A DNA stretch of 64,000 nucleotides from Burkholderia sp. GAS332 (GTDB lineage Bacteria; Pseudomonadota; Gammaproteobacteria; Burkholderiales; Burkholderiaceae): contig FSRV01000001.1 in NCBI GenBank assembly GCA_900142905.1, positions 2,480,001 to 2,544,000 of the forward strand, read 5' to 3'. A program made the position numbers and the translations under genes. The number at the start of each line of letters is the position of its first letter. The first letter of the stretch is position 1. Under the pieces are notes generated by a model. The model had not been told where the DNA came from. It saw only the letters and a list, made by a program, of their open reading frames with translations, and did no database searches. Positions 1 to 64,000 of the stretch are shown one piece after another.

Positions 1-424
1 CCGCGCTGGAATCATCCGTTACGTCGTGCTCGCCCGGGACGGTACGCAGTTCCGGGACCGGTAATTCGAACCGGAGTTGGGATGCGAGGTCGAACTCCTG
101 AGCTTTCGAGAGGCGGGTGATATCGCCCGTATGAATGGCCAGAGCAGGCTTCGTGGGCATGCTCTTCACGAGATCGATGGTCTGCTTGAGTGCTCCCGAC
201 ACATCGGGGTTAGCTTCATTGTTGAACCCGATGTGTGTGTCGTTGATCTGCATGAACAACGGTTTGCCTATGTCCACGGACTGTCCCTTCTTTTCCTGCG
301 CTATGACCAGGTCGATGGGCGTGAGCACGCCGCCGGAAAGCGTGAACAGCGTTCCGAATCCGCCATCGGCCATGCACCTTAAGGCGCTGCGACGTGACGG
401 ATTGGATTGGTTCTGTGACGACAT
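1..424 (-). CDS. Tat-exported metallophosphoesterase, 3' part beyond left edge
   Basis: Only the first ~141 codons are in the window; the frame stays open to base 1. The N-terminus has a twin-arginine signal (SRRSALR, then a hydrophobic stretch ending near LVIAQ). Next come the calcineurin-like metal-binding motifs QINDTHIGFN and HTGDITRLS, and then VPGEHDVTD. The protein aligns along its whole visible length with the complete metallophosphoesterase at 15568-16512, so it is a paralogue. The ATG at 424 is preceded by GCGAGGATCTG, an acceptable ribosome site. An ECF-type promoter motif (496-524) lies directly upstream. Export to the periplasm is inferred from the Tat motif; the substrate is unknown. 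Confidence 0.85.
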   Translation of the reverse strand, partial: MSSQNQSNPSRRSALRCMADGGFGTLFTLSGGVLTPIDLVIAQEKKGQSVDIGKPLFMQINDTHIGFNNEANPDVSGALKQTIDLVKSMPTKPALAIHTGDITRLSKAQEFDLASQLRFELPVPELRTVPGEHDVTDDSSA

Positions 425-834
425 CAGATCCTCGCAAGCGAATCAGCAAGCTGAGCGGCCGGACCACGGAGGAAGAAAACGGCGCCTTCAGCAGGGAGTA
501 CCTGCCCGATTGGAGATTTATTCCCACTACCTGAGCTCGCCAGGCTTGCGAGGTCGCAGAATGTCTGCGGGCTTCCCGGTGTCGGAAGACCGTAGCCGGG
601 TGTTTGATTGGCTACAAGCCGCCAATGCAAAAAGCTGACGAGGCCACAATAGAAGAGGAACTGGTCTGAAAAATGGGGATATCCGCGGCGTAGCAGCGTG
701 GGGCGGCCTGACGGCGTGAACGATGGGCACCATCAGTGCAGGAACTCGCCCTCTACGTATCGAACGGACTCCGAATCGACACGATGTAGCAAGGTAGTTA
801 AGAATGTGCGCATCGAGACGCCAGGGGAGGAGAA
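425..834. other. Intergenic stretch
   Basis: Apart from the minus-strand promoter motif at 496-524, I see no gene here. Short open frames on both strands resemble nothing I recognise. Confidence 0.5.
496..524 (-). promoter_or_regulatory. ECF-type promoter motif (GGAATAA-N16-GTACTC)
   Basis: On the minus strand GGAATAA (518-524) and GTACTC (496-501) are exactly 16 bases apart. This is the spacing shared by the whole motif family in 1-18.3 kb. Transcription would start near 488, about 65 bases before the metallophosphoesterase ATG at 424. Confidence 0.7.
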
Positions 835-1735
835 GTTGTCACACATTCCCTATCCTCAATGGTTGCGGCCGGCGGATGTGCGATCGGTCCGGCTGACCAC
901 GGGACTGGTGGTGTTCACCTACGTGGGCACGTACTTCCAGAATCACTCGCTGGGGAATATCTCGCTCGCATGGATGGAGCGTGATCTGCTTGTGCAGAAA
1001 TCCATCTGACAGGGATGGCTTGGAACGGCCGTGCTGTACTGCGCGCTGGTGACGCATTTCTTCTTTGGTCTGTGGGCTCTGTGCGAACGACGCTCATTGC
1101 ACTGGACTCGAGGTGAAATGGCGCAACTCGTTCTGGCTTTGTGCATACCGCCGCTGCTAGCCAACCATCGCGTGAATACGCGGGTTGCCTTTGCCGAGTT
1201 CGGCCTGAACGAGGGTTACTCGCAGTTGCTGTAGTCGTTCTGGATCTATTCACCGTTCGTCGGCCGTGTGCAACTGATGCTGTTGGTCGTCACCATGGCT
1301 GCATGGGTGTTACGGCATCTGGTTCTGGTTGCGATTTAAACCTTGGTACGGAGCGTGGCGGAGTGTGCTGCTGAGCGCAGCGGTCTGCCTGGCTTCTTGC
1401 AGGGCGGACGGGAAGTGAGAGCGCTGGCGCAAGATCCTGTCTGGCGCACCGCGGCGACCCAGCGGACGGATATCGGAACGGGATTGCAAAATCATTGGCT
1501 CGCCGAGCTGCGCAACGAGCGGTGCGCTGCTGCTGGTGCTCGCCGCACGGCTGGTCTGCGCGACGCGGGAGCGCCGGATCGGACGGCCCTGCGTCCGGTA
1601 TCCGGGCGAGCGAAAAGTATTCGCGCGGCTTGGGTTTTCGGTGCTTGAGGCCAGCCGCATGGTCGGCGTGCCGCTTGCCAGCAGCTGCGGTGGACGCACC
1701 CGATGCACGTTGTGTCGGGTACGACTCGGAGCCGC
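835..1735 (+). pseudogene. Wrecked adenylate cyclase with membrane and 2Fe-2S domains
   Basis: Read across frames, this stretch gives a multi-helix membrane domain: RLTTGLVVFTYVGTYFQNHS, then LYCALVTHFFFGLWALCERR and CIPPLLANHRVNTRVA. A ferredoxin-like segment follows (FSVLEASRMVGVPLASSCGG, then RTRCTLCRVR) with a plant-type 2Fe-2S cysteine pattern. This order is known from a class of proteobacterial adenylate/guanylate cyclases whose C-terminal catalytic domain follows the ferredoxin. Here there are in-frame stops (TGA near 1007, TAG near 1232 and TAA near 1338), frame changes, and no catalytic domain. The gene is cut off where an IS5 transposase tail begins. The family assignment is from recognition; the inactivation is visible in the sequence. 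Confidence 0.75.
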
Positions 1736-1974
1736 ATCGTCAGAGGCTTCGCGAGCGCGGCATCAAACCGGTGATTGCCAGGCGCCGCATAGAACACGGC
1801 AGCGGACGGGGCAAATTCCGCTGGGTGGTTGAGAGTACTCACGCATGGCTCCACAACTTTCGTCGTCTTCGCATTCGCTTTGAGCGTCGGGCTGATATTC
1901 ACGAAGCATTCCTCAAACTCGGTTGCTCGCTCGTCTGCTGGAACATCTTCAGACGCACGGAGCAGTCTTTTTGA
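1717..1974 (+). mobile_element. IS5-family transposase C-terminal remnant
   Basis: Starting at GYDSEPHRQRLRERGIKPVI and continuing through FRWVVESTHAWLHNFRRLRI to the stop, this is the C-terminal third of an IS5-family DDE transposase, including the conserved catalytic-Glu region (WVVESTHAWL). The N-terminal part and both inverted repeats are missing. It is joined to the ferredoxin part of the cyclase pseudogene at about 1715, so insertion followed by deletion probably truncated that gene. Confidence 0.8.
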
Positions 1975-2205
1975 AATGGTCTCTTGGGGACTTGCCTTAT
2001 GCTGCAAGCGCGTCGGTGTTGCAGGCTTTCGCGCTATGGCCCAGGTTCCAGGGCAGGCGAAGATGGCACGGCGACGCGGTTGCAATGCAGCAAGCCATTC
2101 GGCGCGGGAGCACCGATGCGTCGGCAAGATCCGTCTCGTCGCCGCCACCTGCGGATGCTAAAGTCCTTGCAGCCGCCGGCTTTCAACGAAAAGAAAGGGA
2201 CCGTC

Positions 2206-2709
2206 ATGCCAAACAGAACCTCCTTGCTCCAGCGCGCGGCAGCCGCCGCTGCTTTCTTTGTGCTGATCGCGAACCATGTGGCCCGCGCCGAAGATAGCGT
2301 CGCGCTGGTTCATCCGGCCGCTCGCGATATTGCCCAGGAAGAGCGCAACCGCGCGCTAGTCGTGAACTTCTACGATGCGGTGTTCAACCGGCACGATCTC
2401 AGCACTGCTAGCATCGTGCTCGCACCGAATTACATTCAGCACAATCCGCATGTGCGCACCGGGTCCGCGCCGTTCATCAGCTTCTTTACCGAATACTTCA
2501 AGCATGCCCCCGATGCCCGTTCGGCCATCGTGCGCAGTGCGACCGACGGCGATCTCGTCTTTCTGCATGTTCACTCGACCAGCAACCCGCAAGACCGCGG
2601 CAACGCCATCGTAGATATCTTCCGCGTCGAGCACGGCAAGATCGCCGAGCACTGGGATGTGATTCAACCCGTGCCCGAGCAGTCGGCCAACGACAACACG
2701 ATGTTCTAG
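2206..2709 (+). CDS. Secreted SnoaL/NTF2-like protein
   Basis: 167 residues. The N-terminus is a Sec-type signal peptide (basic start, hydrophobic core AAAAAFFVLIANHVARA) ending near residue 28. The mature part has the SnoaL-like pattern: a helix with VVNFYDAVFNRHDL, then YIQHNPHVRTG and a C-terminal IVDIFRVEHGKIAEHWDVIQ. Such NTF2-fold proteins are small cone-shaped barrels; many are enzymes or ligand binders, and nothing here fixes the role. The ATG at 2206 follows GAAAAGAAAGGGACCGTC, a plausible but distant ribosome site. A strong hairpin lies 17 bases after the stop. No ECF motif was found upstream. Confidence 0.8.
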   Translation: MPNRTSLLQRAAAAAAFFVLIANHVARAEDSVALVHPAARDIAQEERNRALVVNFYDAVFNRHDLSTASIVLAPNYIQHNPHVRTGSAPFISFFTEYFKHAPDARSAIVRSATDGDLVFLHVHSTSNPQDRGNAIVDIFRVEHGKIAEHWDVIQPVPEQSANDNTMF

Positions 2710-2726
2710 TCGATCCGGCGAAACAC

Positions 2727-2762
2727 GCTGTCTGGCGCGGGTCTCTCCTCGCGCCAGACAGC
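2727..2762 (+). terminator. 13-bp perfect hairpin after the SnoaL-like gene
   Basis: GCTGTCTGGCGCG (2727-2739) and its exact reverse complement (2750-2762) flank a 10-base loop. No long T run follows, so it may act as an intrinsic-like terminator or as a 3'-end stabiliser. Confidence 0.6.
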
Positions 2763-3870
2763 GCGCCGCGGTTTAGTCGAGGCTGCCGAACACCGCTGTC
2801 AATCGAACTAAAGATGCAACCCCCTTCGGTGGCCGAAAGCCACACCAATCAACGAACGACCCCGCCGAGGGTTGCAAGTTTCCGTCAACTTGTTGATGTT
2901 CGTTAATTATGCTAGTCATGTCGGGAGTGGATAAAAAGCGGGGGAGGGCGCTTTCTGTTTTGAGCGAACTCCGGCGATCGGAAGTGCCGGAACCGCTTGG
3001 CGAAGCAAGTCTCCAGTCTCCCGTCGAGCAGTTCGACCCGTGTTTGCAACAAGTAATGGGCGCCCTTCATTGACCACCTCATTTGTTGACGTTTTTTGAG
3101 CCGGCGATTTATCAAACGATTCATGACCGATTTGGCCGACGCCGCCGATACTCGACGGCGCGGCCATGCGAGCCCGTTGATAGTCGATTAGGTGGTAGCG
3201 ATTATTCGCGAGGAAGGTCACCAATCGAGCGGCTGCGCTAGACGCAGTACCTGCGCATAGATTATAGAATTTTGGCATAGATCCGATTTCAAGATTCAGC
3301 GAAGCGATGAGCGTGCGTAGGATCTCGATTGCCACGTCACCCCGGCCACGCCCTAGCTTGTCGCGCACGCGATTCACTGGTCGCTCGCAGCGCTGCATCA
3401 CCGTGGGTCCGCAACCGCACGCCGGGTGAGCAGGACAGGGAGGCTGAGTCCGGCCCAGAGGCGGATCCATTCGGCGAGCGGAAGAGTCCAAATGGTTACG
3501 CCGCTCATAGACCTTACGTATAGCCAGCGCAAAATTCGGGCCGGCGGAGCCATACAGAAGGACCGTGCAGCGCGCGGCGAGATTCAGCGACCAGATGCCG
3601 AGCGCGTTATTCTCCAGATGGAGGGAAAGATAGGTCAGCGGCACTCCACCCGACGCCAGTTGCAAATGACGCAGAATTGATTGTACTTCGGTTCCCCTTG
3701 ATCTCACTGTTGCACTTGAAGCGACGCACCTTCATTCCCGCCATTCGACCGTCTGTCCAACAGGAAGCCGCATCCGGACCGGTTCGGATCTGATCAGGAA
3801 ACTCGCAAAAACTCGGGCAAGTTGCACAGGCGCGCCCGAAATCGCGGCATGCCGCCACGTTCGAGGCTCG
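2763..3870. other. 1.1 kb without a recognisable gene
   Basis: The longest open frame (2916-3707, minus) has no recognisable motif, no ribosome site and an arginine/proline-rich composition typical of chance frames in G+C-rich DNA. I see no repeat or IS end. It may be old decayed sequence. Confidence 0.4.
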
Positions 3871-3899
3871 GGAATAAAGCGGATGCTGGCGTGGTTAGC
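3871..3899 (+). promoter_or_regulatory. ECF-type promoter motif (GGAATAA-N16-GTTAGC)
   Basis: GGAATAA at 3871-3877 and GTTAGC at 3894-3899 with the family's 16-base spacer. Predicted start near 3906, about 85 bases before the small gene at 3990. Confidence 0.65.
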
Positions 3900-3989
3900 T
3901 CAGTGTACGCAGCACGATCGACAGATCGCAGCGTTCCGCTACCGACAGCTGATCGTCGTGAGCTGCGGCAGAAATGGAAGGAGGCGAAC

Positions 3990-4238
3990 ATGAACATCGC
4001 CGAGAAGTCTCTGCGGTTCCTGGTAGAAAAATGGCTTGCGCCGACTCCGACGACGCGGCTCCGCGTAATCCAATTCGGCCGTACCGGTTGCGAGAGGAGA
4101 CGCTATGTGCGCGTCGAGGCCTTGACCCCAAGCGGTTCGCATGCGATTTTCTTCTTTCGGCACGATGACGGCTGCTGGTGTGTATTCCCGCCTGCGATTG
4201 CACGGCCGGCATTGACGGGTCGTCGGTCTGCAGCGTAG
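3990..4238 (+). CDS. Small hypothetical protein (82 aa) behind an ECF-type motif
   Basis: I do not recognise this family. The ATG at 3990 has an excellent ribosome site (AAGGAGGCGAAC), which is why the longer upstream frame is not used. There is no signal peptide or membrane segment. The middle is rich in aromatic residues and ends in FFFRHDDGCWCVFPP, which holds two cysteines in a CWC motif. The promoter motif at 3871-3899 places it in the putative sigma regulon and, with the ribosome site, argues that it is a real gene. Most of its neighbours to the right are relics. Confidence 0.6.
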   Translation: MNIAEKSLRFLVEKWLAPTPTTRLRVIQFGRTGCERRRYVRVEALTPSGSHAIFFFRHDDGCWCVFPPAIARPALTGRRSAA

Positions 4239-4379
4239 AGGAGCGCCATACGGGTAAAAGGAGCATCAAATAAAAACGGAAACCACCGCTTTCCTGAGCA
4301 ACCAGGAAATCTCTGGCGGTGCCCCCATGCGCCCGTCGCAGCAGGGCAGAGCCGGTCTTTTACAACTGGGGGGCCGTGC

Positions 4380-4533
4380 CTACCGTGGTTACGCCGGCGT
4401 GCGGCCGGCGCACTCGCTTCGTTCGTCGAAACGCGATGCGTCACCAATTGCAGCGGCGTGCAGGCGACAAAAATTGTAGCCGCGAGAAGGGCGACACCAG
4501 CAGCCCACGCACGCGTAGCGAAGGATATCTTGA
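4380..4533 (-). pseudogene. YceI-like lipoprotein relic (N-terminal piece)
   Basis: The minus-strand frame reads AAGVALLAATIFVACTPLQL, then VTHRVS. This matches the lipoprotein signal and first mature residues of the intact YceI-like protein at 12780-13520 (LAIAASCTPLQVVTHTVS). The similarity stops after about 50 residues and no in-frame start remains. It lies just downstream of the metallophosphoesterase relic on the same strand, so the two probably formed part of a duplicated regulon block. Confidence 0.6.
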
Positions 4534-4639
4534 CAGGTCATCCTGCTTCTCTCAAAGACGTTTGGCTAACACGCGTGAATGGCATTGCGCCGAGACGCCG
4601 TGATCCTGAAAAGCATTCTGAGTAAGATTGACGGCCTTA

Positions 4640-4875
4640 AAGAGGGACATGGTGCTCGCCCGGCACGCCGTGCACGCCAGGCGAGCACCGTTGATGATTT
4701 GCACAGCGACATCGAAATCGCCGGGCTTCGAAGGGCGACTAATATCACCGGCTTGGGTCATGAACGCCTCTCGCTCCGGCATTGCCTGGATCTTTCTGAC
4801 AGCCTCCTTCGGCGTACCGGCGGGGTCAGGACTCGGTTCCCTGTTGAAGCGCGCGTGACTGTCGCTGCTCTGCAC
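4640..4875 (-). pseudogene. Metallophosphoesterase relic (third copy)
   Basis: On the minus strand VQSSDSHARFNREPSPDPAG followed by TQAGDISRPSKPGDFDVA aligns residue by residue with the intact enzyme at 15568 (LQISDSHIGFNKEANPDVAG and HTGDITHLSKPAEFDLA). The metal-binding DSH and GD motifs survive partly; the first His of HTGD has become Gln. A frameshift follows, after which VHGVPGEHHV (versus LHTVPGEHDV) continues in another frame. The Tat signal and the C-terminal two thirds are gone. A degenerate copy of the ECF motif remains upstream at 5167-5195. Confidence 0.75.
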
Positions 4876-5166
4876 GAAACTGAGAGCGGTGCATCGATTT
4901 CCGCTGTCGGAGCTGCGGTGCCGATCATCAGCAAGCTCTGTGCGCCGACGTTCGGTGGCGAGCATGCCCGCGTCGTCCCGTGCCGTGCAGGTGATGGCGG
5001 TGCGTAGGCGTGGGCCGTGTTCTTCAAACGCTTCGGCTTGCGGTCCTGCCGCCGCAGTGCCGCAGGTTCGGTCGGCGTTCGTCATGCGTCCCTCGATGTT
5101 TTGTCTGGCGGCACTGCGATCGCGGTAAGAATCACTGGGTACTTCAACTCACGGTAGATCTAACCG

Positions 5167-5195
5167 TAGGACCATCGCCAGAGCGGTGTTATTCG
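5167..5195 (-). promoter_or_regulatory. Degenerate ECF-type motif (CGAATAA-N16-GTCCTA)
   Basis: The minus strand has CGAATAA (5189-5195) and GTCCTA (5167-5172) at the standard 16-base spacing, with one base lost from the -35 element. It points toward the metallophosphoesterase relic and is back to back with the plus-strand motif at 5221. Confidence 0.5.
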
Positions 5196-5220
5196 CATCC
5201 ACTTTCTTCAGTTCGAAGCT

Positions 5221-5249
5221 GGAATAAATTTCGAGCGACTTCGGTATAG
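5221..5249 (+). promoter_or_regulatory. ECF-type promoter motif (GGAATAA-N16-GTATAG)
   Basis: GGAATAA (5221-5227) and GTATAG (5244-5249) at 16-base spacing, about 100 bases before the sigma-factor relic. It mirrors the motif in front of the intact sigma gene at 18329. Confidence 0.65.
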
Positions 5250-5356
5250 GCTAGGAGCGCATGCCAGCGATCGAGCAGACGGTCCGCCTGAAAATTCGCG
5301 GTGCATGAACGAAATGCGCCGATCCGGCGCGAGGTTGGAGACAGGAGGGCACCGCG

Positions 5357-6232
5357 ATGCTCGAGAGCAGGTCCACCCGCAAAGAGAGCCCAGCAGCCCC
5401 GTCGCATATCGAGGCAGCATCCGACCTCGCGCGCCGGCGGACGCGGAGCGTCAGGGATGCCGAAGATGTGGTCCAGGAGGCCTATCTGCGTGCAGTCCGT
5501 TCCTTCGACGGCTTCCATCGCGACAATGCGCGTGGATGGGCGCTCGCGATTAGGCGCAACGCCTGGTTCACCGGATGGCAACGACGGCGCCAGATGGCCG
5601 ACGGCGCCCCCTGCGACGACGCCCTGCACGGTGAACAGCGGCTTCATGGGTGGCCAGATGATACAGGCAGCGACCCGCAGAACTTTTCCGTGCGTCGTGA
5701 CGGCATTCACTTGCCTCGCCAAATGCCCGGCGCCCAGTCCGTCGAACATCGGGAGTCCGTCGTACTGCTCGATCTCGAGGGTATGAGCGACCGCGAAAAC
5801 GCGACTGTCATTGACGCCGGTCGGCCCGATCAACTCGCGGCTCTCGCGGGATCGGGCGCTGGTTTTTGTAGCTGTCCGAGTAGTACAGGCGGCATCGCCG
5901 CACAGACCAGGCGAAGAATTCTCCGACCGTTCGGTCGTCTCGGGCAGAGCATATCCGGCGCTTCAATCCGCTCCATCAGAATCCGTCCGGGGCGAGAACG
6001 AATCTTCCTTCTCGCTCGCAGCACTCGGCAACCAGATCAATCCGCACGCCACCCAGAGCGGTTACATCGACGACCTTCAGCTCATGATGTGGATGACACA
6101 CCTAGTCGCCCTCCTACTCGTCATTCGGGCACCGCTACGAAGTACGGTCGGCGAAGCGGTGCAGGCGGTAACGGATTGATTCACCCTATAGAACTCGGGG
6201 TCGGGGCAATCATTGGGAATTACCATGTCTGA
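5357..6232 (+). pseudogene. Degenerate ECF sigma factor (second copy)
   Basis: The frame stays open for 291 codons, but only residues ~30-165 resemble a sigma factor. DAEDVVQEAYLRAVRSFDGF followed by RDNARGWALAIRRNAW matches region 2 of the intact sigma at 18329 (DAQDVVQEAYLRAFRFFGGF, RGDDARAWLLSIVRNSF). SVEHRESVVLLDLEGMSDRE matches the start of region 4. The recognition-helix segment (GTVMSRLGRGRQ in the intact protein) is missing and the text jumps straight to DQLAALAGS. The linker is unrelated and the C-terminal 120 residues look like noise. It cannot bind DNA as a normal sigma4, so I call it a relic. A tail-less regulator is a remote alternative. Confidence 0.7.
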
Positions 6233-6693
6233 ACAAGTAGGCATCCAATCCTGTGCGGCAGGGCATCGTACTGTTTTGCTTGAACGACGCAAAGCCGACC
6301 TTCTGATGGTCAACTGGAGCGGTGCATGCCGGGGCCACTATAGGCAGCACGTCCGGCGGCTCGGGATAGCAAGCACCGCCGGCCCGTGTGCATTTAGCGC
6401 GACAGCGATACGCAAAGGCGACTCCGTATTCAAGCCAAACACACATCCACGACCATTTAATACTGGTGACATGATTCCGCAAAGCGAAGAGCCTGAACAC
6501 GTCAGTATCTATCGCGGCCCGCTAATGCCAGACGAAACTTCAATAACATAGTTAGACGGGCTCCGCAAAGCCGATGAACAGCGTTCTGACGGGAGCCACG
6601 TCGGATTCGCCGCAACATGTAAGTCATTCGAAACCCAAGTTGTTCGTCGCGCCGATGCGCTCCTTGTCCAGTAATCGTGCATGCCTGAGGTCG
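6233..6693. other. Stretch without a recognisable gene
   Basis: An open frame at 6225-6551 lacks a ribosome site and known motifs. No repeat or IS end was noticed. Confidence 0.35.
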
Positions 6694-6906
6694 ATGATGA
6701 AATCGCTGCTGAGTCACCATGAGATCGCCATTCTGTTTCTACTGCTCGATGCGCCCAACCAGGTCGCACTTGGTGATCCAGATGCGATTGCTCTTCAAGA
6801 AGCGAGGCTCGTCGAAATTGTGCCTACGGCCTTCGACGATGGCAGATTTCGGGTAACGCCAGCTGGGGCGGAGCTACTTCGTCGTCTTCGTATGAGAGCG
6901 GATTGA
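6694..6906 (+). CDS. Small hypothetical protein (70 aa), possibly winged-helix-like
   Basis: From ATG 6694 the product begins MMKSLLSHHEIAILFLLLDA and ends RVTPAGAELLRRLRMRAD. The HEIAILFLLLDAP...DAIALQEARLVE...GRFRVTPAGAELL order looks like a short winged-helix fold (recognition-type helix followed by a wing and a T-x-x-G-x-x-L-L end, as in PadR/MarR-like proteins), but this is only an impression. Amino-acid use is less arginine-biased than in neighbouring chance frames, which supports coding. There is no clear ribosome site. Confidence 0.4.
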   Translation: MMKSLLSHHEIAILFLLLDAPNQVALGDPDAIALQEARLVEIVPTAFDDGRFRVTPAGAELLRRLRMRAD

Positions 6907-7749
6907 AGTACAAATTGGTTCGAGCCGCAATCGGCGACTGCGCACGGGCCGTAACCACCGATCGTCGCGGTGATAGCGAGTGCTATTTCCCAGCGAGAGG
7001 GCGTGCGTCGCTACCGGCCCCGGCGTCCTTACGGGCTTTGCGCACCGTCGTTTATTGCATTGAAAACGGGTGGCCACCGATTTCGGCGCCCTCGAGTTGC
7101 TAATCGGGAATAAAACAGACTTTGTCGTGGTTTAACCGGTACACGCCGGACGCTCGACGAGGATCATGGAGATCCATGCAACGTGCGATGGGACATTCAA
7201 AAAGGGAAACGCGCCGTATTGTATTGTGGAGTGCTAGGTAAACTGTGAATTGCTGCATGATCAGGCGGGCAAGCTCGCGGACCTGGTTGGTGTGTTCATG
7301 CTCGATGACGTGAGGGCACAGGTCTCGACTAAACGGCCAGGTGCCGCGCATGGGGGGACCTTTGCCGTGCAGGAGGCCAGGATGGTCCGCACTACCGCGC
7401 GCATGATGGTCGAGCATACAGATGCGGGCCGCGATTTGCAGTGGAAGCGGTATTAGCCACGGGAACGTAATGAACTATTGTTGAACCAATTCGACAATGA
7501 CTCGCTAGCTGATACCGGGCAGCCCGTCAAATGTTTTAGTATGTAGTGTCAAGATGGCATTGTTATGCACGGACGCCCCTCCTTGCCAGGCTTTCATGTT
7601 GCGACGTTTCGAAGGCCGTGATTGCAGCCATGCATCATGGATTTCAGTGCCCGGAGCAATCTGTCAGGGTACTTGGGTTGGTCTTGTGCATTGTTGTGGC
7701 TTCCTTTTGGAACTGGCTTTATAAACACCGGCCCAGCAGGATGACCAAG
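6907..7749. other. 840 bases with an orphan ECF-type motif, no secure gene
   Basis: The only confident element is the promoter motif at 7107-7135. Downstream a frame at 7250-7456 ends in RTTARMMVEHTDAGRDLQ, faintly like the MVxDHTKAN motif of DUF4142 proteins. It starts without a ribosome site, so it may be a relic. A 23-codon frame at about 7170 is also possible. Confidence 0.35.
7107..7135 (+). promoter_or_regulatory. ECF-type promoter motif (GGAATAA-N16-GTTTAA)
   Basis: GGAATAA (7107-7113) and GTTTAA (7130-7135), 16 bases apart. It is one of the better matches, but no convincing gene follows within 400 bases. It may serve a small RNA, a very short peptide, or a decayed gene. Confidence 0.55.
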
Positions 7750-8140
7750 AGGGCGAGATGGGGCAAAGGCGGTGTAGCGTTCATGGCATTGGTCCCAACA
7801 AGTAAGAACACGCTTGAACTTGTTGAGCCATGCGAACAGACGCTCGATCTTCATTGGCGCCGGTATCGACGCAGCGCGCGACCATCCTGCAGTGGTTCCA
7901 GCGGTGCGGGGAGATCTGTTCGACGCCTCCCTGCGCAAGCTTTTCATCGAGTGGATCACTGTCATCGGCAAGATCCCCAATAATTCGTCCGGGTTCTCCC
8001 GGCGTGGCGTTGTCATCGAGCGTAGCTTTGGCAAGGGTGACTTCATGTGGGCTGACAGAAGACGTGTTCGCGGCGAGTGAAAGACCATGAGCATCTGAAA
8101 AAACCATGAGCTTCGTACTCTTGCTCTTCTGCAAGTTTTT
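7750..8140 (-). mobile_element. IS5-family transposase remnant, frameshifted
   Basis: In one minus-strand frame (about 8131-7892) I read KSTKLMVFSDAHGLSLAANT, then PGRIIGDLADDSDPLDEKLA and GVEQISPHR. This is the typical central part of an IS5-family transposase (second catalytic Asp region). A different frame continues with IERLFAWLNKFKRVLTCWDQ (about 7848-7759), the C-terminal Glu-containing region. A frameshift therefore separates them, and the N-terminus is missing. It is distinct from the IS5 remnant at 1717. Confidence 0.75.
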
Positions 8141-8236
8141 CTCGTCGTGCCATGCCAGACAAGCTAACACGGCACACGAGAAGTTGACACGGGGCGTTTA
8201 TGAAACCACTTCTAGCGTAGCACGGTGACGTGTGGC

Positions 8237-8617
8237 TCAGGAGCCGAAAAAAATATCGCAGAAGCTGACAGGTCTGACGCAGGTAGACGGAACTGCGGGA
8301 GCCGTCTTTTGTTTGATGTGGCCGGCATCACTCGTGCCTTTCGTTTCGGTGCCCATGCCACTGTCGCTGTTTTGTCGCTGGGATGTGGCGGCTTGCTGTT
8401 CAGCGTTCTGGGCGGCTACCTTCGCCTCCGCGGCCTGGATATCGGTAGGATAGGTCGCGTCATCGTTGGCCGACGGATTGTATCCAGCCTGTTGGAGCCT
8501 GATGAGGTCGGCGCGTACCTGCGCTCTGGTGAGCGGGACGGACGCGGACTGCGCAAAAGTCGATGTGGAGCTGACGACCGCACTGAGCGTCAGTGCCAGC
8601 AGGGCGAGCTTTTTCAT
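8237..8617 (-). CDS. Secreted DUF4148 protein with CVxPVSxC C-terminal tail
   Basis: 126 residues from ATG 8617 (ribosome site AAGGAGTCAAGATC). It has a Sec signal peptide (MKKLALLALTLSAVVSSTST, cleavage after FAQ), then the DUF4148 core LTRAQVRADLIRLQQAGYNP...YPTDIQAAEAKVAAQ. The extra C-terminal extension is shared with the neighbour at 8685: SDSGMG, TSDAGHIK, and the terminal CVRPVSFCDIFFGS. The tail has two cysteines four residues apart and ends exactly in Gly-Ser. DUF4148 proteins are small periplasmic proteins of Burkholderiaceae without a known function. It lies 67 bases downstream of its paralogue on the same strand, so the pair probably arose by tandem duplication and is cotranscribed from the ECF-type motif at 9268. 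Confidence 0.85.
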   Translation of the reverse strand: MKKLALLALTLSAVVSSTSTFAQSASVPLTRAQVRADLIRLQQAGYNPSANDDATYPTDIQAAEAKVAAQNAEQQAATSQRQNSDSGMGTETKGTSDAGHIKQKTAPAVPSTCVRPVSFCDIFFGS

Positions 8618-8684
8618 GATCTTGACTCCTTCCAACAAGGGACCCGCTTTGCCGGGGAACTACTGAAGGACTTTGACGTGTGGC

Positions 8685-9026
8685 TCAAGAGCCGGAATAA
8701 ATAGTGCAGAAGCTGACAGGTCCAACGCAGGCTGACGGACCTGAAGGAGGCGTCTCCCGTTTGATATGGCCGGCATCGCTTGTGCCTGTCGTTGCAACAC
8801 CCATCCCACTGTCGCTGGTTTGTTGCTTGAGCCGCGCGACCTGCTGTTCAAAGATCGGCGCAACGTCGGGGTACGACGTATCACTCGCAAAATTCAGTCC
8901 GTTGCGTTCGGCTTCAATCAACTCCTGCCGCACCTGCGCCCGGGTCTTTTCTTGAGCCTGCGCGTTAATCGAAATGCCCGATGCGGCGGCGAGAATCAGG
9001 GCAAAAATCATGGTTCGCTTATTCAC
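8685..9026 (-). CDS. Secreted DUF4148-like protein with CVxPVSxC tail
   Basis: 113 residues from the GTG at 9026, chosen because TTGGAGTTCAAA gives a good ribosome site and the product then starts with NKR plus a hydrophobic core like its relatives; the TTG at 9038 is less likely. The signal peptide ends near INAQA. The core KTRAQVRQELIEAERNGLNF...SYPDVAPIFEQQVARLKQQ resembles the protein at 17498 more than the one at 8237. The extension (SDSGMG, TSDAGHIK) and last residues CVGPVSFCTIYSGS are shared with 8237. So the same C-terminal tail sits on two different DUF4148 subtypes. The probable promoter at 9268-9296 would leave a leader of about 235 bases. Confidence 0.85.
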   Translation of the reverse strand: MNKRTMIFALILAAASGISINAQAQEKTRAQVRQELIEAERNGLNFASDTSYPDVAPIFEQQVARLKQQTSDSGMGVATTGTSDAGHIKRETPPSGPSACVGPVSFCTIYSGS

Positions 9027-9267
9027 TTTGAACTCCAATATAAATGGCGGGAAGTTGCTGGTTCTGCATCATGAAGCGCGCGAAAAACTCAACCGGGTTC
9101 CGTCGGACCCCATGCGTCGCAGAGGCCCTATTGTCGGAGACAGGCTAGATGCAAAGCCACCGTTCGTTGCTATCCAGAACGTTGGACACCGCGTTCCCCT
9201 TTTCTCTGCTCGCTTCAATGTGAGAGGATGGAACGCTGCAGTCTTCATCAGGCGTGTTCACACTACG

Positions 9268-9296
9268 GTATACCGGGAGCTGGCGCCGCTTATTCC
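9268..9296 (-). promoter_or_regulatory. ECF-type promoter motif (GGAATAA-N16-GTATAC)
   Basis: Minus-strand GGAATAA (9290-9296) and GTATAC (9268-9273) with 16 bases between. It would transcribe the two tail-bearing DUF4148 genes after a long leader that shows no gene of its own. Confidence 0.6.
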
Positions 9297-9431
9297 CAAA
9301 GTTACCAAGGGTGCAGGCAAAATATGATGCATTAGCGACCGCGTCGCCTAGCATGTTGCTGGTGCAGATCAACGGCATCAGGTCATTCCATCCCTGGCCA
9401 CATATTCATCATCGCTGCGCGGCACATCGTT

Positions 9432-9460
9432 GGAATAAACAGGCCGACTCTCCGGTATTT
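9432..9460 (+). promoter_or_regulatory. ECF-type promoter motif (GGAATAA-N16-GTATTT)
   Basis: GGAATAA (9432-9438) and GTATTT (9455-9460) at 16-base spacing. Downstream is a frame at 9495-9887 with a fair ribosome site (CTGGAGGACCCGCCG) but an unfamiliar, low-complexity product that overlaps the 3' end of the opposite cytochrome b561 gene. I do not trust that frame, so this is a second orphan motif. Confidence 0.5.
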
Positions 9461-9791
9461 CTGTCAGACGCCAGGAAACCTGGAGGACCCGCCGATGGGC
9501 CGCGATGGGAGGAAGGCCAGGAAGGTTCCGGGCTGGTCGCAGCGGAATCTCGCCGGTGACCTCAAGGCGGTCGAGGAACCAGGCTCATCCGTGATCCGGG
9601 ATGGAGCTACCGTTTTTCAGCAAACGCAGACGACAACGCCTCGCTGCTGCCATGGAACATGCCTATCCAACCCTCACGATAAATCCCTCCCGCGAGGAAC
9701 TCGATCAATATTCGACGACCCGGCGTTGCCTACGTTGAGGAAAACCTCGAAGGAGGCCGGGAGGGGGCGCCTCCCGCGAAGTTCCTGTAGA

Positions 9792-10331
9792 TCAAATTCC
9801 CATGCGTCCAGCAACGCCGTCGCGCTCGATGAACTTGTGTTTCAACGCGGCGGCGATATGCGCAATCAGCAAGAGCGCGAGCGTTAGCACCAACCCGCGG
9901 TGCAGCGTGTCAGTCAGCAAACGCAAAGGTTCGTCCCGGTCGATGAAGACCGGCATATCCGCCAAACCAAAAAAACTTACCGGATGTGCGCCCGCCAGTC
10001 GGTGCACGTAACCGGCAAGCGGCACTAGGAACAGCAGTACGTACAGCGTTCCGTGCAACACGCTCGCAGAATACGCTTGCCACCTCGGGATGCTGGGCGG
10101 GAGTGCCGGCGGTGTACGCATAAGGCGCCACAGTAGGCGCGGCGCCATCAGCATGAAGATCAAGCTGCCGATCGATGCGTGATAGAACAAGATGCCGTTG
10201 AAGCGCGGTGAGTTATGCGGGAATGTATCGATATAGAGTCCGATCGACAGGTTCAACAGGATCAAGAACGCGATGGACCAGTGCATGATGATGGCAAAGC
10301 GTGTGTAAGTGTCATTGTTGGCGCGGGACAT
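9792..10331 (-). CDS. Cytochrome b561 family membrane protein
   Basis: About 179 residues with four transmembrane helices: IIMHWSIAFLILLNLSIGLY, FYHASIGSLIFMLMAPRLLW, SVLHGTLYVLLFLVPLAGYV and HRGLVLTLALLLIAHIAAAL. Histidines at the helix ends (MHW, YHAS, LHGT, LHRG, IAH) are the expected haem b ligands. This class of diheme quinol-linked b561 proteins handles superoxide or passes electrons to periplasmic partners. A YceI-like protein, a common companion of b561 genes, is encoded nearby at 12780. The start could be ATG 10331 or GTG 10343; neither has a strong ribosome site. The ECF-type motif at 10418-10446 lies about 90 bases upstream. Confidence 0.85.
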   Translation of the reverse strand: MSRANNDTYTRFAIIMHWSIAFLILLNLSIGLYIDTFPHNSPRFNGILFYHASIGSLIFMLMAPRLLWRLMRTPPALPPSIPRWQAYSASVLHGTLYVLLFLVPLAGYVHRLAGAHPVSFFGLADMPVFIDRDEPLRLLTDTLHRGLVLTLALLLIAHIAAALKHKFIERDGVAGRMGI

Positions 10332-10417
10332 GAGAGATTTCACTTTTTAAAATAATGTGACGGGCGGACCTCGCTTGCCAGATCGATCGGCAATGCAAAC
10401 TGCGTGGTTGCAAACCG

Positions 10418-10446
10418 AAAAACCATCTCAAAGCCGGATTTATTCC
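10418..10446 (-). promoter_or_regulatory. ECF-type promoter motif (GGAATAA-N16-GTTTTT)
   Basis: Minus-strand GGAATAA (10440-10446) and GTTTTT (10418-10423), 16 bases apart, directly upstream of cytochrome b561. A weaker copy with the same spacing (GGAATAG...GTTGTG, 10553-10581) lies further upstream on the same strand. Confidence 0.6.
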
Positions 10447-10610
10447 CGTCGCTCGCATCAAAGTGGTTGAGCCGCCTCTGAATGCAGCGGCGCGCTCCCG
10501 GCACGAGTACACACCCCCGAACAGGCAATTCTTGCGATTATGCTGACCGGAGCACAACCGCAAGTACGCGCGCTCTATTCCCGGTCGGTTGCCAACACGC
10601 TAGTCCTTCG

Positions 10611-10639
10611 GGAATAACCTCACTCGAGTTGCGGTATGG
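10611..10639 (+). promoter_or_regulatory. ECF-type promoter motif (GGAATAA-N16-GTATGG)
   Basis: GGAATAA (10611-10617) and GTATGG (10634-10639), spacing 16. Predicted start about 50 bases before the ATG at 10695. Confidence 0.6.
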
Positions 10640-10694
10640 AAAAGACACCCTCCCGATGCTTCGGGACTGGTGAACCACCGTTCGGGAGAAGGAC

Positions 10695-11204
10695 ATGAGA
10701 CGTATCTATTTGCTATTGCCGAATGTGCACAGTGCACAGATGACTATCAACGAACTTCTGTTATTGCGGGTCGAGTGGCGACATATCCACGTGATCGCCA
10801 ATCACAATGTGCCGCTCGAGGATTTGCCAGAAGCAACGCTGGCGCAACGCAGCGATCTGTTGCCCGCCCTCGCGAGAGGGGTGGCGATGGGCGGCCTCAC
10901 GGGGACGCTGGCCGGACTGGTCGCACTGGCGTTCCCGCCGGCCGGCCTGACGATTGCAGGCGGCGCGGTCGTGGCAATCACGCTCTGTGGCGCCGGCTTT
11001 GGTGCATGGACAGCGACGATGATTGGCGTCGATGTACCGAATACGCGGCTCAAGCGCTTTGAACAGGCTATAGAAAAAGGCGAACTGCTGATGATGGTCG
11101 ACGTCGCGAAAGATCGCGTCGAAGAAATCGAGGAGGTGATCAAGCTGCGTCACGCCGAGGCCGACATTCAGGGAACGGACCCGACAATTCCGGCGTTTCC
11201 GTGA
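10695..11204 (+). CDS. DUF1269-like membrane protein
   Basis: 169 residues; the ATG follows GAGAAGGAC. The N-terminus (RRIYLLLPNVHSAQMTINEL, then WRHIHVIANHNVPLEDLPEA) folds like a small alpha/beta regulatory unit. Next come two glycine-rich membrane segments (ALARGVAMGGLTGTLAGLVA and GLTIAGGAVVAITLCGAGFG) and a C-terminal soluble helix with RFEQAIEKGELLMMVDVAKD, RVEEIEEVI. This layout is typical of DUF1269/glycine-zipper stress proteins that sense or permeabilise membranes; no biochemical role is established. It is monocistronic and lies behind an ECF-type motif. A GC-rich hairpin follows at 11293-11322. Confidence 0.75.
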   Translation: MRRIYLLLPNVHSAQMTINELLLLRVEWRHIHVIANHNVPLEDLPEATLAQRSDLLPALARGVAMGGLTGTLAGLVALAFPPAGLTIAGGAVVAITLCGAGFGAWTATMIGVDVPNTRLKRFEQAIEKGELLMMVDVAKDRVEEIEEVIKLRHAEADIQGTDPTIPAFP

Positions 11205-11292
11205 TGGCGCGTAATGCCATCTTGTTCCATCGCAATGACGCGGCCCGCCATGATGTACGAACCAATTTGAGCGACAGAAAGCTCGTTGTCGT

Positions 11293-11322
11293 GCGGGGCA
11301 GCGCGGCGAGGTGGTGCCCCGC
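11293..11322 (+). terminator. Possible terminator hairpin
   Basis: GCGGGGCA (11293-11300) pairs with TGCCCCGC (11315-11322) across a 14-base loop, about 90 bases after the DUF1269-like gene. There is no T run; weak candidate. Confidence 0.3.
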
Positions 11323-11384
11323 CCCAGTAGGCTGCGAAGGGCAACCGTCGCGCTACCGAGTGGCGTTGGGGGCGTGAGCGAAGG

Positions 11385-11413
11385 GGAATAAGGCCGCCGG
11401 GTCAACCCGGCAG
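11385..11413 (+). promoter_or_regulatory. Decayed ECF-type motif in front of a DUF4148 pseudogene
   Basis: A perfect GGAATAA (11385-11391) is present, but the hexamer at the correct spacing is CGGCAG, which no longer fits the GT(C/T/A)T pattern. It precedes a frameshifted DUF4148 gene, so promoter and gene seem to have decayed together. Confidence 0.4.
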
Positions 11414-11450
11414 CCAATCTCAGACGCTCGTTTACTCAAGGAGTCGTGAC

Positions 11451-11767
11451 GTGAAACCGAATTCGCTGAATCGACGTGTCGTGCTATCCATACCTGATTC
11501 GCTTATTGTGAACGCTGCGCTGTTGGCAGCATCGAACTGTGTACGCGCAAACGTCGTTGGAATTCGGGACAATTCACATAACGCGTTCAGAGGTTACTTA
11601 CGAGCTCGAAAAGCCGAAGTGAGCCGGATATAGCGCCTTCTCCAGGTGCCGATCCGTACCACCCCCGACATTCAGGCGGGCAACAGCGGGTCGAAGCCAA
11701 ACTTCAAGCGGAATAGAATGCGCTAATGGCCGGTAACGACGCGGCGCAGACCCGATCCATGCCTTGA
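11451..11767 (+). pseudogene. Frameshifted DUF4148 gene
   Basis: It begins GTG AAA CCG AAT TCG with a good ribosome site (AAGGAGTCGTGAC). The start KPNSLNRRV...SLIVNAALLAASNCVRAN parallels KLNSLNRLV...SLIVSAVLMATSACVYAQ of the intact gene at 13906. After the signal peptide the homology moves frames: HITRSEVTYELE in one, then GADPYHPRH, QQRVEAKLQAE and MAGNDAAQTR in another, matching HQFTRAEVRQELK, DIQAAEQRLAAKRQAE and LTGGNQMAQTK. Two or more frame changes and two in-frame stops make it non-functional. Confidence 0.8.
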
Positions 11768-11787
11768 TCAAGATTGACGATACGTCT

Positions 11788-12165
11788 ATGAAAAACTCCT
11801 TCCTGAACGGCTCAACTGCACGCGGCGTCGTCGCCGCGTTGAGTCTCGCGATCGCGCAACTGGCGAACGCCCATGCCTATCCAAAACTTCAGGTGCCGCC
11901 CCCTAGGGCTAGCATGTCTGTTTCGCCCAGGGAGGTGTCGATCGATTTCGATGACGGACTCGAAGCGGCATTTAGCGCGATCACGGTGACGGATGCACAG
12001 CGGAGGTCCGTGACGCTTGGTAAGTCGATGGTCGATTCGTCGAACCCTAAGCACATGTCGGTGCTGCTGAACCCGCTCACGCCCGGTGTGTATACGGTCA
12101 CGTGGGTTGCGGTCGCCGCCGACGGGCATCGTACGGAAGCCGAATATACCTTCACGGTCAAATAG
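11788..12165 (+). CDS. CopC-family periplasmic copper-binding protein
   Basis: 125 residues from ATG 11788. The Sec signal is MKNSFLNGST...LSLAIAQLANA; cleavage after NA puts His at mature residue 1, a CopC copper ligand. The CopC beta-barrel motifs follow: VSPREVSIDFDDGLEAAFSA, ITVTDAQRR, LNPLTPGVYTVTWVAVAADG and HRTEAEYTFTV, where the DGH near the C-terminus carries the second conserved copper ligand pair. It thus likely binds Cu(II) in the periplasm. It stands alone, without a CopD partner in the window. I found no ECF motif directly in front of it, and the ribosome site is weak. Confidence 0.8.
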   Translation: MKNSFLNGSTARGVVAALSLAIAQLANAHAYPKLQVPPPRASMSVSPREVSIDFDDGLEAAFSAITVTDAQRRSVTLGKSMVDSSNPKHMSVLLNPLTPGVYTVTWVAVAADGHRTEAEYTFTVK

Positions 12166-12194
12166 CGGCGATCTTGCCTGGCGTTGTGTTTGCA

Positions 12195-12475
12195 TTAGGA
12201 GTTCAGTGATTCTTTCTGCAATCTTCGGCGCTCAAGTCCGTTGCGCACAATCGGATTGATGCGGGCAATCACGACATCGTGTGTTCCGCAGTTATAGATC
12301 AGACGGAAAATTACCGGGTTACCGACATAGCCTCCGTCCCAGCAATGTTCGCAGTTGATCTCTACCGCCTGGAACAGCGTGGGGAGGCAGGCCGAAGCAA
12401 GCACCGCCTCTCTACACAGCTCCTGGCCCGAAAAGATCCGTATTTTGCCGGTCTCAACATTAGTTGCGCATAGAT
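12195..12475 (-). pseudogene. Patatin-like phospholipase remnant
   Basis: The minus strand encodes ATNVETGKIRIFSGQELCRE, AVLASACLPTLFQAVEI and YWDGGYxGNP-like text (here CWDGGYVGNP), then VVIARINPI. This is the region around the catalytic Asp (DGG) of bacterial patatin phospholipases. The Ser-containing N-terminal part is absent and the end is irregular, so it is a gene fragment. It has no recognisable promoter. Confidence 0.65.
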
Positions 12476-12779
12476 CCAGCCACGCCCTCGATTACCTAAC
12501 CGTCCCGGCCGTTCTCGCACGCCTACGATCCGTTGGCGCCATGCCAGCGTGGCCTTGTTCCGAATATAAAGGCCTGTCACGTCTATGCACACACCCTGTG
12601 AAGACATTCGGGTGAAGCCAAGGTATCCAAAAAAAATATTACGTTACGTCGCTGCGACGCACGATGTCATGTCTCTATTGCCCGTGTCTTTAAGGCGGAG
12701 CATATCGATTGACCAACCCGAAAGTGCTGTCCTTGAGACCGTAGATGATGAGCGGCTCGGCGTGTTCGCGGTTGTGCCC

Positions 12780-13520
12780 CTAGGCGAATGCGGCAAGCTG
12801 ATCCCGGACTGGGCCGTCTATCCCTCTCCTGAACGACACATCGGGCACGCCCATAGCGCGCCCGGGCGCCGCGGATTGCCGGACAAACTCCGCCTGAATC
12901 CGCACGTTTACGTCATCGCCTACGGCTGGGAACCACGTCGATAGTCCAAACCTCGCGCGGCTGAGATGGCCTTCCGCCGAGAAGCCGAGCGTGTCCTGTT
13001 TCGTCAGTGGATCGGGCGCGAAGCCGTTTAACGTCACGTCAAGCGTGACCGGTTGAGTGGTGCCGCGGATCGTCAGATCGCCGGTCAACGTACCGCGGGC
13101 GTCTCCTGTACGTTCGAAACGCGTGCTGACGAACCGGATCTGCGGGTAGCGCGCCACGTCGAACATATCAGCGCCCTTGACGAGCTTGTCGAGGAGCGGC
13201 ACGTTGGTATCCACGCTGGCGGCATCGATGGTCGCCGTGACTGAACTCCTGTCGAGCCCGCCTTCGTCCCAGTCGAGATTTGCGGTCGCGCGATCGAGGC
13301 GCATCGTGAAGCGCGAATACTTGAAGTGATCGACATCGAATGTAATGCTCCAGTGGTGCGGATCAAGGTCGTACTGACCTGGCGGCACTCGCGTTTCAGA
13401 CTGGCTGACGGTATGCGTGACCACTTGAAGTGGCGTGCATGAAGCGGCTATCGCGAGCACCGAAATCCACAACGCGCACGCGACAATCGCATGAACGGAA
13501 TGCTTCTTCACCGCTTTCAT
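12780..13520 (-). CDS. YceI-like lipoprotein
   Basis: About 246 residues from ATG 13520. This start is chosen because the promoter motif at 13620-13648 would start transcription near 13613, after the longer frame's first codon. The lipobox ISVLAIAASC predicts a lipid-anchored protein. The YceI lipocalin-like domain follows: YDLDPHHWSITFDVDHFKYS, ATIDAASVDTNVPLLDKLVK, ADMFDVARYPQIRFVSTRFE, GDLTIRGTTQPVTLDVTLNG and GFSAEGHLSRARFGLSTW. YceI proteins bind polyisoprenoids such as ubiquinone in the periplasm and often accompany cytochrome b561, present here at 9792. A relic of a second copy lies at 4380. Confidence 0.85.
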   Translation of the reverse strand: MKAVKKHSVHAIVACALWISVLAIAASCTPLQVVTHTVSQSETRVPPGQYDLDPHHWSITFDVDHFKYSRFTMRLDRATANLDWDEGGLDRSSVTATIDAASVDTNVPLLDKLVKGADMFDVARYPQIRFVSTRFERTGDARGTLTGDLTIRGTTQPVTLDVTLNGFAPDPLTKQDTLGFSAEGHLSRARFGLSTWFPAVGDDVNVRIQAEFVRQSAAPGRAMGVPDVSFRRGIDGPVRDQLAAFA

Positions 13521-13619
13521 CCCAGTGCTTAACCAGCGTAATCGAGAATCGCCAGAGAAAGGACGACCACTGCAAATTCCTAAATTGCAAACCTCAGACC
13601 GTTTTTCGATATGCAATGA

Positions 13620-13648
13620 GTAGACTCCGTTTCGTCGCCGGATATTCC
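13620..13648 (-). promoter_or_regulatory. ECF-type promoter motif (GGAATAT-N16-GTCTAC)
   Basis: Minus-strand GGAATAT (13642-13648) and GTCTAC (13620-13625). The spacer CCGGCGACGAAACGGA is nearly the same as that of the motif at 15225, and the GTCTAC hexamer is shared with 15225 and 17780. It drives the YceI-like lipoprotein. Confidence 0.75.
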
Positions 13649-13803
13649 CGCAGCCTGTGAAAAATGGAAATTTTCACGACTGAAACACTTAAAAAAGATC
13701 GATTGCGGTGTGAGTAGACGAGCCGTGGTTCCGTTGACGGATCATCCGGCCATATCTTCAGGCCGGATGGAGCGACACCGCGCAGGGCGGCTCCAGACAG
13801 TAG

Positions 13804-13832
13804 GGAATAAGGATGACGGTTCAGTGGTTTAC
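13804..13832 (+). promoter_or_regulatory. ECF-type promoter motif (GGAATAA-N16-GTTTAC)
   Basis: GGAATAA (13804-13810) and GTTTAC (13827-13832), spacing 16, about 70 bases before the DUF4148 gene at 13906. Confidence 0.7.
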
Positions 13833-13905
13833 CCATGCAGAGCGACGTGCGCTGGAATCGAGTGGATTGCGGCCATCACGCGCTCGAAACCCAAGGAGTA
13901 GCAAC

Positions 13906-14223
13906 ATGAAATTGAATTCGCTTAATCGGCTTGTTGGTCAAGCCGCGCGTGGTTCGCTCATCGTGAGTGCGGTGCTGATGGCAACGTCAGCCTGTGTGTA
14001 CGCGCAAACGTCGGCGGAGCCCGGCACGCATCAGTTCACCCGTGCCGAAGTGCGGCAAGAACTCAAGGAGTTGGCGGCGGTCGGATATCGCCCTGTTCCC
14101 AATGATCTCTACTACCCCGAGGACATTCAGGCGGCAGAACAAAGGCTGGCGGCCAAACGTCAAGCGGAGCAGGATGCGCTTACGGGGGGGAACCAGATGG
14201 CGCAGACGAAGCCCACGCCGTGA
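13906..14223 (+). CDS. Secreted DUF4148 protein
   Basis: 105 residues from ATG 13906 (ribosome site CCAAGGAGTAGCAAC). The signal peptide KLNSLNRLV...IVSAVLMATSACVYAQ is followed by the DUF4148 core FTRAEVRQELKELAAVGYRP, YYPEDIQAAEQRLAAKRQAE, and a short tail ending QTKPTP. It lacks the CVxPVSxC tail. It is closest to the protein at 17038 (same QTKPTP end) and to the pseudogene at 11451. The function is unknown. The ECF-type motif upstream suggests stress induction. Confidence 0.85.
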   Translation: MKLNSLNRLVGQAARGSLIVSAVLMATSACVYAQTSAEPGTHQFTRAEVRQELKELAAVGYRPVPNDLYYPEDIQAAEQRLAAKRQAEQDALTGGNQMAQTKPTP

Positions 14224-14843
14224 ATGCGACGGATGGCGCGTACAGGTCGCACTCGGTTTCTCGAAGCCGGGCAGCGTCGATTTGAGGGGCGTCCGTCGAT
14301 AGTTACGAACAACGCTTTCGGCTTGACTGGAAGCGCAAGAAAAGGCGCAGGTCTCGCGTTGCTCAGCTAGTGACAATCGGACCTTGGATGCTGCTGGTAA
14401 AGAATCGCCATGACGCAAAGCGTCTGTCCAGGTGACATCGATAGTAAGCGGCATCGGGGGCGCACCGTTTGATTGAGAAGTGCTGATGGTTCATGCCGAA
14501 GCGCGAGAGGACTGCATGTGTGTGAGGATGGGCGATCGGAAACCCTTCATCGGCCCCACACGGTTGTGGGTTGGCCGGTGGTGCGTTGCGGTCCGGTTAC
14601 TGCCTCGAAAACCGGCGTTCACTAAAGCGTGTCTGACATTGACCCATTCGTTAATCCCGGCTCTGGCCGACGGGAACTGCGCGGCCCGCTAAGGACAGGT
14701 TTGCCCGGCACGCAAGCGCCGGGCAACTGGTGAAAATGAAAACGCTTCGTCACCCTTTTTGCGATGCGCCCCTGGCTGCGATCACCAGCCATCTGCCATG
14801 CACATTTTTCGCCCTTGATACCAGACATGAAGAGAACTCCCAT
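14224..14843. other. 620 bases without a recognisable gene
   Basis: I see no coding signal. A short hairpin at 14701-14725 (TTGCCCGGC / GCCGGGCAA) might end the minus-strand lipoprotein transcript. Confidence 0.4.
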
Positions 14844-15107
14844 TCAGGAGCCGAAGAACGGCTGGCAGTAGCTGACTGGACCTACGCATTCAGTGCTGCC
14901 GGCCTGGGGCAGGGACGTGCATCCCGCAGTCATCAGTCCCGCGAAGGCGGCGGGGAGCCAGACTGCGCGGCGGATGCGCGACGAAGCCTTCCTGCCTGCG
15001 GGCTGGCTGCGCAAACCTGGAATGCCGTTCGCCGCCTTGTTGTCGCGGGCTGCGCCAGCGCTGTACGCGCCGAGGACCGGGCTGTCGCGAAGATCAAACT
15101 GGTTCAT
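14844..15107 (-). CDS. Tiny lipoprotein ending in CVGPVSYC
   Basis: 87 residues from ATG 15107 (ribosome site AACAGGAGATGCGAAA). The first ~45 residues are polar and basic, then AVWLPAAFAGLMTAGC forms a hydrophobic segment with a lipobox (MTAGC). If cleaved there, the mature lipoprotein is only about 25 residues: the lipidated Cys, a short linker, and TECVGPVSYCQPFFGS. This end matches the last residues of the two DUF4148 proteins at 8237 and 8685. The long polar stretch before the hydrophobic segment is unusual for a lipoprotein signal; internal initiation or a membrane anchor are alternatives. It is expressed from the ECF-type motif at 15225-15253. I know no named family. Confidence 0.7.
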   Translation of the reverse strand: MNQFDLRDSPVLGAYSAGAARDNKAANGIPGLRSQPAGRKASSRIRRAVWLPAAFAGLMTAGCTSLPQAGSTECVGPVSYCQPFFGS

Positions 15108-15224
15108 TTTCGCATCTCCTGTTTTCAATTGGAGCGGGGGCGACCCTGCAGGTCTTTGCACTTTCAGGCGCGGCTTCGCATGGACGTGAGCATGTCTAAT
15201 CGACGTGCGCAATTGGTTAGCTAT

Positions 15225-15253
15225 GTAGACGCTGTTTCGTCGGTGGATATTCC
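15225..15253 (-). promoter_or_regulatory. ECF-type promoter motif (GGAATAT-N16-GTCTAC)
   Basis: Minus-strand GGAATAT (15247-15253), spacer CCACCGACGAAACAGC, GTCTAC (15225-15230). It lies 118 bases upstream of the tiny lipoprotein. Confidence 0.75.
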
Positions 15254-15465
15254 CGCACCTTCAATAAAGCGCATTTGGCCGACAGCCAAATCAGTTCGCC
15301 GTCGGCTCGTCAGCATCAGGCGGCGGATCGGTATTGGTCATCGATTCTGATCACGTCACGGTTACGTGCGTGGCAATGCGATTCTGGTGCGCGGCCACCG
15401 CAGCCAACCAGGGCGCCAATCGGTTGCGTCGACCCCACGACCACATTCGAAATGTGCAGCGGGCT

Positions 15466-15494
15466 GGAATAAAACGGATGATCCGGCGGTCTAT
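15466..15494 (+). promoter_or_regulatory. ECF-type promoter motif (GGAATAA-N16-GTCTAT)
   Basis: GGAATAA (15466-15472) and GTCTAT (15489-15494), close to the apparent consensus. It lies about 70 bases upstream of the metallophosphoesterase-cupredoxin pair. Confidence 0.75.
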
Positions 15495-15567
15495 GCATTG
15501 AAGCCAGTCCGGAGGCCCGTCGGATAGTCTGGCGTTCTACCTCCTGAACCTTAGTCGTGAGGACACT

Positions 15568-16512
15568 ATGTCGTCAGATCTTCCATTCGATCCGTCGCGC
15601 CGCGGCGCGTTGAAATGTCTTGCCTTCGGTGGCGTAGGCACCGTGTTTGTCCTGGCTGGCGGTATTCTCACGCCAGTGGAACTAGCCCTCGCCGCCACAG
15701 CGAAGGATTCGTCAGTTGCCTCGGGTGTTCCACTGTTCCTTCAGATCAGCGATTCTCATATAGGCTTTAACAAGGAAGCCAATCCGGATGTCGCCGGTAC
15801 GCTCAAGCAGACGATTGATTTTGTCAACGCCATGCCGGTCAAGCCGGCGCTGACGATTCACACAGGTGACATTACCCATCTCTCCAAACCGGCAGAGTTC
15901 GACCTCGCCGCCCAATTGCTGTCGGGCCTGAAAATCACCGAGTTGCATACCGTGCCAGGCGAGCACGATGTGACCGACGGCCCTGGCACCGAATATTTCA
16001 ACCGTTTCGGTCAAGCCTCGGACAACAAAGGCTATTACAGCTTCGACCACAATGGCGTGCACTTCATCGGACTCGTCAACGTCATGCATTTCAAGCCGAA
16101 CGGGTTGGGAGGCCTGGGCGACGACCAGCTCGCCTGGCTGGAAAATGATCTGAAGGGGCGCTCGTCCAGCACACCGATCGTCGTCTTTGCGCACATGCCG
16201 ATGTGGACTATTTACGAACCGTGGGGGTGGGGCACCGGCGATGCCGGCCAGGCGATGAGCTATCTGAAGCGCTTTGGTTCGGTCACCGTCCTGAACGGGC
16301 ATATCCATCAGATCGTGTCGAAGGTGGAGGGGAATATCACCTTCCATACAGCGCGCTCGACGGCGTATCCGCAACCGACGGCCGGCAATGGCCCCGGCCC
16401 CATGCCTCTGACGGTGGCGAGCGACCAGCTTCCGAAGATGCTTGGCGTGACCACCATCAAGATCGCGCGCCACCCGCTGAAGGCGACACTTACCGACACG
16501 ACACTCGTCTGA
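15568..16512 (+). CDS. Tat-exported calcineurin-like metallophosphoesterase
   Basis: 314 residues; the ATG follows GAGGACACT. The Tat signal is SRRGALK with a hydrophobic stretch to about residue 42. The catalytic fold shows LQISDSHIGFN (metal 1), HTGDITHLSK, VPGEHDVTDG (normally GNHD; Glu replaces Asn here), VFAHMPMW and LNGHIHQI, which complete the binuclear metal site. The Asn-to-Glu change in GNHD is shared with the left-edge paralogue, so it is a subfamily feature rather than damage. The substrate is unknown. The cupredoxin gene follows after 34 bases, and both probably form an operon under the motif at 15466. Confidence 0.9.
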   Translation: MSSDLPFDPSRRGALKCLAFGGVGTVFVLAGGILTPVELALAATAKDSSVASGVPLFLQISDSHIGFNKEANPDVAGTLKQTIDFVNAMPVKPALTIHTGDITHLSKPAEFDLAAQLLSGLKITELHTVPGEHDVTDGPGTEYFNRFGQASDNKGYYSFDHNGVHFIGLVNVMHFKPNGLGGLGDDQLAWLENDLKGRSSSTPIVVFAHMPMWTIYEPWGWGTGDAGQAMSYLKRFGSVTVLNGHIHQIVSKVEGNITFHTARSTAYPQPTAGNGPGPMPLTVASDQLPKMLGVTTIKIARHPLKATLTDTTLV

Positions 16513-16546
16513 TTCCAGACACCACTTACCCACAAGGATCCTAATC

Positions 16547-16894
16547 ATGCGAACCACTTTCTTTCGTCGCGCCTTCGTCGTCTCCTTCGGCGTCGGGATG
16601 CTGATGTGGGGAATCGCTTCCGATTTCGCCGTCGCGCAGGCGCAGGAGGCCAATGCCGTCGTGATAAAGAACTTCATGTTCTCGCCGATGTCGCTCACGG
16701 TCAAAGCTGGTTCGACCGTGACCTGGACAAATCTCGATGGCGAACCGCATGCGGTTGTCAACGATGCTGGCCTGTTCCACTCCGGCCCGCTCGATCAGAA
16801 CGACACCTTCCAGTTCAAGTTCGATAAACCCGGTGTCTACAAGGTATTCTGCGGTATTCACCCGTATATGAAAGCGACGATTACCGTCAATTAG
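16547..16894 (+). CDS. Periplasmic cupredoxin (plastocyanin/amicyanin-like)
   Basis: 115 residues with a Sec signal (RRAFVVSFGVGMLMWGIASD, cleavage near AQAQA). The mature protein has the cupredoxin barrel: VVIKNFMFSPMSLTVKAGST, VTWTNLDGEPHAVV (first copper His) and VFCGIHPYMKATITV, where Cys-x2-His-x2-Met supplies the remaining type 1 copper ligands. It probably carries electrons or copper in the periplasm, perhaps for cytochrome b561 or the metallophosphoesterase encoded just before it. This coupling is inferred from position only. Confidence 0.9.
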   Translation: MRTTFFRRAFVVSFGVGMLMWGIASDFAVAQAQEANAVVIKNFMFSPMSLTVKAGSTVTWTNLDGEPHAVVNDAGLFHSGPLDQNDTFQFKFDKPGVYKVFCGIHPYMKATITVN

Positions 16895-17037
16895 GTGCAC
16901 TGTCTCCCTGAGCGCATGCCGCCAGAGGTTGAGTAACTGTCCGGAAGGAGGCGCGAGGCGGGAACTCCGTGTCGCGCACTATCAATGCTGGTGCGCAGCA
17001 CGGATTATCACGTTCCGAACTGTGACGCTGCGCCGAC

Positions 17038-17358
17038 TCAAGGTGTCGGCTTCGTCTGCCCGGTCTGCCCCAGGCCCATCACTGCACTTCTTTCCGCTTG
17101 ATGTTTGGCGGCAACCTTTGCTTCTGCGGCCTGAATGTCGGCGGGGTAGTCCTCATCGTCGCCCTGAGCCGGGTTATACCCGGCCGCCTCCAGCTCTTCG
17201 AGTTCATGTCGCACTTCCGCGCGAGTGAGCTGATGTGCGGCAGGGGCAGACGAAGTTTGCGCATACACGCTGGCCGAAGTTGCCATCAGCACCGCGCCCA
17301 CGACAACCAGCGCGCGTAGTGGCTGGTCAACAGACTGATTCATCGAATCCGATTTCAT
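17038..17358 (-). CDS. Secreted DUF4148 protein
   Basis: 106 residues from ATG 17358 (ribosome site CAAGGAGCGCTATT); the longer frame has no support. The signal peptide KSDSMNQSVD...VVGAVLMATSASVYAQ is followed by LTRAEVRHELEELEAAGYNP, YPADIQAAEAKVAAKHQAE and the end QTKPTP. It is very similar to the protein at 13906. It is the second gene of a minus-strand pair behind 17498 (gap 139 bases), probably served by the ECF-type motif at 17780. Confidence 0.85.
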   Translation of the reverse strand: MKSDSMNQSVDQPLRALVVVGAVLMATSASVYAQTSSAPAAHQLTRAEVRHELEELEAAGYNPAQGDDEDYPADIQAAEAKVAAKHQAERSAVMGLGQTGQTKPTP

Positions 17359-17497
17359 AATAGCGCTCCTTGCTTCCTGGGATGCTGCGTCGCGCGAGGA
17401 TCGGCCTGGGCTGCACATGATGCGAGCGGTGGTGAGCGGACGGGACGCATGCGTGCCGTCATCCACTAGCGAAGTTCAGCCGGGACGAAACGCGGGT

Positions 17498-17743
17498 TCA
17501 ATTGGTAGTGCTGTCCGTAGTGGTTGCGCGCTGTTTCGCAAGATGCTCCTGCTTCGTGCGGGCGACCTGCGCCGCGAAAATCGGATTGACATCCGGGTAC
17601 GAGGTATCGGTGACATAGTTCAGACCGTTCTGCTGCGCTTCGATCAGTTCCTGATAGACCTCGGCGCGTGTCTTGCTCTGGGCAAATGCGCCCGATGACA
17701 TGAGAACGGACAGCGACATGGCGGCAATAGCGAGCTTCTTCAT
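17498..17743 (-). CDS. Small secreted DUF4148-like protein
   Basis: 81 residues from ATG 17743 (ribosome site TCAGGAGTCTGAA). The signal peptide KKLAIAAMSLSVLMSSGAFA precedes KTRAEVYQELIEAQQNGLNY, SYPDVNPIFAAQVARTKQEH. It matches the core of the protein at 8685 (KTRAQVRQELIEAERNGLNF) but lacks its C-terminal CVxPVSxC extension and ends in a Thr/Ser-rich tail. This comparison shows the extension is a separable module. The ECF-type motif is 37 bases upstream. Confidence 0.85.
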   Translation of the reverse strand: MKKLAIAAMSLSVLMSSGAFAQSKTRAEVYQELIEAQQNGLNYVTDTSYPDVNPIFAAQVARTKQEHLAKQRATTTDSTTN

Positions 17744-17779
17744 TTCAGACTCCTGATAATAGTGTGCGGTATGCAAAGA

Positions 17780-17808
17780 GTAGACGCCGCCTCGTCATCA
17801 GATATTCC
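17780..17808 (-). promoter_or_regulatory. ECF-type promoter motif (GGAATAT-N16-GTCTAC)
   Basis: Minus-strand GGAATAT (17802-17808) and GTCTAC (17780-17785), spacing 16. Predicted start near 17773, which rules out the longer reading frame from 17776. Confidence 0.75.
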
Positions 17809-18328
17809 CGAATATTCGATAAAAGCATTGGCCTGACTGTCCGCGTAAGCTTGAGATGGGCGACATATATCGGATGGCCGGTCGGGGTGATGTCGGCCGT
17901 CCACGGGGGGGCCGGTCCACGGGCATGGTTACGTTCGAGGGAGAGAGAGTGCGCCGTTGTGACCTTCAGCGCGGATACAATGACTCTGAAATCACTTATC
18001 CGTCTGCCCGGGCTCGAGGGCGTCGCCAGCCGGTATGGGGAGAATTAGAGGAGGGGCGTCGGATCGTGCACCGGACCGGGTAAGGGGAGGACTTGACTGG
18101 CGGCTCAAGCCGGAGATAATCCACAGCGACAGGCTTGGTTAGCTTGATGAATCTGCGTCAGCCGAGGCTTTTCCCCAGGATTACTCCGCACGCGCATATC
18201 AATCACATGACCTCCACGAGCTACGCCAGAGTAATACGGAGCGATTTTGACCGGCGCGGAATAAAAACGACGTGCTGACGGTCTTATAACTGTCGGTCAC
18301 GGATTGCGGTTACTGCAGGAATTTCACA
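17809..18328. other. Intergenic region upstream of the sigma gene
   Basis: 520 bases with one clear element, the motif at 18258-18286. No gene is recognisable between the two divergent units. Confidence 0.5.
18258..18286 (+). promoter_or_regulatory. ECF-type promoter motif of the sigma operon (GGAATAA-N16-GTCTTA)
   Basis: GGAATAA (18258-18264) and GTCTTA (18281-18286). It sits about 40 bases before the sigma-factor ATG, the arrangement expected of an autoregulated ECF factor. This is the main reason to assign the whole motif family to this sigma. Confidence 0.75.
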
Positions 18329-18868
18329 ATGACCGATCCAGTCAGCGCTCAGCGCTTTGAGAAGCTCGTTTTACCTCATATGAATTCGGCCTTCAATGTT
18401 GCGCGATGGCTGACGCATAACGACCAGGATGCCCAGGACGTGGTGCAGGAGGCATATCTGCGCGCGTTCCGGTTTTTTGGCGGATTCCGCGGCGACGATG
18501 CCCGTGCCTGGTTGCTAAGCATTGTGCGCAACAGCTTCTACACCTGGTACCAGCAGAACCGGGGCCACGCACCGGATACGCTGGAGTTTGAGGAAGACAT
18601 GCATAGCCTTGAGACGAGTACCGCTGACCATGACGACAGTCCTGAAGCGATGCTCATACGCAGCCAGAGCCAGAAGCGGGTGCAGAAGGCGTTGCAGAGC
18701 CTGCGTCTGGAATACCGGGAGGTGATCGTGCTGCGGGAGCTGGAAGAATTGTCGTACAAGGAAATCGCCACCATTGTGGGCATCCCGATGGGGACGGTGA
18801 TGTCGCGCCTCGGACGCGGCCGCCAGCAACTTGCGGCGTTGCTCGCCCCGACGGATCAGGAGGCATGA
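18329..18868 (+). CDS. ECF-family RNA polymerase sigma factor
   Basis: 179 residues. Region 2 spans about residues 12-80 with DAQDVVQEAYLRAFRFFGGF and ARAWLLSIVRNSFYTWYQQN (core binding and -10 recognition). A linker of about 35 residues follows. Region 4 (about 112-172) has LRLEYREVIVLRELEELSYK and the helix-turn-helix EIATIVGIPMGTVMSRLGRG. It is a typical two-domain ECF factor without extra C-terminal domain. Its stop overlaps the anti-sigma start by four bases (ATGA), so translation is coupled. Its own promoter carries the shared motif. The proposed targets are periplasmic and copper/redox-type proteins; the inducing signal is not visible. Confidence 0.95.
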   Translation: MTDPVSAQRFEKLVLPHMNSAFNVARWLTHNDQDAQDVVQEAYLRAFRFFGGFRGDDARAWLLSIVRNSFYTWYQQNRGHAPDTLEFEEDMHSLETSTADHDDSPEAMLIRSQSQKRVQKALQSLRLEYREVIVLRELEELSYKEIATIVGIPMGTVMSRLGRGRQQLAALLAPTDQEA

Positions 18869-19653
18869 TGGATCACGAACAGGCCTTCGAATTGTTGCCA
18901 GGCTATCTCGACCAGGAATTGAGCCTGTCCGAGGCGCTCGAATTCGAGCGCCATATGGCAGGCTGCGAGCAGTGTCAGCAGGTCTACTCGCAGCACCGCC
19001 AGGTGAGTGCGCAGCTCAGGCAGGCGGATTTGCGCGTCGAGGCGCCCGCGGAACTGGTGAAACGCATCAAGGCGGCGTTGCCGGGACGGCCATCGCTTTG
19101 GCAACGGCTGGTTGAGCTGTTCGGTTCGCGCACCGGCGGTGGGTCATTGGGCTGGGCGCCGGTTGGCGCGATGGTGATGAGTGTGGTCGCGCTGACGTGG
19201 AGCGCGGGGTTGTACCTATCGGTGCCGTCGAGCGAGACGCGCCTGAGTCAGGAACTCGTGGACAACCATATCCGCTCGTTGCAGTTCAACCACCTCTCGG
19301 ATGTGATTTCAACCGACCGGCACACGGTCAAGCCGTGGTTTGACGGTAAGCTGGACTTTGCGCCGCCGGTGGTCGATCTGGCGCAGCAGGGATATCCCCT
19401 GGTTGGTGGGCGGCTGGATTACCTGGACGGGCGGCCGGTGGCCGTGATGGTCTATCGGTACAAGCTGCACCCGATCAACCTCTATGTGTGGCCGGGCGAC
19501 GACGCGGGCGCCACGCCTCATATCTACCAGCGGCAGGGCTATCATCTCGCGCACTGGAGTGCTGCAGGAATGAATTACTGGGCAATTACCGATGCCGGGG
19601 ACATGGAACTGAACGGCTTCATCACGGACCTGCGAGCGCATCCCGCTTCGTAG
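18865..19653 (+). CDS. Membrane-bound ZAS-type anti-sigma factor
   Basis: 262 residues. The N-terminal domain contains H30-x3-C34-x2-C37 (ERHMAGCEQCQQVY), the zinc-binding anti-sigma signature. A single transmembrane helix follows near residues 98-117 (PVGAMVMSVVALTWSAGLYL). The periplasmic part of about 145 residues includes VAVMVYRYKLHPINLYVWPG and HWSAAGMNYWAITDAGDMEL, a sensor region seen in similar anti-sigma factors of Burkholderiales and other proteobacteria. It should hold the sigma factor at the membrane until a signal releases it. An IS66 remnant begins directly after its stop; the last residues (THxDL...HPAS) look intact, but slight C-terminal truncation by the IS cannot be excluded. 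Confidence 0.9.
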   Translation: MMDHEQAFELLPGYLDQELSLSEALEFERHMAGCEQCQQVYSQHRQVSAQLRQADLRVEAPAELVKRIKAALPGRPSLWQRLVELFGSRTGGGSLGWAPVGAMVMSVVALTWSAGLYLSVPSSETRLSQELVDNHIRSLQFNHLSDVISTDRHTVKPWFDGKLDFAPPVVDLAQQGYPLVGGRLDYLDGRPVAVMVYRYKLHPINLYVWPGDDAGATPHIYQRQGYHLAHWSAAGMNYWAITDAGDMELNGFITDLRAHPAS

Positions 19654-20083
19654 TGTGTACCGCAGCGGCACTGCGCGATCTGGACGCGATGCTCGGTCAC
19701 CACAAAGCGCGTGGGCGGCAGATCGATTACCTGTCGGCCTTCAGCCAGCACGGCGATGCGGGCCGATTCGATGCGATGCGTTCGCCACATGCCTCGCACA
19801 CCGGTGTCACCGGGTGAATCTCAATGTGATCAGGCTGAGCCACGCGTCTAAGTGTCTTGCCCTTGTGCCCAGGTTGCGCGCCAGGCTTTGCGCCGCGCGT
19901 GCCACGCAATGACTTCGGCTTGCGCTTCGCACGTTTGCTTGACGGCGGCTTGCTGGAGTTGTGACTGTCCTTCTCGAGCTTTGGCTCGACCTCGTTCAGA
20001 CGCCTCACTAGATCAACGATGAGTGAGGCCTTCTGCTCTGGTGCTAGGTTCTTGATGTCGGGCATCTTCGTTACGTCCGTCAC
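19654..20083 (-). mobile_element. IS66-family transposase remnant (TnpC N-terminus)
   Basis: The frame from 20083 gives SLIVDLVRRLNEVEPKLEKD, SHNSSKPPSSKRAKRKPKSL, GAQPGHKGKTLRRV and HPVTPVCEACGERI. This is the coiled-coil and zinc-finger N-terminus of IS66 TnpC. After a frameshift near 19740, the adjacent frame continues with VIDLPPTRFVVTEHRVQIAQ and CRCGTHYEAG. The rest of the transposase, the accessory genes and the left end are missing; it stops at the anti-sigma gene. The right inverted repeat was not identified. Confidence 0.85.
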
Positions 20084-20812
<729 letters not shown>

Positions 20813-20951
20813 TTTCGAAAGTGACGCGGTGGCGAAAGACCTTGCAGCAAGCGCTGTGGGTATTTGCCGCCGCGCGGTTTCCTGGATGAGTGGCAGTTAG
20901 CAGGCTTCCTGAAGATTAAATATAAGTCCGCTGTATGCAAGGATGGGGGCA

Positions 20952-21380
20952 ATGAGATTCATGAAGCGCCCAAATGATTTGCTCTTCCGTATGCTGGTTG
21001 TCGTGGCGTCGGTGAGTCTTGCCTCGCTGTGCCTGTTGGTGATTTGTAGCGTCGTGATGCGCTATGTCTTCAGCGCTGCACCGGATTTCGTCGAGCCCAT
21101 TGCCCTCTTGCTGGTGATTGTGATCGCCATGTTCGGCGCCGCGACTAAGGTTCGTGCGGGCGGCCATATCGGAGTTGATTCACTCGTCAAGAAATTGCCG
21201 GCGAAAGGTCAGGTGGTCGCGTACGCGCTCCAGCATCTCTGCCTAATTGTATTGGTCGTGGCGATCTTCAACACGGCCGGCGCAGTGCTGCACTTCAAGC
21301 GGTTGTCGGCGCTGGATCTGGCTGCCGGCTATAGCTACACGCGTGCAACGGAGTCGAACGGCATTTACGAGCGCGGTTAG
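20952..21380 (+). pseudogene. DctQ small permease fused to a porin C-terminal strand
   Basis: The N-terminal ~120 residues are a TRAP small permease (DctQ): LLFRMLVVVASVSLASLCLL, RYVFSAAPDFVEPIALLLVI, AGGHIGVDSLVKKLPAKGQV and LQHLCLIVLVVAIFNTAGAV. At about 21320 the frame enters LAAGYSYTRATESNGI, which is the penultimate strand region of a Burkholderia-type trimeric porin, not DctQ. The frame then stops; the porin tail continues in another frame. The fourth DctQ helix is missing, so the protein should not work. The in-frame joining is probably accidental. Confidence 0.7.
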
Positions 21381-21609
21381 CTATCAGCAGTTCAATCTCT
21401 GGCAGTACTACAGCGTCTCCAAGCGTACAGGGCTGTATGCGCTGGAGGCCTATCAACGTGCGGGCGGCCAGACTCTGACCCAGAACGCGGCCGCTACAGT
21501 CACGAGCATCATCAGCGCAACGGCCGATACCGGCGACGACCGGAACAGCGCGCTGTCCTCGTCACGCAGCCAGTTCGCGGCGGGTGTCGGCATCATTCGC
21601 CGGCTCTGA
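21381..21609 (+). pseudogene. Outer-membrane porin C-terminal remnant
   Basis: Reading from about 21380: SYQQFNLWQYYSVSKRTGLY, LEAYQRAGGQTL and SSSRSQFAAGVGIIRRL-stop. The SKRT motif and the alternating final strand are those of trimeric gram-negative porins (OmpC-type of Burkholderia), though the usual C-terminal Phe has become Leu. It is one frame away from the preceding fusion. Confidence 0.7.
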
Positions 21610-21809
21610 CCGGGGTAGGCTTCGGACAAACTCGCCACCGCGGCCAAGACCCAACGATGCAACATCATGCAGCGTCGGGATGTAGTGATTTGAGGCGAAC
21701 TGGGGTGTCTACCTGACAGATACTCTGGATCCAGTGATGAGGGAGATCCAGGGTCTGGAATCCAGACTGATTTGCGAATGACGGGTCAATAATAGAGGAG
21801 ATGGTTTGA

Positions 21810-23261
21810 ATGAAAACGATGCGTTGGGTAATGAGTTCAGCGGTCGCTGCCGGTATAGTCGTCGCATTGGCAGTTACCGATCCTTCGGCGTATGCCGCCT
21901 CTGAAAGTACTTCGCCTACGATTGAGCTTGCCGTGAATCCGGCAGAGGCTGGCAGAGAAATACCCGAAGATTTTCTTGGATTGAGCTTCGAGTCGATGGC
22001 CATTTTGAAGGCGACTGATGGATCGTATCAATACCTTAAGCCGCATAATAAGCCTCTTAGCCAATTGTTCCATTCGCTGGGTGTAAAGAGCCTGCGCGTC
22101 GGCGGGAACACTGCCGACACGCCGACAGTCCCGCTGCCGACACATGAGGACATCGATGCTCTCTTCGCGTTTGCCGATATGGCGAAAGTGCGGGTGATAT
22201 ACACGCTGCGGATGCGTGGCGGCGACGTGAACGTGGCGACGGAGCCGGCGCGCTACGTGGCCAAGCACTATGGCATGCTTACGGATTGCCTAATGATAGG
22301 TAATGAACCGGACGTTTTTGAGCACCACGATTATGCGGCTTATTCTGCGGATTTCCGCCGTTTCTTACCGGCAGTCATGGCCGCAGCACCTCACGCGAAT
22401 ATTTGTGGACCCAGCGCCACGGACCACGATCCGACGTGGGCAGGAAAGTTTGCTGCCGAATTCGGATCGATGCCGCAACTGAAATGGGTGACGCAGCACT
22501 TGTATCCCGGCAAAAAGGCAACGGAAATTGCGTCAGTCGAGAGCGCACGTGCGTTGCTTTTGAACCCGGATATCGACAGAAAATATGAGGAATTTGCGGC
22601 CGCATTCCTGCCCCAGGTTAAGGCAACGGGAGCGAAGTTTCGCATGGAGGAAACCAACAGTTTCTCCGCCGCCGGAGTCGAGGGTGTGAGCAACACTTTT
22701 ACCAGCACGCTGTGGGCGCTCGGGTATCTGCACTGGTGGTTGCGGAGCGGCGCGGACGGCTTGAATTTTCATACGGGAGTGACGACGGCTGCCGGTGATC
22801 GGCAGCGCCCATGCTGGTATGCCGCCTTCTGGGCAAAGCCGGAGGGAACGACGATTTTGCCACTGGCATATGCAATGAAGGCATTTTCGATTGCCGCACA
22901 TGGGCGTGAATTGCCGGTACATGCCGAGCATGGATCTCCGGATCTGGAAGAGTTTGCCTCATTGGGCGCCGATGGAACGGTGGTGCTGACGCTGGTGAAT
23001 CGCAGCTTTGGCGATACGTCAAAGGACGATTCCGTCGCCATCAGACTACCGGAGGGCTACTCGCGAGCTGAGACTTTGGAATTGCGCGCGCCGAAGGGAA
23101 ACATCGACGCCACGGAGGGGATAACGCTGGGCGGGTCGGCTATCGGGCCTGATGGTGCCTGGAATGGCCATTGGAAGACGGAGCAGGTGAGCGGTGGACA
23201 GACGCAAATCGTGCTCCCCGCTGCGAGCGCGGTGCTCGTAAGGCTGGTGCGCGGTAGCTAG
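21810..23261 (+). CDS. Secreted glycoside hydrolase family 79 protein
   Basis: 483 residues with a Sec signal (MRWVMSSAVAAGIVVALAVT, cleavage near AYA). It is a TIM-barrel enzyme: FLGLSFESMAIL at the start, SLRVGGNTADT, then MIGNEPDVFE with the acid/base Glu at about 166 and KFRMEETNSFSAAG with the nucleophile Glu at about 280-281. The C-terminal ~100 residues (LVNRSFGDTSKDDSVAIRLP...VLPAASAVLVRL) form the beta-sandwich of GH79 proteins. GH79 enzymes include beta-glucuronidases and heparanase-like enzymes, so a plant or microbial uronic-acid polymer is a likely target. The ribosome site GAGGAGATGG fits ATG 21810. It stands alone among relics; the codon pattern seems intact. Confidence 0.85.
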   Translation: MKTMRWVMSSAVAAGIVVALAVTDPSAYAASESTSPTIELAVNPAEAGREIPEDFLGLSFESMAILKATDGSYQYLKPHNKPLSQLFHSLGVKSLRVGGNTADTPTVPLPTHEDIDALFAFADMAKVRVIYTLRMRGGDVNVATEPARYVAKHYGMLTDCLMIGNEPDVFEHHDYAAYSADFRRFLPAVMAAAPHANICGPSATDHDPTWAGKFAAEFGSMPQLKWVTQHLYPGKKATEIASVESARALLLNPDIDRKYEEFAAAFLPQVKATGAKFRMEETNSFSAAGVEGVSNTFTSTLWALGYLHWWLRSGADGLNFHTGVTTAAGDRQRPCWYAAFWAKPEGTTILPLAYAMKAFSIAAHGRELPVHAEHGSPDLEEFASLGADGTVVLTLVNRSFGDTSKDDSVAIRLPEGYSRAETLELRAPKGNIDATEGITLGGSAIGPDGAWNGHWKTEQVSGGQTQIVLPAASAVLVRLVRGS

Positions 23262-23624
23262 CGCAACGCGAGCCGTGCGTCATGGCATTTCCCCGATCGT
23301 GCCGGGCGCCGGTCCGGTTGGTAACGACTTTACGCAGGACAGGAACATCATTCATGCTGTTGCATTCTACGACGCCGACATCACGGCGTTCATATCGTTG
23401 CTACCGACATCGCAGCGCCAGCGCAAAGAAACGCATCCGGTCGCGTGAATCGGGTCGCAAAGGCTAGTCCGCAAGCGCTTCGGAGTCCGACTGATCGGCG
23501 CTCGCCGCGCGGGAGAATCGGCAACGGGGCAGGGCCCCTTACAGCTTCCCCCGCGCAACAAATCCTCATACGCGGGAGGACAAACCAGGCCAAAACCCAT
23601 AGACTTATCCACAATCGGTCCAGC
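23262..23624. other. 360 bases without a recognisable gene
   Basis: No start, motif or repeat was identified. It may contain more decayed katG sequence, but I could not read any. Confidence 0.35.
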
Positions 23625-24289
<665 letters not shown>

Positions 24290-24399
24290 GCTGTGCGAAA
24301 GGCATGCGCCTGTTATGGGATGACCTGAGGGTAGCTGAGGTCAACGAGTGGAGGCGCACGGCTCATCTCGGTTCGAAGGCGCTGCTTGTTGGCCTTTGC

Positions 24400-25191
24400 T
24401 TACCTGGCTGCACGCGCCGCGTCGATGATCGCCGCTGCCACCTCAGTCGGCTTCGACAGCATCGGCATGTGGCTTGCCTTCACCTTCACCACGGTCGCGC
24501 CAATCTGCTGCGCCATCGCATCCTGCAGTTCCGGCGACATTATGCGATCCTTCTCCGTCACCACGAACCACGACGGCTTGCTTTGCCATGCGGCTTGCGT
24601 CACCTTGTCGTCAGCACAGCCAGCGAACCACGGACCTTGCGTCGCGGCAACCAGACGCGCTTGTGCAACCGGCAGATCCTGCGCGAAGTCGTGGATGATC
24701 GCATCGGTCGACAGTGTCAGATAGCCGGCCGAGTCCTTTTGCAGTGCGGACGCCCATGACGGCGCTGGTTTGCCCTTCAGGATGTCGTTGATCGACTGGT
24801 CTTTTTGCGGCGCGAATGCCGCGACGTAGACGAGTGCCTTGACCTTGTCGTCGTTGCCGGCTTGCGTGATCACCGCACCGGCCCACGAATTTCCGACCAG
24901 AATCACAGGGCCGTTCTGTTGCTCGATCACGCGGTGCGTGGCGGCCACGTCGCCATCGAGCGAACTAAGCGGATTCTGCACCGCTACGACGTGCAGGCCT
25001 TTTGCCTGCAGCAGCGGAATCACCTTGTTCCAGGCTGATCCATCGGCGAATGCGCCATGCACCAGCACGACATTCTTGCCTTTGAGATCGTCGGACGGGG
25101 CAGCGGCGCTGGCAGGCGTCAGCGCGCTGAATGAGAGCATGCTGCCGAACATCACCGCGGCAGCCAGGCATTCTTTGAGCAGGGTATTCAT
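24400..25191 (-). CDS. Secreted alpha/beta hydrolase
   Basis: 263 residues from ATG 25191 (ribosome site ACGAGGACCGATATT). The Sec signal ends near PASAAA. The alpha/beta-hydrolase core has VVLVHGAFADGSAWNKVIPL (oxyanion HG), the nucleophile elbow VGNSWAGAVI (Ser), and late KDRIMSPELQ and ASHMPMLSKP with the catalytic Asp and His. It belongs to the EstC/salicylate-esterase-like group, many of which are annotated only as alpha/beta hydrolases. The substrate is unknown. It is monocistronic and convergent with the katG relic. Confidence 0.85.
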   Translation of the reverse strand: MNTLLKECLAAAVMFGSMLSFSALTPASAAAPSDDLKGKNVVLVHGAFADGSAWNKVIPLLQAKGLHVVAVQNPLSSLDGDVAATHRVIEQQNGPVILVGNSWAGAVITQAGNDDKVKALVYVAAFAPQKDQSINDILKGKPAPSWASALQKDSAGYLTLSTDAIIHDFAQDLPVAQARLVAATQGPWFAGCADDKVTQAAWQSKPSWFVVTEKDRIMSPELQDAMAQQIGATVVKVKASHMPMLSKPTEVAAAIIDAARAAR

Positions 25192-25404
25192 AATATCGGT
25201 CCTCGTTGAGAAGCAATCGGTCCAGAGCTGGTCCAAAAACTCCCACCGGCGGTGGGGAGTGCGTTACTGAAGCGCGTCTTCACGCGAGGCCCCCTCGTCA
25301 GGGTGACGCAATCCGAACCAAGGCTGCCTGCTGCGCGGATTGCGTCGCTTGAAAACGTTGGAAGAAATGCCTCGAAGCGCTGCGCTCGACACTACCTGCG
25401 CTCG

Positions 25405-26535
25405 CTACGCGCCTGGCGTGGCTTCGGGGCGCGCGAGCACTGCGCCCGGCCACAGTGCTCGCTTGCTGCGTTCATACTGCGGCGGATGGGTGATCGAACC
25501 TTCGGCACCCAGCCTTTCGGCCGCATGCCAGACCCAGCGCGGATTGTCCAGAAGCGCCCGGGCAAGCGCAACGGTGTCGGCCTTTCCCTCGCTGACAATC
25601 GACTCTGCCTGCTCGGGCTCGACAATCATCCCGACCGCGCGGGTATGGATTCCCGTGCGAGCTCTCACCTCCGCAGCAAACGGGACCTGATATCCAGGCT
25701 CCACCGGAATCCGGGCATTCGCAATTCCGCCGGAACTCACGCACACATAGTCCGCGCCGAGCGCCTTCAAGGCATTAGCGAAGACAACGGTTTCCGCAAT
25801 GTTGATGCCTTCAGGCAGCCAATCCGATCCCGTAATCCGGGCGCCCAGCGATACCGAGCGTGGAAGCGCTTCACGCACCGCCTTGGCGACCTCCAGCGGA
25901 AATCGCATGCGGTTCTCGAGGGATCCACCGTAATCGTCCTCGCGCTGATTGGCTACAGGTGAGAGGAACTGGTGCATCAGATAGCCATGCGTTGTGTGAA
26001 ATTCGACAACGTCGAATCCAATGCGGGCGGCGCGCCGCGCAGCCGCCACGAACCCCTCGCGAACGCGCGCCATAGCGGCCAGCGTCATCTCTGTCGGCGT
26101 ATGCCATCCGTCGCCAGCTGCGAGCGCGGATGGCCCTTCTGTCGGCCACGGATCCTCCGAACTGGCGAGCGCACCGCGCCCCTCCCAAGGCCGCTGTGAC
26201 GACGCCTTTCGGCCCGCGTGATTGATCTGGATGCCCCAGCGCGTCTCTCTCGGACTAACGCGCCGGGCCGCAGCCATCACTCGCCCCAACGCGGCTTCGT
26301 TTGCGTCGCTGTACAGCCCAAGGCATCCGTGCGTAATGCGCCCCTGCCGTTCTATCGCGGTGGACTCGAACATGACTAGCCCGGCGCCAGAAATGCCAAG
26401 TTGCATTAGATGCATCAGATGCCAGTCGCTCGCACAGCCGTCATTGGCGCTATACTGGCACATCGGGGACACAGCAATGCGGTTGGGTAATTCAATCGCC
26501 CCGATCATGGTGGGCGAAAACAGTGCAGACGACAT
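25405..26535 (-). CDS. NADH:flavin oxidoreductase, YqjM-type old yellow enzyme
   Basis: 376 residues from ATG 26535 (ribosome site CAGGAGAACTGT). FMN-barrel motifs are SPTMIGAIELPNRIAVSPMC-QYSA (the YqjM-type Cys in MCQYSA), IQINHAGRKASS (the active-site His), FDVVEFHTTHGYLMHQFLSP, ENRMRFPLEV and DTVALARALLDNPRW. YqjM-like enzymes reduce the C=C bond of alpha,beta-unsaturated carbonyls with NAD(P)H. The second His of the usual HxxHGYL motif is kept as HTTHGYL. The MFS gene ends 35 bases upstream on the same strand, so they probably share an operon. Confidence 0.9.
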   Translation of the reverse strand: MSSALFSPTMIGAIELPNRIAVSPMCQYSANDGCASDWHLMHLMQLGISGAGLVMFESTAIERQGRITHGCLGLYSDANEAALGRVMAAARRVSPRETRWGIQINHAGRKASSQRPWEGRGALASSEDPWPTEGPSALAAGDGWHTPTEMTLAAMARVREGFVAAARRAARIGFDVVEFHTTHGYLMHQFLSPVANQREDDYGGSLENRMRFPLEVAKAVREALPRSVSLGARITGSDWLPEGINIAETVVFANALKALGADYVCVSSGGIANARIPVEPGYQVPFAAEVRARTGIHTRAVGMIVEPEQAESIVSEGKADTVALARALLDNPRWVWHAAERLGAEGSITHPPQYERSKRALWPGAVLARPEATPGA

Positions 26536-26570
26536 ACAGTTCTCCTGAGCAAAATTGATGGAAAAGAGTT

Positions 26571-27893
26571 TCAAGTTTGAATCTGTGCCCTATTGGGAGC
26601 CGAGCCGAGCGTGGAGGTGGACTCGAGCGGTGGGGTGACTTCCTTGACGACGAAGAGATAGACGAATGCAGAGGCAAATGCAACGGCGGCGCTAATCAGC
26701 AACGCGTTGACGAAAGAGTGAGTTCGATCGACGACGATTCCAGTGATGAACGGTGCAAATGATCCGCCCAGGTATCCACCGAAGTTTTGCATGCTGCCAA
26801 GCGAGGCGACGAGATGGCGCGGCGCGGCCACGCTGACGAGTGCCCACGCGCTCCCGCAGGCAAGATTGACGAAGAGCATTGCCAGCGAAACGTAGGTAAT
26901 GGCCAGAGCAGTGCTTGGTGTGTACGCCGCCGGAACGGTGAAGGCGGCCGCGCCGATGAGGCCAATGCAAATGGACCACTTCCGGCTGCGGATCGGCGCC
27001 ATGCCGCGTTTGAGCAGGTAGTCGGCGATGTAGCCGCTACTGACCATGCCGAGCGTACCCAAAACATACGGAATCGAGACTAGCCAGCCAGTGTGCGCGA
27101 TGCTGAGATGACGTTCTTTCTCGAGGTAAGCGGGAAGCCACGTCAGATAGAGCCAAATTATGTAAATTACGCCCACGAAGCCGAAAATCATTCCCCACGT
27201 ATTGCGAAGTTTGAACAAACTTCTCCATTCCGCGAAGCTCAGTCCTGCGGGGCGCTCTTGCACGTTCGCGCCGTCGTTGAGAAAGTCGACCTCGGATTTG
27301 GCTAAGGCCACCTCGTTACGATTGCGGTAGAACATATACCAGCCTAGGGCGACAAGGATGCCGAGAGCGCCCATGATGACGAACATCGTGCGCCATCCAA
27401 ACGAGATCATCAGAGCCGTGAGCAGCGGTGGGGCGATCATCGGCGCGATGGTCGCGGACGACATGAATGTACCGGTGGGGCCACCTCTTTCGCGTACCGC
27501 AAACCATTCATTGACCACTTTCGCGCCGCCCGGGAAGAGAGGCGCCTCCGCGATGCCAAGGACAATCCGGGTGGCAAGAAAATGATTCAGTGTCTGGATA
27601 AGCCCACCCGCGACTTGTGCGACAGACCAGACGAGCAGGCCGAGGCCCAGTATCACGCGTGATCCAAACCGGTCCAGGAGCGCCCCTACCGGCAATTGCG
27701 CGAACGCGTAAGCAAGCGAGAACGCTGAAAGCAGAAGACCCATCTGCGCGGCCGAGAGATGGAGTTGCTCGCTCACCAGGTGATTGGCGATCGACAAAGT
27801 GCTTCGATCAAGGTAATTGATGATACCGGCCATCGTCAGAAAGACAACGGCGACGACCTGTATGCGTTTCAGACGTGTCGACTTCACGAGCAT
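26571..27893 (-). CDS. MFS transporter of the anion:cation symporter type
   Basis: 440 residues from ATG 27893 (ribosome site CCGGAGACAAAAA). Twelve membrane helices are readable. The N-terminal MAGIINYLDRSTLSIANHLV, the loop GALLDRFGSRVILGLGLLVW and the middle YLTWLPAYLEKERHLSIAHT are those of ACS-family (glucarate/hexuronate/phthalate-type) permeases, which bring in organic anions. It is followed by the OYE gene. The substrate is probably an organic acid connected with that enzyme, which is an inference from position. Confidence 0.9.
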   Translation of the reverse strand: MLVKSTRLKRIQVVAVVFLTMAGIINYLDRSTLSIANHLVSEQLHLSAAQMGLLLSAFSLAYAFAQLPVGALLDRFGSRVILGLGLLVWSVAQVAGGLIQTLNHFLATRIVLGIAEAPLFPGGAKVVNEWFAVRERGGPTGTFMSSATIAPMIAPPLLTALMISFGWRTMFVIMGALGILVALGWYMFYRNRNEVALAKSEVDFLNDGANVQERPAGLSFAEWRSLFKLRNTWGMIFGFVGVIYIIWLYLTWLPAYLEKERHLSIAHTGWLVSIPYVLGTLGMVSSGYIADYLLKRGMAPIRSRKWSICIGLIGAAAFTVPAAYTPSTALAITYVSLAMLFVNLACGSAWALVSVAAPRHLVASLGSMQNFGGYLGGSFAPFITGIVVDRTHSFVNALLISAAVAFASAFVYLFVVKEVTPPLESTSTLGSAPNRAQIQT

Positions 27894-28071
27894 TTTTTGT
27901 CTCCGGGCCAGTATGGCTTTTAATGTAACTTGAGATATCAGATTCAACTTCTTCGGTAGATGGTCCGGCCCGCTGGCAGATCGAAGATGGCCCAACGGAT
28001 GCATCCAGCCGCGCCGCTCACAACCGTGACACGTCCGGAAAAGTCATATCCCGCGAGACACGACTGTTGGT

Positions 28072-28608
28072 TCATCGGATGAACTGGTCCACGAAGTCTT
28101 CGCCAAGTCCATTGGACGCATAATGCTTTCGACACATGTCGATCTTGGTAAACACGTCCTCATAACCCGTGTTGTTTCCATAGGGATCGCAATAGAGCAT
28201 GACCCCGTTGACCTGGAAATATGTAATCATTTCTTGGACGTCATCCGGGACATAGAGGGTATGGGTTTCACCGGGTGGTTCGTAGACGTAGCTGCCCTCC
28301 GTTGCGATCCAGTCATGCTCCAGATATCGCCAGCGCCCTTTCAAAACCATCCCATGGACACCTTGGGGATGACGGTGCCGGCTTAGCACACCTGATTTAC
28401 GAACGCGCAATAGATTCGTCCAATAGCCTTGCGACGCGTTTAGACACAAAGGACGGAACGATACGTTTTCTGCCTGCGGGACCCAAACCCGTTCATCAGT
28501 CGGGATGGCAACGGGAACAACGATTTCCTGCTGCGCTTCCTTTGGAAACGAGAGTTGATACGGGATCAGGGAAGAGTGATCTGTCGATAGCGAGTTGTTT
28601 GTGTCCAT
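28072..28608 (-). CDS. Cupin of the 2,4'-dihydroxyacetophenone dioxygenase family
   Basis: 178 residues from ATG 28608 (ribosome site CAAGGAGTCCATTGC); the longer frame is unsupported. The single cupin barrel has RVRKSGVLSRHRHPQGVHGM (first metal motif with three His), RWRYLEHDWIATEGSYVYEP, then PGETHTLYVPDD (second metal motif His). The sequence MITYFQVNGVMLYCDPYGN is typical of the DAD family. DAD cleaves a C-C bond in hydroxylated acetophenones using one Fe and no cofactor; relatives may use other ketones. It lies 124 bases downstream of the MBL-fold gene on the same strand. Confidence 0.8.
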   Translation of the reverse strand: MDTNNSLSTDHSSLIPYQLSFPKEAQQEIVVPVAIPTDERVWVPQAENVSFRPLCLNASQGYWTNLLRVRKSGVLSRHRHPQGVHGMVLKGRWRYLEHDWIATEGSYVYEPPGETHTLYVPDDVQEMITYFQVNGVMLYCDPYGNNTGYEDVFTKIDMCRKHYASNGLGEDFVDQFIR

Positions 28609-28732
28609 GCAATGGACTCCTTGTTCATAATTGGGTTCGTTGTCGGTGTGTAGCTGCTTCATGCCAAGCCTGGATAACGGAATATCGATGCAGACGCGTA
28701 ACGCCGCCAGGAAGGTCTGAACGATAGCCAGG

Positions 28733-29569
28733 TCAGCGCGTCGATTCGAACTCGGTGGCGAGTTCCTGTGCAACTCCATCGATGTTCATCTCAACGAGCA
28801 TCTGGAGCGGATAGTGCGGGTATAGCAGAAGTACTTTTTCAGCGACCATTTTCTTTTCCTCGGGTGTCGGGTGCGTGAGGTCGGCGATTCCATCGCGCAC
28901 CCAGTGCCGAAAGGCGTTGAGGTACTCCGCCTGCTGCGTCAGTGCGTTCAGCCCGGCGGCTTCGCCGTGTCCCGCGAATATGCTGGTCGCAGTCGAATAT
29001 CGCTCACGCACGATTTCAAGCTGGCTTAGCCACTGCTTTGTCCGACCTTCAGCGAGCCAGGGGTGGACGCGGTGATACAGCAGATCGGAGGCGATCAGCT
29101 GATCGCTCTGTGGCAGGTGGATAACGGTAATGTCGGCGGACTCTCCCTCGCCAAGATCGTCTACGTGCAGCTCAAGGCCGTCCACCAAGATGGGCTGACC
29201 GGGCACCACCACTGTATTGGGCAGCACCGTCCCCTGAGGGTAATCGTCGCCGTATACCGGAGTCCATGCGGCACGCTTGTCGGCTTGCGTCCCGCCGATG
29301 ACATCGATCGTTGCCTGGGTCGCATAGATCGGTAGTCCCGGCCACTCATGCGCAATTTCGGCCGTGCCGTTGAAGTGATCGGGATGCGGGTGAGTGATGA
29401 AGACTGCGAGAAGCGGCTTGCCGTGAGCCCGGATCGCGTCGCACAACTTCCGTGCGGAAGATGTCAGGAACTGCGTGTCAACGAGCACGAGGCCGTTCTC
29501 AGTTTCGATGATAAATGAGTTGACGAAAAATGCCGATTCGGCAGACCTGAAAACGTGCACATTGAACAT
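28733..29569 (-). CDS. MBL-fold metallo-hydrolase
   Basis: 278 residues from ATG 29569 (ribosome site CAAGGAATCGCC). The metallo-beta-lactamase motif VFITHPHPDHFNGTAEIAHE (HxHxDH) is complete, followed by VIHLPQSDQLIASDLLYHRV (metal-bridging Asp) and SIFAGHGEAAG (third His). There is no signal peptide, so it acts in the cytoplasm. Relatives include lactonases and thioesterases; the substrate cannot be told. It is divergent from the LysR gene at 29673, its probable regulator. Confidence 0.85.
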   Translation of the reverse strand: MFNVHVFRSAESAFFVNSFIIETENGLVLVDTQFLTSSARKLCDAIRAHGKPLLAVFITHPHPDHFNGTAEIAHEWPGLPIYATQATIDVIGGTQADKRAAWTPVYGDDYPQGTVLPNTVVVPGQPILVDGLELHVDDLGEGESADITVIHLPQSDQLIASDLLYHRVHPWLAEGRTKQWLSQLEIVRERYSTATSIFAGHGEAAGLNALTQQAEYLNAFRHWVRDGIADLTHPTPEEKKMVAEKVLLLYPHYPLQMLVEMNIDGVAQELATEFESTR

Positions 29570-29672
29570 GGCGATTCCTTGAACGGGTTGGAAAAGAACG
29601 CCATCGCATTGTCGATCACTGACTGGCATGTGAGTAGGTGCATAGAAGGCATATAATTCATACGGAAACTAC

Positions 29673-30608
29673 ATGGGTGAGGCCATGACCAAGGATGCAT
29701 CCCTGTCCCAGTTGAGAACGTTTTTGCGGGTCGTCGAGCGCGGCAGCCTATCGGCGGCGGCAAGGGACCTGGGCACGACGCAGCCGACAGTGTCGCGACA
29801 ACTGCAGGATCTTGAGACGGCCTATGGCACCGCGCTCGTCATCAGAACCACCCGCACCCTGCGCGTGACCGATTCTGGAAGGATGGTCTACGAACAGGCA
29901 CGGCTCATCGTGCAATCGGACGACATTCTGCGAGAACGATTGACGGGCGATAACGCGGAGGTTGAAGGGCGTATCCGCATTGCCGCTCCGTCAGGATTTG
30001 GCGCTTTCGTGATTGCGCCGTTTTGCGGTCGGTTCGTCGAACGGCATCCGAAGGTGACCCTGGAGCTTTGCCTGTCGGACAGCCAGAGCGATCTGGTCAG
30101 CGAAGGAATCGACGTTGCCATCCGCATTGGCAAACTTGCCGATTCGTCCCTTTTTGCGAGACCGCTGGCCGTGCTCGAAGAGGTTCTGGTCAGTCATCCT
30201 CGGTGTTTGAATCGACCGATTGCACGGCCAGCTGACTTGCAGTCGTTGCCGTGGGTTGCATTCTCGGGACTGCTGGACGGTGACGACGTTTGCCTCGAAC
30301 GTCGAGGCCGCAAGCAGAAAGTCAGGGTTGCGCCACGCCTCAGGATCGATCAGATCGTCGGGCACCGCGAGGCGCTACTGGCAGGTGCAGGTGTCGGGTT
30401 GATTCATCGCTACGCCGTTGATGCCGACATCCGCGATGGGCGACTCGTCCAGTTGCTCGCAGACTGGCGGCTGCCGGAGTGGCCGGTACATGCGGTATTT
30501 CCAGTCAAGACACAGACGTATCGCCTGCAGACGTGGTGTGTTGAACTCAAACAGGAACTGGCAAGAGTTCCTGGGGTAGCGGGCGAGAGGACGCGTGGAA
30601 ACACATGA
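29673..30608 (+). CDS. LysR-family transcriptional regulator
   Basis: 311 residues. The winged helix-turn-helix is at residues ~10-68 (LRTFLRVVERGSLSAAARDL, GTTQPTVSRQLQDLE, then RTLRVTDSGRMVYEQA). The effector domain follows (GRIRIAAPSGFGAFVIAPFC and so on), of the CrgA/DsdC-like group. ATG 29673 or ATG 29685 could be the start; neither ribosome site is strong. The 103-base gap to the opposite MBL-fold gene probably carries the operator and both promoters. Confidence 0.9.
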   Translation: MGEAMTKDASLSQLRTFLRVVERGSLSAAARDLGTTQPTVSRQLQDLETAYGTALVIRTTRTLRVTDSGRMVYEQARLIVQSDDILRERLTGDNAEVEGRIRIAAPSGFGAFVIAPFCGRFVERHPKVTLELCLSDSQSDLVSEGIDVAIRIGKLADSSLFARPLAVLEEVLVSHPRCLNRPIARPADLQSLPWVAFSGLLDGDDVCLERRGRKQKVRVAPRLRIDQIVGHREALLAGAGVGLIHRYAVDADIRDGRLVQLLADWRLPEWPVHAVFPVKTQTYRLQTWCVELKQELARVPGVAGERTRGNT

Positions 30609-30681
30609 AATACGGCATGCGACGGTGTGGATAGTCATGGACCGGCATTGCCTGGGGCTTCGGTGACACTCTCCTTAACAG

Positions 30682-30890
30682 ATGATCGACGCACACGTGG
30701 TCGGTCCGGCGCGCCACTATCGCAAGCTCGAGGCTGAACTTGCCAAGGCGCAGCGCGCGCGAAAGAAGCCTCTTGTGCGTGCGATTCACGCGAAAAGAAA
30801 GAATTCCCGGAAAGATCAGCTGCATAAGCTTTCCACGGCGCTCGTGCAGGAGTACGTCGCCATCTTCATCGGCAACCGGGCCACGAGTTC
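30682..30890 (+). mobile_element. IS200/IS605-type TnpB remnant
   Basis: KLEAELAKAQRARKKPLVRA, IHAKRKNSRKDQLHKLSTAL and VQEYVAIFIGN correspond to the segment before the RuvC-like Asp in TnpB-type proteins of IS605 elements. Both sides are missing, and the sequence runs directly into a GntP fragment. Confidence 0.7.
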
Positions 30891-31062
30891 CGGATGCGCG
30901 TGAGCGCAGTATTGGCTGCCAAGATGGGTATGGTGGACCTGCTGGCGGACGTCGGCCTGATGCTCGGTTTCGGCCTGATCGTCGCGATTCCGGCGGTCAT
31001 TCTCGCGGGGCCGGTCTACGGCATCTGGTTGTCGAAACGGATGCACGTGGTCGAACCGGAGG
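30891..31062 (+). pseudogene. GntP-family gluconate permease remnant
   Basis: KMGMVDLLADVGLMLGFGLI followed by VAIPAVILAGPVYGIWLSKR matches the sequence between two helices of GntP-type permeases (GLIVxxPxxIxAGPLYGxW). Only about 50 codons remain, joined to a TnpB fragment on the left. Confidence 0.6.
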
Positions 31063-31138
31063 TGCGACGTGACCGTGCGGAACAATGCCTCCATCACCAG
31101 ATGCTTCGTCATACGCTCGCTCATCGCGTGGCACGTCA

Positions 31139-32076
31139 GTTTTTTGTGATCGAAATATTCGACACGATGGCCTCTCCCACGCTCGGCTTGAAGTCGAGTT
31201 TGAGACGTCCACCGGTAACCGTCACGGGGAAAGTGCAGGTGATGACCGTGCGGTAGGCGCCAGCCGCAGTCAGCACGTCCGGATCGGGAAGCACAGTCAC
31301 GCCATTGGCGTCCACGTTGAAGGCGCGACCGCCGACCGCTGTTGCCTTGCCTGATTCGAGGAAACTGAGCGTGACGCTGTACGTGCCGTTGTCCAGCGGG
31401 ATGTCGTAGCTGAACCTGCTACGGCGGACATTGGTGAACAACTGGGGGCGACAGTCCCGCTGACGGCGGTGCGATCGAACGGCACACCGCTCCGCAAGGC
31501 GACGCCGCTTTCCGGAACCAGCCAGTCGGCCGTCCCTCGGACGAAGAAGTTGTCCGATCCGTAGAGGGCACCGGTGGATGAGGTGAACCCCGTGCATTGG
31601 TCCTGTGTCAGCGTTCCTATTGTGGTGCCGTTGAGTGAAAGCTGCACTAAATCTGCATCGCTCTAGACCTTGACGTCGACGGTGGCATACGCGCGATTCG
31701 TATAGCGGCGGTCGGTGATATAGGTCACGGGCTCGCTGCTCCAGTTCGCTTTGTAGAAATAGAAGGCGTCCTTCTTCGTTTTGCGGTCGTACGTCACCAG
31801 GCCCTTCGTGTTGACCCGTTGCACGTCACCGTCATTGCAGGTGCCAGAGCCGAGGTCGAACATGTTCCAGGCGTAGCTGCCCCAAATGTAGTTCCTGCTG
31901 GCGATGGTGCCGTAAGTCTGCTCGTGAACGTAGCCGGCATATTCCTCCGGCCGGCCTGTATTGTTGGTCTCCGCCGGGCCGCCGAGCGGGTTGTCCGAGT
32001 GTTGCGTCACGGCCGACCCGGCGCCGTATTCGCTGATGCCAATCGGTTGGTTGGGTACTTGGCATCGAGATCGTTC
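31139..32076 (-). pseudogene. GH2 beta-galactosidase-like gene with malectin domain, broken
   Basis: The first part (from 32076 leftward) reads IGISEYGAGSAVTQHSDNPL (nucleophile Glu in ISEYG), ASRNYIWGSYAWNMFDLGSG and KGLVTYDRKTKKDAFYFYKA, the C-terminal half of a GH2 catalytic barrel. The next domain ends in VDVKV and a TAG stop at ~31662, after which QLSLNGTTIGTLTQDQC continues in the same frame. Then a frameshift near 31450 leads to a malectin-type module (SRFSYDIPLDNGTYSVTLSF, GRAFNVDANGV, LKLDFKPSVGEAIVSNISI). The N-terminal half is missing. It is therefore truncated, contains a nonsense codon and is frameshifted. Confidence 0.85.
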
Positions 32077-32225
32077 GAATTCGTTCAATCAGGTCATTGT
32101 TAGGCTTTGATTCAAAGCGTTTTGTGAATGGATTCGGCAGCCCTTGACGCCCTTGGTTTGCCCATACTCTCATCACAGTCGACCCCAAACGGTGGCCGGC
32201 TAGAAGTCTCGGTGGCCCTATATGC

Positions 32226-33260
32226 TCAGGCTGAATATTCATCCTCTAACGCCACAAAAGCATTGCTCACCGAGTCGATTGCAGAGTCATCGATGTGCCG
32301 GTGAATCACGAGGCGAAGAGCGTAGGGACCACGCGCGCGGACCGCGATGCCATGAGCTTCGAGTTGCCGCACGTATTCCACCGCCTTCCCATTCGGGATA
32401 CTTAGTCGGAGAATATTTGTTTGAGGCGGGTACTGCTCGGCCTCTACTGCCGTGTTATCGCGCAGGCGTTCCCAAAGCGTGCGCGTGCGCTGGTGATCCT
32501 CCGGAAGTCTGGCGGGCATCACCCTGAGCGCGACCAAACCAGCCGCTGCCATAATACCAGCCTGCCTTAGTCCACCGCCCATCGTCCTGCGGAAGGTTCG
32601 CGCCTGCTCGATAAATTCACGGGAGCCAAGCAATATTGAGCCCATCGGGGCGCTTAGTCCCTTTGAAAGGCAAAAAGTGATGCTATCGCTATGCTGCGCA
32701 ACTTCGCGTACCTCGACGCCCAATGAGACGGCCGCGTTGAACAGACGGGCTCCATCCATATGGACGACGGTTCCCCGTTCGTGTGCAATGCCTGCGACTT
32801 GCGCCAGATAGTCGAGCCCCTGAACGCATCCTCCAGCGGCATTGTGGCTGGTCTCGACCGATACCATGGCAGTTGGTTCACCGTAGCGTGAGTATCCTCC
32901 CCGGACCGCATCCCTCACCCTCTCGAGGTTCATTTCCCCACGATAGGAGGGGATCGTGCGGCAGAACAGACCTGCCAGGCGTGAGACACCGCCGCCTTCC
33001 GAACTGGCCATGTGAGCGTCCTCGTCGAGGACGGCCTCACCGCCTCGTCGCGCGTGGACAAGTGTGGCGATGGCATTGCCCATCGTGCCGCTGCATACGA
33101 AGAGCGCTGCGTCCTTGCCCAGCAACATTGCCGACTCCTGCTCCAGGGCTTGGACGGTCGGGTCGCCTTCTAGGGTGTCATCGCCGAGCGATGCGCTGCG
33201 CATCGCGTCCCACATAGCTTCGGTGGGGCATGTCACCGTATCGCTGCGCAGATCAATCAT
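32226..33260 (-). CDS. ltaE: Low-specificity L-threonine aldolase
   Basis: 344 residues. PLP-fold type I: MIDLRSDTVTCPTEAMWDAM at the start, VCSGTMGNAIATLVHARRGG, VHMDGARLFNAAVSLGV with the PLP-binding Asp-x-Ala-Arg, and FCLSKGLSAPMGSILLGSRE with the Schiff-base Lys. Such enzymes split L-threonine or allo-threonine to glycine and acetaldehyde and act on other beta-hydroxy amino acids. The ATG at 33260 follows GGGGAATTGT. It overlaps by four bases the end of the DAACS-transporter fragment upstream, which suggests a former transporter-aldolase operon. Confidence 0.9.
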   Translation of the reverse strand: MIDLRSDTVTCPTEAMWDAMRSASLGDDTLEGDPTVQALEQESAMLLGKDAALFVCSGTMGNAIATLVHARRGGEAVLDEDAHMASSEGGGVSRLAGLFCRTIPSYRGEMNLERVRDAVRGGYSRYGEPTAMVSVETSHNAAGGCVQGLDYLAQVAGIAHERGTVVHMDGARLFNAAVSLGVEVREVAQHSDSITFCLSKGLSAPMGSILLGSREFIEQARTFRRTMGGGLRQAGIMAAAGLVALRVMPARLPEDHQRTRTLWERLRDNTAVEAEQYPPQTNILRLSIPNGKAVEYVRQLEAHGIAVRARGPYALRLVIHRHIDDSAIDSVSNAFVALEDEYSA

Positions 33261-33580
33261 ACAATTCCCCTATGAATGGGCGTCCCGCTTTCGGGCGACC
33301 TTGGTTGCGGTTCGGCTCGGTCGCGGGTTGCCCGTGTGGCTTTCGGTAGGCCCATCTTGACGAGTCTTTCCATATGCAGCGAGAGACTGGCCTCCGACGA
33401 GCGGGCCGCAAGCGCCAGCAACACTGGCTCGCTCATCTGCCGATTCACCTGTAACGGTTTTTCGCCGATAGCCTTCAATAGAGCGGTGAAGATCACCAGA
33501 AGCACCGCGAGGCGTTCAGAGAGTGCTTCGCCCGGGCGCAGCGAGTCATTCACGATCAAGGCTGGTAACACTGTTTTCAC
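33257..33580 (-). pseudogene. DAACS (DctA/GltP-type) symporter remnant
   Basis: LAVLLVIFTALLKAIGEKPL, VNRQMSEPVLLALAARSSEA and SLSLHMERLVKMGLPK match the central segment of the intact symporter at 36559 (NPLSVTRKIAEPLLLAFTTR, SSETTLPIHMEILERMG). The C-terminal 27 residues are unrelated, and the essential hairpin and later helices are absent. It runs in frame into the aldolase start. Confidence 0.7.
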
Positions 33581-34113
33581 TCGGCAAGTTGATAGGTGTA
33601 ACGTATTTGGGGCGCAGAGGCGAATATACGGGCTGTCGGCCTAATCGGTTTGAGATTGGTTCATGGCTGGTATACCACCATGACGAAATCGCTTTCGCAA
33701 ACTTTGTGATTATTTGGTTACATGCAGTCTGGTGTAACGATGAACTGGCATTTGGAGCCCGCGGCGCTAACGTTGCCGGTAGGTGCAGCGGTTAGGCGGT
33801 GGCAGGCGAGAGAAAGAGATTCAGATGAGTTCGGACTCTCCACACGCAACCCTTGACTGTCGGATCATCCATCGTGGTAGGCCTTCGGAACGCTTTGAGC
33901 GAGTCCTCTGAACATTCCAGGACCTACGTTTCGCGACTGCGATCCAGTGTCACCGCGCGGCTTCACTACAGGCCGATCGACAGATATCTCTCGAACAAGG
34001 GTGGCGAGACCGCCGGCGTGTACGAGTTGGGTGTGGCTCTGAGCATCTGCCGCAACTGCCGGGGCGCATTTCTGACGACTGCCGCCAATGACCGGACTTG
34101 ATTGCGGCTGGCG
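33581..34113. other. 530 bases without a recognisable gene
   Basis: Open frames here (for example 33853-34101) have no ribosome site or known motif. Confidence 0.4.
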
Positions 34114-35064
34114 TCAGGTTTTCCTGGTCGATGGCATTGGCACGTTAGCTTCCGTCGAGGAACCGAACTCTGACGCAAGCCAGTTCATAAACAAATCGAC
34201 AGCACGTCTCGCGATCGTTCGATTTGAACATACCGCGTAGTACCTAAGGCCGTCGCGAAGTTCCTGCTTCCACAATTGCTTGAGCGACCCATCGGCCAAC
34301 GCGTCAGCGACCAGCGCCAGACGGCTCAAACAAAGACCCGCACCCGATTTTGTTGCTTCTAGCATGGCAGCGGAATCGTTGAAGCGAATCGTCGGGGCGG
34401 TATCGAGATCGAGCATCCGATTTCCGCAATTTTGCCATTCCTCCCAATAATCCCGTTCTACGTTTCGTAGGAGGAAACCGTTCTCGAGTGCGCCGAGCGG
34501 CGCTAGTTTTTCATATTGCCGTGCTAGTCGCGGAGCGCATACTGCGCCGACCCGGTCGTCGGTCAGTGCGAGCATCCTGTATCCGCTCCAGTCGCCTGCT
34601 CCAAGGCGAATGGAGATGTCCGCTCCGGAAGAGTCGATATCGGCATAGTAGCGGTGAATGTCGATCTGCAGATCTATCCACGGATTCGCCTTGGTGAAGC
34701 CGCTGATTCGTTTGCCCAGGCTGCAGACAGCAAAGGATCTTGCAACCGATACGACCAGCGTGTCACGGTCGGCATCCACCGACAGACGCCGGAGGCCGGT
34801 CCCCAAGGTATCGAACGCTCTCCGTGAGTAGTCGTAAAGCAGCTCTCCCTCTTGCGTGAATGACAAGCCGCGGGGGCCGCGTTTAAAAAGTTCAACGCCC
34901 AAATGCTCCTCCAGCGCCTTCAGTTGTCGGCTGAGGGCGCCTTGGGTCATCTGTAGCTCCTGACCAGCACGAACGAGGTTCAAATGTTTTGCCACGGTGT
35001 TAAAGAATAGGAGCGCCTTAACAGACGGCAGGCTCCTCAGAAGCGCGGTATTCGTTGAGGTCAT
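34114..35064 (-). CDS. LysR-family regulator (GcvA-like)
   Basis: 316 residues. The helix-turn-helix is LLFFNTVAKHLNLVRAGQEL, QMTQGALSRQLKALEEHLGV, ELFKRGPRGLSFTQEG. The effector-binding domain includes PWIDLQIDIHRYYADIDSSG, ADISIRLGAGDWSGYRMLAL and WEEWQNCGNRMLDLDTAPTI, the pattern of GcvA-type LysR proteins. It is divergent from the aminotransferase at 35190 with a 125-base gap, and probably controls that gene and the symporter behind it. Confidence 0.9.
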   Translation of the reverse strand: MTSTNTALLRSLPSVKALLFFNTVAKHLNLVRAGQELQMTQGALSRQLKALEEHLGVELFKRGPRGLSFTQEGELLYDYSRRAFDTLGTGLRRLSVDADRDTLVVSVARSFAVCSLGKRISGFTKANPWIDLQIDIHRYYADIDSSGADISIRLGAGDWSGYRMLALTDDRVGAVCAPRLARQYEKLAPLGALENGFLLRNVERDYWEEWQNCGNRMLDLDTAPTIRFNDSAAMLEATKSGAGLCLSRLALVADALADGSLKQLWKQELRDGLRYYAVCSNRTIARRAVDLFMNWLASEFGSSTEANVPMPSTRKT

Positions 35065-35189
35065 ATCGGCGCACCACTTTTCTCAATAGTAAAGACATCG
35101 AAAGTTCCTGATCATAGGCCCTGACTGCAGCACTACATGGGCGCGGTAAGCGCGGCCAGATCATATAGCCAAGATGGAAGGAGAATACA

Positions 35190-36419
35190 ATGAAAGCGCG
35201 TCGCCCTCTTCAGTGGTCCGAAGTCCGCGATCAGTTTCCGGGAACTGCGGCAGGAATTTATACGGATCTCGCGGGTCGATCACTTCTTTTTGAAGGTGGC
35301 CGTGCGGCGTTGGAAGCCCATTTGGCCGAGTTGTCCACCGGTACGATCAACAAGCAAGCTCTTTTCGAAGCTGTAGAGGAGACGCGTCAGCTGTTCGCGG
35401 CTTTGATCCGGTGCACACCTGATGAAGTTGCGTTCACACGCAATGTGACGGACGGCATCGCAGCATTCGCGGCTGGCATGGAGTGGAAGAAAGGCGACAG
35501 CGTAGTTCTGTGCGAGGACCTCGAACACCCCGCCAACATTTATCCATGGTTCAATCTTGCGCGCAAGTTCGGCGTGTGCGTCAAGAACGTTCAGCAGGAC
35601 GGGGGCGCACTGTCGATCGAGCGAATTCTCGCGGCGATTGACCAATCCACGCGCGTCGTTGCGATCTCGGCCGTCTCTTTCGCTCCGGGCTTCCGTTTTC
35701 CTGTCGCTGAACTCGGCGCGGAGTGCCGCCGGCGGGGTGTTTTACTGGTTGTGGATGCGGCGCAGTCGATCGGCGTCGTAGATACAGACGTTACTGCCTG
35801 GCAGGCGGATGTTGTCGCAGCCTCCACGCAAAAAGGACTCATGTCGCTGTACGGTCTGGGGTTTCTTTTTGTCCGCCGTGAAATCGCAGAAACTCTGAAA
35901 CCAGCTTACCTTTCGCGGTTCGGCGTCGAGCAGGACGGCCATGAAGCGCGTGTCGGTGATCCTGCTTCGGCGCCTTATCGAGCCGGCGCGCGTCGCTTCG
36001 ACGTGGGCAATTACAATTTCCCTGGCATCCTTACGGTAGCCCCTGCAATCCGGTTGCTCCTTGATCTGGGCCAACAAGAAGTTCAGTCCTACGTTTTCGA
36101 TCTCGCGCGCAAATTCACGGACCGGATTATCGAGCTCGGCTTGCCTGTTTTCGGCGGACCGCCGGGGACGCACAGTAGCCATATTGTTACGTTGGGTGTA
36201 GCTCGCGCCCAGGAACACGATGTGTCTAGCGATAGCGGCTTGACGAGTCTCTATCAGTATCTCGTGGCGAGCGGAGTGAGACTCAGTATTCGGGGCGGCC
36301 TCCTACGCTTCTCATTTCATATCTACAACAACCAGCAGGACGTCGAAAAGATCATCGAACTTGTCGCCGAATGGATCGAAACCCATGCGGCCGATGCGAA
36401 GCATATGGCTGGAAAGTAG
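35190..36419 (+). CDS. Class V PLP-dependent aminotransferase (cysteine desulfurase-like)
   Basis: 409 residues; ATG 35190 follows AGGAGAATACA. The fold type I core has VAFTRNVTDGIAAFAAGMEW, VVLCEDLEHPANIYPWFNLA, LLVVDAAQSIGVVDTDVTAW (PLP-binding Asp and Gln) and VAASTQKGLMSLYGLGFLFV (Schiff-base Lys in TQKG). The family contains isopenicillin N epimerase-like proteins, Csd-type desulfurases and amino-acid lyases. The absence of sulfur-assembly genes and the DAACS symporter next to it suggest amino-acid or amino-acid-derivative catabolism. There is no visible damage. Confidence 0.85.
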   Translation: MKARRPLQWSEVRDQFPGTAAGIYTDLAGRSLLFEGGRAALEAHLAELSTGTINKQALFEAVEETRQLFAALIRCTPDEVAFTRNVTDGIAAFAAGMEWKKGDSVVLCEDLEHPANIYPWFNLARKFGVCVKNVQQDGGALSIERILAAIDQSTRVVAISAVSFAPGFRFPVAELGAECRRRGVLLVVDAAQSIGVVDTDVTAWQADVVAASTQKGLMSLYGLGFLFVRREIAETLKPAYLSRFGVEQDGHEARVGDPASAPYRAGARRFDVGNYNFPGILTVAPAIRLLLDLGQQEVQSYVFDLARKFTDRIIELGLPVFGGPPGTHSSHIVTLGVARAQEHDVSSDSGLTSLYQYLVASGVRLSIRGGLLRFSFHIYNNQQDVEKIIELVAEWIETHAADAKHMAGK

Positions 36420-36558
36420 GAGAGCCACGATAGACAGAAAAAATAGTTTGATTGCTGGAGGAAGACCGGAATGTCCAAAGGTCATTCTGATAGCACGACA
36501 GGAAGCGGTTGAAAACCGCTCATCTATCGCGCTATAGCTCAATGCTCAGGAGGAAAAC

Positions 36559-37872
36559 ATGAATCTCACCATAAGTTCTGACGACGACTCGGTAGGCGGT
36601 CGGCCACGTCGTTCGTTCATGGCCCGTACGCTGCCGCTACAAATGCTCGTGGGTCTGGTTATCGGTTGTCTCGTCGGGCATTTTCTGCCCGAGCTTGGCA
36701 AGCAGTTGTTGCCGATTAGCCAGATCTTCATGAACGCATTGCGGATGATCATTGTTCCGCTCGTTTTCTCGTCGATAACGCTTGGCATTTACAACATGGG
36801 GCGTGATTTGTCTGCCCTTGGCCGTATTGTGGTTGTCGTTTTTCTATGGTTCTTCACCGCAACCGGAATGTGTATCGCCATCGGTCTGCTGATGAACGGG
36901 ATTTTCCATCCCGGTTTCGGTGCCGATCTCTCTATTGCCGGTGCGATCCCAGCTCAAGCTGGTCTCCACGTCAATCTAACCCAGTTTCTGCTCGAACTCG
37001 TTCCGCCCAACATTGTTGACGCGATGGCGCATCAGAAAGTGCTTCAGGTCCTGCTGTTTGGTATTCTGTTTGGGGCCGCGCTGACGCAGACGGGCGAGGT
37101 GGGGCACGGCGTAGCACGCGTGCTGTTAGGTGTTCAGCTCGCAATGATGAGAATCGTGCGGTGGATCATTGCACTGGCGCCAATTGCCGTTGTCGCAGCA
37201 ATGGCATGGTTGTTTGCGAGCCAAGGTGTATCAACATTGTTTGCGCTCGCCAAACTTGTTGGCACACTTTATGTCGGTCTGGTTGTCGTTGTGCTAATAA
37301 TGTGGGTGGTCATTCTGGGTTGTGGCCACAATCCGCTGTCGGTGACGCGCAAGATCGCTGAGCCACTTCTTCTTGCTTTCACAACACGCTCGTCCGAAAC
37401 GACGCTTCCCATTCATATGGAAATCCTGGAAAGAATGGGGGTTTCGAATAAAGTCGTGTCGACTGTCATCCCACTCGGATACTCCTTCAATCAGGATGGG
37501 ACGTCACTTTATGTTTCGCTGGCGGTTGCCTTCGTCGTCGAAGCGCATCACATTGCACTGACAATGCCAACTATGCTGACGATCATCGTTACTGCGCTGA
37601 TCGCAACCAAAGGTATGGGGAACGTGTCGGGCACTGGACTCATCGCCGCGACAACGGTTCTTGTTGCACTCGGGTTGCCAATCGAGTCAATTGCGGTTTT
37701 GGCCGCCATCGATATCTTTCTTGACATGGGGCGGACGACAGTAAATGTGTTCGGCAATACGGTGGCGGTTCTACTGGTCGAGAGGTTTGCAAACAGTGAC
37801 TCTGGTGAACCCGAATCATCACCAATGATACTTGAGCAGTCGAAAGGACTAGACGCCCATGCAGCAGAATGA
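36559..37872 (+). CDS. Dicarboxylate/amino acid:cation symporter (DAACS)
   Basis: 437 residues; ATG 36559 has a strong ribosome site (CAGGAGGAAAAC). Motifs typical of GltP/DctA-type carriers are seen: GLVIGCLVGHFLPELGKQLL, RMIIVPLVFSSITLGI, the reentrant serine-rich segment LLAFTTRSSETTLPIHMEIL, and the NMDGT-like SFNQDGTSLYVSLAVAFV. The later SGTGLIAATTVLVALGLPIE and DIFLDMGRTTVNVFGNTVAV contain the ion and substrate sites. Carriers of this family import glutamate, aspartate, serine/threonine or C4-dicarboxylates. It lies 139 bases behind the aminotransferase and probably supplies its substrate. Confidence 0.9.
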   Translation: MNLTISSDDDSVGGRPRRSFMARTLPLQMLVGLVIGCLVGHFLPELGKQLLPISQIFMNALRMIIVPLVFSSITLGIYNMGRDLSALGRIVVVVFLWFFTATGMCIAIGLLMNGIFHPGFGADLSIAGAIPAQAGLHVNLTQFLLELVPPNIVDAMAHQKVLQVLLFGILFGAALTQTGEVGHGVARVLLGVQLAMMRIVRWIIALAPIAVVAAMAWLFASQGVSTLFALAKLVGTLYVGLVVVVLIMWVVILGCGHNPLSVTRKIAEPLLLAFTTRSSETTLPIHMEILERMGVSNKVVSTVIPLGYSFNQDGTSLYVSLAVAFVVEAHHIALTMPTMLTIIVTALIATKGMGNVSGTGLIAATTVLVALGLPIESIAVLAAIDIFLDMGRTTVNVFGNTVAVLLVERFANSDSGEPESSPMILEQSKGLDAHAAE

Positions 37873-38189
37873 AGCGCAGGTGGCTTGAATCCAGATTGGA
37901 CCTCGGCTAGGTGTTGGTTTTGTTGAAAGACCAAGGTGGTCGTACGGATGCCTCGTTTTGTGGGGCAGCCTAGACGATGAGCGAGTCAATTGAGCTTCTC
38001 GAAGACGCGGATCTCTCCCTGTTTCTGCCTAAAGAAAGTTGATGTGAATTCCGTCAGGATCTGGACGCCTTGATTAGAGGCGTTCTATTCGAAAGAGGGA
38101 GGGGTGACGTAGTCAATTTATATATTAATAATTATAAATATCAAGCGATGGTGGTCACAAAAGCGTTCGATATTCGATGGAGACGTGAA
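37873..38189. other. 317 bases without a gene
   Basis: Contains an AT-rich tract (38115-38150), a possible promoter for the gene at 38190. No gene is seen. Confidence 0.4.
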
Positions 38190-39308
38190 ATGAGAAAATA
38201 CGCACTGCACGCGTTCATGCTGCTTGTGACAGCAGGATCGGCTCACGCCGACAACCTCTATAAAGGAGAGCAGCGAATCGTCGTCGACGGCTATCCTGCG
38301 GTCGTACGCTACTTCGCAGGCGATCCACAGAAGCCCCTCGTTGTGTTTAGTGCCGGGGCTCATCACACTGCGCGGATATCCTATGGTGGTCACCCTGGCG
38401 CAAGGAGTCAGGATTTCATTGCGTATTGGCTCAACAAGCTGGGCTACAATTTTCTCGCTGTCTCCTATCCCATTGAGACGACCAGCGGCTTTATCGACGC
38501 GAAGCCAACGCCAGACTTCAACGCTCAAAAATGGGGGCAACAGGTCGCGCAAGCAGCAAAGCTTGCGACGATCGAACACCATCTCTCAGGACACGTCGTC
38601 CTGTTGAACTGGAGCATGGCAGGTAAAGTGCTACAGCCTGCATTCAAGGCTGCATCCGCTGCAGGTCTTACGGTAGACGGAGCAATTGCAATGGTCGCGA
38701 CGCCGGGGATTACCGGCTTCGTGCCGAACCAGGAGTTGAAGAAGACGTCCTCCGGCTACGCTGATCGCCGTGATATGTACGGCCGGTGGTTGAAGCAAAT
38801 CGCAGTCGAAAACGCCGACAATGGTGGCCGCGAGATCATCCCTGAAAGCGTCTATCGTAGTGATTATGTTGGAGATATTCCTGTCGGCCTTGAAGGATAT
38901 GGGGAAGTATACAAAGGCGGGAAATTCGAGATCGACGATCTGGCACAGGCAACTGACTACGGTGCGTTCGAATTCGCCAACTATCCATTGATCGCGATCT
39001 TACAGGACAATAGCGCACTAGACGCAGAACACGGGTTGGTCGATAGATATTGGTGGGGAACCTATAACGTCGAAACGTTTCTCAACCGGGTGAAGAAGGC
39101 TGGCGTCGATTTTTCCAGCATCTCACAGCCGGAATGGCACAAGATCAGCGATCTCTCCGAAAAAATGAATGATCAACTGACCATTCGGATTGATGGAAAT
39201 CATTTCTTTTTTGTGGGAGAGAAGGGTGCCTCCCGTACGGCAGAGGCTGTTGACCTCGCGATACGCAGATTGAGCGAGTTCAACAAAGACGTCGACACCA
39301 TCAAGTAG
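38190..39308 (+). CDS. Secreted alpha/beta-hydrolase-like protein of unknown role
   Basis: 372 residues from ATG 38190 (ribosome site ATGGAGACGTGAA). The Sec signal is KYALHAFMLLVTAGSAHA. The core looks like an alpha/beta hydrolase: RYFAGDPQKPLVVFSAGAHH (oxyanion-type turn), GYNFLAVSYPIETTSGFIDA, then HVVLLNWSMAGKVLQPAFKA where NWSMAG would be the nucleophile elbow (G-x-S-x-G with the first Gly replaced by Asn). Late ...RIDGNHFFFVGEKGASR supplies a possible catalytic His. The low G+C start and an AT-rich leader differ from its neighbours. Close homologues are annotated only as hypothetical or alpha/beta hydrolase. Confidence 0.65.
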   Translation: MRKYALHAFMLLVTAGSAHADNLYKGEQRIVVDGYPAVVRYFAGDPQKPLVVFSAGAHHTARISYGGHPGARSQDFIAYWLNKLGYNFLAVSYPIETTSGFIDAKPTPDFNAQKWGQQVAQAAKLATIEHHLSGHVVLLNWSMAGKVLQPAFKAASAAGLTVDGAIAMVATPGITGFVPNQELKKTSSGYADRRDMYGRWLKQIAVENADNGGREIIPESVYRSDYVGDIPVGLEGYGEVYKGGKFEIDDLAQATDYGAFEFANYPLIAILQDNSALDAEHGLVDRYWWGTYNVETFLNRVKKAGVDFSSISQPEWHKISDLSEKMNDQLTIRIDGNHFFFVGEKGASRTAEAVDLAIRRLSEFNKDVDTIK

Positions 39309-39655
39309 TCGACTCAAAACAAATCACTTCCCGAACGGTGCCTTGACATCGTCGTGGCGATTAGCTGTTGGACCTCTAGCGGCCCGTTCTACCACTCAAC
39401 CCAACCTCATTTCGGCCGCGACGCCGCCACACCCGCACTCAGTGCCGACGATGGCCAGATAGCCGTCGAACCGCTTTCAGTCGCGGCGCTGACCCGACGG
39501 CCTTCGATTGGCTATATTCCTGATCAGTTGACAAAGAATGCGGCTAGCTATAGTGTTGGGTCCTCCTGAGGGCATTCTTGTCCTTGGATGCCGGTCCGGA
39601 GGCTTTTCTTCGGCGCAGTTCCGGTCAGCGCCTATTGATGCGGAGAATTTGAAAA
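39309..39655. other. 347 bases without a gene
   Basis: No convincing frame or repeat; the upstream region of the VOC gene. Confidence 0.4.
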
Positions 39656-40276
39656 ATGAAGTATCTTCTTACCGAAAAGACAAACTCAGTATTCGAGATC
39701 GAGGGCCTCAGTCATGTTGCCCTCGTTTCGGCCGACATGCAGCGAACAGTCGACTTCTACCAAGGGGTCCTAGGATTCCCGCTGATCAAGACGACTGAGA
39801 TCCCCGGCGGCGGTCAGCACTTCTTCTTTGATATGGGGGATGGAAAGAGCTCACTTGCCTTCTTCTATTTCGCGGAAAAGCACGTTGCGGAACCTGGAGT
39901 CACTGTGCCGAAAGCGAATGTCGGAGATCCCGATAGTGGCTTTAATCCGGATAGCTACACTACGGCCATCGGATCGATGAACCACCTCGCGTTCCGTGTG
40001 GCGCCCGAAAAGATGATGCAGTACAAGGAGAAGTTGGAGAGTCTCGGCATTTGGGTCTCGCCGATCATGTATCACTTCGGCAAGGACGGCGTTAGCATTG
40101 GCGTCGCTCCTGACGAGCAGCCATGGCTTACGTCGATTTACTTCCGCGATCCCGATGGTATTCAGCTGGAGTTCGGGGCGTGGTGGCGTCCCTTGACGGA
40201 TAACGACATTAATCATAAACCCGCAACACGCGCGGATGCGCCGACTGCGCTCGATCAGCGCGGTTCAAGGCGATAA
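39656..40276 (+). CDS. VOC-family (glyoxalase/extradiol dioxygenase-like) protein
   Basis: 206 residues; the ribosome site GCGGAGAATTTGAAAA precedes ATG 39656. The paired betaalphabetabetabeta modules show LSHVALVSADMQRTVDFYQG (first metal His), LGFPLIKTTEIPGGGQHFFF, then SMNHLAFRVAPEKMMQYKEK (second His) and SIYFRDPDGIQLEFGAWWRP (Glu metal ligand in QLEF). Such proteins bind a divalent metal and may be lyases, dioxygenases or isomerases. It is probably intact; a decayed SDR gene follows. Confidence 0.85.
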   Translation: MKYLLTEKTNSVFEIEGLSHVALVSADMQRTVDFYQGVLGFPLIKTTEIPGGGQHFFFDMGDGKSSLAFFYFAEKHVAEPGVTVPKANVGDPDSGFNPDSYTTAIGSMNHLAFRVAPEKMMQYKEKLESLGIWVSPIMYHFGKDGVSIGVAPDEQPWLTSIYFRDPDGIQLEFGAWWRPLTDNDINHKPATRADAPTALDQRGSRR

Positions 40277-40382
40277 ATTGCTGGGGCAGCTAGCGGGTAA
40301 GGAGCTGCCGAGGCCGGTGTAAAACATTTTGACTGACAGTGGCAAAACGACCGGCAGTTCACTACCACCTTCGGACGGGGCG

Positions 40383-40952
40383 CAATATTCGTTCAGCACT
40401 ACGTCTCTGATTGGTCGGATTGGATGCGGGTGGCTGATATTGCGGTGGACCGCCTTGGTTGACTGGATGTGCTTGTCAGCAACGCAGGCTTGTACCAGCC
40501 CCTGAGCTTTTTGGATACAACCTAGGACCTATTGGGACACGCACTATCATGTCAATCAGTTGGAGCTTGTTACGGCATGAAGGTTGACGCTCAAGTTACG
40601 ATGAAAGGCGGCGGTGGAACTATCGTAGATGTCGTATCCATGTCCGCGTTCGGCGGACACACTAACCAGTTTGCCCTTGGCGCAACCAAATGGGCAGCGC
40701 GCGGCGTGACGACGTTAGCGGCGACCGAACTGGCGCCGCTCGGCATCCACGGGAACGTGTTTATCCCGAGCTGATAGATACACCGACAATCCATCCCAGC
40801 CCTCCAGAAGTGCTCAAGTAGTTCGGTCGAATGATTCCGATGGGGCGCTTCGGCGTTCCCGAAGAGGTCGCGCTCGGTCTTTTTCCTGGTGTGGGACTCA
40901 GCAAGCAATGCTACCGGTGCAGAGTTGAAGATTGCTGGCGTGGCGCAGTGAG
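40383..40952 (+). pseudogene. Short-chain dehydrogenase, decayed
   Basis: Across frames: FVQHYVSDWSDWMRVADIAV, LDVLVSNAGLYQPLSFLDTT (NNAG-like motif), then a stop, CYGMKVDAQVTMKGGGGTIV, DVVSMSAFGGHTNQFALGAT-KWAARG (the active-site YxxxK appears as ALGATK), TELAPLGIHGNVFIPS, a stop, and IPMGRFGVPEEVALG. The order is that of a complete classical SDR, but there are at least three stops or shifts, the Tyr of YxxxK is lost, and the N-terminal Rossmann start is missing. Confidence 0.8.
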
Positions 40953-41183
40953 TCGAACGGCAGTGGCGTAAGCATGCGGAAATTGACGACACTGGCAGCT
41001 ATCGCCAATGACGTAGCGGTAGTTTTGTGCCCGAGGTCAGCGCGCCGTCCAGACGAAAGACCGAAACCGCGTTTGGTGAATGGCTGCGCGGTGGACTGTC
41101 TCCCGCTGCTGTAGGATTGCGGGCATTCGTGTCACGGTCATTCGTGCCACCTTTCCATCGGGATTAAATAGTAGTTATCCATT

Positions 41184-41837
41184 ATGCGTGCCTTCCCAGT
41201 CATTCCCCCCGTGAAGAAATCCGCCGGATCCCCTGGCCGCAAGCCGCCGACTGAGGTGCTCGAGCACTTGCTTGATACAGCTTTCGAGGCTTTTGCCGCG
41301 CACGGCTATGAAGGGGCATCGATGCGGCAAATCGCTAGCGACGCCGGAACAACGATTCAGCGCGTGATTTATCACTTCCCCTCCAAGGAGGCGCTTTGGA
41401 AAGGTGTCATGACCCGCGTCGTCCAGCGTTTCGATCAACGCCATCGGCAAGTGCTTAATGAGTGCCGGGGGGAGCCAGCATCGGTCAAGCTGCATCGCTT
41501 GATCGTCGACATGGTCCACTTCTTGGCGGAATTTCCGGGCGTTCACCGGATCATGACCTTCGAGGCCACCATTCTCAGTCCGCGGCTGCAATGGCTCTAC
41601 GACAACCTCTTGATGTCCCGGGTCGGGGAGACTGTTGGCATCATCAAGGCGGCGCAGCGCGAAGGGGCCGTTCGGCAGATCGACCCGACGCGTCTCTACT
41701 ACGCCATACTCTCGATTGCCGCTGTACCGTTCACCATTGCGGCCGAGTTCAAACTGACAACTGGCCGTGATCCCTTCGATTTCGAAGAAGTAGAGAAGAC
41801 AATCGCTCTTATCCGCGCCCTAATCATCAAGGAGTGA
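41184..41837 (+). CDS. TetR-family regulator
   Basis: 217 residues. A basic, proline-rich leader precedes the helix-turn-helix (LLDTAFEAFAAHGYEGASMR, QIASDAGTTIQRVIYHFPSK, EALWKGVMTRVVQRFDQRH). The ligand-binding domain contains MTFEATILSPRLQWLYDNLL and YAILSIAAVPFTIAAEFKLT. Unlike the regulators at 52630 and 57818 it has a single TetR module. The adjacent acyl-CoA ligase gene lies 750 bases away on the opposite strand; regulation of it is possible but not shown. Confidence 0.9.
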   Translation: MRAFPVIPPVKKSAGSPGRKPPTEVLEHLLDTAFEAFAAHGYEGASMRQIASDAGTTIQRVIYHFPSKEALWKGVMTRVVQRFDQRHRQVLNECRGEPASVKLHRLIVDMVHFLAEFPGVHRIMTFEATILSPRLQWLYDNLLMSRVGETVGIIKAAQREGAVRQIDPTRLYYAILSIAAVPFTIAAEFKLTTGRDPFDFEEVEKTIALIRALIIKE

Positions 41838-42588
41838 ACGTCTGTTGTTGTTCAACGTGATGAGTGTCCTGGAGCGCGTCTACCGAGCCCCGTGCGTCCA
41901 AGGTAAGGACAAAGCAGCTGCAAGGCAATCCTTGGACAACGCTACCCTCAACGATCAATTGCCATGATTCTTGCTATGTGGGCGAAAGTGGTCGCGCAGA
42001 CGCGTAGGAAGACAAAAGCAATGGACGTGGGGTGGCGACGTGTTTAGTCGGCAAGCTCGTCGCCGTTCGCTTCACTTTGCTGTGCCGAATGCACGACTTT
42101 CCGGAAATACTATTTGAACTGCATGTTTCAGAATCACCCGCTCCGGCTTTCGAGTAGCGAATTCCCTCGGTCGTGGTCTCAGCTCAGCGCTTACCATAAG
42201 CTCGACTAGAAATGACCAGGTTTGCTCTTGGTCTGGAGTGCCGAAGTCCATACGCCGCCCTCTTCTAGCCAGCCGAGAAGAACAGGAACATGTTTCGAAT
42301 TTATGGGTAATCATCTGGTTGCCCAATGGTTCCGACGTTGGAAACGCCCCCGGATGCCCCCCAAACCAATTGTACCCCGACCAAAAGGCTAGAAAGGTCA
42401 GCTCCGATAATCCGCCCGAATCGTGGGTGTGAGCGGAGGGATGTCCGCTTTTGTTGTTCGGGGAACTATTGCTGACCAAGAGGTATGTCAAAGTCGCAAA
42501 CGTCGGGGGCGCGCCGGATGGTGTACGCCATCGATATCCATTGGGTCATCATTGATTAGTGCGGGTAACTTCCGGGGTATCTCCTGCT
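41838..42588. other. 750 bases without a recognisable gene
   Basis: A minus-strand frame (42072-42491) is open but has no start signal or recognisable motif. Confidence 0.4.
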
Positions 42589-44199
42589 TCAGTTCACGCG
42601 GCGTTCGAGACCGATCCAATATGGTTCGCGCAGTTCGCGCCGCAGAATCTTGCCAGCGGCGTTGCGGGGCAGGGCGTCGATGAAGTCGACACTCTTCGGC
42701 GCCTTGAACGATGCTATGCGTGATTTGGCAAACGCGATGATCTCGCTTGCATCAGCGGCGGCGCCCGGATGCAGCACGACGACTGCCTTCACTGCCTCGC
42801 CCCATTTGTCGTCAGGCACCCCGATTACCGCAACGTCGGCCACCGCGGGGTGACCGTAGATCACATTCTCCACTTCGGCCGGATAGATGTTTTCGGCACC
42901 GGAGATGATCATGTCCTTGATCCGATCGCTGATGTAAAGATAGCCGTCTTCGTCGGTATAGCCGGCGTCACCCGTTCGAAGCCATCCCTCGGGGTCGAGC
43001 GCGCGAGCCGTGGCCTCCGGCATACCCCAATAACCCACCATGTTGGCGTCGGAGCGCGTCATGATTTCGCCAACTGCACCGGGAGGAAGAGTCCGGCCCT
43101 GTTCGTCGACGACTTTGATCTCCACCCCCGGCATCGGAATCCCCGCCGAGCGCATGCGCTGATTTCCCGACCCGTCATGATCCTCCGGCGGAAGATAGAC
43201 GATCGTCCCGCACGTCTCTGTCAGCCCATAGGTTTGGCAAAAACCGCAACCGAAAACATCCATGCATTGGCGAAGAAGATCGAGCGGCATCGGCGAAGAA
43301 CCATAGACGATATAGCGCAGCCGGCTGAAATCCACCTGGCGCGCGCGCGGCTCGTTCACCACGATCCGGAGGGCCGAAGGAACCATGAAGATCTTTGAGA
43401 TATTGTGCTGCACAATGAAGTCCAGTACCTTGCTGGGGTCGAACTCCCGGACGACAATCGACTTGACGCCATGGAAGAGACCGACAATGCCCCAGACGCT
43501 GCCACCGACGTGGAAAACCGGCATCGCGGCCAGGCTGATGTCCTCGGTGCTCCAGGCGCTCCAGTTGAGCCCGGCCTTGGAGGCGGCGCGGCGCACGCTA
43601 AGAATGCTGCGGTGCGCTAGCATGGCGCCCTTCGGGCGTCCAGTCGTGCCGGATGTGTAAAGCTGCAGCACCACATCCTCTTCGCTAGGCCGGAATTCCA
43701 CGTCATGGGGGTTGCCCTGGCTCCGCCATGCTTCGAAGAGCACGGACGAGAGGCCGCCTGGCTCAAGTGCGACCACTTCTACAGGATGCCTGACCAGTTG
43801 CAATGCTTCGCGCACTTGGACTTCGACCTCCGGACCCGCGAATAGCAAGGCGGCTCCGCTGTCTTCCAACATGTATGCCATCTCGGCCGGCGCCAGTCGC
43901 CAGCCGATCGAGGTCATGACGGCGCCGACTTTGGCGGCGCCGAATAGGATCTCGTAGAAGTAATCGCTGTTCTTGCCGATATAGGCGATCCGCTGTTCCT
44001 TCGAGACGCCTTGCTGGAGAAGCTTGTGCGCCACCTGGTTCGAGTGGCGATTGAAAGTCTCATAGTCGATTTCGCGGCCTTCGAAACTCAACGCAACAGC
44101 GCCTGGGCGATGTTGCGCTTGATATCGGGCAATGTCTCCGAGCGTGCGCATCGCGTCGAAATCGACGGCGTCGCCGGCAACATGTTGTGCGTTAACCAT
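42589..44199 (-). CDS. Acyl-CoA synthetase (AMP-forming CoA ligase)
   Basis: 536 residues from ATG 44199 (ribosome site GTCGGAGGCTTTG); the upstream TTG is less likely. Adenylate-forming motifs: VVLQLYTSGTTGRPKGAMLA (P-loop), the YGSSPMPLDLLRQCM and CQTYGLTETCGTIVYLPPED turns, GWLRTGDAGYTDEDGYLYIS (ATP-binding Asp), DRIKDMIISGAENIYPAEVE (hinge), and the C-terminal Lys in LPRNAAGKILRRELR. It activates a carboxylic acid to its CoA thioester, the first step of the catabolic cluster to its right. It is transcribed away from that cluster. Length is normal for medium/long-chain or aryl-CoA ligases. Confidence 0.9.
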   Translation of the reverse strand: MVNAQHVAGDAVDFDAMRTLGDIARYQAQHRPGAVALSFEGREIDYETFNRHSNQVAHKLLQQGVSKEQRIAYIGKNSDYFYEILFGAAKVGAVMTSIGWRLAPAEMAYMLEDSGAALLFAGPEVEVQVREALQLVRHPVEVVALEPGGLSSVLFEAWRSQGNPHDVEFRPSEEDVVLQLYTSGTTGRPKGAMLAHRSILSVRRAASKAGLNWSAWSTEDISLAAMPVFHVGGSVWGIVGLFHGVKSIVVREFDPSKVLDFIVQHNISKIFMVPSALRIVVNEPRARQVDFSRLRYIVYGSSPMPLDLLRQCMDVFGCGFCQTYGLTETCGTIVYLPPEDHDGSGNQRMRSAGIPMPGVEIKVVDEQGRTLPPGAVGEIMTRSDANMVGYWGMPEATARALDPEGWLRTGDAGYTDEDGYLYISDRIKDMIISGAENIYPAEVENVIYGHPAVADVAVIGVPDDKWGEAVKAVVVLHPGAAADASEIIAFAKSRIASFKAPKSVDFIDALPRNAAGKILRRELREPYWIGLERRVN

Positions 44200-44748
44200 C
44201 AAAGCCTCCGACAAAGTGGATGGGATACCTCGCGTGTTCAGCGGGATTCCTAGTTTGGCAACTCAGCACCTCGCCCCACGATTGCAGTGGGCGTTGAGGC
44301 ACTGGTCTGGAAATATCTGATCCCGCGATCTCTTTGCTACAGACGCGAAGCCTGTTGGCCATCATGTGCGCTCCTCTCTTTAGCTCTAGTCGCAGGTTTC
44401 GTTAGCCGTGACTTGCAGGATACTAAAATGATACTATACTTGACAATAACGTATCTTGTGGCAGTATAAGGTTTCCAGCCGCAAACGGTATGTTTAGGAA
44501 AGGGATGGCATCACGGCTAGGGATCCGATCTCCGCCGTAAAAGTGTTGGAAATCGCCGGCATCGGTCCAGGACCCCTCCCGACGATGACAGCTGAACGGC
44601 GTGACCAAACCCCCATCAGCACCACACTGTTCGCTCATGGCGTGCGGTCCCCGACGTGCTGGAGGCGGTGTACGCGAAGTTGGGGTTAGTGGTGTGCGTC
44701 AACGCAACGAATTGAAGAGCCCTTCTCCGCAGGGATCCTGCCGAGCGG
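44200..44748. other. 550-base intergenic region
   Basis: Contains an AT-rich tract at 44425-44470 that may hold the acyl-CoA ligase promoter. I see no gene. Confidence 0.4.
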
Positions 44749-45547
44749 CTAGTGTCCTGAGTTAGAAATTCGCATACGAGGTATGGGCCACGGTAACCAT
44801 CGGCGCGTTGTCGCGATAACCCTTCGCGAATCGTACAAATTGATCGAATTTCCGGCGGCACCGGCTGCGCACTGTCGATCGCAATAGGGCGTTGCTGCAT
44901 CACAAGGAACGAATTTGAAGGGAGACTGATAGATGGGGCGGAGAAGTCTTTGTGTATGTTGATTGAAAAATGGTTTGCGCTGGCGCTGCCGGTGCCGGAT
45001 TGACGTAACCCGATTAAGTCGGACACGCTCGATTCTGACGGAGATATCTGCGTCTAGGGATCGAGACGTGCAGGTCCGCTCACAATTTTATTTTTTCGCC
45101 CCCATGACGACGCTTGGTGCGCATTTTTTGAAGGAATCCGAATGTTCGGCGAATGATGTTTCCTCCGAATGCCGCGTGATTGAGGTATCCGCGGGATGAT
45201 CTAACGTTGGGCGAGTCTAGGAATGAGTGGAATAAAAAAATGCTTGATGAGTCGGAGCCGATAGCGCTCGAATACGTTCGTGAGCTGGAGGTGTGGACGT
45301 GCGCTTGGTACGACGAGGCCGTCGCAGCGAATCTCGTGCGTCCGCCGTACTACCCTGGCCCGACGATCATAAAGCGTCTCCAGGGCTACTTCCACGCCGG
45401 CCTGTCGCCTTCTGAAGCAGCATATGCATGCTTCGGAAGGAGGCACTGAAACGGCTCTGTTATCGCATCCGCGTCTGGCAAGGATCGTTATGCGAAAGGC
45501 AAACGCCGATGTAGAAAATGCAACGAATTTCTAACTCATGACACTAG
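44749..45547. mobile_element. ~800-bp element with 24-bp terminal inverted repeats, no transposase
   Basis: CTAGTGTCCTGAGTTAGAAA-TTCG (44749-44772) is repeated in inverted form at 45524-45547 with one mismatch (23 of 24 bases). The outermost CTAG is palindromic, so a TA target duplication is possible, as for IS630/Tc1-mariner elements. No transposase-sized frame lies inside; the only plausible gene is the small one at 45240-45449. It therefore looks like a non-autonomous (MITE-like) element or a deletion derivative. Confidence 0.7.
45240..45449 (+). CDS. Small hypothetical protein (69 aa) inside the repeat-flanked element
   Basis: The product starts MLDESEPIALEYVRELEVWT and ends with PGPTIIKRLQGYFHAGLSPS, EAAYACFGRRH. 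The composition is balanced and amphipathic, unlike chance frames nearby. The C-terminal helix pair GLSPSEAAYACF resembles a short helix-turn-helix, but this is only an impression. Upstream is GAGTGGAATAAAAAAATG, a weak ribosome site. I do not recognise the family. Confidence 0.5.
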   Translation: MLDESEPIALEYVRELEVWTCAWYDEAVAANLVRPPYYPGPTIIKRLQGYFHAGLSPSEAAYACFGRRH

Positions 45548-45679
45548 GAGGGCGGCATTCGGAAACTGCCAGTTCTCTATGTCGATCCTCGTGACCAAAA
45601 GCGGGGTTGGCAGCACGACAGATCGTCGGGCCGACATGGCGATCGAACTTAAAACGTTAAGAGAGTAAGGAATCGACCA

Positions 45680-46840
45680 GTGGATTTTCAGCTTACCGAC
45701 GAACAGAAAGAACTGCAGGAAACGGCGCGCAAGTTCGCGCGCGCGGAACTGATGGATTTGTCGCGGGAGATGGAGGAAAAGGGGATGCCCCTACCCAAAT
45801 CGATGCGCAAACGTTATGCCGAGATGGGATTTCTCGGTGTCAACCTGCCGGAAATCTATGGCGGACTTGGGCTCGGTCATTTGGAAGCGCTACTGATTCT
45901 TGAGCAGTTCGCAATGATCTCCCCGGCTGTCGCGTGGCCGATCTTTGAGAGTGCGACGGGCCCCGTGCGCACGATCGAGCATTTCGCATCCGATAGCCTC
46001 AAGGCCCGTATTATCCCGCAGGTCGTTCAGGGCGAAGCGATCGTAGCGGTCTCCATGTCGGAGCCGTCGGCAGGCACGGCGCTTACCGACCTCAAAACTG
46101 CGGCACATATTGAGGGCGACGAGATCGTCATCACCGGGCAGAAACGCTGGTGCTCGGGCGGCGGTCATTCGGATTTTTATATCGTCTACTGCCGTTTCGA
46201 CAATGAACCGGGCGCGAAGGGTATAGGGGCGATTCTGGTCGAGAAGGAACGCAAGGGGATCAGCTTTGGCCGGCCGGAACGGCTCATGGGCTTCCGCGGT
46301 ATTCCCTCCGCCGATATCTACCTCGACGATGTGCACGTGCCGAAAGACAACGTCATCGTCCCCAAGGGCGGCTTCAGCAAATTGATGAGCGCGTTCAGCT
46401 TGGAACGCTGCGGCAACGCCACCATGGGCCTCGGCATCGCCGCCGCTGCGCTCGAAGAGGCCACGGCCTACGCGCAGGAGCGAGAACAATTTGGCAAGCC
46501 GATCGTGGACTTTCAAGCGATCCAGATGAAGCTGGCGGAAATGGCGATGAAGGTTGAGGCGGCGCGCTTGCTCATATATCGCGCGGCGGTTAATGCAGCC
46601 CAGGGCTTGCCTTCGATTCTCGATTCCTCGCTCGCCAAGTGCTTTTCCAACGAGATGGTTGTCGAGGTCGCGTCGAAAGGCCTGCAGATTATGGGCGGCT
46701 ATGGGTATTCCCAGGAGTACCGCATGGAGCAGCGCGTCCGCGACAGTTATGCCTGGGGCATCGCTGGCGGCACAATCGACGTCCAGAAGACCAATATTAC
46801 CTCCGCCCTTGTGGGGCGCCGCTTCAACCAGAGAGGCTGA
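45680..46840 (+). CDS. Acyl-CoA dehydrogenase
   Basis: 386 residues from a GTG (ribosome site AAGGAATCGACCA). FAD-binding motifs: VAVSMSEPSAGTALTDLKTA, ITGQKRWCSGGGHSDFYIVY, ERCGNATMGLGIAAAALEEA, the C-terminal LQIMGGYGYSQEYRMEQRVR and DSYAWGIAGGTIDVQKTNIT. The Glu of YGYSQEY-like and GGT motifs fit; the catalytic base position (usually E in the YxxE/RDxR region) is occupied by regular residues. It introduces the alpha,beta double bond into an acyl-CoA. It is the first gene of a run of same-strand catabolic genes. Confidence 0.92.
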   Translation: MDFQLTDEQKELQETARKFARAELMDLSREMEEKGMPLPKSMRKRYAEMGFLGVNLPEIYGGLGLGHLEALLILEQFAMISPAVAWPIFESATGPVRTIEHFASDSLKARIIPQVVQGEAIVAVSMSEPSAGTALTDLKTAAHIEGDEIVITGQKRWCSGGGHSDFYIVYCRFDNEPGAKGIGAILVEKERKGISFGRPERLMGFRGIPSADIYLDDVHVPKDNVIVPKGGFSKLMSAFSLERCGNATMGLGIAAAALEEATAYAQEREQFGKPIVDFQAIQMKLAEMAMKVEAARLLIYRAAVNAAQGLPSILDSSLAKCFSNEMVVEVASKGLQIMGGYGYSQEYRMEQRVRDSYAWGIAGGTIDVQKTNITSALVGRRFNQRG

Positions 46841-47000
46841 AAGTCGCCGCAATGGCCCAACTCTGCCACCGCATGAGTCTGTGATCCGCAATGTCGGGGT
46901 GTGTACAGGCTCAGTCGCGATGTCCAAGGACGCGGTCAGCGCCATCATGTTGTCGCTGGCTAGTCGAGCAGCCCGGTGCTGGGTGTACGGAGCATAGGAT

Positions 47001-48251
47001 ATGGCGTGTCATCTTGATGTCCTCTTGTCAGTGTTCCGGCCTGGGCGGACCATCTATATTCCCGGCGCTACCGGAGAATCTCGAGCGCTGGCAGTTGCGC
47101 TGCGGGACCAGCCGGAGGTAAGCGCGGGCGTGCGCTTCGTCAGCGGCCTCGTTCCTAGCATGAACGAGACGTTGGACTATGGCGGACTCGCCGCCGACTG
47201 TACCGTGACGACGTTCATGCTGCCAGCCTGTATGCGTGACAGCTTCGCCCAGGGGCGGGTGAAGCTTCTGCCGCGGACGTACTGGGGCGCGGCGCGTTAT
47301 CTGCAGGCGATCGCCTGCGACGTAGCTGTCGCACATGTAGCGCCGCCCAATGCAGACGGTTTGTGCTCGCTTGGCGTCGCAAGCGATTTCACGCCGCTGG
47401 TCTGGCCGAACGCGATGTTCAAGGTGCTGCTCATCAATCCAGCAATGCCGATTCTGCCGCGCGCTCGCATGCTCCCTATTGCTGATGCCGATATGGTGGT
47501 GACCCTAGAGGGGCCGTTGGTCGAGGCGCCGGTCGCGAGGGAAACAGAAACGGCGGCCGCCATTGCGCGAACAGTCGCAGCTTTGATTCCTGACGGTGCA
47601 CGCATTCAGACTGGGATCGGTAGTGCGCCAGACAGGGTCTGGACGTTTCTGCGAGATCATCGCGGACTCGTTCTACGGTCGGGTATGGCGAATGGCGGAT
47701 TGCGCGAACTGGCCGAGGCTGGCGCGCTGGCTGACGGCGGAGCCCATCTTGCCGGCATCGCTTACGGCTCAGTCGATTTCTATAACTGGCTGCGGGACAC
47801 CGATCTTGTGGAATTCGCTACGACTCTCGAAACCCACGGCTTGCCTGCACTGATCGACACGCCACGATTGCACAGCATTAACTCGGCTTTGGAGGTGGAC
47901 CTCTTCGGCCAAGTGAACGTCGAGTGGCAAGGGAACGCCCTGTCTAGCGGTGTTGGCGGGGGGCCGGATTTCATGCGTGCAGCGACCCTCTCGCCTGGTG
48001 GACGATCAATTATCGCGCTCCCGGCAACGGCGGAGCGGGGAATGGTGTCGCGCATCGTTGCGCGCCTCGCCCGACCCAGCGTCAGCGTGGCCCGCTCTGA
48101 CATCGATACGGTCGTCACCGAACATGGCGTGGCCGAGTTGCGCGATAAGGGGATCGATGAGCGCGCGCAGGCGCTGATCACAGTCGCTGCGCCGCAGTTT
48201 CGCGCGGAATTGGAAGAGGAGTGGCGTGCGCTTCGCGCGACCTTCGGTTGA
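47001..48251 (+). CDS. Acetyl-CoA hydrolase/transferase family (class I CoA-transferase)
   Basis: 416 residues. The two alpha/beta domains show PGATGESRALAVALRDQPEV, the middle DGARIQTGIGSAPDRVWTFL and the C-terminal GQVNVEWQGNALSSGVGGGP, then VVTEHGVAELRDKGIDERAQ. The GVGGxxDFxRxA and TExGVAxLR patterns are those of 4-hydroxybutyrate/acetate CoA-transferases. The catalytic Glu should be the one of the DLVEFATTL region or nearby; I cannot fix it. It exchanges CoA between the pathway acid and acetyl- or succinyl-CoA. The thiolase gene follows after 24 bases. Confidence 0.88.
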   Translation: MACHLDVLLSVFRPGRTIYIPGATGESRALAVALRDQPEVSAGVRFVSGLVPSMNETLDYGGLAADCTVTTFMLPACMRDSFAQGRVKLLPRTYWGAARYLQAIACDVAVAHVAPPNADGLCSLGVASDFTPLVWPNAMFKVLLINPAMPILPRARMLPIADADMVVTLEGPLVEAPVARETETAAAIARTVAALIPDGARIQTGIGSAPDRVWTFLRDHRGLVLRSGMANGGLRELAEAGALADGGAHLAGIAYGSVDFYNWLRDTDLVEFATTLETHGLPALIDTPRLHSINSALEVDLFGQVNVEWQGNALSSGVGGGPDFMRAATLSPGGRSIIALPATAERGMVSRIVARLARPSVSVARSDIDTVVTEHGVAELRDKGIDERAQALITVAAPQFRAELEEEWRALRATFG

Positions 48252-48275
48252 TATCACTAAACAGGAGACTTTCCT

Positions 48276-49471
48276 TTGAGACGTGCAGCCATCGTATCTC
48301 CCCTAAGAACAGCCGTGGGCGCATTCGGGGGTGCCCTGACTCCGCTGAATATGGAGGATCTAGGCACGATTGTGCTCAAGGCGCTGGTAGAGCGGACGGG
48401 CATCGACCCGGGACGCATCGACGACGTCATTTTCGGCCACGCCTATGGCAGCGGCGAGGCGCCGGCGCTCGGGCGCTGGTGTGCGCTTAACGCGGGCTTT
48501 CCGATCAGCGTCGCCGGCATGGAAATGGAACGGCGTTGCGGCAGCGGGCTCATGGCGATAACGACGGCAGCGATGATGGTGCAAACCGGCGCGGCCGATG
48601 TCGTGATCGCGGGCGGCGCTGAATCGATGAGCAATTGCGAATTCTATTCGACAACGCAGCGCTGGGGCTCTCGCGCCGGCAGCGTCGTGCTGTACGACCG
48701 GCTGGAACGAGGCCGAGTCCGATCGCAACCCGAATGGCGCTTTGGGGTGGTCCGCAGCATGATGGAGACGGCTGACAATCTCGCGAAGGATTTTGGGATC
48801 AGCCGCGAAGCTGCGGACGAATATTCGATGCGCAGCCACCGTCGCGCCGCGGCGGCTTGGGCGGAGGGGAAGTTCTCCCACGAGCTGGTTCCAGTGCCAG
48901 TGGCGCAGCGCAAGGGCGAGCCCGTTATCTTCGATCGGGACGAAGGCATTCGCGCCGACACGAGCATGGAAGGGCTGGCCAAGCTCCGTGTGGTTCATGA
49001 GGGGGGGTCTGCACGGCGGGTAATTCCAGCCAGCAGAACGATGCCGCATCTGCGTGCATTGTCGTCGCAGAAGATCTGCTAGACGAATTGAAGCTCGATC
49101 CGATGGCGTGGTTCGTTAGCTGGGCGGTGGCAGGCTGTGAGCCGTCTCGCATGGGTATCGGCCCAGTGCCGGCGACGGAAAAACTATTTCGCAAAACGGG
49201 CCTATCGCTCGATGACATGGATCTCGTCGAGCTGAACGAAGCCTTTGCGTCTCAGGTGCTGGCGGTGTTGAAAGAGTGGGGCTGGCACGATCCCGACAAA
49301 CTTAACGTCAACGGCTCAGGAATCTCGCTCGGTCATCCGATCGGCGCGACCGGCGGGCGCATCTTGGCAACGATGCTGAATGAGCTGCAGCGGCGCCAGG
49401 GGCGCTATGCACTTGAGACGATGTGCATCGGTGGCGGGCAGGGAATCGCTGCCATCTTTGAGCGCGCCTGA
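48276..49471 (+). pseudogene. Thiolase (acyl-CoA acyltransferase), frameshifted in a G run
   Basis: The start is a TTG after AGGAGACTTTCC. The first frame (to 49082) has VSPLRTAVGAFGGALTPLNM and the nucleophile MERRCGSGLMAITTAAMMVQ. At 49001-49013 lies GAGGGGGGGTC (seven G). One extra G would restore the reading CTAGNSSQQNDAASACIVVA, DLVELNEAFASQVLAVLKEW, SLGHPIGATGGRI (catalytic His) and MCIGGGQGIAAIFERA (second Cys), which runs unbroken to 49471. Everything else looks conserved. It is therefore either a recent single-base deletion, a sequencing error, or slippage-prone expression. Confidence 0.85.
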
Positions 49472-49655
49472 GCGATGCTCTAAAAGAGTGCATTCATCGT
49501 TTCACCGGAACATACCTAATTGCATTATGGCGTGACAAATGGGTATAGTAATGGCACCAAGGCATTCCGATGCCGCTAATTGAACGCCGCGAATTCGCGC
49601 GAAGGCGCCAGATTGAGAGGCGGTCGCACGACAAACGGATCGACGGAGCGGTGTT

Positions 49656-50300
49656 GTGACATCTAATGAGGGGACATCAGAGCAAATGGAGAATCTGCAT
49701 CGACAGGCGTCGCCAGGTCGGCTCGACGATCTGGCGCTAGACCAACTCTTTCGAACCGCGCGGACACGCAAGTCTTGGGCGCCGATTTCGGTGCCTGATG
49801 CGCTCCTAAAGGAACTCTATGAGTTGCTCAAGTTTGGCCCGACATCCGTCAATGGCTCACCGGTGCGTTTGATCTTCGTGAAAAGCGAGGATGCCAAGGC
49901 GAAACTTGCGCCCTTTCTATTGGGCACGAACCTCGAGAGCGTAATGAAGGCGCCAGTCTGCGCGATCGTTGGCTACGACTTGGATTTCCCGCGCCATCTT
50001 GGCCGGCTCTTTCCCCATGCGCCAGACATCGCCGCCCATTTCCAGGATCCTGACGTGGCGCGCGAACACGCTTTTCGCAACGGATCGCTTCAGGGCGCCT
50101 ATTTGATGCTGGCCGCGCGCGCGCTTGGCCTGGATGTGGGGCCGATGTCGGGATTCGATGCCGGTGGCGTCACGCGAACTTTCTTCGACGGAACCAGGAT
50201 TGAAGCGAATTTTCTCTGCAATCTCGGCTACGGAACGGATGAACTGATGTTTCCGCGCCAGCCCCGGTTGGAGTTCACCGAAACAGCAAAAATCATCTGA
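49656..50300 (+). CDS. RutE/HadB-like nitroreductase-family reductase
   Basis: 214 residues from GTG 49656 (ribosome site ACGGAGCGGTGTT); ATG 49686 is an alternative. The nitroreductase fold is seen in FRTARTRKSWAPISVPDALL, ELYELLKFGPTSVNGSPVRL-IFV (FMN-binding) and LQGAYLMLAARALGLDVGPM, SGFDAGGVTRTFF. This is the subgroup of RutE, a reductase for malonic semialdehyde. The reaction in this cluster could be reduction of a 3-oxo or semialdehyde intermediate; that is inference. The gap to the next gene is 23 bases. Confidence 0.85.
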   Translation: MTSNEGTSEQMENLHRQASPGRLDDLALDQLFRTARTRKSWAPISVPDALLKELYELLKFGPTSVNGSPVRLIFVKSEDAKAKLAPFLLGTNLESVMKAPVCAIVGYDLDFPRHLGRLFPHAPDIAAHFQDPDVAREHAFRNGSLQGAYLMLAARALGLDVGPMSGFDAGGVTRTFFDGTRIEANFLCNLGYGTDELMFPRQPRLEFTETAKII

Positions 50301-50323
50301 ACGTACTTGCTTGGATAGAATCA

Positions 50324-51631
50324 ATGAACATGACTTCGACAGATCGGACGCACGACCCAGACGCGGAGACGTGGGTGGACAGCGCCCGCGCTCATCGGGA
50401 ATTCCCGATCCAGAACCTTCCACTGGGCGTCTTTAGCGTCGCCGGAGAGGAGCCGAGGATCGGGTGTGCGATAGGCGATGAGATCGTGGACTTGCGTGGT
50501 CTGGCGCTGGACGGGCGACTGCCGCCTGACGTCGCCCCCCTGCTGTCCGCAGTTGAACTCAACTCTTTGTTCGGGGCGCCGGCCGTGCAGCGCCGTGCCT
50601 TGCGTCACGCGCTTTTCGATCTTCTTAGTAATCCTGAGCGACAGCTGGAAGTGAAAATGCACCTTCACTCGGCCGCCCGATGCCAAATGCACGTACCTGC
50701 GCGTGTCGGTGATTTCACCGATTTCTTCGCCGGCATTCATCACGCTACAAACGGCGGAAGGCTGGTTAACCCCAATTCTCCCTTGCCCGCAAACTACAAG
50801 TTCCTGCCGATCGCTTATCACAGCCGCTCGTCCTCGATCCGCGTATCCGGCCAACCTGTACGGCGTCCCTGCGGGCAGCGGAAACCCCCCGATTGCACTA
50901 CACCCGTCTTCGGTCCGAGCCAACGACTGGACTACGAACTCGAGTTGGGTGTCTGGATTGCTGGCGAGAATGAGCTAGGCAGCGCCGTTTCCGTCGACGA
51001 CGCTTTTGGCCGGATTGCGGGATTCTGCCTAGTCAACGACTGGTCGGCGCGCGACCTCCAGGCCTGGGAATTTCAGCCGCTTGGGCCGTTCCTGTCGAAG
51101 AGTTTCCATACCACTATTTCACCATGGGTCGTCACGGCCGAGGCGATGATCCCATTTTTGATGCCGCACGATGCGCGCGCCGCCGACGATCCGGAACTCT
51201 TGCCTTATCTTGTCACGACGACCGGTGGGAGTGGAGACGCACTTTCGATCCAACTGGAGGTCTTTTTGACCACGGCTCAGATGCGGCAACAGGGGCACCC
51301 ACCCCACAGGCTCAGCACTGGTCGGGCGAGTGACATGTATTGGACGGTCGCGCAGATGATCGCTCACCATACTGTGAATGGATGCAATTTGATGCCCGCC
51401 GACCTTCTGGGCAGCGGAACGATCTCATCAGCGCAACCGGGGGGCGCTGGCTGTCTCTTGGAGATCAGCCAAAACGGAAAGCAGCCTCTTGAGCTTTCTT
51501 CTGGGGAATTGCGGTTTTATCTTGAAGACAGCGATGAGATTCGTTTGAAAGCTACCGCCTCTGCGGAACGTTTCCGATCTATTGGCTTCGGCGATTGTGT
51601 AGCGATTGTAGCAAGCGGGGGAAACGCATGA
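50324..51631 (+). CDS. Fumarylacetoacetase-like hydrolase
   Basis: 435 residues, the length of eukaryote-type two-domain FAH. The N-terminal SH3-like domain (LPLGVFSVAGEEPRIGCAIG) is followed by the metal-dependent barrel: VGDFTDFFAGIHHATNGGRL (catalytic His and metal Asp), AYHSRSSSIRVSGQPVRRP, LDYELELGVWIAGENELGSA (metal Glu pair), CLVNDWSARDLQAWEFQPLG-PFLSK (metal Asp). The usual second Ser of DFYSS is Phe-Ala here. It hydrolyses a C-C bond of a beta-diketone-like acid. In this setting it probably opens a ring-fission product; no homogentisate genes are present. Confidence 0.88.
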   Translation: MNMTSTDRTHDPDAETWVDSARAHREFPIQNLPLGVFSVAGEEPRIGCAIGDEIVDLRGLALDGRLPPDVAPLLSAVELNSLFGAPAVQRRALRHALFDLLSNPERQLEVKMHLHSAARCQMHVPARVGDFTDFFAGIHHATNGGRLVNPNSPLPANYKFLPIAYHSRSSSIRVSGQPVRRPCGQRKPPDCTTPVFGPSQRLDYELELGVWIAGENELGSAVSVDDAFGRIAGFCLVNDWSARDLQAWEFQPLGPFLSKSFHTTISPWVVTAEAMIPFLMPHDARAADDPELLPYLVTTTGGSGDALSIQLEVFLTTAQMRQQGHPPHRLSTGRASDMYWTVAQMIAHHTVNGCNLMPADLLGSGTISSAQPGGAGCLLEISQNGKQPLELSSGELRFYLEDSDEIRLKATASAERFRSIGFGDCVAIVASGGNA

Positions 51632-51798
51632 TTTATTGAGGCGTGGTGTCAGCTACGCGTCGTGTGACGCACTTTCCCTCACTCTCGTCGCTTGCGCCGC
51701 AGCGTGGTTTCGCTGTGTGCGGTTGGCGATATGGCGTGGGCAATCATCGTGCGCTGGGGATCTGGCGGACCCCTGTGTGACTCTCGAAGGAAGATCAA

Positions 51799-52599
51799 AT
51801 GTCTGAAAGTCTCGTGAACTATCAATGTGTGGACGATGTGGCGATTGTTCGTCTAAACGACCCGGGAGCTCTCAACGCATTCTCTGATGCGATGTGCGAG
51901 TTGCTGATCGAAAAGTTGCTGCAGGCCGAACGCGAAGCGAGAGTGATCGTGCTAACAGGTAATGGCCGCGGCTTCTCGTCCGGCGTCAATCTCAGCGTCA
52001 GCCCCGCCGACAAGCCGACGAGCGAGCGCGACGCCGGCGAGCGACTGGAACGTCTATTCAATCCGCTGATGGCGGTTATTCACAATCTCGCAGTTCCGTT
52101 CGTGACCGCGGTCAACGGTCCTGCGGCGGGCGTAGGCTGCTCGGTCGCCTTGTCCGGCGACCTCGTCGTTGCCGCGCAGAGTGCATACTTCCTTCAGGCG
52201 TTTTCCCGTATTGGCCTTGTACCCGATGGAGGCTCGGCCTATTTGCTGGCGAAATCTGCGGGGCGCGTCCGTGCAATGGAGGCGATGCTGCTCGCCGAGA
52301 AGATCAGTGCGTCTCAGGCGCTTGAGTGGGGGATCATCAATCGTGTGTCGCCCGATGGGCAAGCTGTTGACATGGCGATGGACTTCGCCCGGCGTCTCGC
52401 CGCGGGGCCTACCCGCGCATTGGGTTTGGTGCGTCGCCTCGCATGGTCGGCGCTAGAGGAAAAGTTTGTCGATCAGCTCGCCCTCGAGCGGCGCCTGCAG
52501 TGTGAGGCTGGGCGCAGTCCCGACTTTGTGGAAGGAGTCGCCGCATTCCGGGAAAAGCGCGCACCCCGGTTCGGGGGCGTGATCCCCTTGGACAAGTAG
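51799..52599 (+). CDS. Enoyl-CoA hydratase/isomerase, PaaG-like
   Basis: 266 residues; the ribosome site CGAAGGAAGATCAA precedes ATG 51799. Crotonase motifs: VIVLTGNGRGFSSGVNLSVS (oxyanion-hole loop), TAVNGPAAGVGCSVALSGDL, FLQAFSRIGLVPDGGSAYLL. The Asp of PDGG matches the catalytic Asp of PaaG-type isomerases, whereas the two Glu of true hydratases are absent. So a double-bond or ring isomerase is more likely than a hydratase. It is followed after 30 bases by the double-TetR gene. Confidence 0.88.
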   Translation: MSESLVNYQCVDDVAIVRLNDPGALNAFSDAMCELLIEKLLQAEREARVIVLTGNGRGFSSGVNLSVSPADKPTSERDAGERLERLFNPLMAVIHNLAVPFVTAVNGPAAGVGCSVALSGDLVVAAQSAYFLQAFSRIGLVPDGGSAYLLAKSAGRVRAMEAMLLAEKISASQALEWGIINRVSPDGQAVDMAMDFARRLAAGPTRALGLVRRLAWSALEEKFVDQLALERRLQCEAGRSPDFVEGVAAFREKRAPRFGGVIPLDK

Positions 52600-52629
52600 C
52601 CTCGCAACGTAATCGCCACGGGAATCAAA

Positions 52630-53952
52630 ATGGCCGAAAGTTGGCGCTTCAGCTCGAACGATTCGTCGCCGGAGGGCGGGGCTTCAAGACTGCCTAGAGA
52701 AGACGAATCACCGCGTCGGACGCGGAGGCGCTCACTGAGCGATGAGGCGCGGGAGGCACGGCATGGGGCGATCCTCGATGAGGCGACCATAGAGTTCATG
52801 CGGGCCGGCGTTTCGAGCGCCGAACTGACGTTGATCGCTCGGCGCGTCGGCCTAACGCGAGCGGCCCTATACCACTATTGCTCGGATCGGTACGACCTCG
52901 TCCATCAATGCTATCTGCAGACATGTGAACTCATTCATTCGGACCTCCAGCGTGCCGGGGTTACGCATGGCCCAGGACTCGCGAAGGTGGCGACCTTTGT
53001 CGAGCTAATGAGCAGCCCTAGCCATCGTCCAATGGCTGTCTTCAGTGAGATCGAACTGCTCTCGGCCGAGCAGTACCAATCGGTCATTGTCGCGCAACAG
53101 CGAAATGTGGCAGAACTGCAGACGCTGCTCACCGTTGGCGTCAAGGACGGTTCGATACGTAAGTGCAACGTCGATATCGTGGCCGAAGCCATTTTCGGTG
53201 TTTTGACCTGGGCCCCGCTTTCTCGATTGTGGTTGAACGTGTCAGATGACACTCTGACCAAACGCATGGCTAAGGCGGTGCCTCAGATGATCATTGAGGG
53301 CATCGCGGCAGGTAAAGAGGAGCGCTCGGCGGTCCGAAAGCGACTTGCCGATGTCAAAATGCCGACGCCCACGACGCCGCGTGAGCAGAGGCTTGCCGGG
53401 CTCGCGCAGGCCGGATCGCGCCTCTTCAACGAACGAGGCATCGACGGGGTTTCGCTGGATGACGTTGCAGCCGCGGTCGGTGTCACGAAGGGAGTGATCT
53501 ATCACGCCTTCAAGAGTAAGCCCGAGTTTGTTGCATACTGTTACCACCGAACTCTTGATATCCAGGAGCGCATTCTCAACGTAGTAGAGAACAGCGCCGA
53601 CGGAGTTGAATACACGCGGGCGATCGTCGAGCTTCATGTGCAGCTTCAACTCTCTGATGTCCATCCCTTGTGGTTTACGACTGGTGTCGAGAATTTTCCT
53701 CCTCGCCTCAGGAACCAACTCGTGTCTAGGATAAACACGATCTTGGACCGGACGTTGAAACTAAATGAGCGCGGCATTAAGGACGGCAGCCTGCGGAAAT
53801 TTGACATCGCCCCGGTGCGGATAGCTTCTGTTGGCGCTTTCGCCTACGTTTCGCAGTGGGGGGGCTCAGCGCGACGTCTTTCCAGCACAACGCTGGCTCG
53901 CGAAATCAGCAGTTTGCTGCTGTTCGGACTGCGCAGTTCAGAATCGAAGTAG
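52630..53952 (+). CDS. Double-module TetR-family regulator
   Basis: 440 residues containing two complete TetR modules in one chain. Module 1 has its HTH at about residues 60-105 (LTLIARRVGLTRAALYHYCS, DRYDLVHQCYLQTCELIHSD). Module 2 begins near residue 245 with AGLAQAGSRLFNERGIDGVS and LDDVAAAVGVTKGVIYHAFK, SKPEFVAYCYHRTLDIQERI. Each is followed by its own helical ligand-binding domain. Normal TetR proteins have one module of ~200 residues. A second protein with the same design is at 57818, so this is a stable architecture and not a local fusion. The N-terminal leader (SSNDSSPEGGASRLPREDES) is disordered. It probably controls the CoA-ester catabolic cluster. Confidence 0.9.
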   Translation: MAESWRFSSNDSSPEGGASRLPREDESPRRTRRRSLSDEAREARHGAILDEATIEFMRAGVSSAELTLIARRVGLTRAALYHYCSDRYDLVHQCYLQTCELIHSDLQRAGVTHGPGLAKVATFVELMSSPSHRPMAVFSEIELLSAEQYQSVIVAQQRNVAELQTLLTVGVKDGSIRKCNVDIVAEAIFGVLTWAPLSRLWLNVSDDTLTKRMAKAVPQMIIEGIAAGKEERSAVRKRLADVKMPTPTTPREQRLAGLAQAGSRLFNERGIDGVSLDDVAAAVGVTKGVIYHAFKSKPEFVAYCYHRTLDIQERILNVVENSADGVEYTRAIVELHVQLQLSDVHPLWFTTGVENFPPRLRNQLVSRINTILDRTLKLNERGIKDGSLRKFDIAPVRIASVGAFAYVSQWGGSARRLSSTTLAREISSLLLFGLRSSESK

Positions 53953-54335
53953 CTTACTCTATCCAGTCATCTCAGCCCCATCTCTTATTGTCGGCTCGTA
54001 TCCCATGGAGTCGATAGGAGACTTGAGATAGGCGTCGTCCCCGTGACTGAAATACGACGTGCGGCCACGAGTGCTTGAACGCCTGCTGCAGAATGGGTTG
54101 ACGAGAAGAGCGGTGAGATTGCGCTGGGCGACGTGCGTATGCACAATGACGCCGTCGGCGACTCCGTGACATCTCATTGTCAACCGATTGCTCCGCTAGT
54201 GCTTGGGAATCGGGTCCATGTCCATCACCTCCTGTCAAGTCGCAAACATCCAGAGACTTCAGCATGCCTAAAAAATAAAACATACGCACATGTCAGAAGT
54301 AGTTTCTGTGGAGTATAATTAGATCCGAGGGCGAG

Positions 54336-55523
54336 ATGGATAACATACGCGCTACCAATCAAATGGAGGTGACAGTGACGACTTCGAACGAAATGCAGGC
54401 GAGTGACGTTGTACTTTACGGTTATTGCGCTCCGAAATATGAACGACTGCGCGAGGCCTTCGCTCGGAATTTTCGAGAGTTGGGTGAGGTGGGCGCTGGC
54501 TACACGGTAATAGCTGATGGCGCGGTGGTGACGAATCTCTGGGGCGGCTGGAAAGACGCAGCGCGCCAAGCGCCCTGGAGTGCCGATACGGTAGCTTGCG
54601 TCTGGTCCGTCTCCAAAGCAGTTGCGGGCGTTTGCTTCGCGATTCTGGTCGATCGGGGACTCATTTCCTATGGAGACAAGGTGAGCACCTATTGGCCGGA
54701 GTTTGCGGCTGAGGGCAAAGGTGATGTCACCGTCGCCATGCTGCTTGCGCATCAAAGCGGCATCACCGGCTTTGACACGCCTGCTACACTCGAGGATCTC
54801 TTCGCGGGCGAGCCCGCCGCCTGTCGGCTCGCAGCTCAGAAGCCGTTTTGGAATCCCGGTGAGCGAGCAGGCTATAGCAACGTTGTCGGCATTCTTGCTG
54901 ACGCTCTGTTCAGGCGGGTCGAGGGCCGCTCGATCAAACAGTTTGTGGCCGATGAGCTTAAGGCCAAGTTGGGGTTGGAAATTTCCGTTGGCCTTCCCCA
55001 TGCCGACCGTTCTCGTGCGGCGGACCTTATCGAATCCAAAAAATTGGATGTGACGAAAACCGTGCAGGTCACTAGTGAGGCGCAGCGAGCGCTGATCAAT
55101 CCTGTCGTCGACGTGCCGTTGCAGGCGACACCCGAGTTTCACGCTTCGGAGTTCTTTGCTGCCAATTGTTTCGCCAACGCACGAAGTCTGGCGAGTATGT
55201 GCGCCCTGTTGCTTGATGCAGGTTTCGACGGCCCTCGGCTTGTGAAGCCAGACGTCATTGCAGAAGCTACGAAGTTACGGTTTGACGGAATCGACGAAGT
55301 GCGCCAGATGCGGCGGAGTTGGTCCGCCGGGTTCCTGACCAACCACGTCGGCGATTTTGGCCCGAACACAGCCGCGTTCGGCCATGGTGGCTGGGGGGGA
55401 GCCTTTTGCTACGCTGACCCGGTTGCCGGCGTCGCCGTCGGTTACGTCATGAATCACATGAGCGACCAGATGGAACGCAACCCGCGTCGCATCAATCTCG
55501 TCAACGCGGTTTACGACATCTGA
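54336..55523 (+). CDS. Serine hydrolase of the beta-lactamase/EstB class
   Basis: 395 residues. Class C beta-lactamase-like motifs: VACVWSVSKAVAGVCFAILV (SxxK nucleophile, residues ~91-94), the Tyr motif of WNPGERAGYSNVVGILADAL (YxN), and FGHGGWGGAFCYADPVAGVA (HxG). There is no signal peptide, so it is cytoplasmic, as in EstB-type esterases and lactonases. It may open a lactone or ester intermediate of the cluster. A decayed second copy lies on the other strand at 59745. ATG 54336 follows GAGGGCGAG; ATG 54363 is an alternative. Confidence 0.88.
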   Translation: MDNIRATNQMEVTVTTSNEMQASDVVLYGYCAPKYERLREAFARNFRELGEVGAGYTVIADGAVVTNLWGGWKDAARQAPWSADTVACVWSVSKAVAGVCFAILVDRGLISYGDKVSTYWPEFAAEGKGDVTVAMLLAHQSGITGFDTPATLEDLFAGEPAACRLAAQKPFWNPGERAGYSNVVGILADALFRRVEGRSIKQFVADELKAKLGLEISVGLPHADRSRAADLIESKKLDVTKTVQVTSEAQRALINPVVDVPLQATPEFHASEFFAANCFANARSLASMCALLLDAGFDGPRLVKPDVIAEATKLRFDGIDEVRQMRRSWSAGFLTNHVGDFGPNTAAFGHGGWGGAFCYADPVAGVAVGYVMNHMSDQMERNPRRINLVNAVYDI

Positions 55524-55623
55524 TACGGTGTGGCACGGAGAAGTAGAACTGCTAATCTTTAGCTGCCGCGTGCGATAACCCCAGGGCAAGTGCACGATGG
55601 CGCACGTGAGGAGGAGAAGGCTG

Positions 55624-56517
55624 ATGGCCAGAAAGGAATATGGTGTCACCGAGCTTGGTTATCTTGGCATCGGTGTGAGCGATCTTGCAGCTTGGCGGCA
55701 TTATGCAACGAACGTTCTGGGTGTTGATTGGATAGATGAACCGGGTGGGGCGCGGCTGCGGATGGACTATTGGCATTACCGCATCCGCGTGCATGAAGAC
55801 CCTTCCGACGACATTCTTTATGCGGGCTTTCGCGTGGCCGGCCCGGAGGAGTTGCAGGCGTCGATCAGTCGTCTCGAAGAGTTGGGCATCGCTTTCGAAC
55901 GTGCGACGGCGTCCGAAGCCGAGCAGCGCTGCGTGCTCGATTATGTGCGACTAAAGGACCCCGCCGGTCTTCCTGTGGAGATTTTTCACGGACCTCTCGT
56001 CGATACGCATCAGCCGTATCGACCCGGCCGCGGTATGCACGGCAAATTCAGGACTGGCGCTCTCGGCCTCGGCCATATGATCGTTCGGAATATTGACGTA
56101 GAGGCCTCTTACCGCTTTTATCGCGACGTAATGGATCTGCGCGGTAATGTGGAGATGCGCTTCGGGGTAGGGGAAAGGCGTTTTGAATTGACATTCATGG
56201 CCGCCGAAGGGGGGCGAGACCATATGGTGGCGTTTGGTGCAGGCAATACGCCCAAGCGGATTCATCATCTTATGATCGAAGTCGAAGAGCAGAACGACGT
56301 TGGTCTTACCTATGACATTGTCCGGAAAGAGAAGATACCTATCCTGAACGACATCGGGCGCCATATTGATGACAACATGTTCTCCTTCTACATGAGTACT
56401 CCGTCAGGATGGTTCTGTGAGTATGGTGCGGAGGGCTCTTCGCCAACCTATCAATCTGAATATCATACTGTCGGCGACTATTGGGGCCACATGTTTGCGA
56501 CCGACTTTGTGGAGTGA
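55624..56517 (+). CDS. Extradiol ring-cleavage dioxygenase (BphC/HsaC-type)
   Basis: 297 residues from ATG 55624 (ribosome site GAGGAGGAGAAGGCTG). Two-domain VOC fold. The N-terminal half has LGYLGIGVSDLAAWRHYATN. The catalytic half has GLGHMIVRNIDVEASYRFYR (first Fe His), PKRIHHLMIEVEEQNDVGLT (second Fe His) and FSFYMSTPSGWFCEYGAEG (Fe Glu in WxEYG; here CEYG). BphC-type enzymes split catechol rings next to the hydroxyl pair. This is the best hint that an aromatic or ring-hydroxylated compound is degraded. A terminator-like hairpin follows. Confidence 0.9.
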   Translation: MARKEYGVTELGYLGIGVSDLAAWRHYATNVLGVDWIDEPGGARLRMDYWHYRIRVHEDPSDDILYAGFRVAGPEELQASISRLEELGIAFERATASEAEQRCVLDYVRLKDPAGLPVEIFHGPLVDTHQPYRPGRGMHGKFRTGALGLGHMIVRNIDVEASYRFYRDVMDLRGNVEMRFGVGERRFELTFMAAEGGRDHMVAFGAGNTPKRIHHLMIEVEEQNDVGLTYDIVRKEKIPILNDIGRHIDDNMFSFYMSTPSGWFCEYGAEGSSPTYQSEYHTVGDYWGHMFATDFVE

Positions 56518-56537
56518 ACAAGGTGACTCGTACCTGA

Positions 56538-56571
56538 CGTCCCCGTGGGCGCCGACTTACCCGTGGGGACG
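56538..56571 (+). terminator. Hairpin after the dioxygenase gene
   Basis: CGTCCCC...GGG (56538-56549) pairs with CCC...GGGGACG (56560-56571) with a two-base internal mismatch and a 10-base loop, followed by CTGTTATTG. It lies 20 bases after the stop codon. Confidence 0.5.
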
Positions 56572-56795
56572 CTGTTATTGATCAGCCTATGATCACGGCA
56601 TTTGTCGAGGCCATGGCCGGGGACCTCTCTCAACCGACTGGCGACGATGGATGCGCTCGGCGCTTTGGTGCGCGCAGCCATCGTCACTGCGGGTGGGACT
56701 TTATCGGTTTGTCACGGTCCCAAACATGAATCGGTCAATGTCGATTGCATGCATCACGCCGCAGTTGCAGCGGGAGATCTGTACATCTTAGGCTG

Positions 56796-56885
56796 ATGAG
56801 CCGTCAGCGTTTACGTGTTGAGGACTTCTACCTCGTCGAGATAAACGAGGCCTTAGCGAGCCGGCTTATCGCCTGTGTTATCAAA
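56796..56885 (+). pseudogene. Thiolase fragment
   Basis: RQRLRVEDFYLVEINEALAS followed by RLIACV matches the segment before the catalytic His of thiolases (compare LTLDDIDLFEINEAFAVVAE at 61455). About 30 codons remain; the rest is lost. Confidence 0.6.
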
Positions 56886-57075
56886 TCAAGCCTTCCCGAG
56901 TCGGATCGGCCTGCGCGGTAGAGTCCGACGATCGCGTCGGGCAGCTTCTCGAAGTCCTCGACGACATGTATGACTGCCTTCCGCCGACCCTGAAGCATGG
57001 GCCGGCAGAGATCATTATTGGCCTTAAGTTGTTCATGACAGAGTGCGTCAACGATCCATGCCTCGGACTTGATCT
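56870..57075 (-). pseudogene. Zinc-binding-dehydrogenase-type (MDR) oxidoreductase fragment
   Basis: The minus strand reads LQGRRKAVIHVVEDFEKLPD followed by AIVGLYRAG. This is the C-terminal end of NADP-dependent MDR oxidoreductases (G-R-L-K-x-x-E-D-V-V-E-G-F-E-x-A-P-x-A-L-V-G-L). The upstream text (SEAWIVDALCHEQL) is only weakly similar, and no start is visible. Confidence 0.5.
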
Positions 57076-57817
57076 TCCCTGCCGCAGAATCTCCTCGATC
57101 TCCTCCGTAATGCCTACCATGCAGCGTAGGGTAGTTCTCAGTCCCACGGTTGGCCCGCCAGCTAAATCGATAGGCAGCAGTGGCGGGGAATGAGAGCATG
57201 CAGCCGTGCGTGTTCAGCAGATTCACCGCAGTCATGGCCACGCGATCACCGACGCCGCGCGGAAATACGTGATGCTCTCTGGAAACGGTGACTGCAGTCG
57301 CGCGGGCAGATCGTTGACCGTGCCGTCGACACAATCGTCGATCCTCAGTTCCTCGACTACCCAGCAACAGCGCTCAACTCCGCCGGCGAGGCCGACAACC
57401 TATCGCCTTGACCAGTTGGGCCACGACCGAACCCACTGAGCCGCTGGTCCTAGCCCTTCTCGCAGCGCAGGCTCGGGCAGCAGCGCCTCGCGCAGTTCAA
57501 TGTGATTGGGTTCGAGCGAACTGGGTAGCGGTTATTTAGAATACCCACTCGTCAAGGGTTTGGGCCAATGCAGCCCGCTCGGGGACGAATGGGTGCGGTA
57601 TGATGCCTCTCCGGCGCTGGCATTTGATCAGGAGCAACCAGTGTCAAGACTGTAATGGTAAACTAGAAACCTAGTCGTCAATTACAATGTCACTTATGTA
57701 TGCAATATGGCCCCTATTCCAAATTGTCAATAGTCACCGCGGTATAGCAGGTTCCACGCAAATTTTCCGTTCCGGATTCCATATGCTTGGCGATTCCGTC
57801 GCCAATGAGAGGTCGTG
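57076..57817. other. 740 bases, decayed or non-coding
   Basis: The left half may contain further remains of the MDR gene. The AT-rich right third (57640-57780) probably holds the promoter of the regulator at 57818. No gene is recognisable. Confidence 0.4.
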
Positions 57818-59035
57818 ATGCGCTCACTGATGGCTGAAGCGCGCGCGGCGCGTCACATTGCGGTTATCGACGAGGCGACACTGGAGTTTACCCGCGACGG
57901 TGTAGCTGGCGCGAGCCTGAGTTCGATCGCCAAGCGGGTAGGCCTGACGCGCGCGGCGCTCTACAACTACTGCACGGATCGCGAGGACCTGGTTTTCCAG
58001 TGCTACAGGCGCGCCTGCTCACTCACCCAGAGTGACCTGCTGCGGGCTTATGAGACGCCGGTTAGTGGGGCCGAGCGACTCGGCATGTTCCTCAAGTTCT
58101 CGGTCGATCTCGATCACTACCCCGTGGCTGTCCTGAGCGAGATCGCGGTACTCAATGACGAACAGCAAGCCACCGTTCGCAAGGATCGGGCGCAGAATGT
58201 CGAGCTCCTGAAGACCTTGTTGCGCGAAGGCCAAGAGGACGGCTCAATCAGGGACTGCGATCTCGATGTTGTCTGTCAGGCGATCTTCGGTGTATTGTCA
58301 TGGGCGCCGCTGATTCGGATTTGGTTGAAGAAGTCCGAACAGGAGTTCGCCGCCAGAATGGCTGCGGCGATCCCAGACATGGTGATGAACGGTGTGGTGC
58401 CAGTAGGCAACCGGCTTCCGAGCAACCATCGCCGGATTGCGGAAATCCTGGGAGATACGCCGCGTACGGAACGCGAGCAGCGTATGGAAGAGTTTGCTCG
58501 GACGGGGTCCAAGCTCTTCAATCGTCGCGGCATAGCGGGTGTTTCCTTTGACGAAATTGCGTTGGAAATGGGCATGACGAAGGGGGCCCTTTACCATCAT
58601 TTCGAGAGCAAACCGGCATTTGTCTCATTTTGTTGCGCGCGCGCATTCGACATTTACGAGCGCGTCATGGATGCGGCCGAGGCCTGCGAGACAGGCCTTG
58701 AAGCGACAATGACGGCGATCGAACTCGACGTCGAGGCACAACTCACTGACATCTATCCGCTATGGCTTACGACGGGCCTTGGAACCTTTCCGGCGAAGAC
58801 GCGGACCAAGCTCGCCAAGCGAAATGAACGTCTGGCCGCACGATCTTTTGAGCTTGCCCGTCGAGGGATCGCAGACGGCAGCCTGCGTCCCTTCGATCTC
58901 GAACCGGTAAAGCTGGCGGCGCCGGGGAGTTTCACCTATCTTTCGACGTGGCTGCCTCCCGCAGATGAACGGCGTGCGGCGCAAATTGCTCAGGAAGTCA
59001 GTCGCTTCCTGCTCCTAGGTCTTCGGCGGCGCTGA
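57818..59035 (+). CDS. Second double-module TetR-family regulator
   Basis: 405 residues from ATG 57818 (GTG 57815 is also possible; ribosome site AATGAGAGGTCG). Module 1 HTH: ASLSSIAKRVGLTRAALYNY, CTDREDLVFQCYRRACSLTQ. Module 2: TGSKLFNRRGIAGVSFDEIA, LEMGMTKGALYHHFESKPAF. It aligns along its whole length with the protein at 52630, including the LTDIYPLWLTTGLGTFPAKT and RRGIADGSLRPFDLEPVKLA segments near the C-terminus. It has no disordered leader. Tandem TetR modules in one chain may form an intramolecular pseudodimer. It probably regulates the adjacent catabolic genes. Confidence 0.9.
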   Translation: MRSLMAEARAARHIAVIDEATLEFTRDGVAGASLSSIAKRVGLTRAALYNYCTDREDLVFQCYRRACSLTQSDLLRAYETPVSGAERLGMFLKFSVDLDHYPVAVLSEIAVLNDEQQATVRKDRAQNVELLKTLLREGQEDGSIRDCDLDVVCQAIFGVLSWAPLIRIWLKKSEQEFAARMAAAIPDMVMNGVVPVGNRLPSNHRRIAEILGDTPRTEREQRMEEFARTGSKLFNRRGIAGVSFDEIALEMGMTKGALYHHFESKPAFVSFCCARAFDIYERVMDAAEACETGLEATMTAIELDVEAQLTDIYPLWLTTGLGTFPAKTRTKLAKRNERLAARSFELARRGIADGSLRPFDLEPVKLAAPGSFTYLSTWLPPADERRAAQIAQEVSRFLLLGLRRR

Positions 59036-59055
59036 TCGATGTGCTCAGCAATGCC

Positions 59056-59493
59056 CTACCAACTCGGCTTATCACGCTTCCAGTAAAAGCGAGCTTTGTC
59101 TGCGCCAGCGTAGTCCGGGTCTAGGTAGACGAACATCCGGTCGATCAAGCCCTGTCTGTCGAAATCGAAAATACTGCTGAACCTGCCACCGGGGGTGTCG
59201 CCACCTTTCCACGCGGTTCCCTCGCTGGTGGTCCCACGGGTCGCGCCTTCGACGACGACATGCCGGTCCGCTTCGATGAAGCTGAACGAGTCGTGGCAAT
59301 GGGCAACCTTGTTGCCGCTGGCGATCATTCCTGCGGCAAGCTCCCCGAATTCCGCTAGACCGCGTCCGACGCCGAACTTAGGGAAGTAGAATTCGAAGTC
59401 GGACGTAAAGAGTTGATGCGGAAAGCGGCCTTCATCGATCTCCTGAAAATAGCGCCTCACGATGTCAATTCTGCTCTTCGGCGATTGGGTCAT
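59056..59493 (-). CDS. SnoaL/NTF2-like protein
   Basis: 145 residues from ATG 59493 (ribosome site CCAGGAGGGTGT). NTF2-like fold: DIVRRYFQEIDEGRFPHQLF, TSDFEFYFPKFGVGRGLAEF, VAHCHDSFSFIEADRHVVVE, and RFSSIFDFDRQGLIDRMFVY. There is no signal peptide. Relatives include ketosteroid-isomerase-like and dehydratase-like proteins that often accompany catabolic clusters; it may act on a pathway intermediate. It is convergent with the TetR gene (20 bases between stops). Confidence 0.8.
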   Translation of the reverse strand: MTQSPKSRIDIVRRYFQEIDEGRFPHQLFTSDFEFYFPKFGVGRGLAEFGELAAGMIASGNKVAHCHDSFSFIEADRHVVVEGATRGTTSEGTAWKGGDTPGGRFSSIFDFDRQGLIDRMFVYLDPDYAGADKARFYWKRDKPSW

Positions 59494-59744
59494 ACACCCT
59501 CCTGGGGATAGAGTGGCGCCGATCATCGAGGATGCCGGCTGTCGGCCACCTTGATAACGGCATCGGTTGCATAGTCACTTGGTAGGGACGCCAGATAAAG
59601 AAGGGCTCGGTCTAATTGCAAGGGACGGCCCATGGCTTTGCATGGGAAGTGATAGGTGAACTCGCCCGTGCACTCGATCATCGTATTCGTCATCTCCAAA
59701 TGGAAAGCTCCAGACGCAATCGCGTTGCCGTTGATGTTATACCG

Positions 59745-60180
59745 TCACCGTTCCACCGCAAGCGTCATGCCGTAACAACTTGATACGGTGCCGGGCATCG
59801 ACTGACGTGGCTGTTCCGCAAGCCATTCGGCGACAGCCGTGCCGTAGAGAAGCTCGTCAACGCTTGCTGGCTCGATGAAGCCCCTGAGCCCGGCCTCACG
59901 TGACAGCAGCATGTCGATGGTGATTGCTTTCTTGCCGGATGGAGCAAACTCGGGCCGGTACCGCCACGCGTTGTTCTCGCAAGACTGAGAGTCTGCGATC
60001 GACAACCACGGCGAACCAGGTACCGAGGATTCCGTTGGTCAAGGATCGGATGGTAACGATCGTGTCCGGCGTCCAAGTCAGCGTATGCGCGCGATCGACC
60101 CGATCGGCCCATAGATCTGTGACCATTTTCGCGATCACGATCAGCCGGACTCCGACTTGGTCTCTGTGCTTCTTGGCAAA
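59745..60180 (-). pseudogene. Serine hydrolase (beta-lactamase/EstB class) relic
   Basis: The minus strand reads RKFAKKHRDQVGVRLIVIAK, MVTDLWADRVDRAHTLTWTP and DTIVTIRSLTNGILGTWFAV. The SxxK motif has become SLTN, so the nucleophile context is lost. In another frame it continues YRPEFAPSGKKAITIDMLLS, REAGLRGFIEPASVDELLYG. The pattern follows the intact hydrolase at 54336 (RNFRELGEVGAGYTVIADGA, VTNLWGGWKDAARQAPWSAD). Truncated and frameshifted. Confidence 0.8.
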
Positions 60181-60493
60181 TTTCCTACGAGAGGATCGCC
60201 AAGGAGTGCGAACACTGGCGAAGTGGCAATCGATCCTGCTGTCATCTTGTGCTCCGAATAACGTGCCAGGCAATCCTTGGCTCGTCCGCTCTCACTGCTC
60301 TACGCGCTTTGTCCAGGTATTCGGGCGGTCGATGCGTGCAGGTTCGCCATTGCGTTCCAAAAGGGCGCCGCACTAGTATCCTCAATGTAATTAGGATCAA
60401 AATATACTGTAGTGATATTAAAGGCGACATTAGGGTATGTTCTTAGGGTGAGCCTCGCATGCTGGAAGTAAGGCGCATGTGAGGACGGCAACG

Positions 60494-61225
60494 ATGGACC
60501 TGGATGCAGTCCGGCGGAGAAGCGGTTTCAAGGCCGGGCGCGGGAATTCCTGCGCGGAGAAGTGCCGGTGCGACTGGCGAGCAAGGTAGCAGACGGACTG
60601 CGGTTGTCACGAAAGTACATCGCGTCGTGGCATCACATCCTTCGGCGGCAGGGCGGACTGCATACCAAATTTTTCCGGAACCGGTCGGTCTGTTGTGCGG
60701 CCCTTCATGTTCGACAACGAGTCGGCCCTTGTCTTTGGGAACCGAATCGTTCTCTACAGAACTGAGGTGCTTCGGACCCGTGCTCACTAGGTACGGATCC
60801 GCAGCACAACGCAGGCATCGACTGCTGCGCGTGCTCGCCGATCGCGAATGATAGACGTAGGGCCTTTCCAGACGCACTACCGGTTGTGGCTTCCCTGAAA
60901 TTGGGGCGCGCGGTGCGTGATGGCAAAAGGTTCATTGTCAATGGTCAGAAGGCATGGACCAGCCTAGGTCGGCACTCCAACATGATTTGGTGTCTTATGC
61001 GGACGACAGGAATGTACGGAACGTACTTCCTTGCGCCTAGGCGACGTGCGCGCAGAGCATACCAATCTGGTTGGGGCAACTGCTCGGTTGAGACGCCTGA
61101 GCGTCTCAAGTCGCTGGCTTCGGCAGCAGCTGCCATAGTCTCCAAGACAATTGCAAGTGGATCCGAGACTCGCCCTCTGCCAAATATAGCATCGGACAAA
61201 CGGAAACCCTCGCCGCCGAAGCGAT
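60494..61225 (+). pseudogene. Acyl-CoA dehydrogenase relic
   Basis: It begins ATG GAC CTG GAT with MDLDAVRR, then shifts to FLRGEVPVRLASKVADGLRL, SRKYIASWHHILRRQGG, then FDNESALVFGNRIVL, and ends with DLASLKLGRAVRDGKRFIVN-like text (VASLKLGRAVRDGKRFIVNG, QKAWTSLGRHSNMIWCLMRT). These pieces are in the order of an acyl-CoA dehydrogenase N-terminal half. At least three frame changes separate them, and no convincing C-terminal FAD-binding part follows. Confidence 0.75.
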
Positions 61226-61454
61226 GATTCAGTCGCTCGGTGTGGTTGGGGAACTGACTCATCGCATTGCGAAGATTATCAATCTCATTCGTGGCGGCAT
61301 GCCACGCCACTGCAAGGAAGATAGCCCGCCGCGAAGGTTTTTTCAGACTTGGTTGTTGCTTTTCCACGGAACATCCTACATAGTAATCAACATTGACTAA
61401 TGAGTATGTTTTTTATGTGTTTTGTTATGTACCTTTGAACGAGGAGTTCTAGGA

Positions 61455-62696
61455 ATGACCGATGCACTAATCATCGACGCGTGCAGGACGCCTCGCGGCA
61501 CCGGCAAAATGGGCAAGGGCGCGCTTTGTGAAATTCATCCGCAGCGACTCGGAGCAACGGTGCTCAAGGCGCTTGCGGAGCGTACTGGAATCAGCACTGC
61601 TGACGTCGACGACGTTGTCTGGGGTACCAATGCGCAGCGCGGCAAGACGGCCAATAACCTTGGTCGCATGTCCGTGCTCGATGCCGGATATGACATCCGC
61701 TGCAGCGGAGTCACGCTGGACCGGTTCTGCGGCTCGGGGATTACGGCCGTAGCTATCGCGGCAGCCTCGATACGTGCGGGCTTTGAGGATCTTGTAGTTG
61801 CCGGCGGTACGGAGATGATGTCGGTAAACAACGCAAGCAAGCGCCCCGAAGACGGTCCTAACGTCTTTGACAACGGCAACCTACATCTGCGCGCGCTCCA
61901 TCCGCAATCGAATCAGGGGATCTGTGCCGACGCAATCGCTACCATCGAGGGGATTCCGCGCAGCGATCTCGATGCACTGGCCTACGAGAGCCAGCAACGC
62001 GCGGCCAAGGCGATCGCCGGCGGTCATTTCGCCCGGAGCCTGGTGCCCGTCTATCATGATGACGGTACGCTTGCCCTTGACCACGAGGAGTATCCGCGAT
62101 CGCAGACGACACTGGAGGGACTCGCCGGGCTGAAGCCGGCATTCGAGGCGCTTGCTGATGTGGCCGTCGACTCAACGGGTAAGACCTTTCGCCAGCTTAT
62201 CAACGCCCGGTACGCCGGTCTGGACATCCAATTCGTGCATCACGCGGGCAACTCCTCCGGCGTGGTCGACGGCGCTGCGGCCCTATTGCTGGCGTCGCCG
62301 TCTTATGCTGCCGCCCACGGGCTTAAGCCGCGTGGACGTATTGTTGCGGTGGCCAATATGGGCGATTGTCCTACGCTGATGCTGAATGCCCCGGTGCCCG
62401 CGACCCGGAAGGTTCTCGCGAAGGCCGGGCTTACACTCGACGATATCGACCTGTTCGAGATCAACGAGGCCTTTGCCGTTGTCGCCGAGAAATTCATCCG
62501 CGACCTCAAGCTCGACCGGGACAAGGTGAATGTGAATGGCGGTGCCATGGCGCTTGGCCACCCGATCGGTGCCACAGGCGCCATCCTTATCGGTACCATG
62601 CTCGACGAACTCGAACGGCGAGACCTCCGTCGCGGTCTGGTCACCATGTGTGCTGCGGGCGGCATGGCACCGGCAATCATCATCGAGCGCCTCTGA
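61455..62696 (+). CDS. Acetyl-CoA C-acyltransferase (thiolase)
   Basis: 413 residues from ATG 61455 (ribosome site ACGAGGAGTTCTAGGA). Motifs: IIDACRTPRGTGKMGKGALC, LDRFCGSGITAVAIAAASIR (nucleophile Cys), FVHHAGNSSGVVDGAAALLL, FEINEAFAVVAEKFIRDLKL, VNGGAMALGHPIGATGAILI (catalytic His), and VTMCAAGGMAPAIIIERL (second Cys). It cleaves 3-oxoacyl-CoA with CoA. Unlike the thiolase at 48276 it is intact, so it may replace it. The bifunctional enzyme gene follows after ~295 bases, a FadA-FadB-like order. Confidence 0.93.
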   Translation: MTDALIIDACRTPRGTGKMGKGALCEIHPQRLGATVLKALAERTGISTADVDDVVWGTNAQRGKTANNLGRMSVLDAGYDIRCSGVTLDRFCGSGITAVAIAAASIRAGFEDLVVAGGTEMMSVNNASKRPEDGPNVFDNGNLHLRALHPQSNQGICADAIATIEGIPRSDLDALAYESQQRAAKAIAGGHFARSLVPVYHDDGTLALDHEEYPRSQTTLEGLAGLKPAFEALADVAVDSTGKTFRQLINARYAGLDIQFVHHAGNSSGVVDGAAALLLASPSYAAAHGLKPRGRIVAVANMGDCPTLMLNAPVPATRKVLAKAGLTLDDIDLFEINEAFAVVAEKFIRDLKLDRDKVNVNGGAMALGHPIGATGAILIGTMLDELERRDLRRGLVTMCAAGGMAPAIIIERL

Positions 62697-62992
62697 CGAG
62701 GGCCCGGAGACCGCCGGATGTCTGGATCTCCAGTCGAGTACGAATAAGCCGCGCAGCCGCCGGTCCGACCTATACCCGTAATCTGACGCGGCGGATTGCG
62801 AGGTTCGCGCTTGAAGTAAACGTTAGTAAGCAACTGGCGTTCAAGCGACACCTGCAACGCGTGACCGGTCTGAGTACCGATTTCTAAGTGGGGATGGCCG
62901 CATTCAAGGAATAGTACACGCCCCGGTCCGGCTGCGCGAAGTGATCGACGACTCTTTGGATAAAGAGCGCGATTTTTATATATGGAGTACTA

Positions 62993-64000
62993 ATGGCTTT
63001 CATCAACGAAGTTATCGATCTGAGCCTGGAAGGCGACATAGCGGTCGTTTCAGTGAACTCGCCGCCGGTGAACGCACTGTCTGCCAAAGTGCGAGAGGGG
63101 CTATATGAGGCGTTTGTCAGCGCGAATGCTCATACGTCGGTGCGGGCGATTGTGCTCATCTGTGAGGGGAGGACCTTCATCGCCGGTGCGGATATTAGCG
63201 AGTTTGGTAAGCCCAGTGCTGGCCCCACGATTCGTGATATCCAGGACCTGCTGGAAGCTGCACCGAAGCCGGTGATCGCAGCGATCCACGGCACGGCCCT
63301 TGGCGGCGGGCTCGAGGTCGCACTGGCGGCGCACTACCGGGTGGCAACGAAAAACGCTAAGGCCGGACTTCCCGAGGTTAACATCGGGCTGGTGCCGGGG
63401 GCGGGCGGAACGCAGCGGCTGCCGCGGATCGTTGGTGTTGAAACGGCGCTCGATCTGGTGACGAGCGGCCGCCATGTGCCGGCACAAGAGGCGCAGCGCA
63501 TGGGCCTATTCGATCATCTGGTCGACGGCGACTTGCGCGGGGGCGCGATCGCGTTTGCAAGCTCGGTAGTGGCGGAAGGCAAGCCGCTGCTTCGCATTCG
63601 TGACAACAACGAGAAGCTCGACGCAGCAAAGAGCTACCCTGAAATCTTCGCCGAGTTTCGTAAGGCCAATGCCAAGCGCTTTCGAGGTTTTGACGCGCCC
63701 GAAGCCAATATCCAGGCCATTGAGGCGGCCGTCAACGAATCGTTCGAAGTGGCGATGGAGATCGAGCGCGGTCTGTTCCGCAAGCTAGTGGCCGGCACCC
63801 AGTCCGGTGCGCAAAGGCATGTATTCTTCGCGGAGCGTCAGGCATCCAAGATTCCGGAAGTGCCGGAGGACACTCCGACCCGTCCAATAAGGAAGGTCGG
63901 CATTGTAGGTGCAGGCACCATGGGAGGCGGCATTGCGATGAATTTCCTGAATGCCGGCCTGCCCGTGATAATCGTCGAGGCTGACCGGGGGGCCCTTGAT
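62993..64000 (+). CDS. FadB-type enoyl-CoA hydratase/3-hydroxyacyl-CoA dehydrogenase, cut by right edge
   Basis: 336 codons are visible. The N-terminal crotonase domain has VVSVNSPPVNALSAKVREGL, FIAGADISEFG, AIHGTALGGGLEVALAAHYR (first catalytic Glu region) and GLPEVNIGLVPGAGGTQRLP (second Glu). A linker helix with HVFFAERQASKIPEVPEDTP follows, then the NAD-binding start KVGIVGAGTMGGGIAMNFLN (GxGxxG). The domain order and linker are those of the FadB/FadJ fusion class. ATG 62993 has no clear ribosome site (GATTTTTATATATGGAGTACTA), though GGAG lies 6 bases upstream. The C-terminal dehydrogenase part lies outside the window. Confidence 0.92.
   Translation, partial: MAFINEVIDLSLEGDIAVVSVNSPPVNALSAKVREGLYEAFVSANAHTSVRAIVLICEGRTFIAGADISEFGKPSAGPTIRDIQDLLEAAPKPVIAAIHGTALGGGLEVALAAHYRVATKNAKAGLPEVNIGLVPGAGGTQRLPRIVGVETALDLVTSGRHVPAQEAQRMGLFDHLVDGDLRGGAIAFASSVVAEGKPLLRIRDNNEKLDAAKSYPEIFAEFRKANAKRFRGFDAPEANIQAIEAAVNESFEVAMEIERGLFRKLVAGTQSGAQRHVFFAERQASKIPEVPEDTPTRPIRKVGIVGAGTMGGGIAMNFLNAGLPVIIVEADRGALD

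Follow-up and report, generated by a model that had tools for sequence, protein, structure and literature searches.

The block at positions 497 to 18285 of the window (the whole 64,000-nucleotide stretch of Burkholderia sp. GAS332 DNA that was analysed) is most likely a locally concentrated and expanded regulon of an ECF26-like sigma factor, here called sigA, which grew from a compact module partly by the copying of promoter–gene units. The promoter sites, their conservation, their clustering and the conserved module around the sigma gene are all observed directly. The type of sigma factor is already known; what is new is the dense local promoter cluster.

The pattern GGAATAW-N16-GT has 15 matches in the window, against 0.39 ± 0.68 in 100 shuffles that never gave as many, and 14 of the 15 lie in the block. 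An earlier sequence-only reading had listed these 14 sites on both strands with one constant spacing, and all are present with GGAATA-N17-GT in each (the minus-strand positions given there were low ends; 5' ends are used here), including 18258 ahead of sigA at 18329. That reading noticed no sites upstream of genes from 19 to 64 kb; the one match beyond the block (55635) falls within an ORF at 55597–56517. The claimed distance of 35–120 bases to a start codon fits 12 of 13 sites, at 35–118 bases from the -10 end to the assigned ATG; it fails at 9296, with a gap of 257, and no intact target could be assigned to 7107. When the stricter GTHTW end is required, 11 window sites are left, with three more to the left of the window (L001); the -10 ends of 524, 3871 and 10611 are weaker. 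No RNA elements were detected at the Rfam gathering score. The features are as follows, with all sites found by pattern.

1..424, minus: beginning of a second, shortened metallophosphoesterase copy, continuing left of the window; no Pfam match
497..524, minus: site before that second copy, weak -10 end
3871..3898, plus: site before an 82-aa ORF, weak -10 end
3990..4238, plus: 82-aa ORF, no Pfam match; kept in G046, G019 and G050
5221..5248, plus: site before a broken sigma gene
5357..6232, plus: sigB, broken ECF sigma; PF04542 only (region 2 matched, region 4 not)
7107..7134, plus: site without an assignable intact target
8237..8614, minus: DUF4148 protein, PF13663
8685..9011, minus: DUF4148 protein, PF13663, tail CVGPVSFCTIYSGS
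9269..9296, minus: site before the DUF4148 pair, gap 257 bp
9432..9459, plus: site divergent from 9296; doubtful target, an ORF without Pfam match
9792..10343, minus: cytochrome b561, PF01292
10419..10446, minus: site before the cytochrome b561 gene
10581, minus: weak site, GGAATAG
10611..10638, plus: site before a 169-aa protein
10695..11204, plus: 169-aa protein, no Pfam match
11710..11737, plus: weak site before the CopC gene, GGAATAG, -10 GGTAAC
11788..12165, plus: CopC domain protein, PF04234
12780..13520, minus: YceI-like protein, PF04264, in a longer ORF 12780–13616
13621..13648, minus: site before the YceI gene, GGAATAT..GTCTA subtype
13804..13831, plus: site before a DUF4148 gene
13906..14223, plus: DUF4148 protein, PF13663
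14844..15107, minus: 87-aa predicted lipoprotein, C-terminal end CVGPVSYCQPFFGS; lipobox by eye, no Pfam match
15226..15253, minus: site before the lipoprotein gene, GGAATAT..GTCTA subtype
15466..15493, plus: site before the metallophosphoesterase and cupredoxin genes
15568..16512, plus: metallophosphoesterase, PF00149; twin-arginine-like N-terminus by eye, which may be a Tat signal
16547..16894, plus: cupredoxin, PF13473
17038..17358, minus: DUF4148 protein, PF13663, oriented as the next gene
17498..17743, minus: DUF4148 protein, PF13663
17781..17808, minus: site before these two DUF4148 genes, GGAATAT..GTCTA subtype
18258..18285, plus: site before sigA, GGAATA-N17-GTCTT
18329..18868, plus: sigA, ECF sigma factor, 179 aa, PF08281 and PF04542
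18865..19653, plus: antiA, anti-sigma factor with zf-HC2 (PF13490), probable membrane segment and periplasmic domain (model and fold matches)

Pfam gives the target families named earlier (DUF4148, metallophosphoesterase, cupredoxin, b561 and YceI), and the lipoprotein is predicted from a lipobox seen by eye. Paralogous genes inside the cluster share 33–67% identity, and the metallophosphoesterase copies at 1..424 and 15568 share 64% over 167 aa.

Across the 10.4 Mb genome the strict pattern has 23 matches, compared to 2 for a reversed-pattern control, and 14 of the 23 fall within 23.1 kb (C1:2475202–2498285), where 0.05 would be expected; assuming uniform placement, the binomial tail for this clustering is 5.5e-32. 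The description of the cluster as almost an entire regulon went too far: of the 23 strict sites it holds 14. Five of the nine located elsewhere end in CGTTTA, and setting these apart as another class makes the share 14 of 18. The cluster also begins about 5 kb to the left of the window, further than first proposed, and part of it looks decayed. An assignment of the CGTTTA sites to the ECF gene at C1:3220015 was dropped, the two L014 sites not being in an autoregulatory position. That the pattern reflects chance or base composition has a negligible probability: a strict match to this short motif is present in all 77 genomes of the genus, but the excess over shuffles, the reversed-pattern control, the binomial clustering and a GC content in the block similar to that of the remainder of the window together rule this out.

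Conservation of the sites was followed in 53 alignments with relatives, chosen without requiring the motif in those relatives. Only 1 of 424 positions of the GGAATA and GT core was changed, against 78 of 689 in the spacer and 799 of 7318 in the flanks, and an insertion within the site occurred in a single alignment, that of a paralogous pair. The one core change is in the sigA promoter of G067, a genome in which sigA is deleted. The contrast between core and spacer indicates, from sequence comparison, that the promoter sites are under selection. It also makes it improbable that the sites do little today and are simply carried along with duplicated gene cassettes, a reading further opposed by the regular site-to-gene spacing; in its favour are the paralogous genes and divergent site pairs copied inside the cluster, and targets which are broken or absent at 5221 and 7107 and unclear at 9432. 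At the ortholog of 7107 in G046 there is a DUF4148-like gene downstream.

The proposal that the block contains its own sigma/anti-sigma operon is borne out by the domain content of its two genes. SigA has sigma regions 2 and 4 and no other sigma-70 domains, as in ECF sigma factors, and its PDB sequence matches are SigH, RpoE and SigW. In the structure model and its fold matches, the N-terminus of AntiA lies near the anti-sigma factors RsiW, MucA and RslA, with the match to RsiW confined to the N-terminus, and its periplasmic domain near the sensors RseB and MucB; helix 99–119, modelled with low pLDDT, is a candidate membrane segment.

The block is probably a composite regulon of ECF26-like type, a class taken from its promoters, which agree with the ECF26 consensus of -35 GGAATA and -10 GT (PMC6180224). 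The single plasmid-collection match labelled S. meliloti is 31.9% identical to SigA, so that sequence gives no ECF26 placement of SigA. According to the S. meliloti studies, RpoE1, RpoE4 and RpoE6 use this same promoter consensus (PMC6180224, PMC3511301), but RpoE1 and RpoE4 target sulfite oxidation genes, unlike the block (PMC6180224, PMC3511301), the RpoE4 regulon has fewer than 10 genes (PMC10880074) and RpoE6 overexpression raised 40 genes (PMC6180224). A block of 14 sites is not described in the available text of PMC6180224, PMC3511301 and PMC10880074. The same accounts place the anti-sigma gene downstream of sigma, and its product begins with an anti-sigma domain, followed by a membrane segment and a domain in the periplasm. 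AntiA may be built in this way, and its zf-HC2 domain fits; the periplasmic domain of ECF26 anti-sigmas is RsiW-like, and that of AntiA matched RseB/MucB. They also report autoregulation in RpoE1, RpoE4 and RpoE6, to which the site upstream of sigA corresponds at the sequence level, cross-talk between paralogues, which likewise recalls the block, and azu2 as a target, where the block has a cupredoxin. We take azu2 itself to be a cupredoxin.

On the preferred explanation, sigma binding, sigma release, the signal and the history of duplication may be pictured as follows. AntiA would tether SigA to the membrane through its N-terminal zinc-finger domain until its periplasmic domain detects an envelope signal, possibly related to copper or oxidants, whereupon the freed SigA would transcribe from GGAATA-N17-GT promoters, including that of its own operon as positive feedback. 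SigA probably reads the clustered promoters, and would be chief reader of those ending in GTCT; those ending in GTATA or GTTTA are perhaps shared with sigC, a paralogue, or were formerly read by sigB. The metallophosphoesterase–cupredoxin pair would be the likely ancestral target, to which DUF4148 proteins, the small lipoprotein, YceI, cytochrome b561, CopC and others were added. The clustering apparently arose because a compact sigma module expanded by local duplication, partly through promoter-plus-gene units copied beside the sigma gene.

The comparison of orthologous loci suggested by the sequence-only reading supports this picture, with the core conserved as above and a site starting 70–89 bp ahead of the sigA start codon at 22 of 23 distinct loci. 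Both sigA and the phosphoesterase gene are preceded by sites at all nine loci examined with 83–87% sigA, and the ancestral module was likely sigma, anti-sigma, metallophosphoesterase and cupredoxin, with sites before the sigma and phosphoesterase genes. In none of ten alphaproteobacterial loci (46–49% identity) do the 300 bp ahead of the sigma match contain a GGAA-like element followed by GT after 14–20 bases, and L073 and L092 likewise have no GGAA-like site before sigma. Caballeronia records show the expanded form, as do 4 of the 77 genomes of the genus. The sigA loci of Paraburkholderia madseniana RP11 (L069) and of Caballeronia udeis LMG 27134 (L070) have 94–96% sigA and share DUF4148, phosphoesterase and cupredoxin genes, but differ from the block in gene order and site set; L070 has 11 GGAATA-N17-GT sites in 20.5 kb.

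Whether sites track sigA is only partly answered by their distribution: GGAATAAA-N14-RGTCT occurs in 14/14 genomes with sigA of at least 83% and in 8/63 others (6 matches for the reversed control in 77 genomes), an association that is partly circular because sigA's own promoter is included, and the GGAATATYC..GTCTA subtype, in 5/14 versus 8/63 genomes, gives p 0.053, which is not significant.

Control by this sigma, as claimed earlier, is favoured by the site before sigA, by selection and by clustering, but sole control by it is not supported. SigB, the second and broken sigma gene of the block, has its own site at 5221, and a GGAATA site of the form GGAATAAACT..GT lies upstream of sigC (C1:3003129, 50% identical to sigA) at 18 of 18 loci. 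Sites persist in relatives lacking an intact ortholog: G067, with sigA visibly deleted, keeps the core at four other aligned sites, and G029, G050 and G069 have cassettes and no sigA ortholog (E 1e-40), those of G050 being of GTATA type. At the distal phosphoesterase–cupredoxin locus the site is retained in three genomes without sigA (G049, G050 and G067); among the eight sigA-less genomes with GGAATAAA-N14-RGTCT, the match precedes the phosphoesterase gene in four (G049, G050, G067, G075) and lies about 130 bp before sigC in G029. Only some block sites score highly on a matrix built from sigA and phosphoesterase promoters, and the three GGAATAT sites fall below its listing threshold, so it cannot assign every site; 524, 3871, 5221 and 10611 score better with the sigC matrix, and 9432 about equally. 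These observations lend appreciable, though not prevailing, weight to a second explanation, that the block is an island shared by several ECF26-like sigmas, sigA acting on GTCT and sigC, or formerly sigB, on GTATA/GTTTA, with the cluster a product of cassette duplication and not one regulon. S. meliloti ECF26 paralogues do overlap and cross-activate, according to PMC3511301 and PMC10880074. Against a shared island, sigC is about 0.5 Mb distant, and none of the 14 block sites begins with GGAATAAACT.

For the expanded sigA regulon, the series of loci, from two-site module through four-site form and 14-site cluster to sigma-deleted relict, allows one to read how an ECF regulon grows and decays. 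If promoter-plus-gene cassettes do duplicate beside the sigma gene, a regulon would expand, move and decay as a unit. The analysis also points out a widespread sigma/anti-sigma/metallophosphoesterase pairing, often with a cupredoxin; no description of the four-gene module was found in the literature searched by module or gene names. Echoes of the module were found in other phyla.

The small exported proteins (export being predicted) with a common C-terminal tail deserve attention in their own right. It is a speculative suggestion that the regulon grows as a physical island beside its sigma and outlives it, and that the added members make up a periplasmic system not recognised so far, where the tail CVGPVSFCxxYFGS, shared by DUF4148 proteins and the tiny lipoprotein, would serve in metal binding, cross-linking or processing. 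The conserved tail string was not found in the literature searched, and for the 87-aa lipoprotein 18 proteins were found, its own included, whose tails carry at most two changes.

Every one of the 14 promoter-like sites that the sequence-only reading placed in the left part of the window is there with exact spacing, and the pattern GGAATAW-N16-GT occurs 15 times in the window compared to 0.39 expected, the fifteenth match (55635) falling within an ORF. A scan of the whole genome (10.4 Mb) with the strict pattern GGAATAW-N16-GTHTW gave 23 matches versus 2 for the reversed control, and the segment C1:2475202-2498285, which starts approximately 5 kb to the left of the window and ends at the ECF sigma gene sigA, holds 14 of these at a far higher density than elsewhere (0.05 expected under uniform placement). 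The observation of clustered sites is sound and stronger than first stated; what is not supported is the claim that almost the entire regulon lies here, as the cluster has 14 of the 23 strict sites, or 14 of 18 when those ending in CGTTTA (five of the nine outside the cluster), which look like another class, are set aside. Two strict sites outside the cluster precede the following genes:

C2:1530418, strict site before a further phosphoesterase–cupredoxin gene pair
C2:3251116, strict site before a DUF4148 gene

Block genes are absent near the strict sites at C2:4239138 and C1:3319742. Around C2:1530418 (L006 8243-10849) one site belongs to the distal phosphoesterase–cupredoxin pair, and a divergent one, GGAATAG..GTCAT, precedes an ORF of membrane-protein appearance; both sites were found again in G049, G050 and G067, all of which lack sigA. 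The second GGAATA class, with CGTTTA as −10, was seen in similar arrangements on two contigs (L002 9295-10975, L003 9127-10540 and L004 8618).

The sigma class and its promoter are already known; what is new is how densely the regulon is packed in one place, that it appears to have grown out of a compact module, and that it persists once the sigma is lost. A sigA of at least 83% identity occurs in 14 of 77 genus genomes (own included), with one more at 67%. For nine of the ten genomes at 83–87% (all except G059) a 20-kb locus was fetched, and each of the nine has a site before sigA and another before a phosphoesterase gene that has a cupredoxin gene after it. This two-site module stands alone in eight, and the G025 locus has two sites more, one of which belongs to a DUF4148 pair. 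The expanded form is found in the genus in our genome, G046, G017 and G019, whose fetched sigA regions hold 14/23, 14/27, 6/20 and 14/25 of the strict sites in each genome, the last figure being summed over three contigs that may not be adjacent. Caballeronia udeis has 11 GGAATA-N17-GT sites in 20.5 kb, Caballeronia sp. SEWSISQ10-4 has six in 10.8 kb and Burkholderiaceae bacterium 16 has five; the Paraburkholderia madseniana locus is seemingly the same record as G017. Among the best 80 of at least 420 confirmed loci in a wider scan, 48 have a site no more than 300 bp ahead of the sigma match. A phosphoesterase is matched at E 1e-6 in 46, often at 33–39% identity, and is preceded by a site within 400 bp in 33 of the 46; phosphoesterase and cupredoxin occur together in 24. 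Some of the 80 come from Acidobacteria, Verrucomicrobia, Planctomycetes and Gemmatimonadetes, most of these records being MAGs.

Conservation was determined by BLAST of 150 bases each side of every site against 12 loci of relatives, with the motif not required; 53 site-spanning alignments were kept and 33 dropped (site not spanned, or under 100 bp). Changes numbered 1/424 at the eight core positions (GGAATA plus GT), 3/106 at the two bases after the core, 10/159 in the rest of the −10, 78/689 in the 13-base spacer and 799/7318 in the flanks, with one insertion inside a site, in alignments that are non-independent (a genome can contribute more than one locus, and some copies are paralogous), that may favour kept sites by the spanning requirement, and that start from window sites preselected as matches. 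The core is nearly unchanged at loci without sigA too (1/104). The sole core change is in the sigA promoter of G067, where the first 28 codons of sigA are joined directly to the last third of the anti-sigma gene antiA, most of both genes being deleted; the core is intact at the four other aligned sites of G067.

L167 11780-12116 (G067), internal deletion that fuses the 5′ part of sigA to the 3′ part of antiA, a natural sigma loss with kept sites alongside

Cassettes are also present without sigA in G029, G050 and G069. These losses may have happened recently, or the sites may be read by a different sigma.

Sites before sigA itself are mostly GGAATAAAA..(A/G)GTCT, 70–89 bp ahead of the start, at 22 of 23 distinct loci, none being found before sigA in L073; its 50% paralogue sigC has GGAATAAACT..GT in 18/18 loci. 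Block sites end in GTCT, GTATA, GTTTA/GTTTT and weaker forms. A matrix made from sigA and phosphoesterase promoters, with the four expanded genomes left out, and a second from sigC promoters, mark 15466 and 18258 as clearly sigA-like, score approximately equally at 9432, and favour sigC at 524, 3871, 5221 and 10611; on the sigA matrix the GGAATAT sites 13648, 15253 and 17808 score too low to reach its listing threshold. GGAATAAA-N14-RGTCT occurs in 14/14 sigA genomes versus 8/63 others (Fisher 3.8e-10, a partly circular test that ignores relatedness), and GGAATATYC-N14-GTCTA in 5/14 versus 8/63 (p 0.053). We consider a sigA regulon the probable explanation, at slightly reduced confidence because the GTCT pattern stands ahead of the phosphoesterase gene in four of the eight sigA-less genomes that have it.

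The block also contains a second sigma gene, sigB, with its own GGAATA site at 5221:

5357-6232, + strand, broken second ECF sigma gene, Pfam match to sigma region 2 only

It shares 37% identity with sigA over 148 residues, and its reading diverges within region 4 from the better kept copy in G019 (L052). Stretches 858-1340, 2916-3707 and 7594-8094 (the last with no Pfam match) have a decayed-gene look by eye from ORFs and sequence, and on this judgement the cluster has probably been eroded on its left side. Further left, long ORFs at L001 ~171-7580 may be a Tn7-like transposition set, a guess from their translations.

Two otherwise unlike small exported proteins of the block share the C-terminal tail CVGPVSxCxxxxGS:

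14844-15107, predicted lipoprotein, − strand
8685-9011, DUF4148 protein, − strand

The tail is present, with at most two changes, in each of the 18 members found of the lipoprotein family (own included), and among 120 listed of the 219 DUF4148 homologues found, one lacks it, 10 have close variants and 109 have the pattern.
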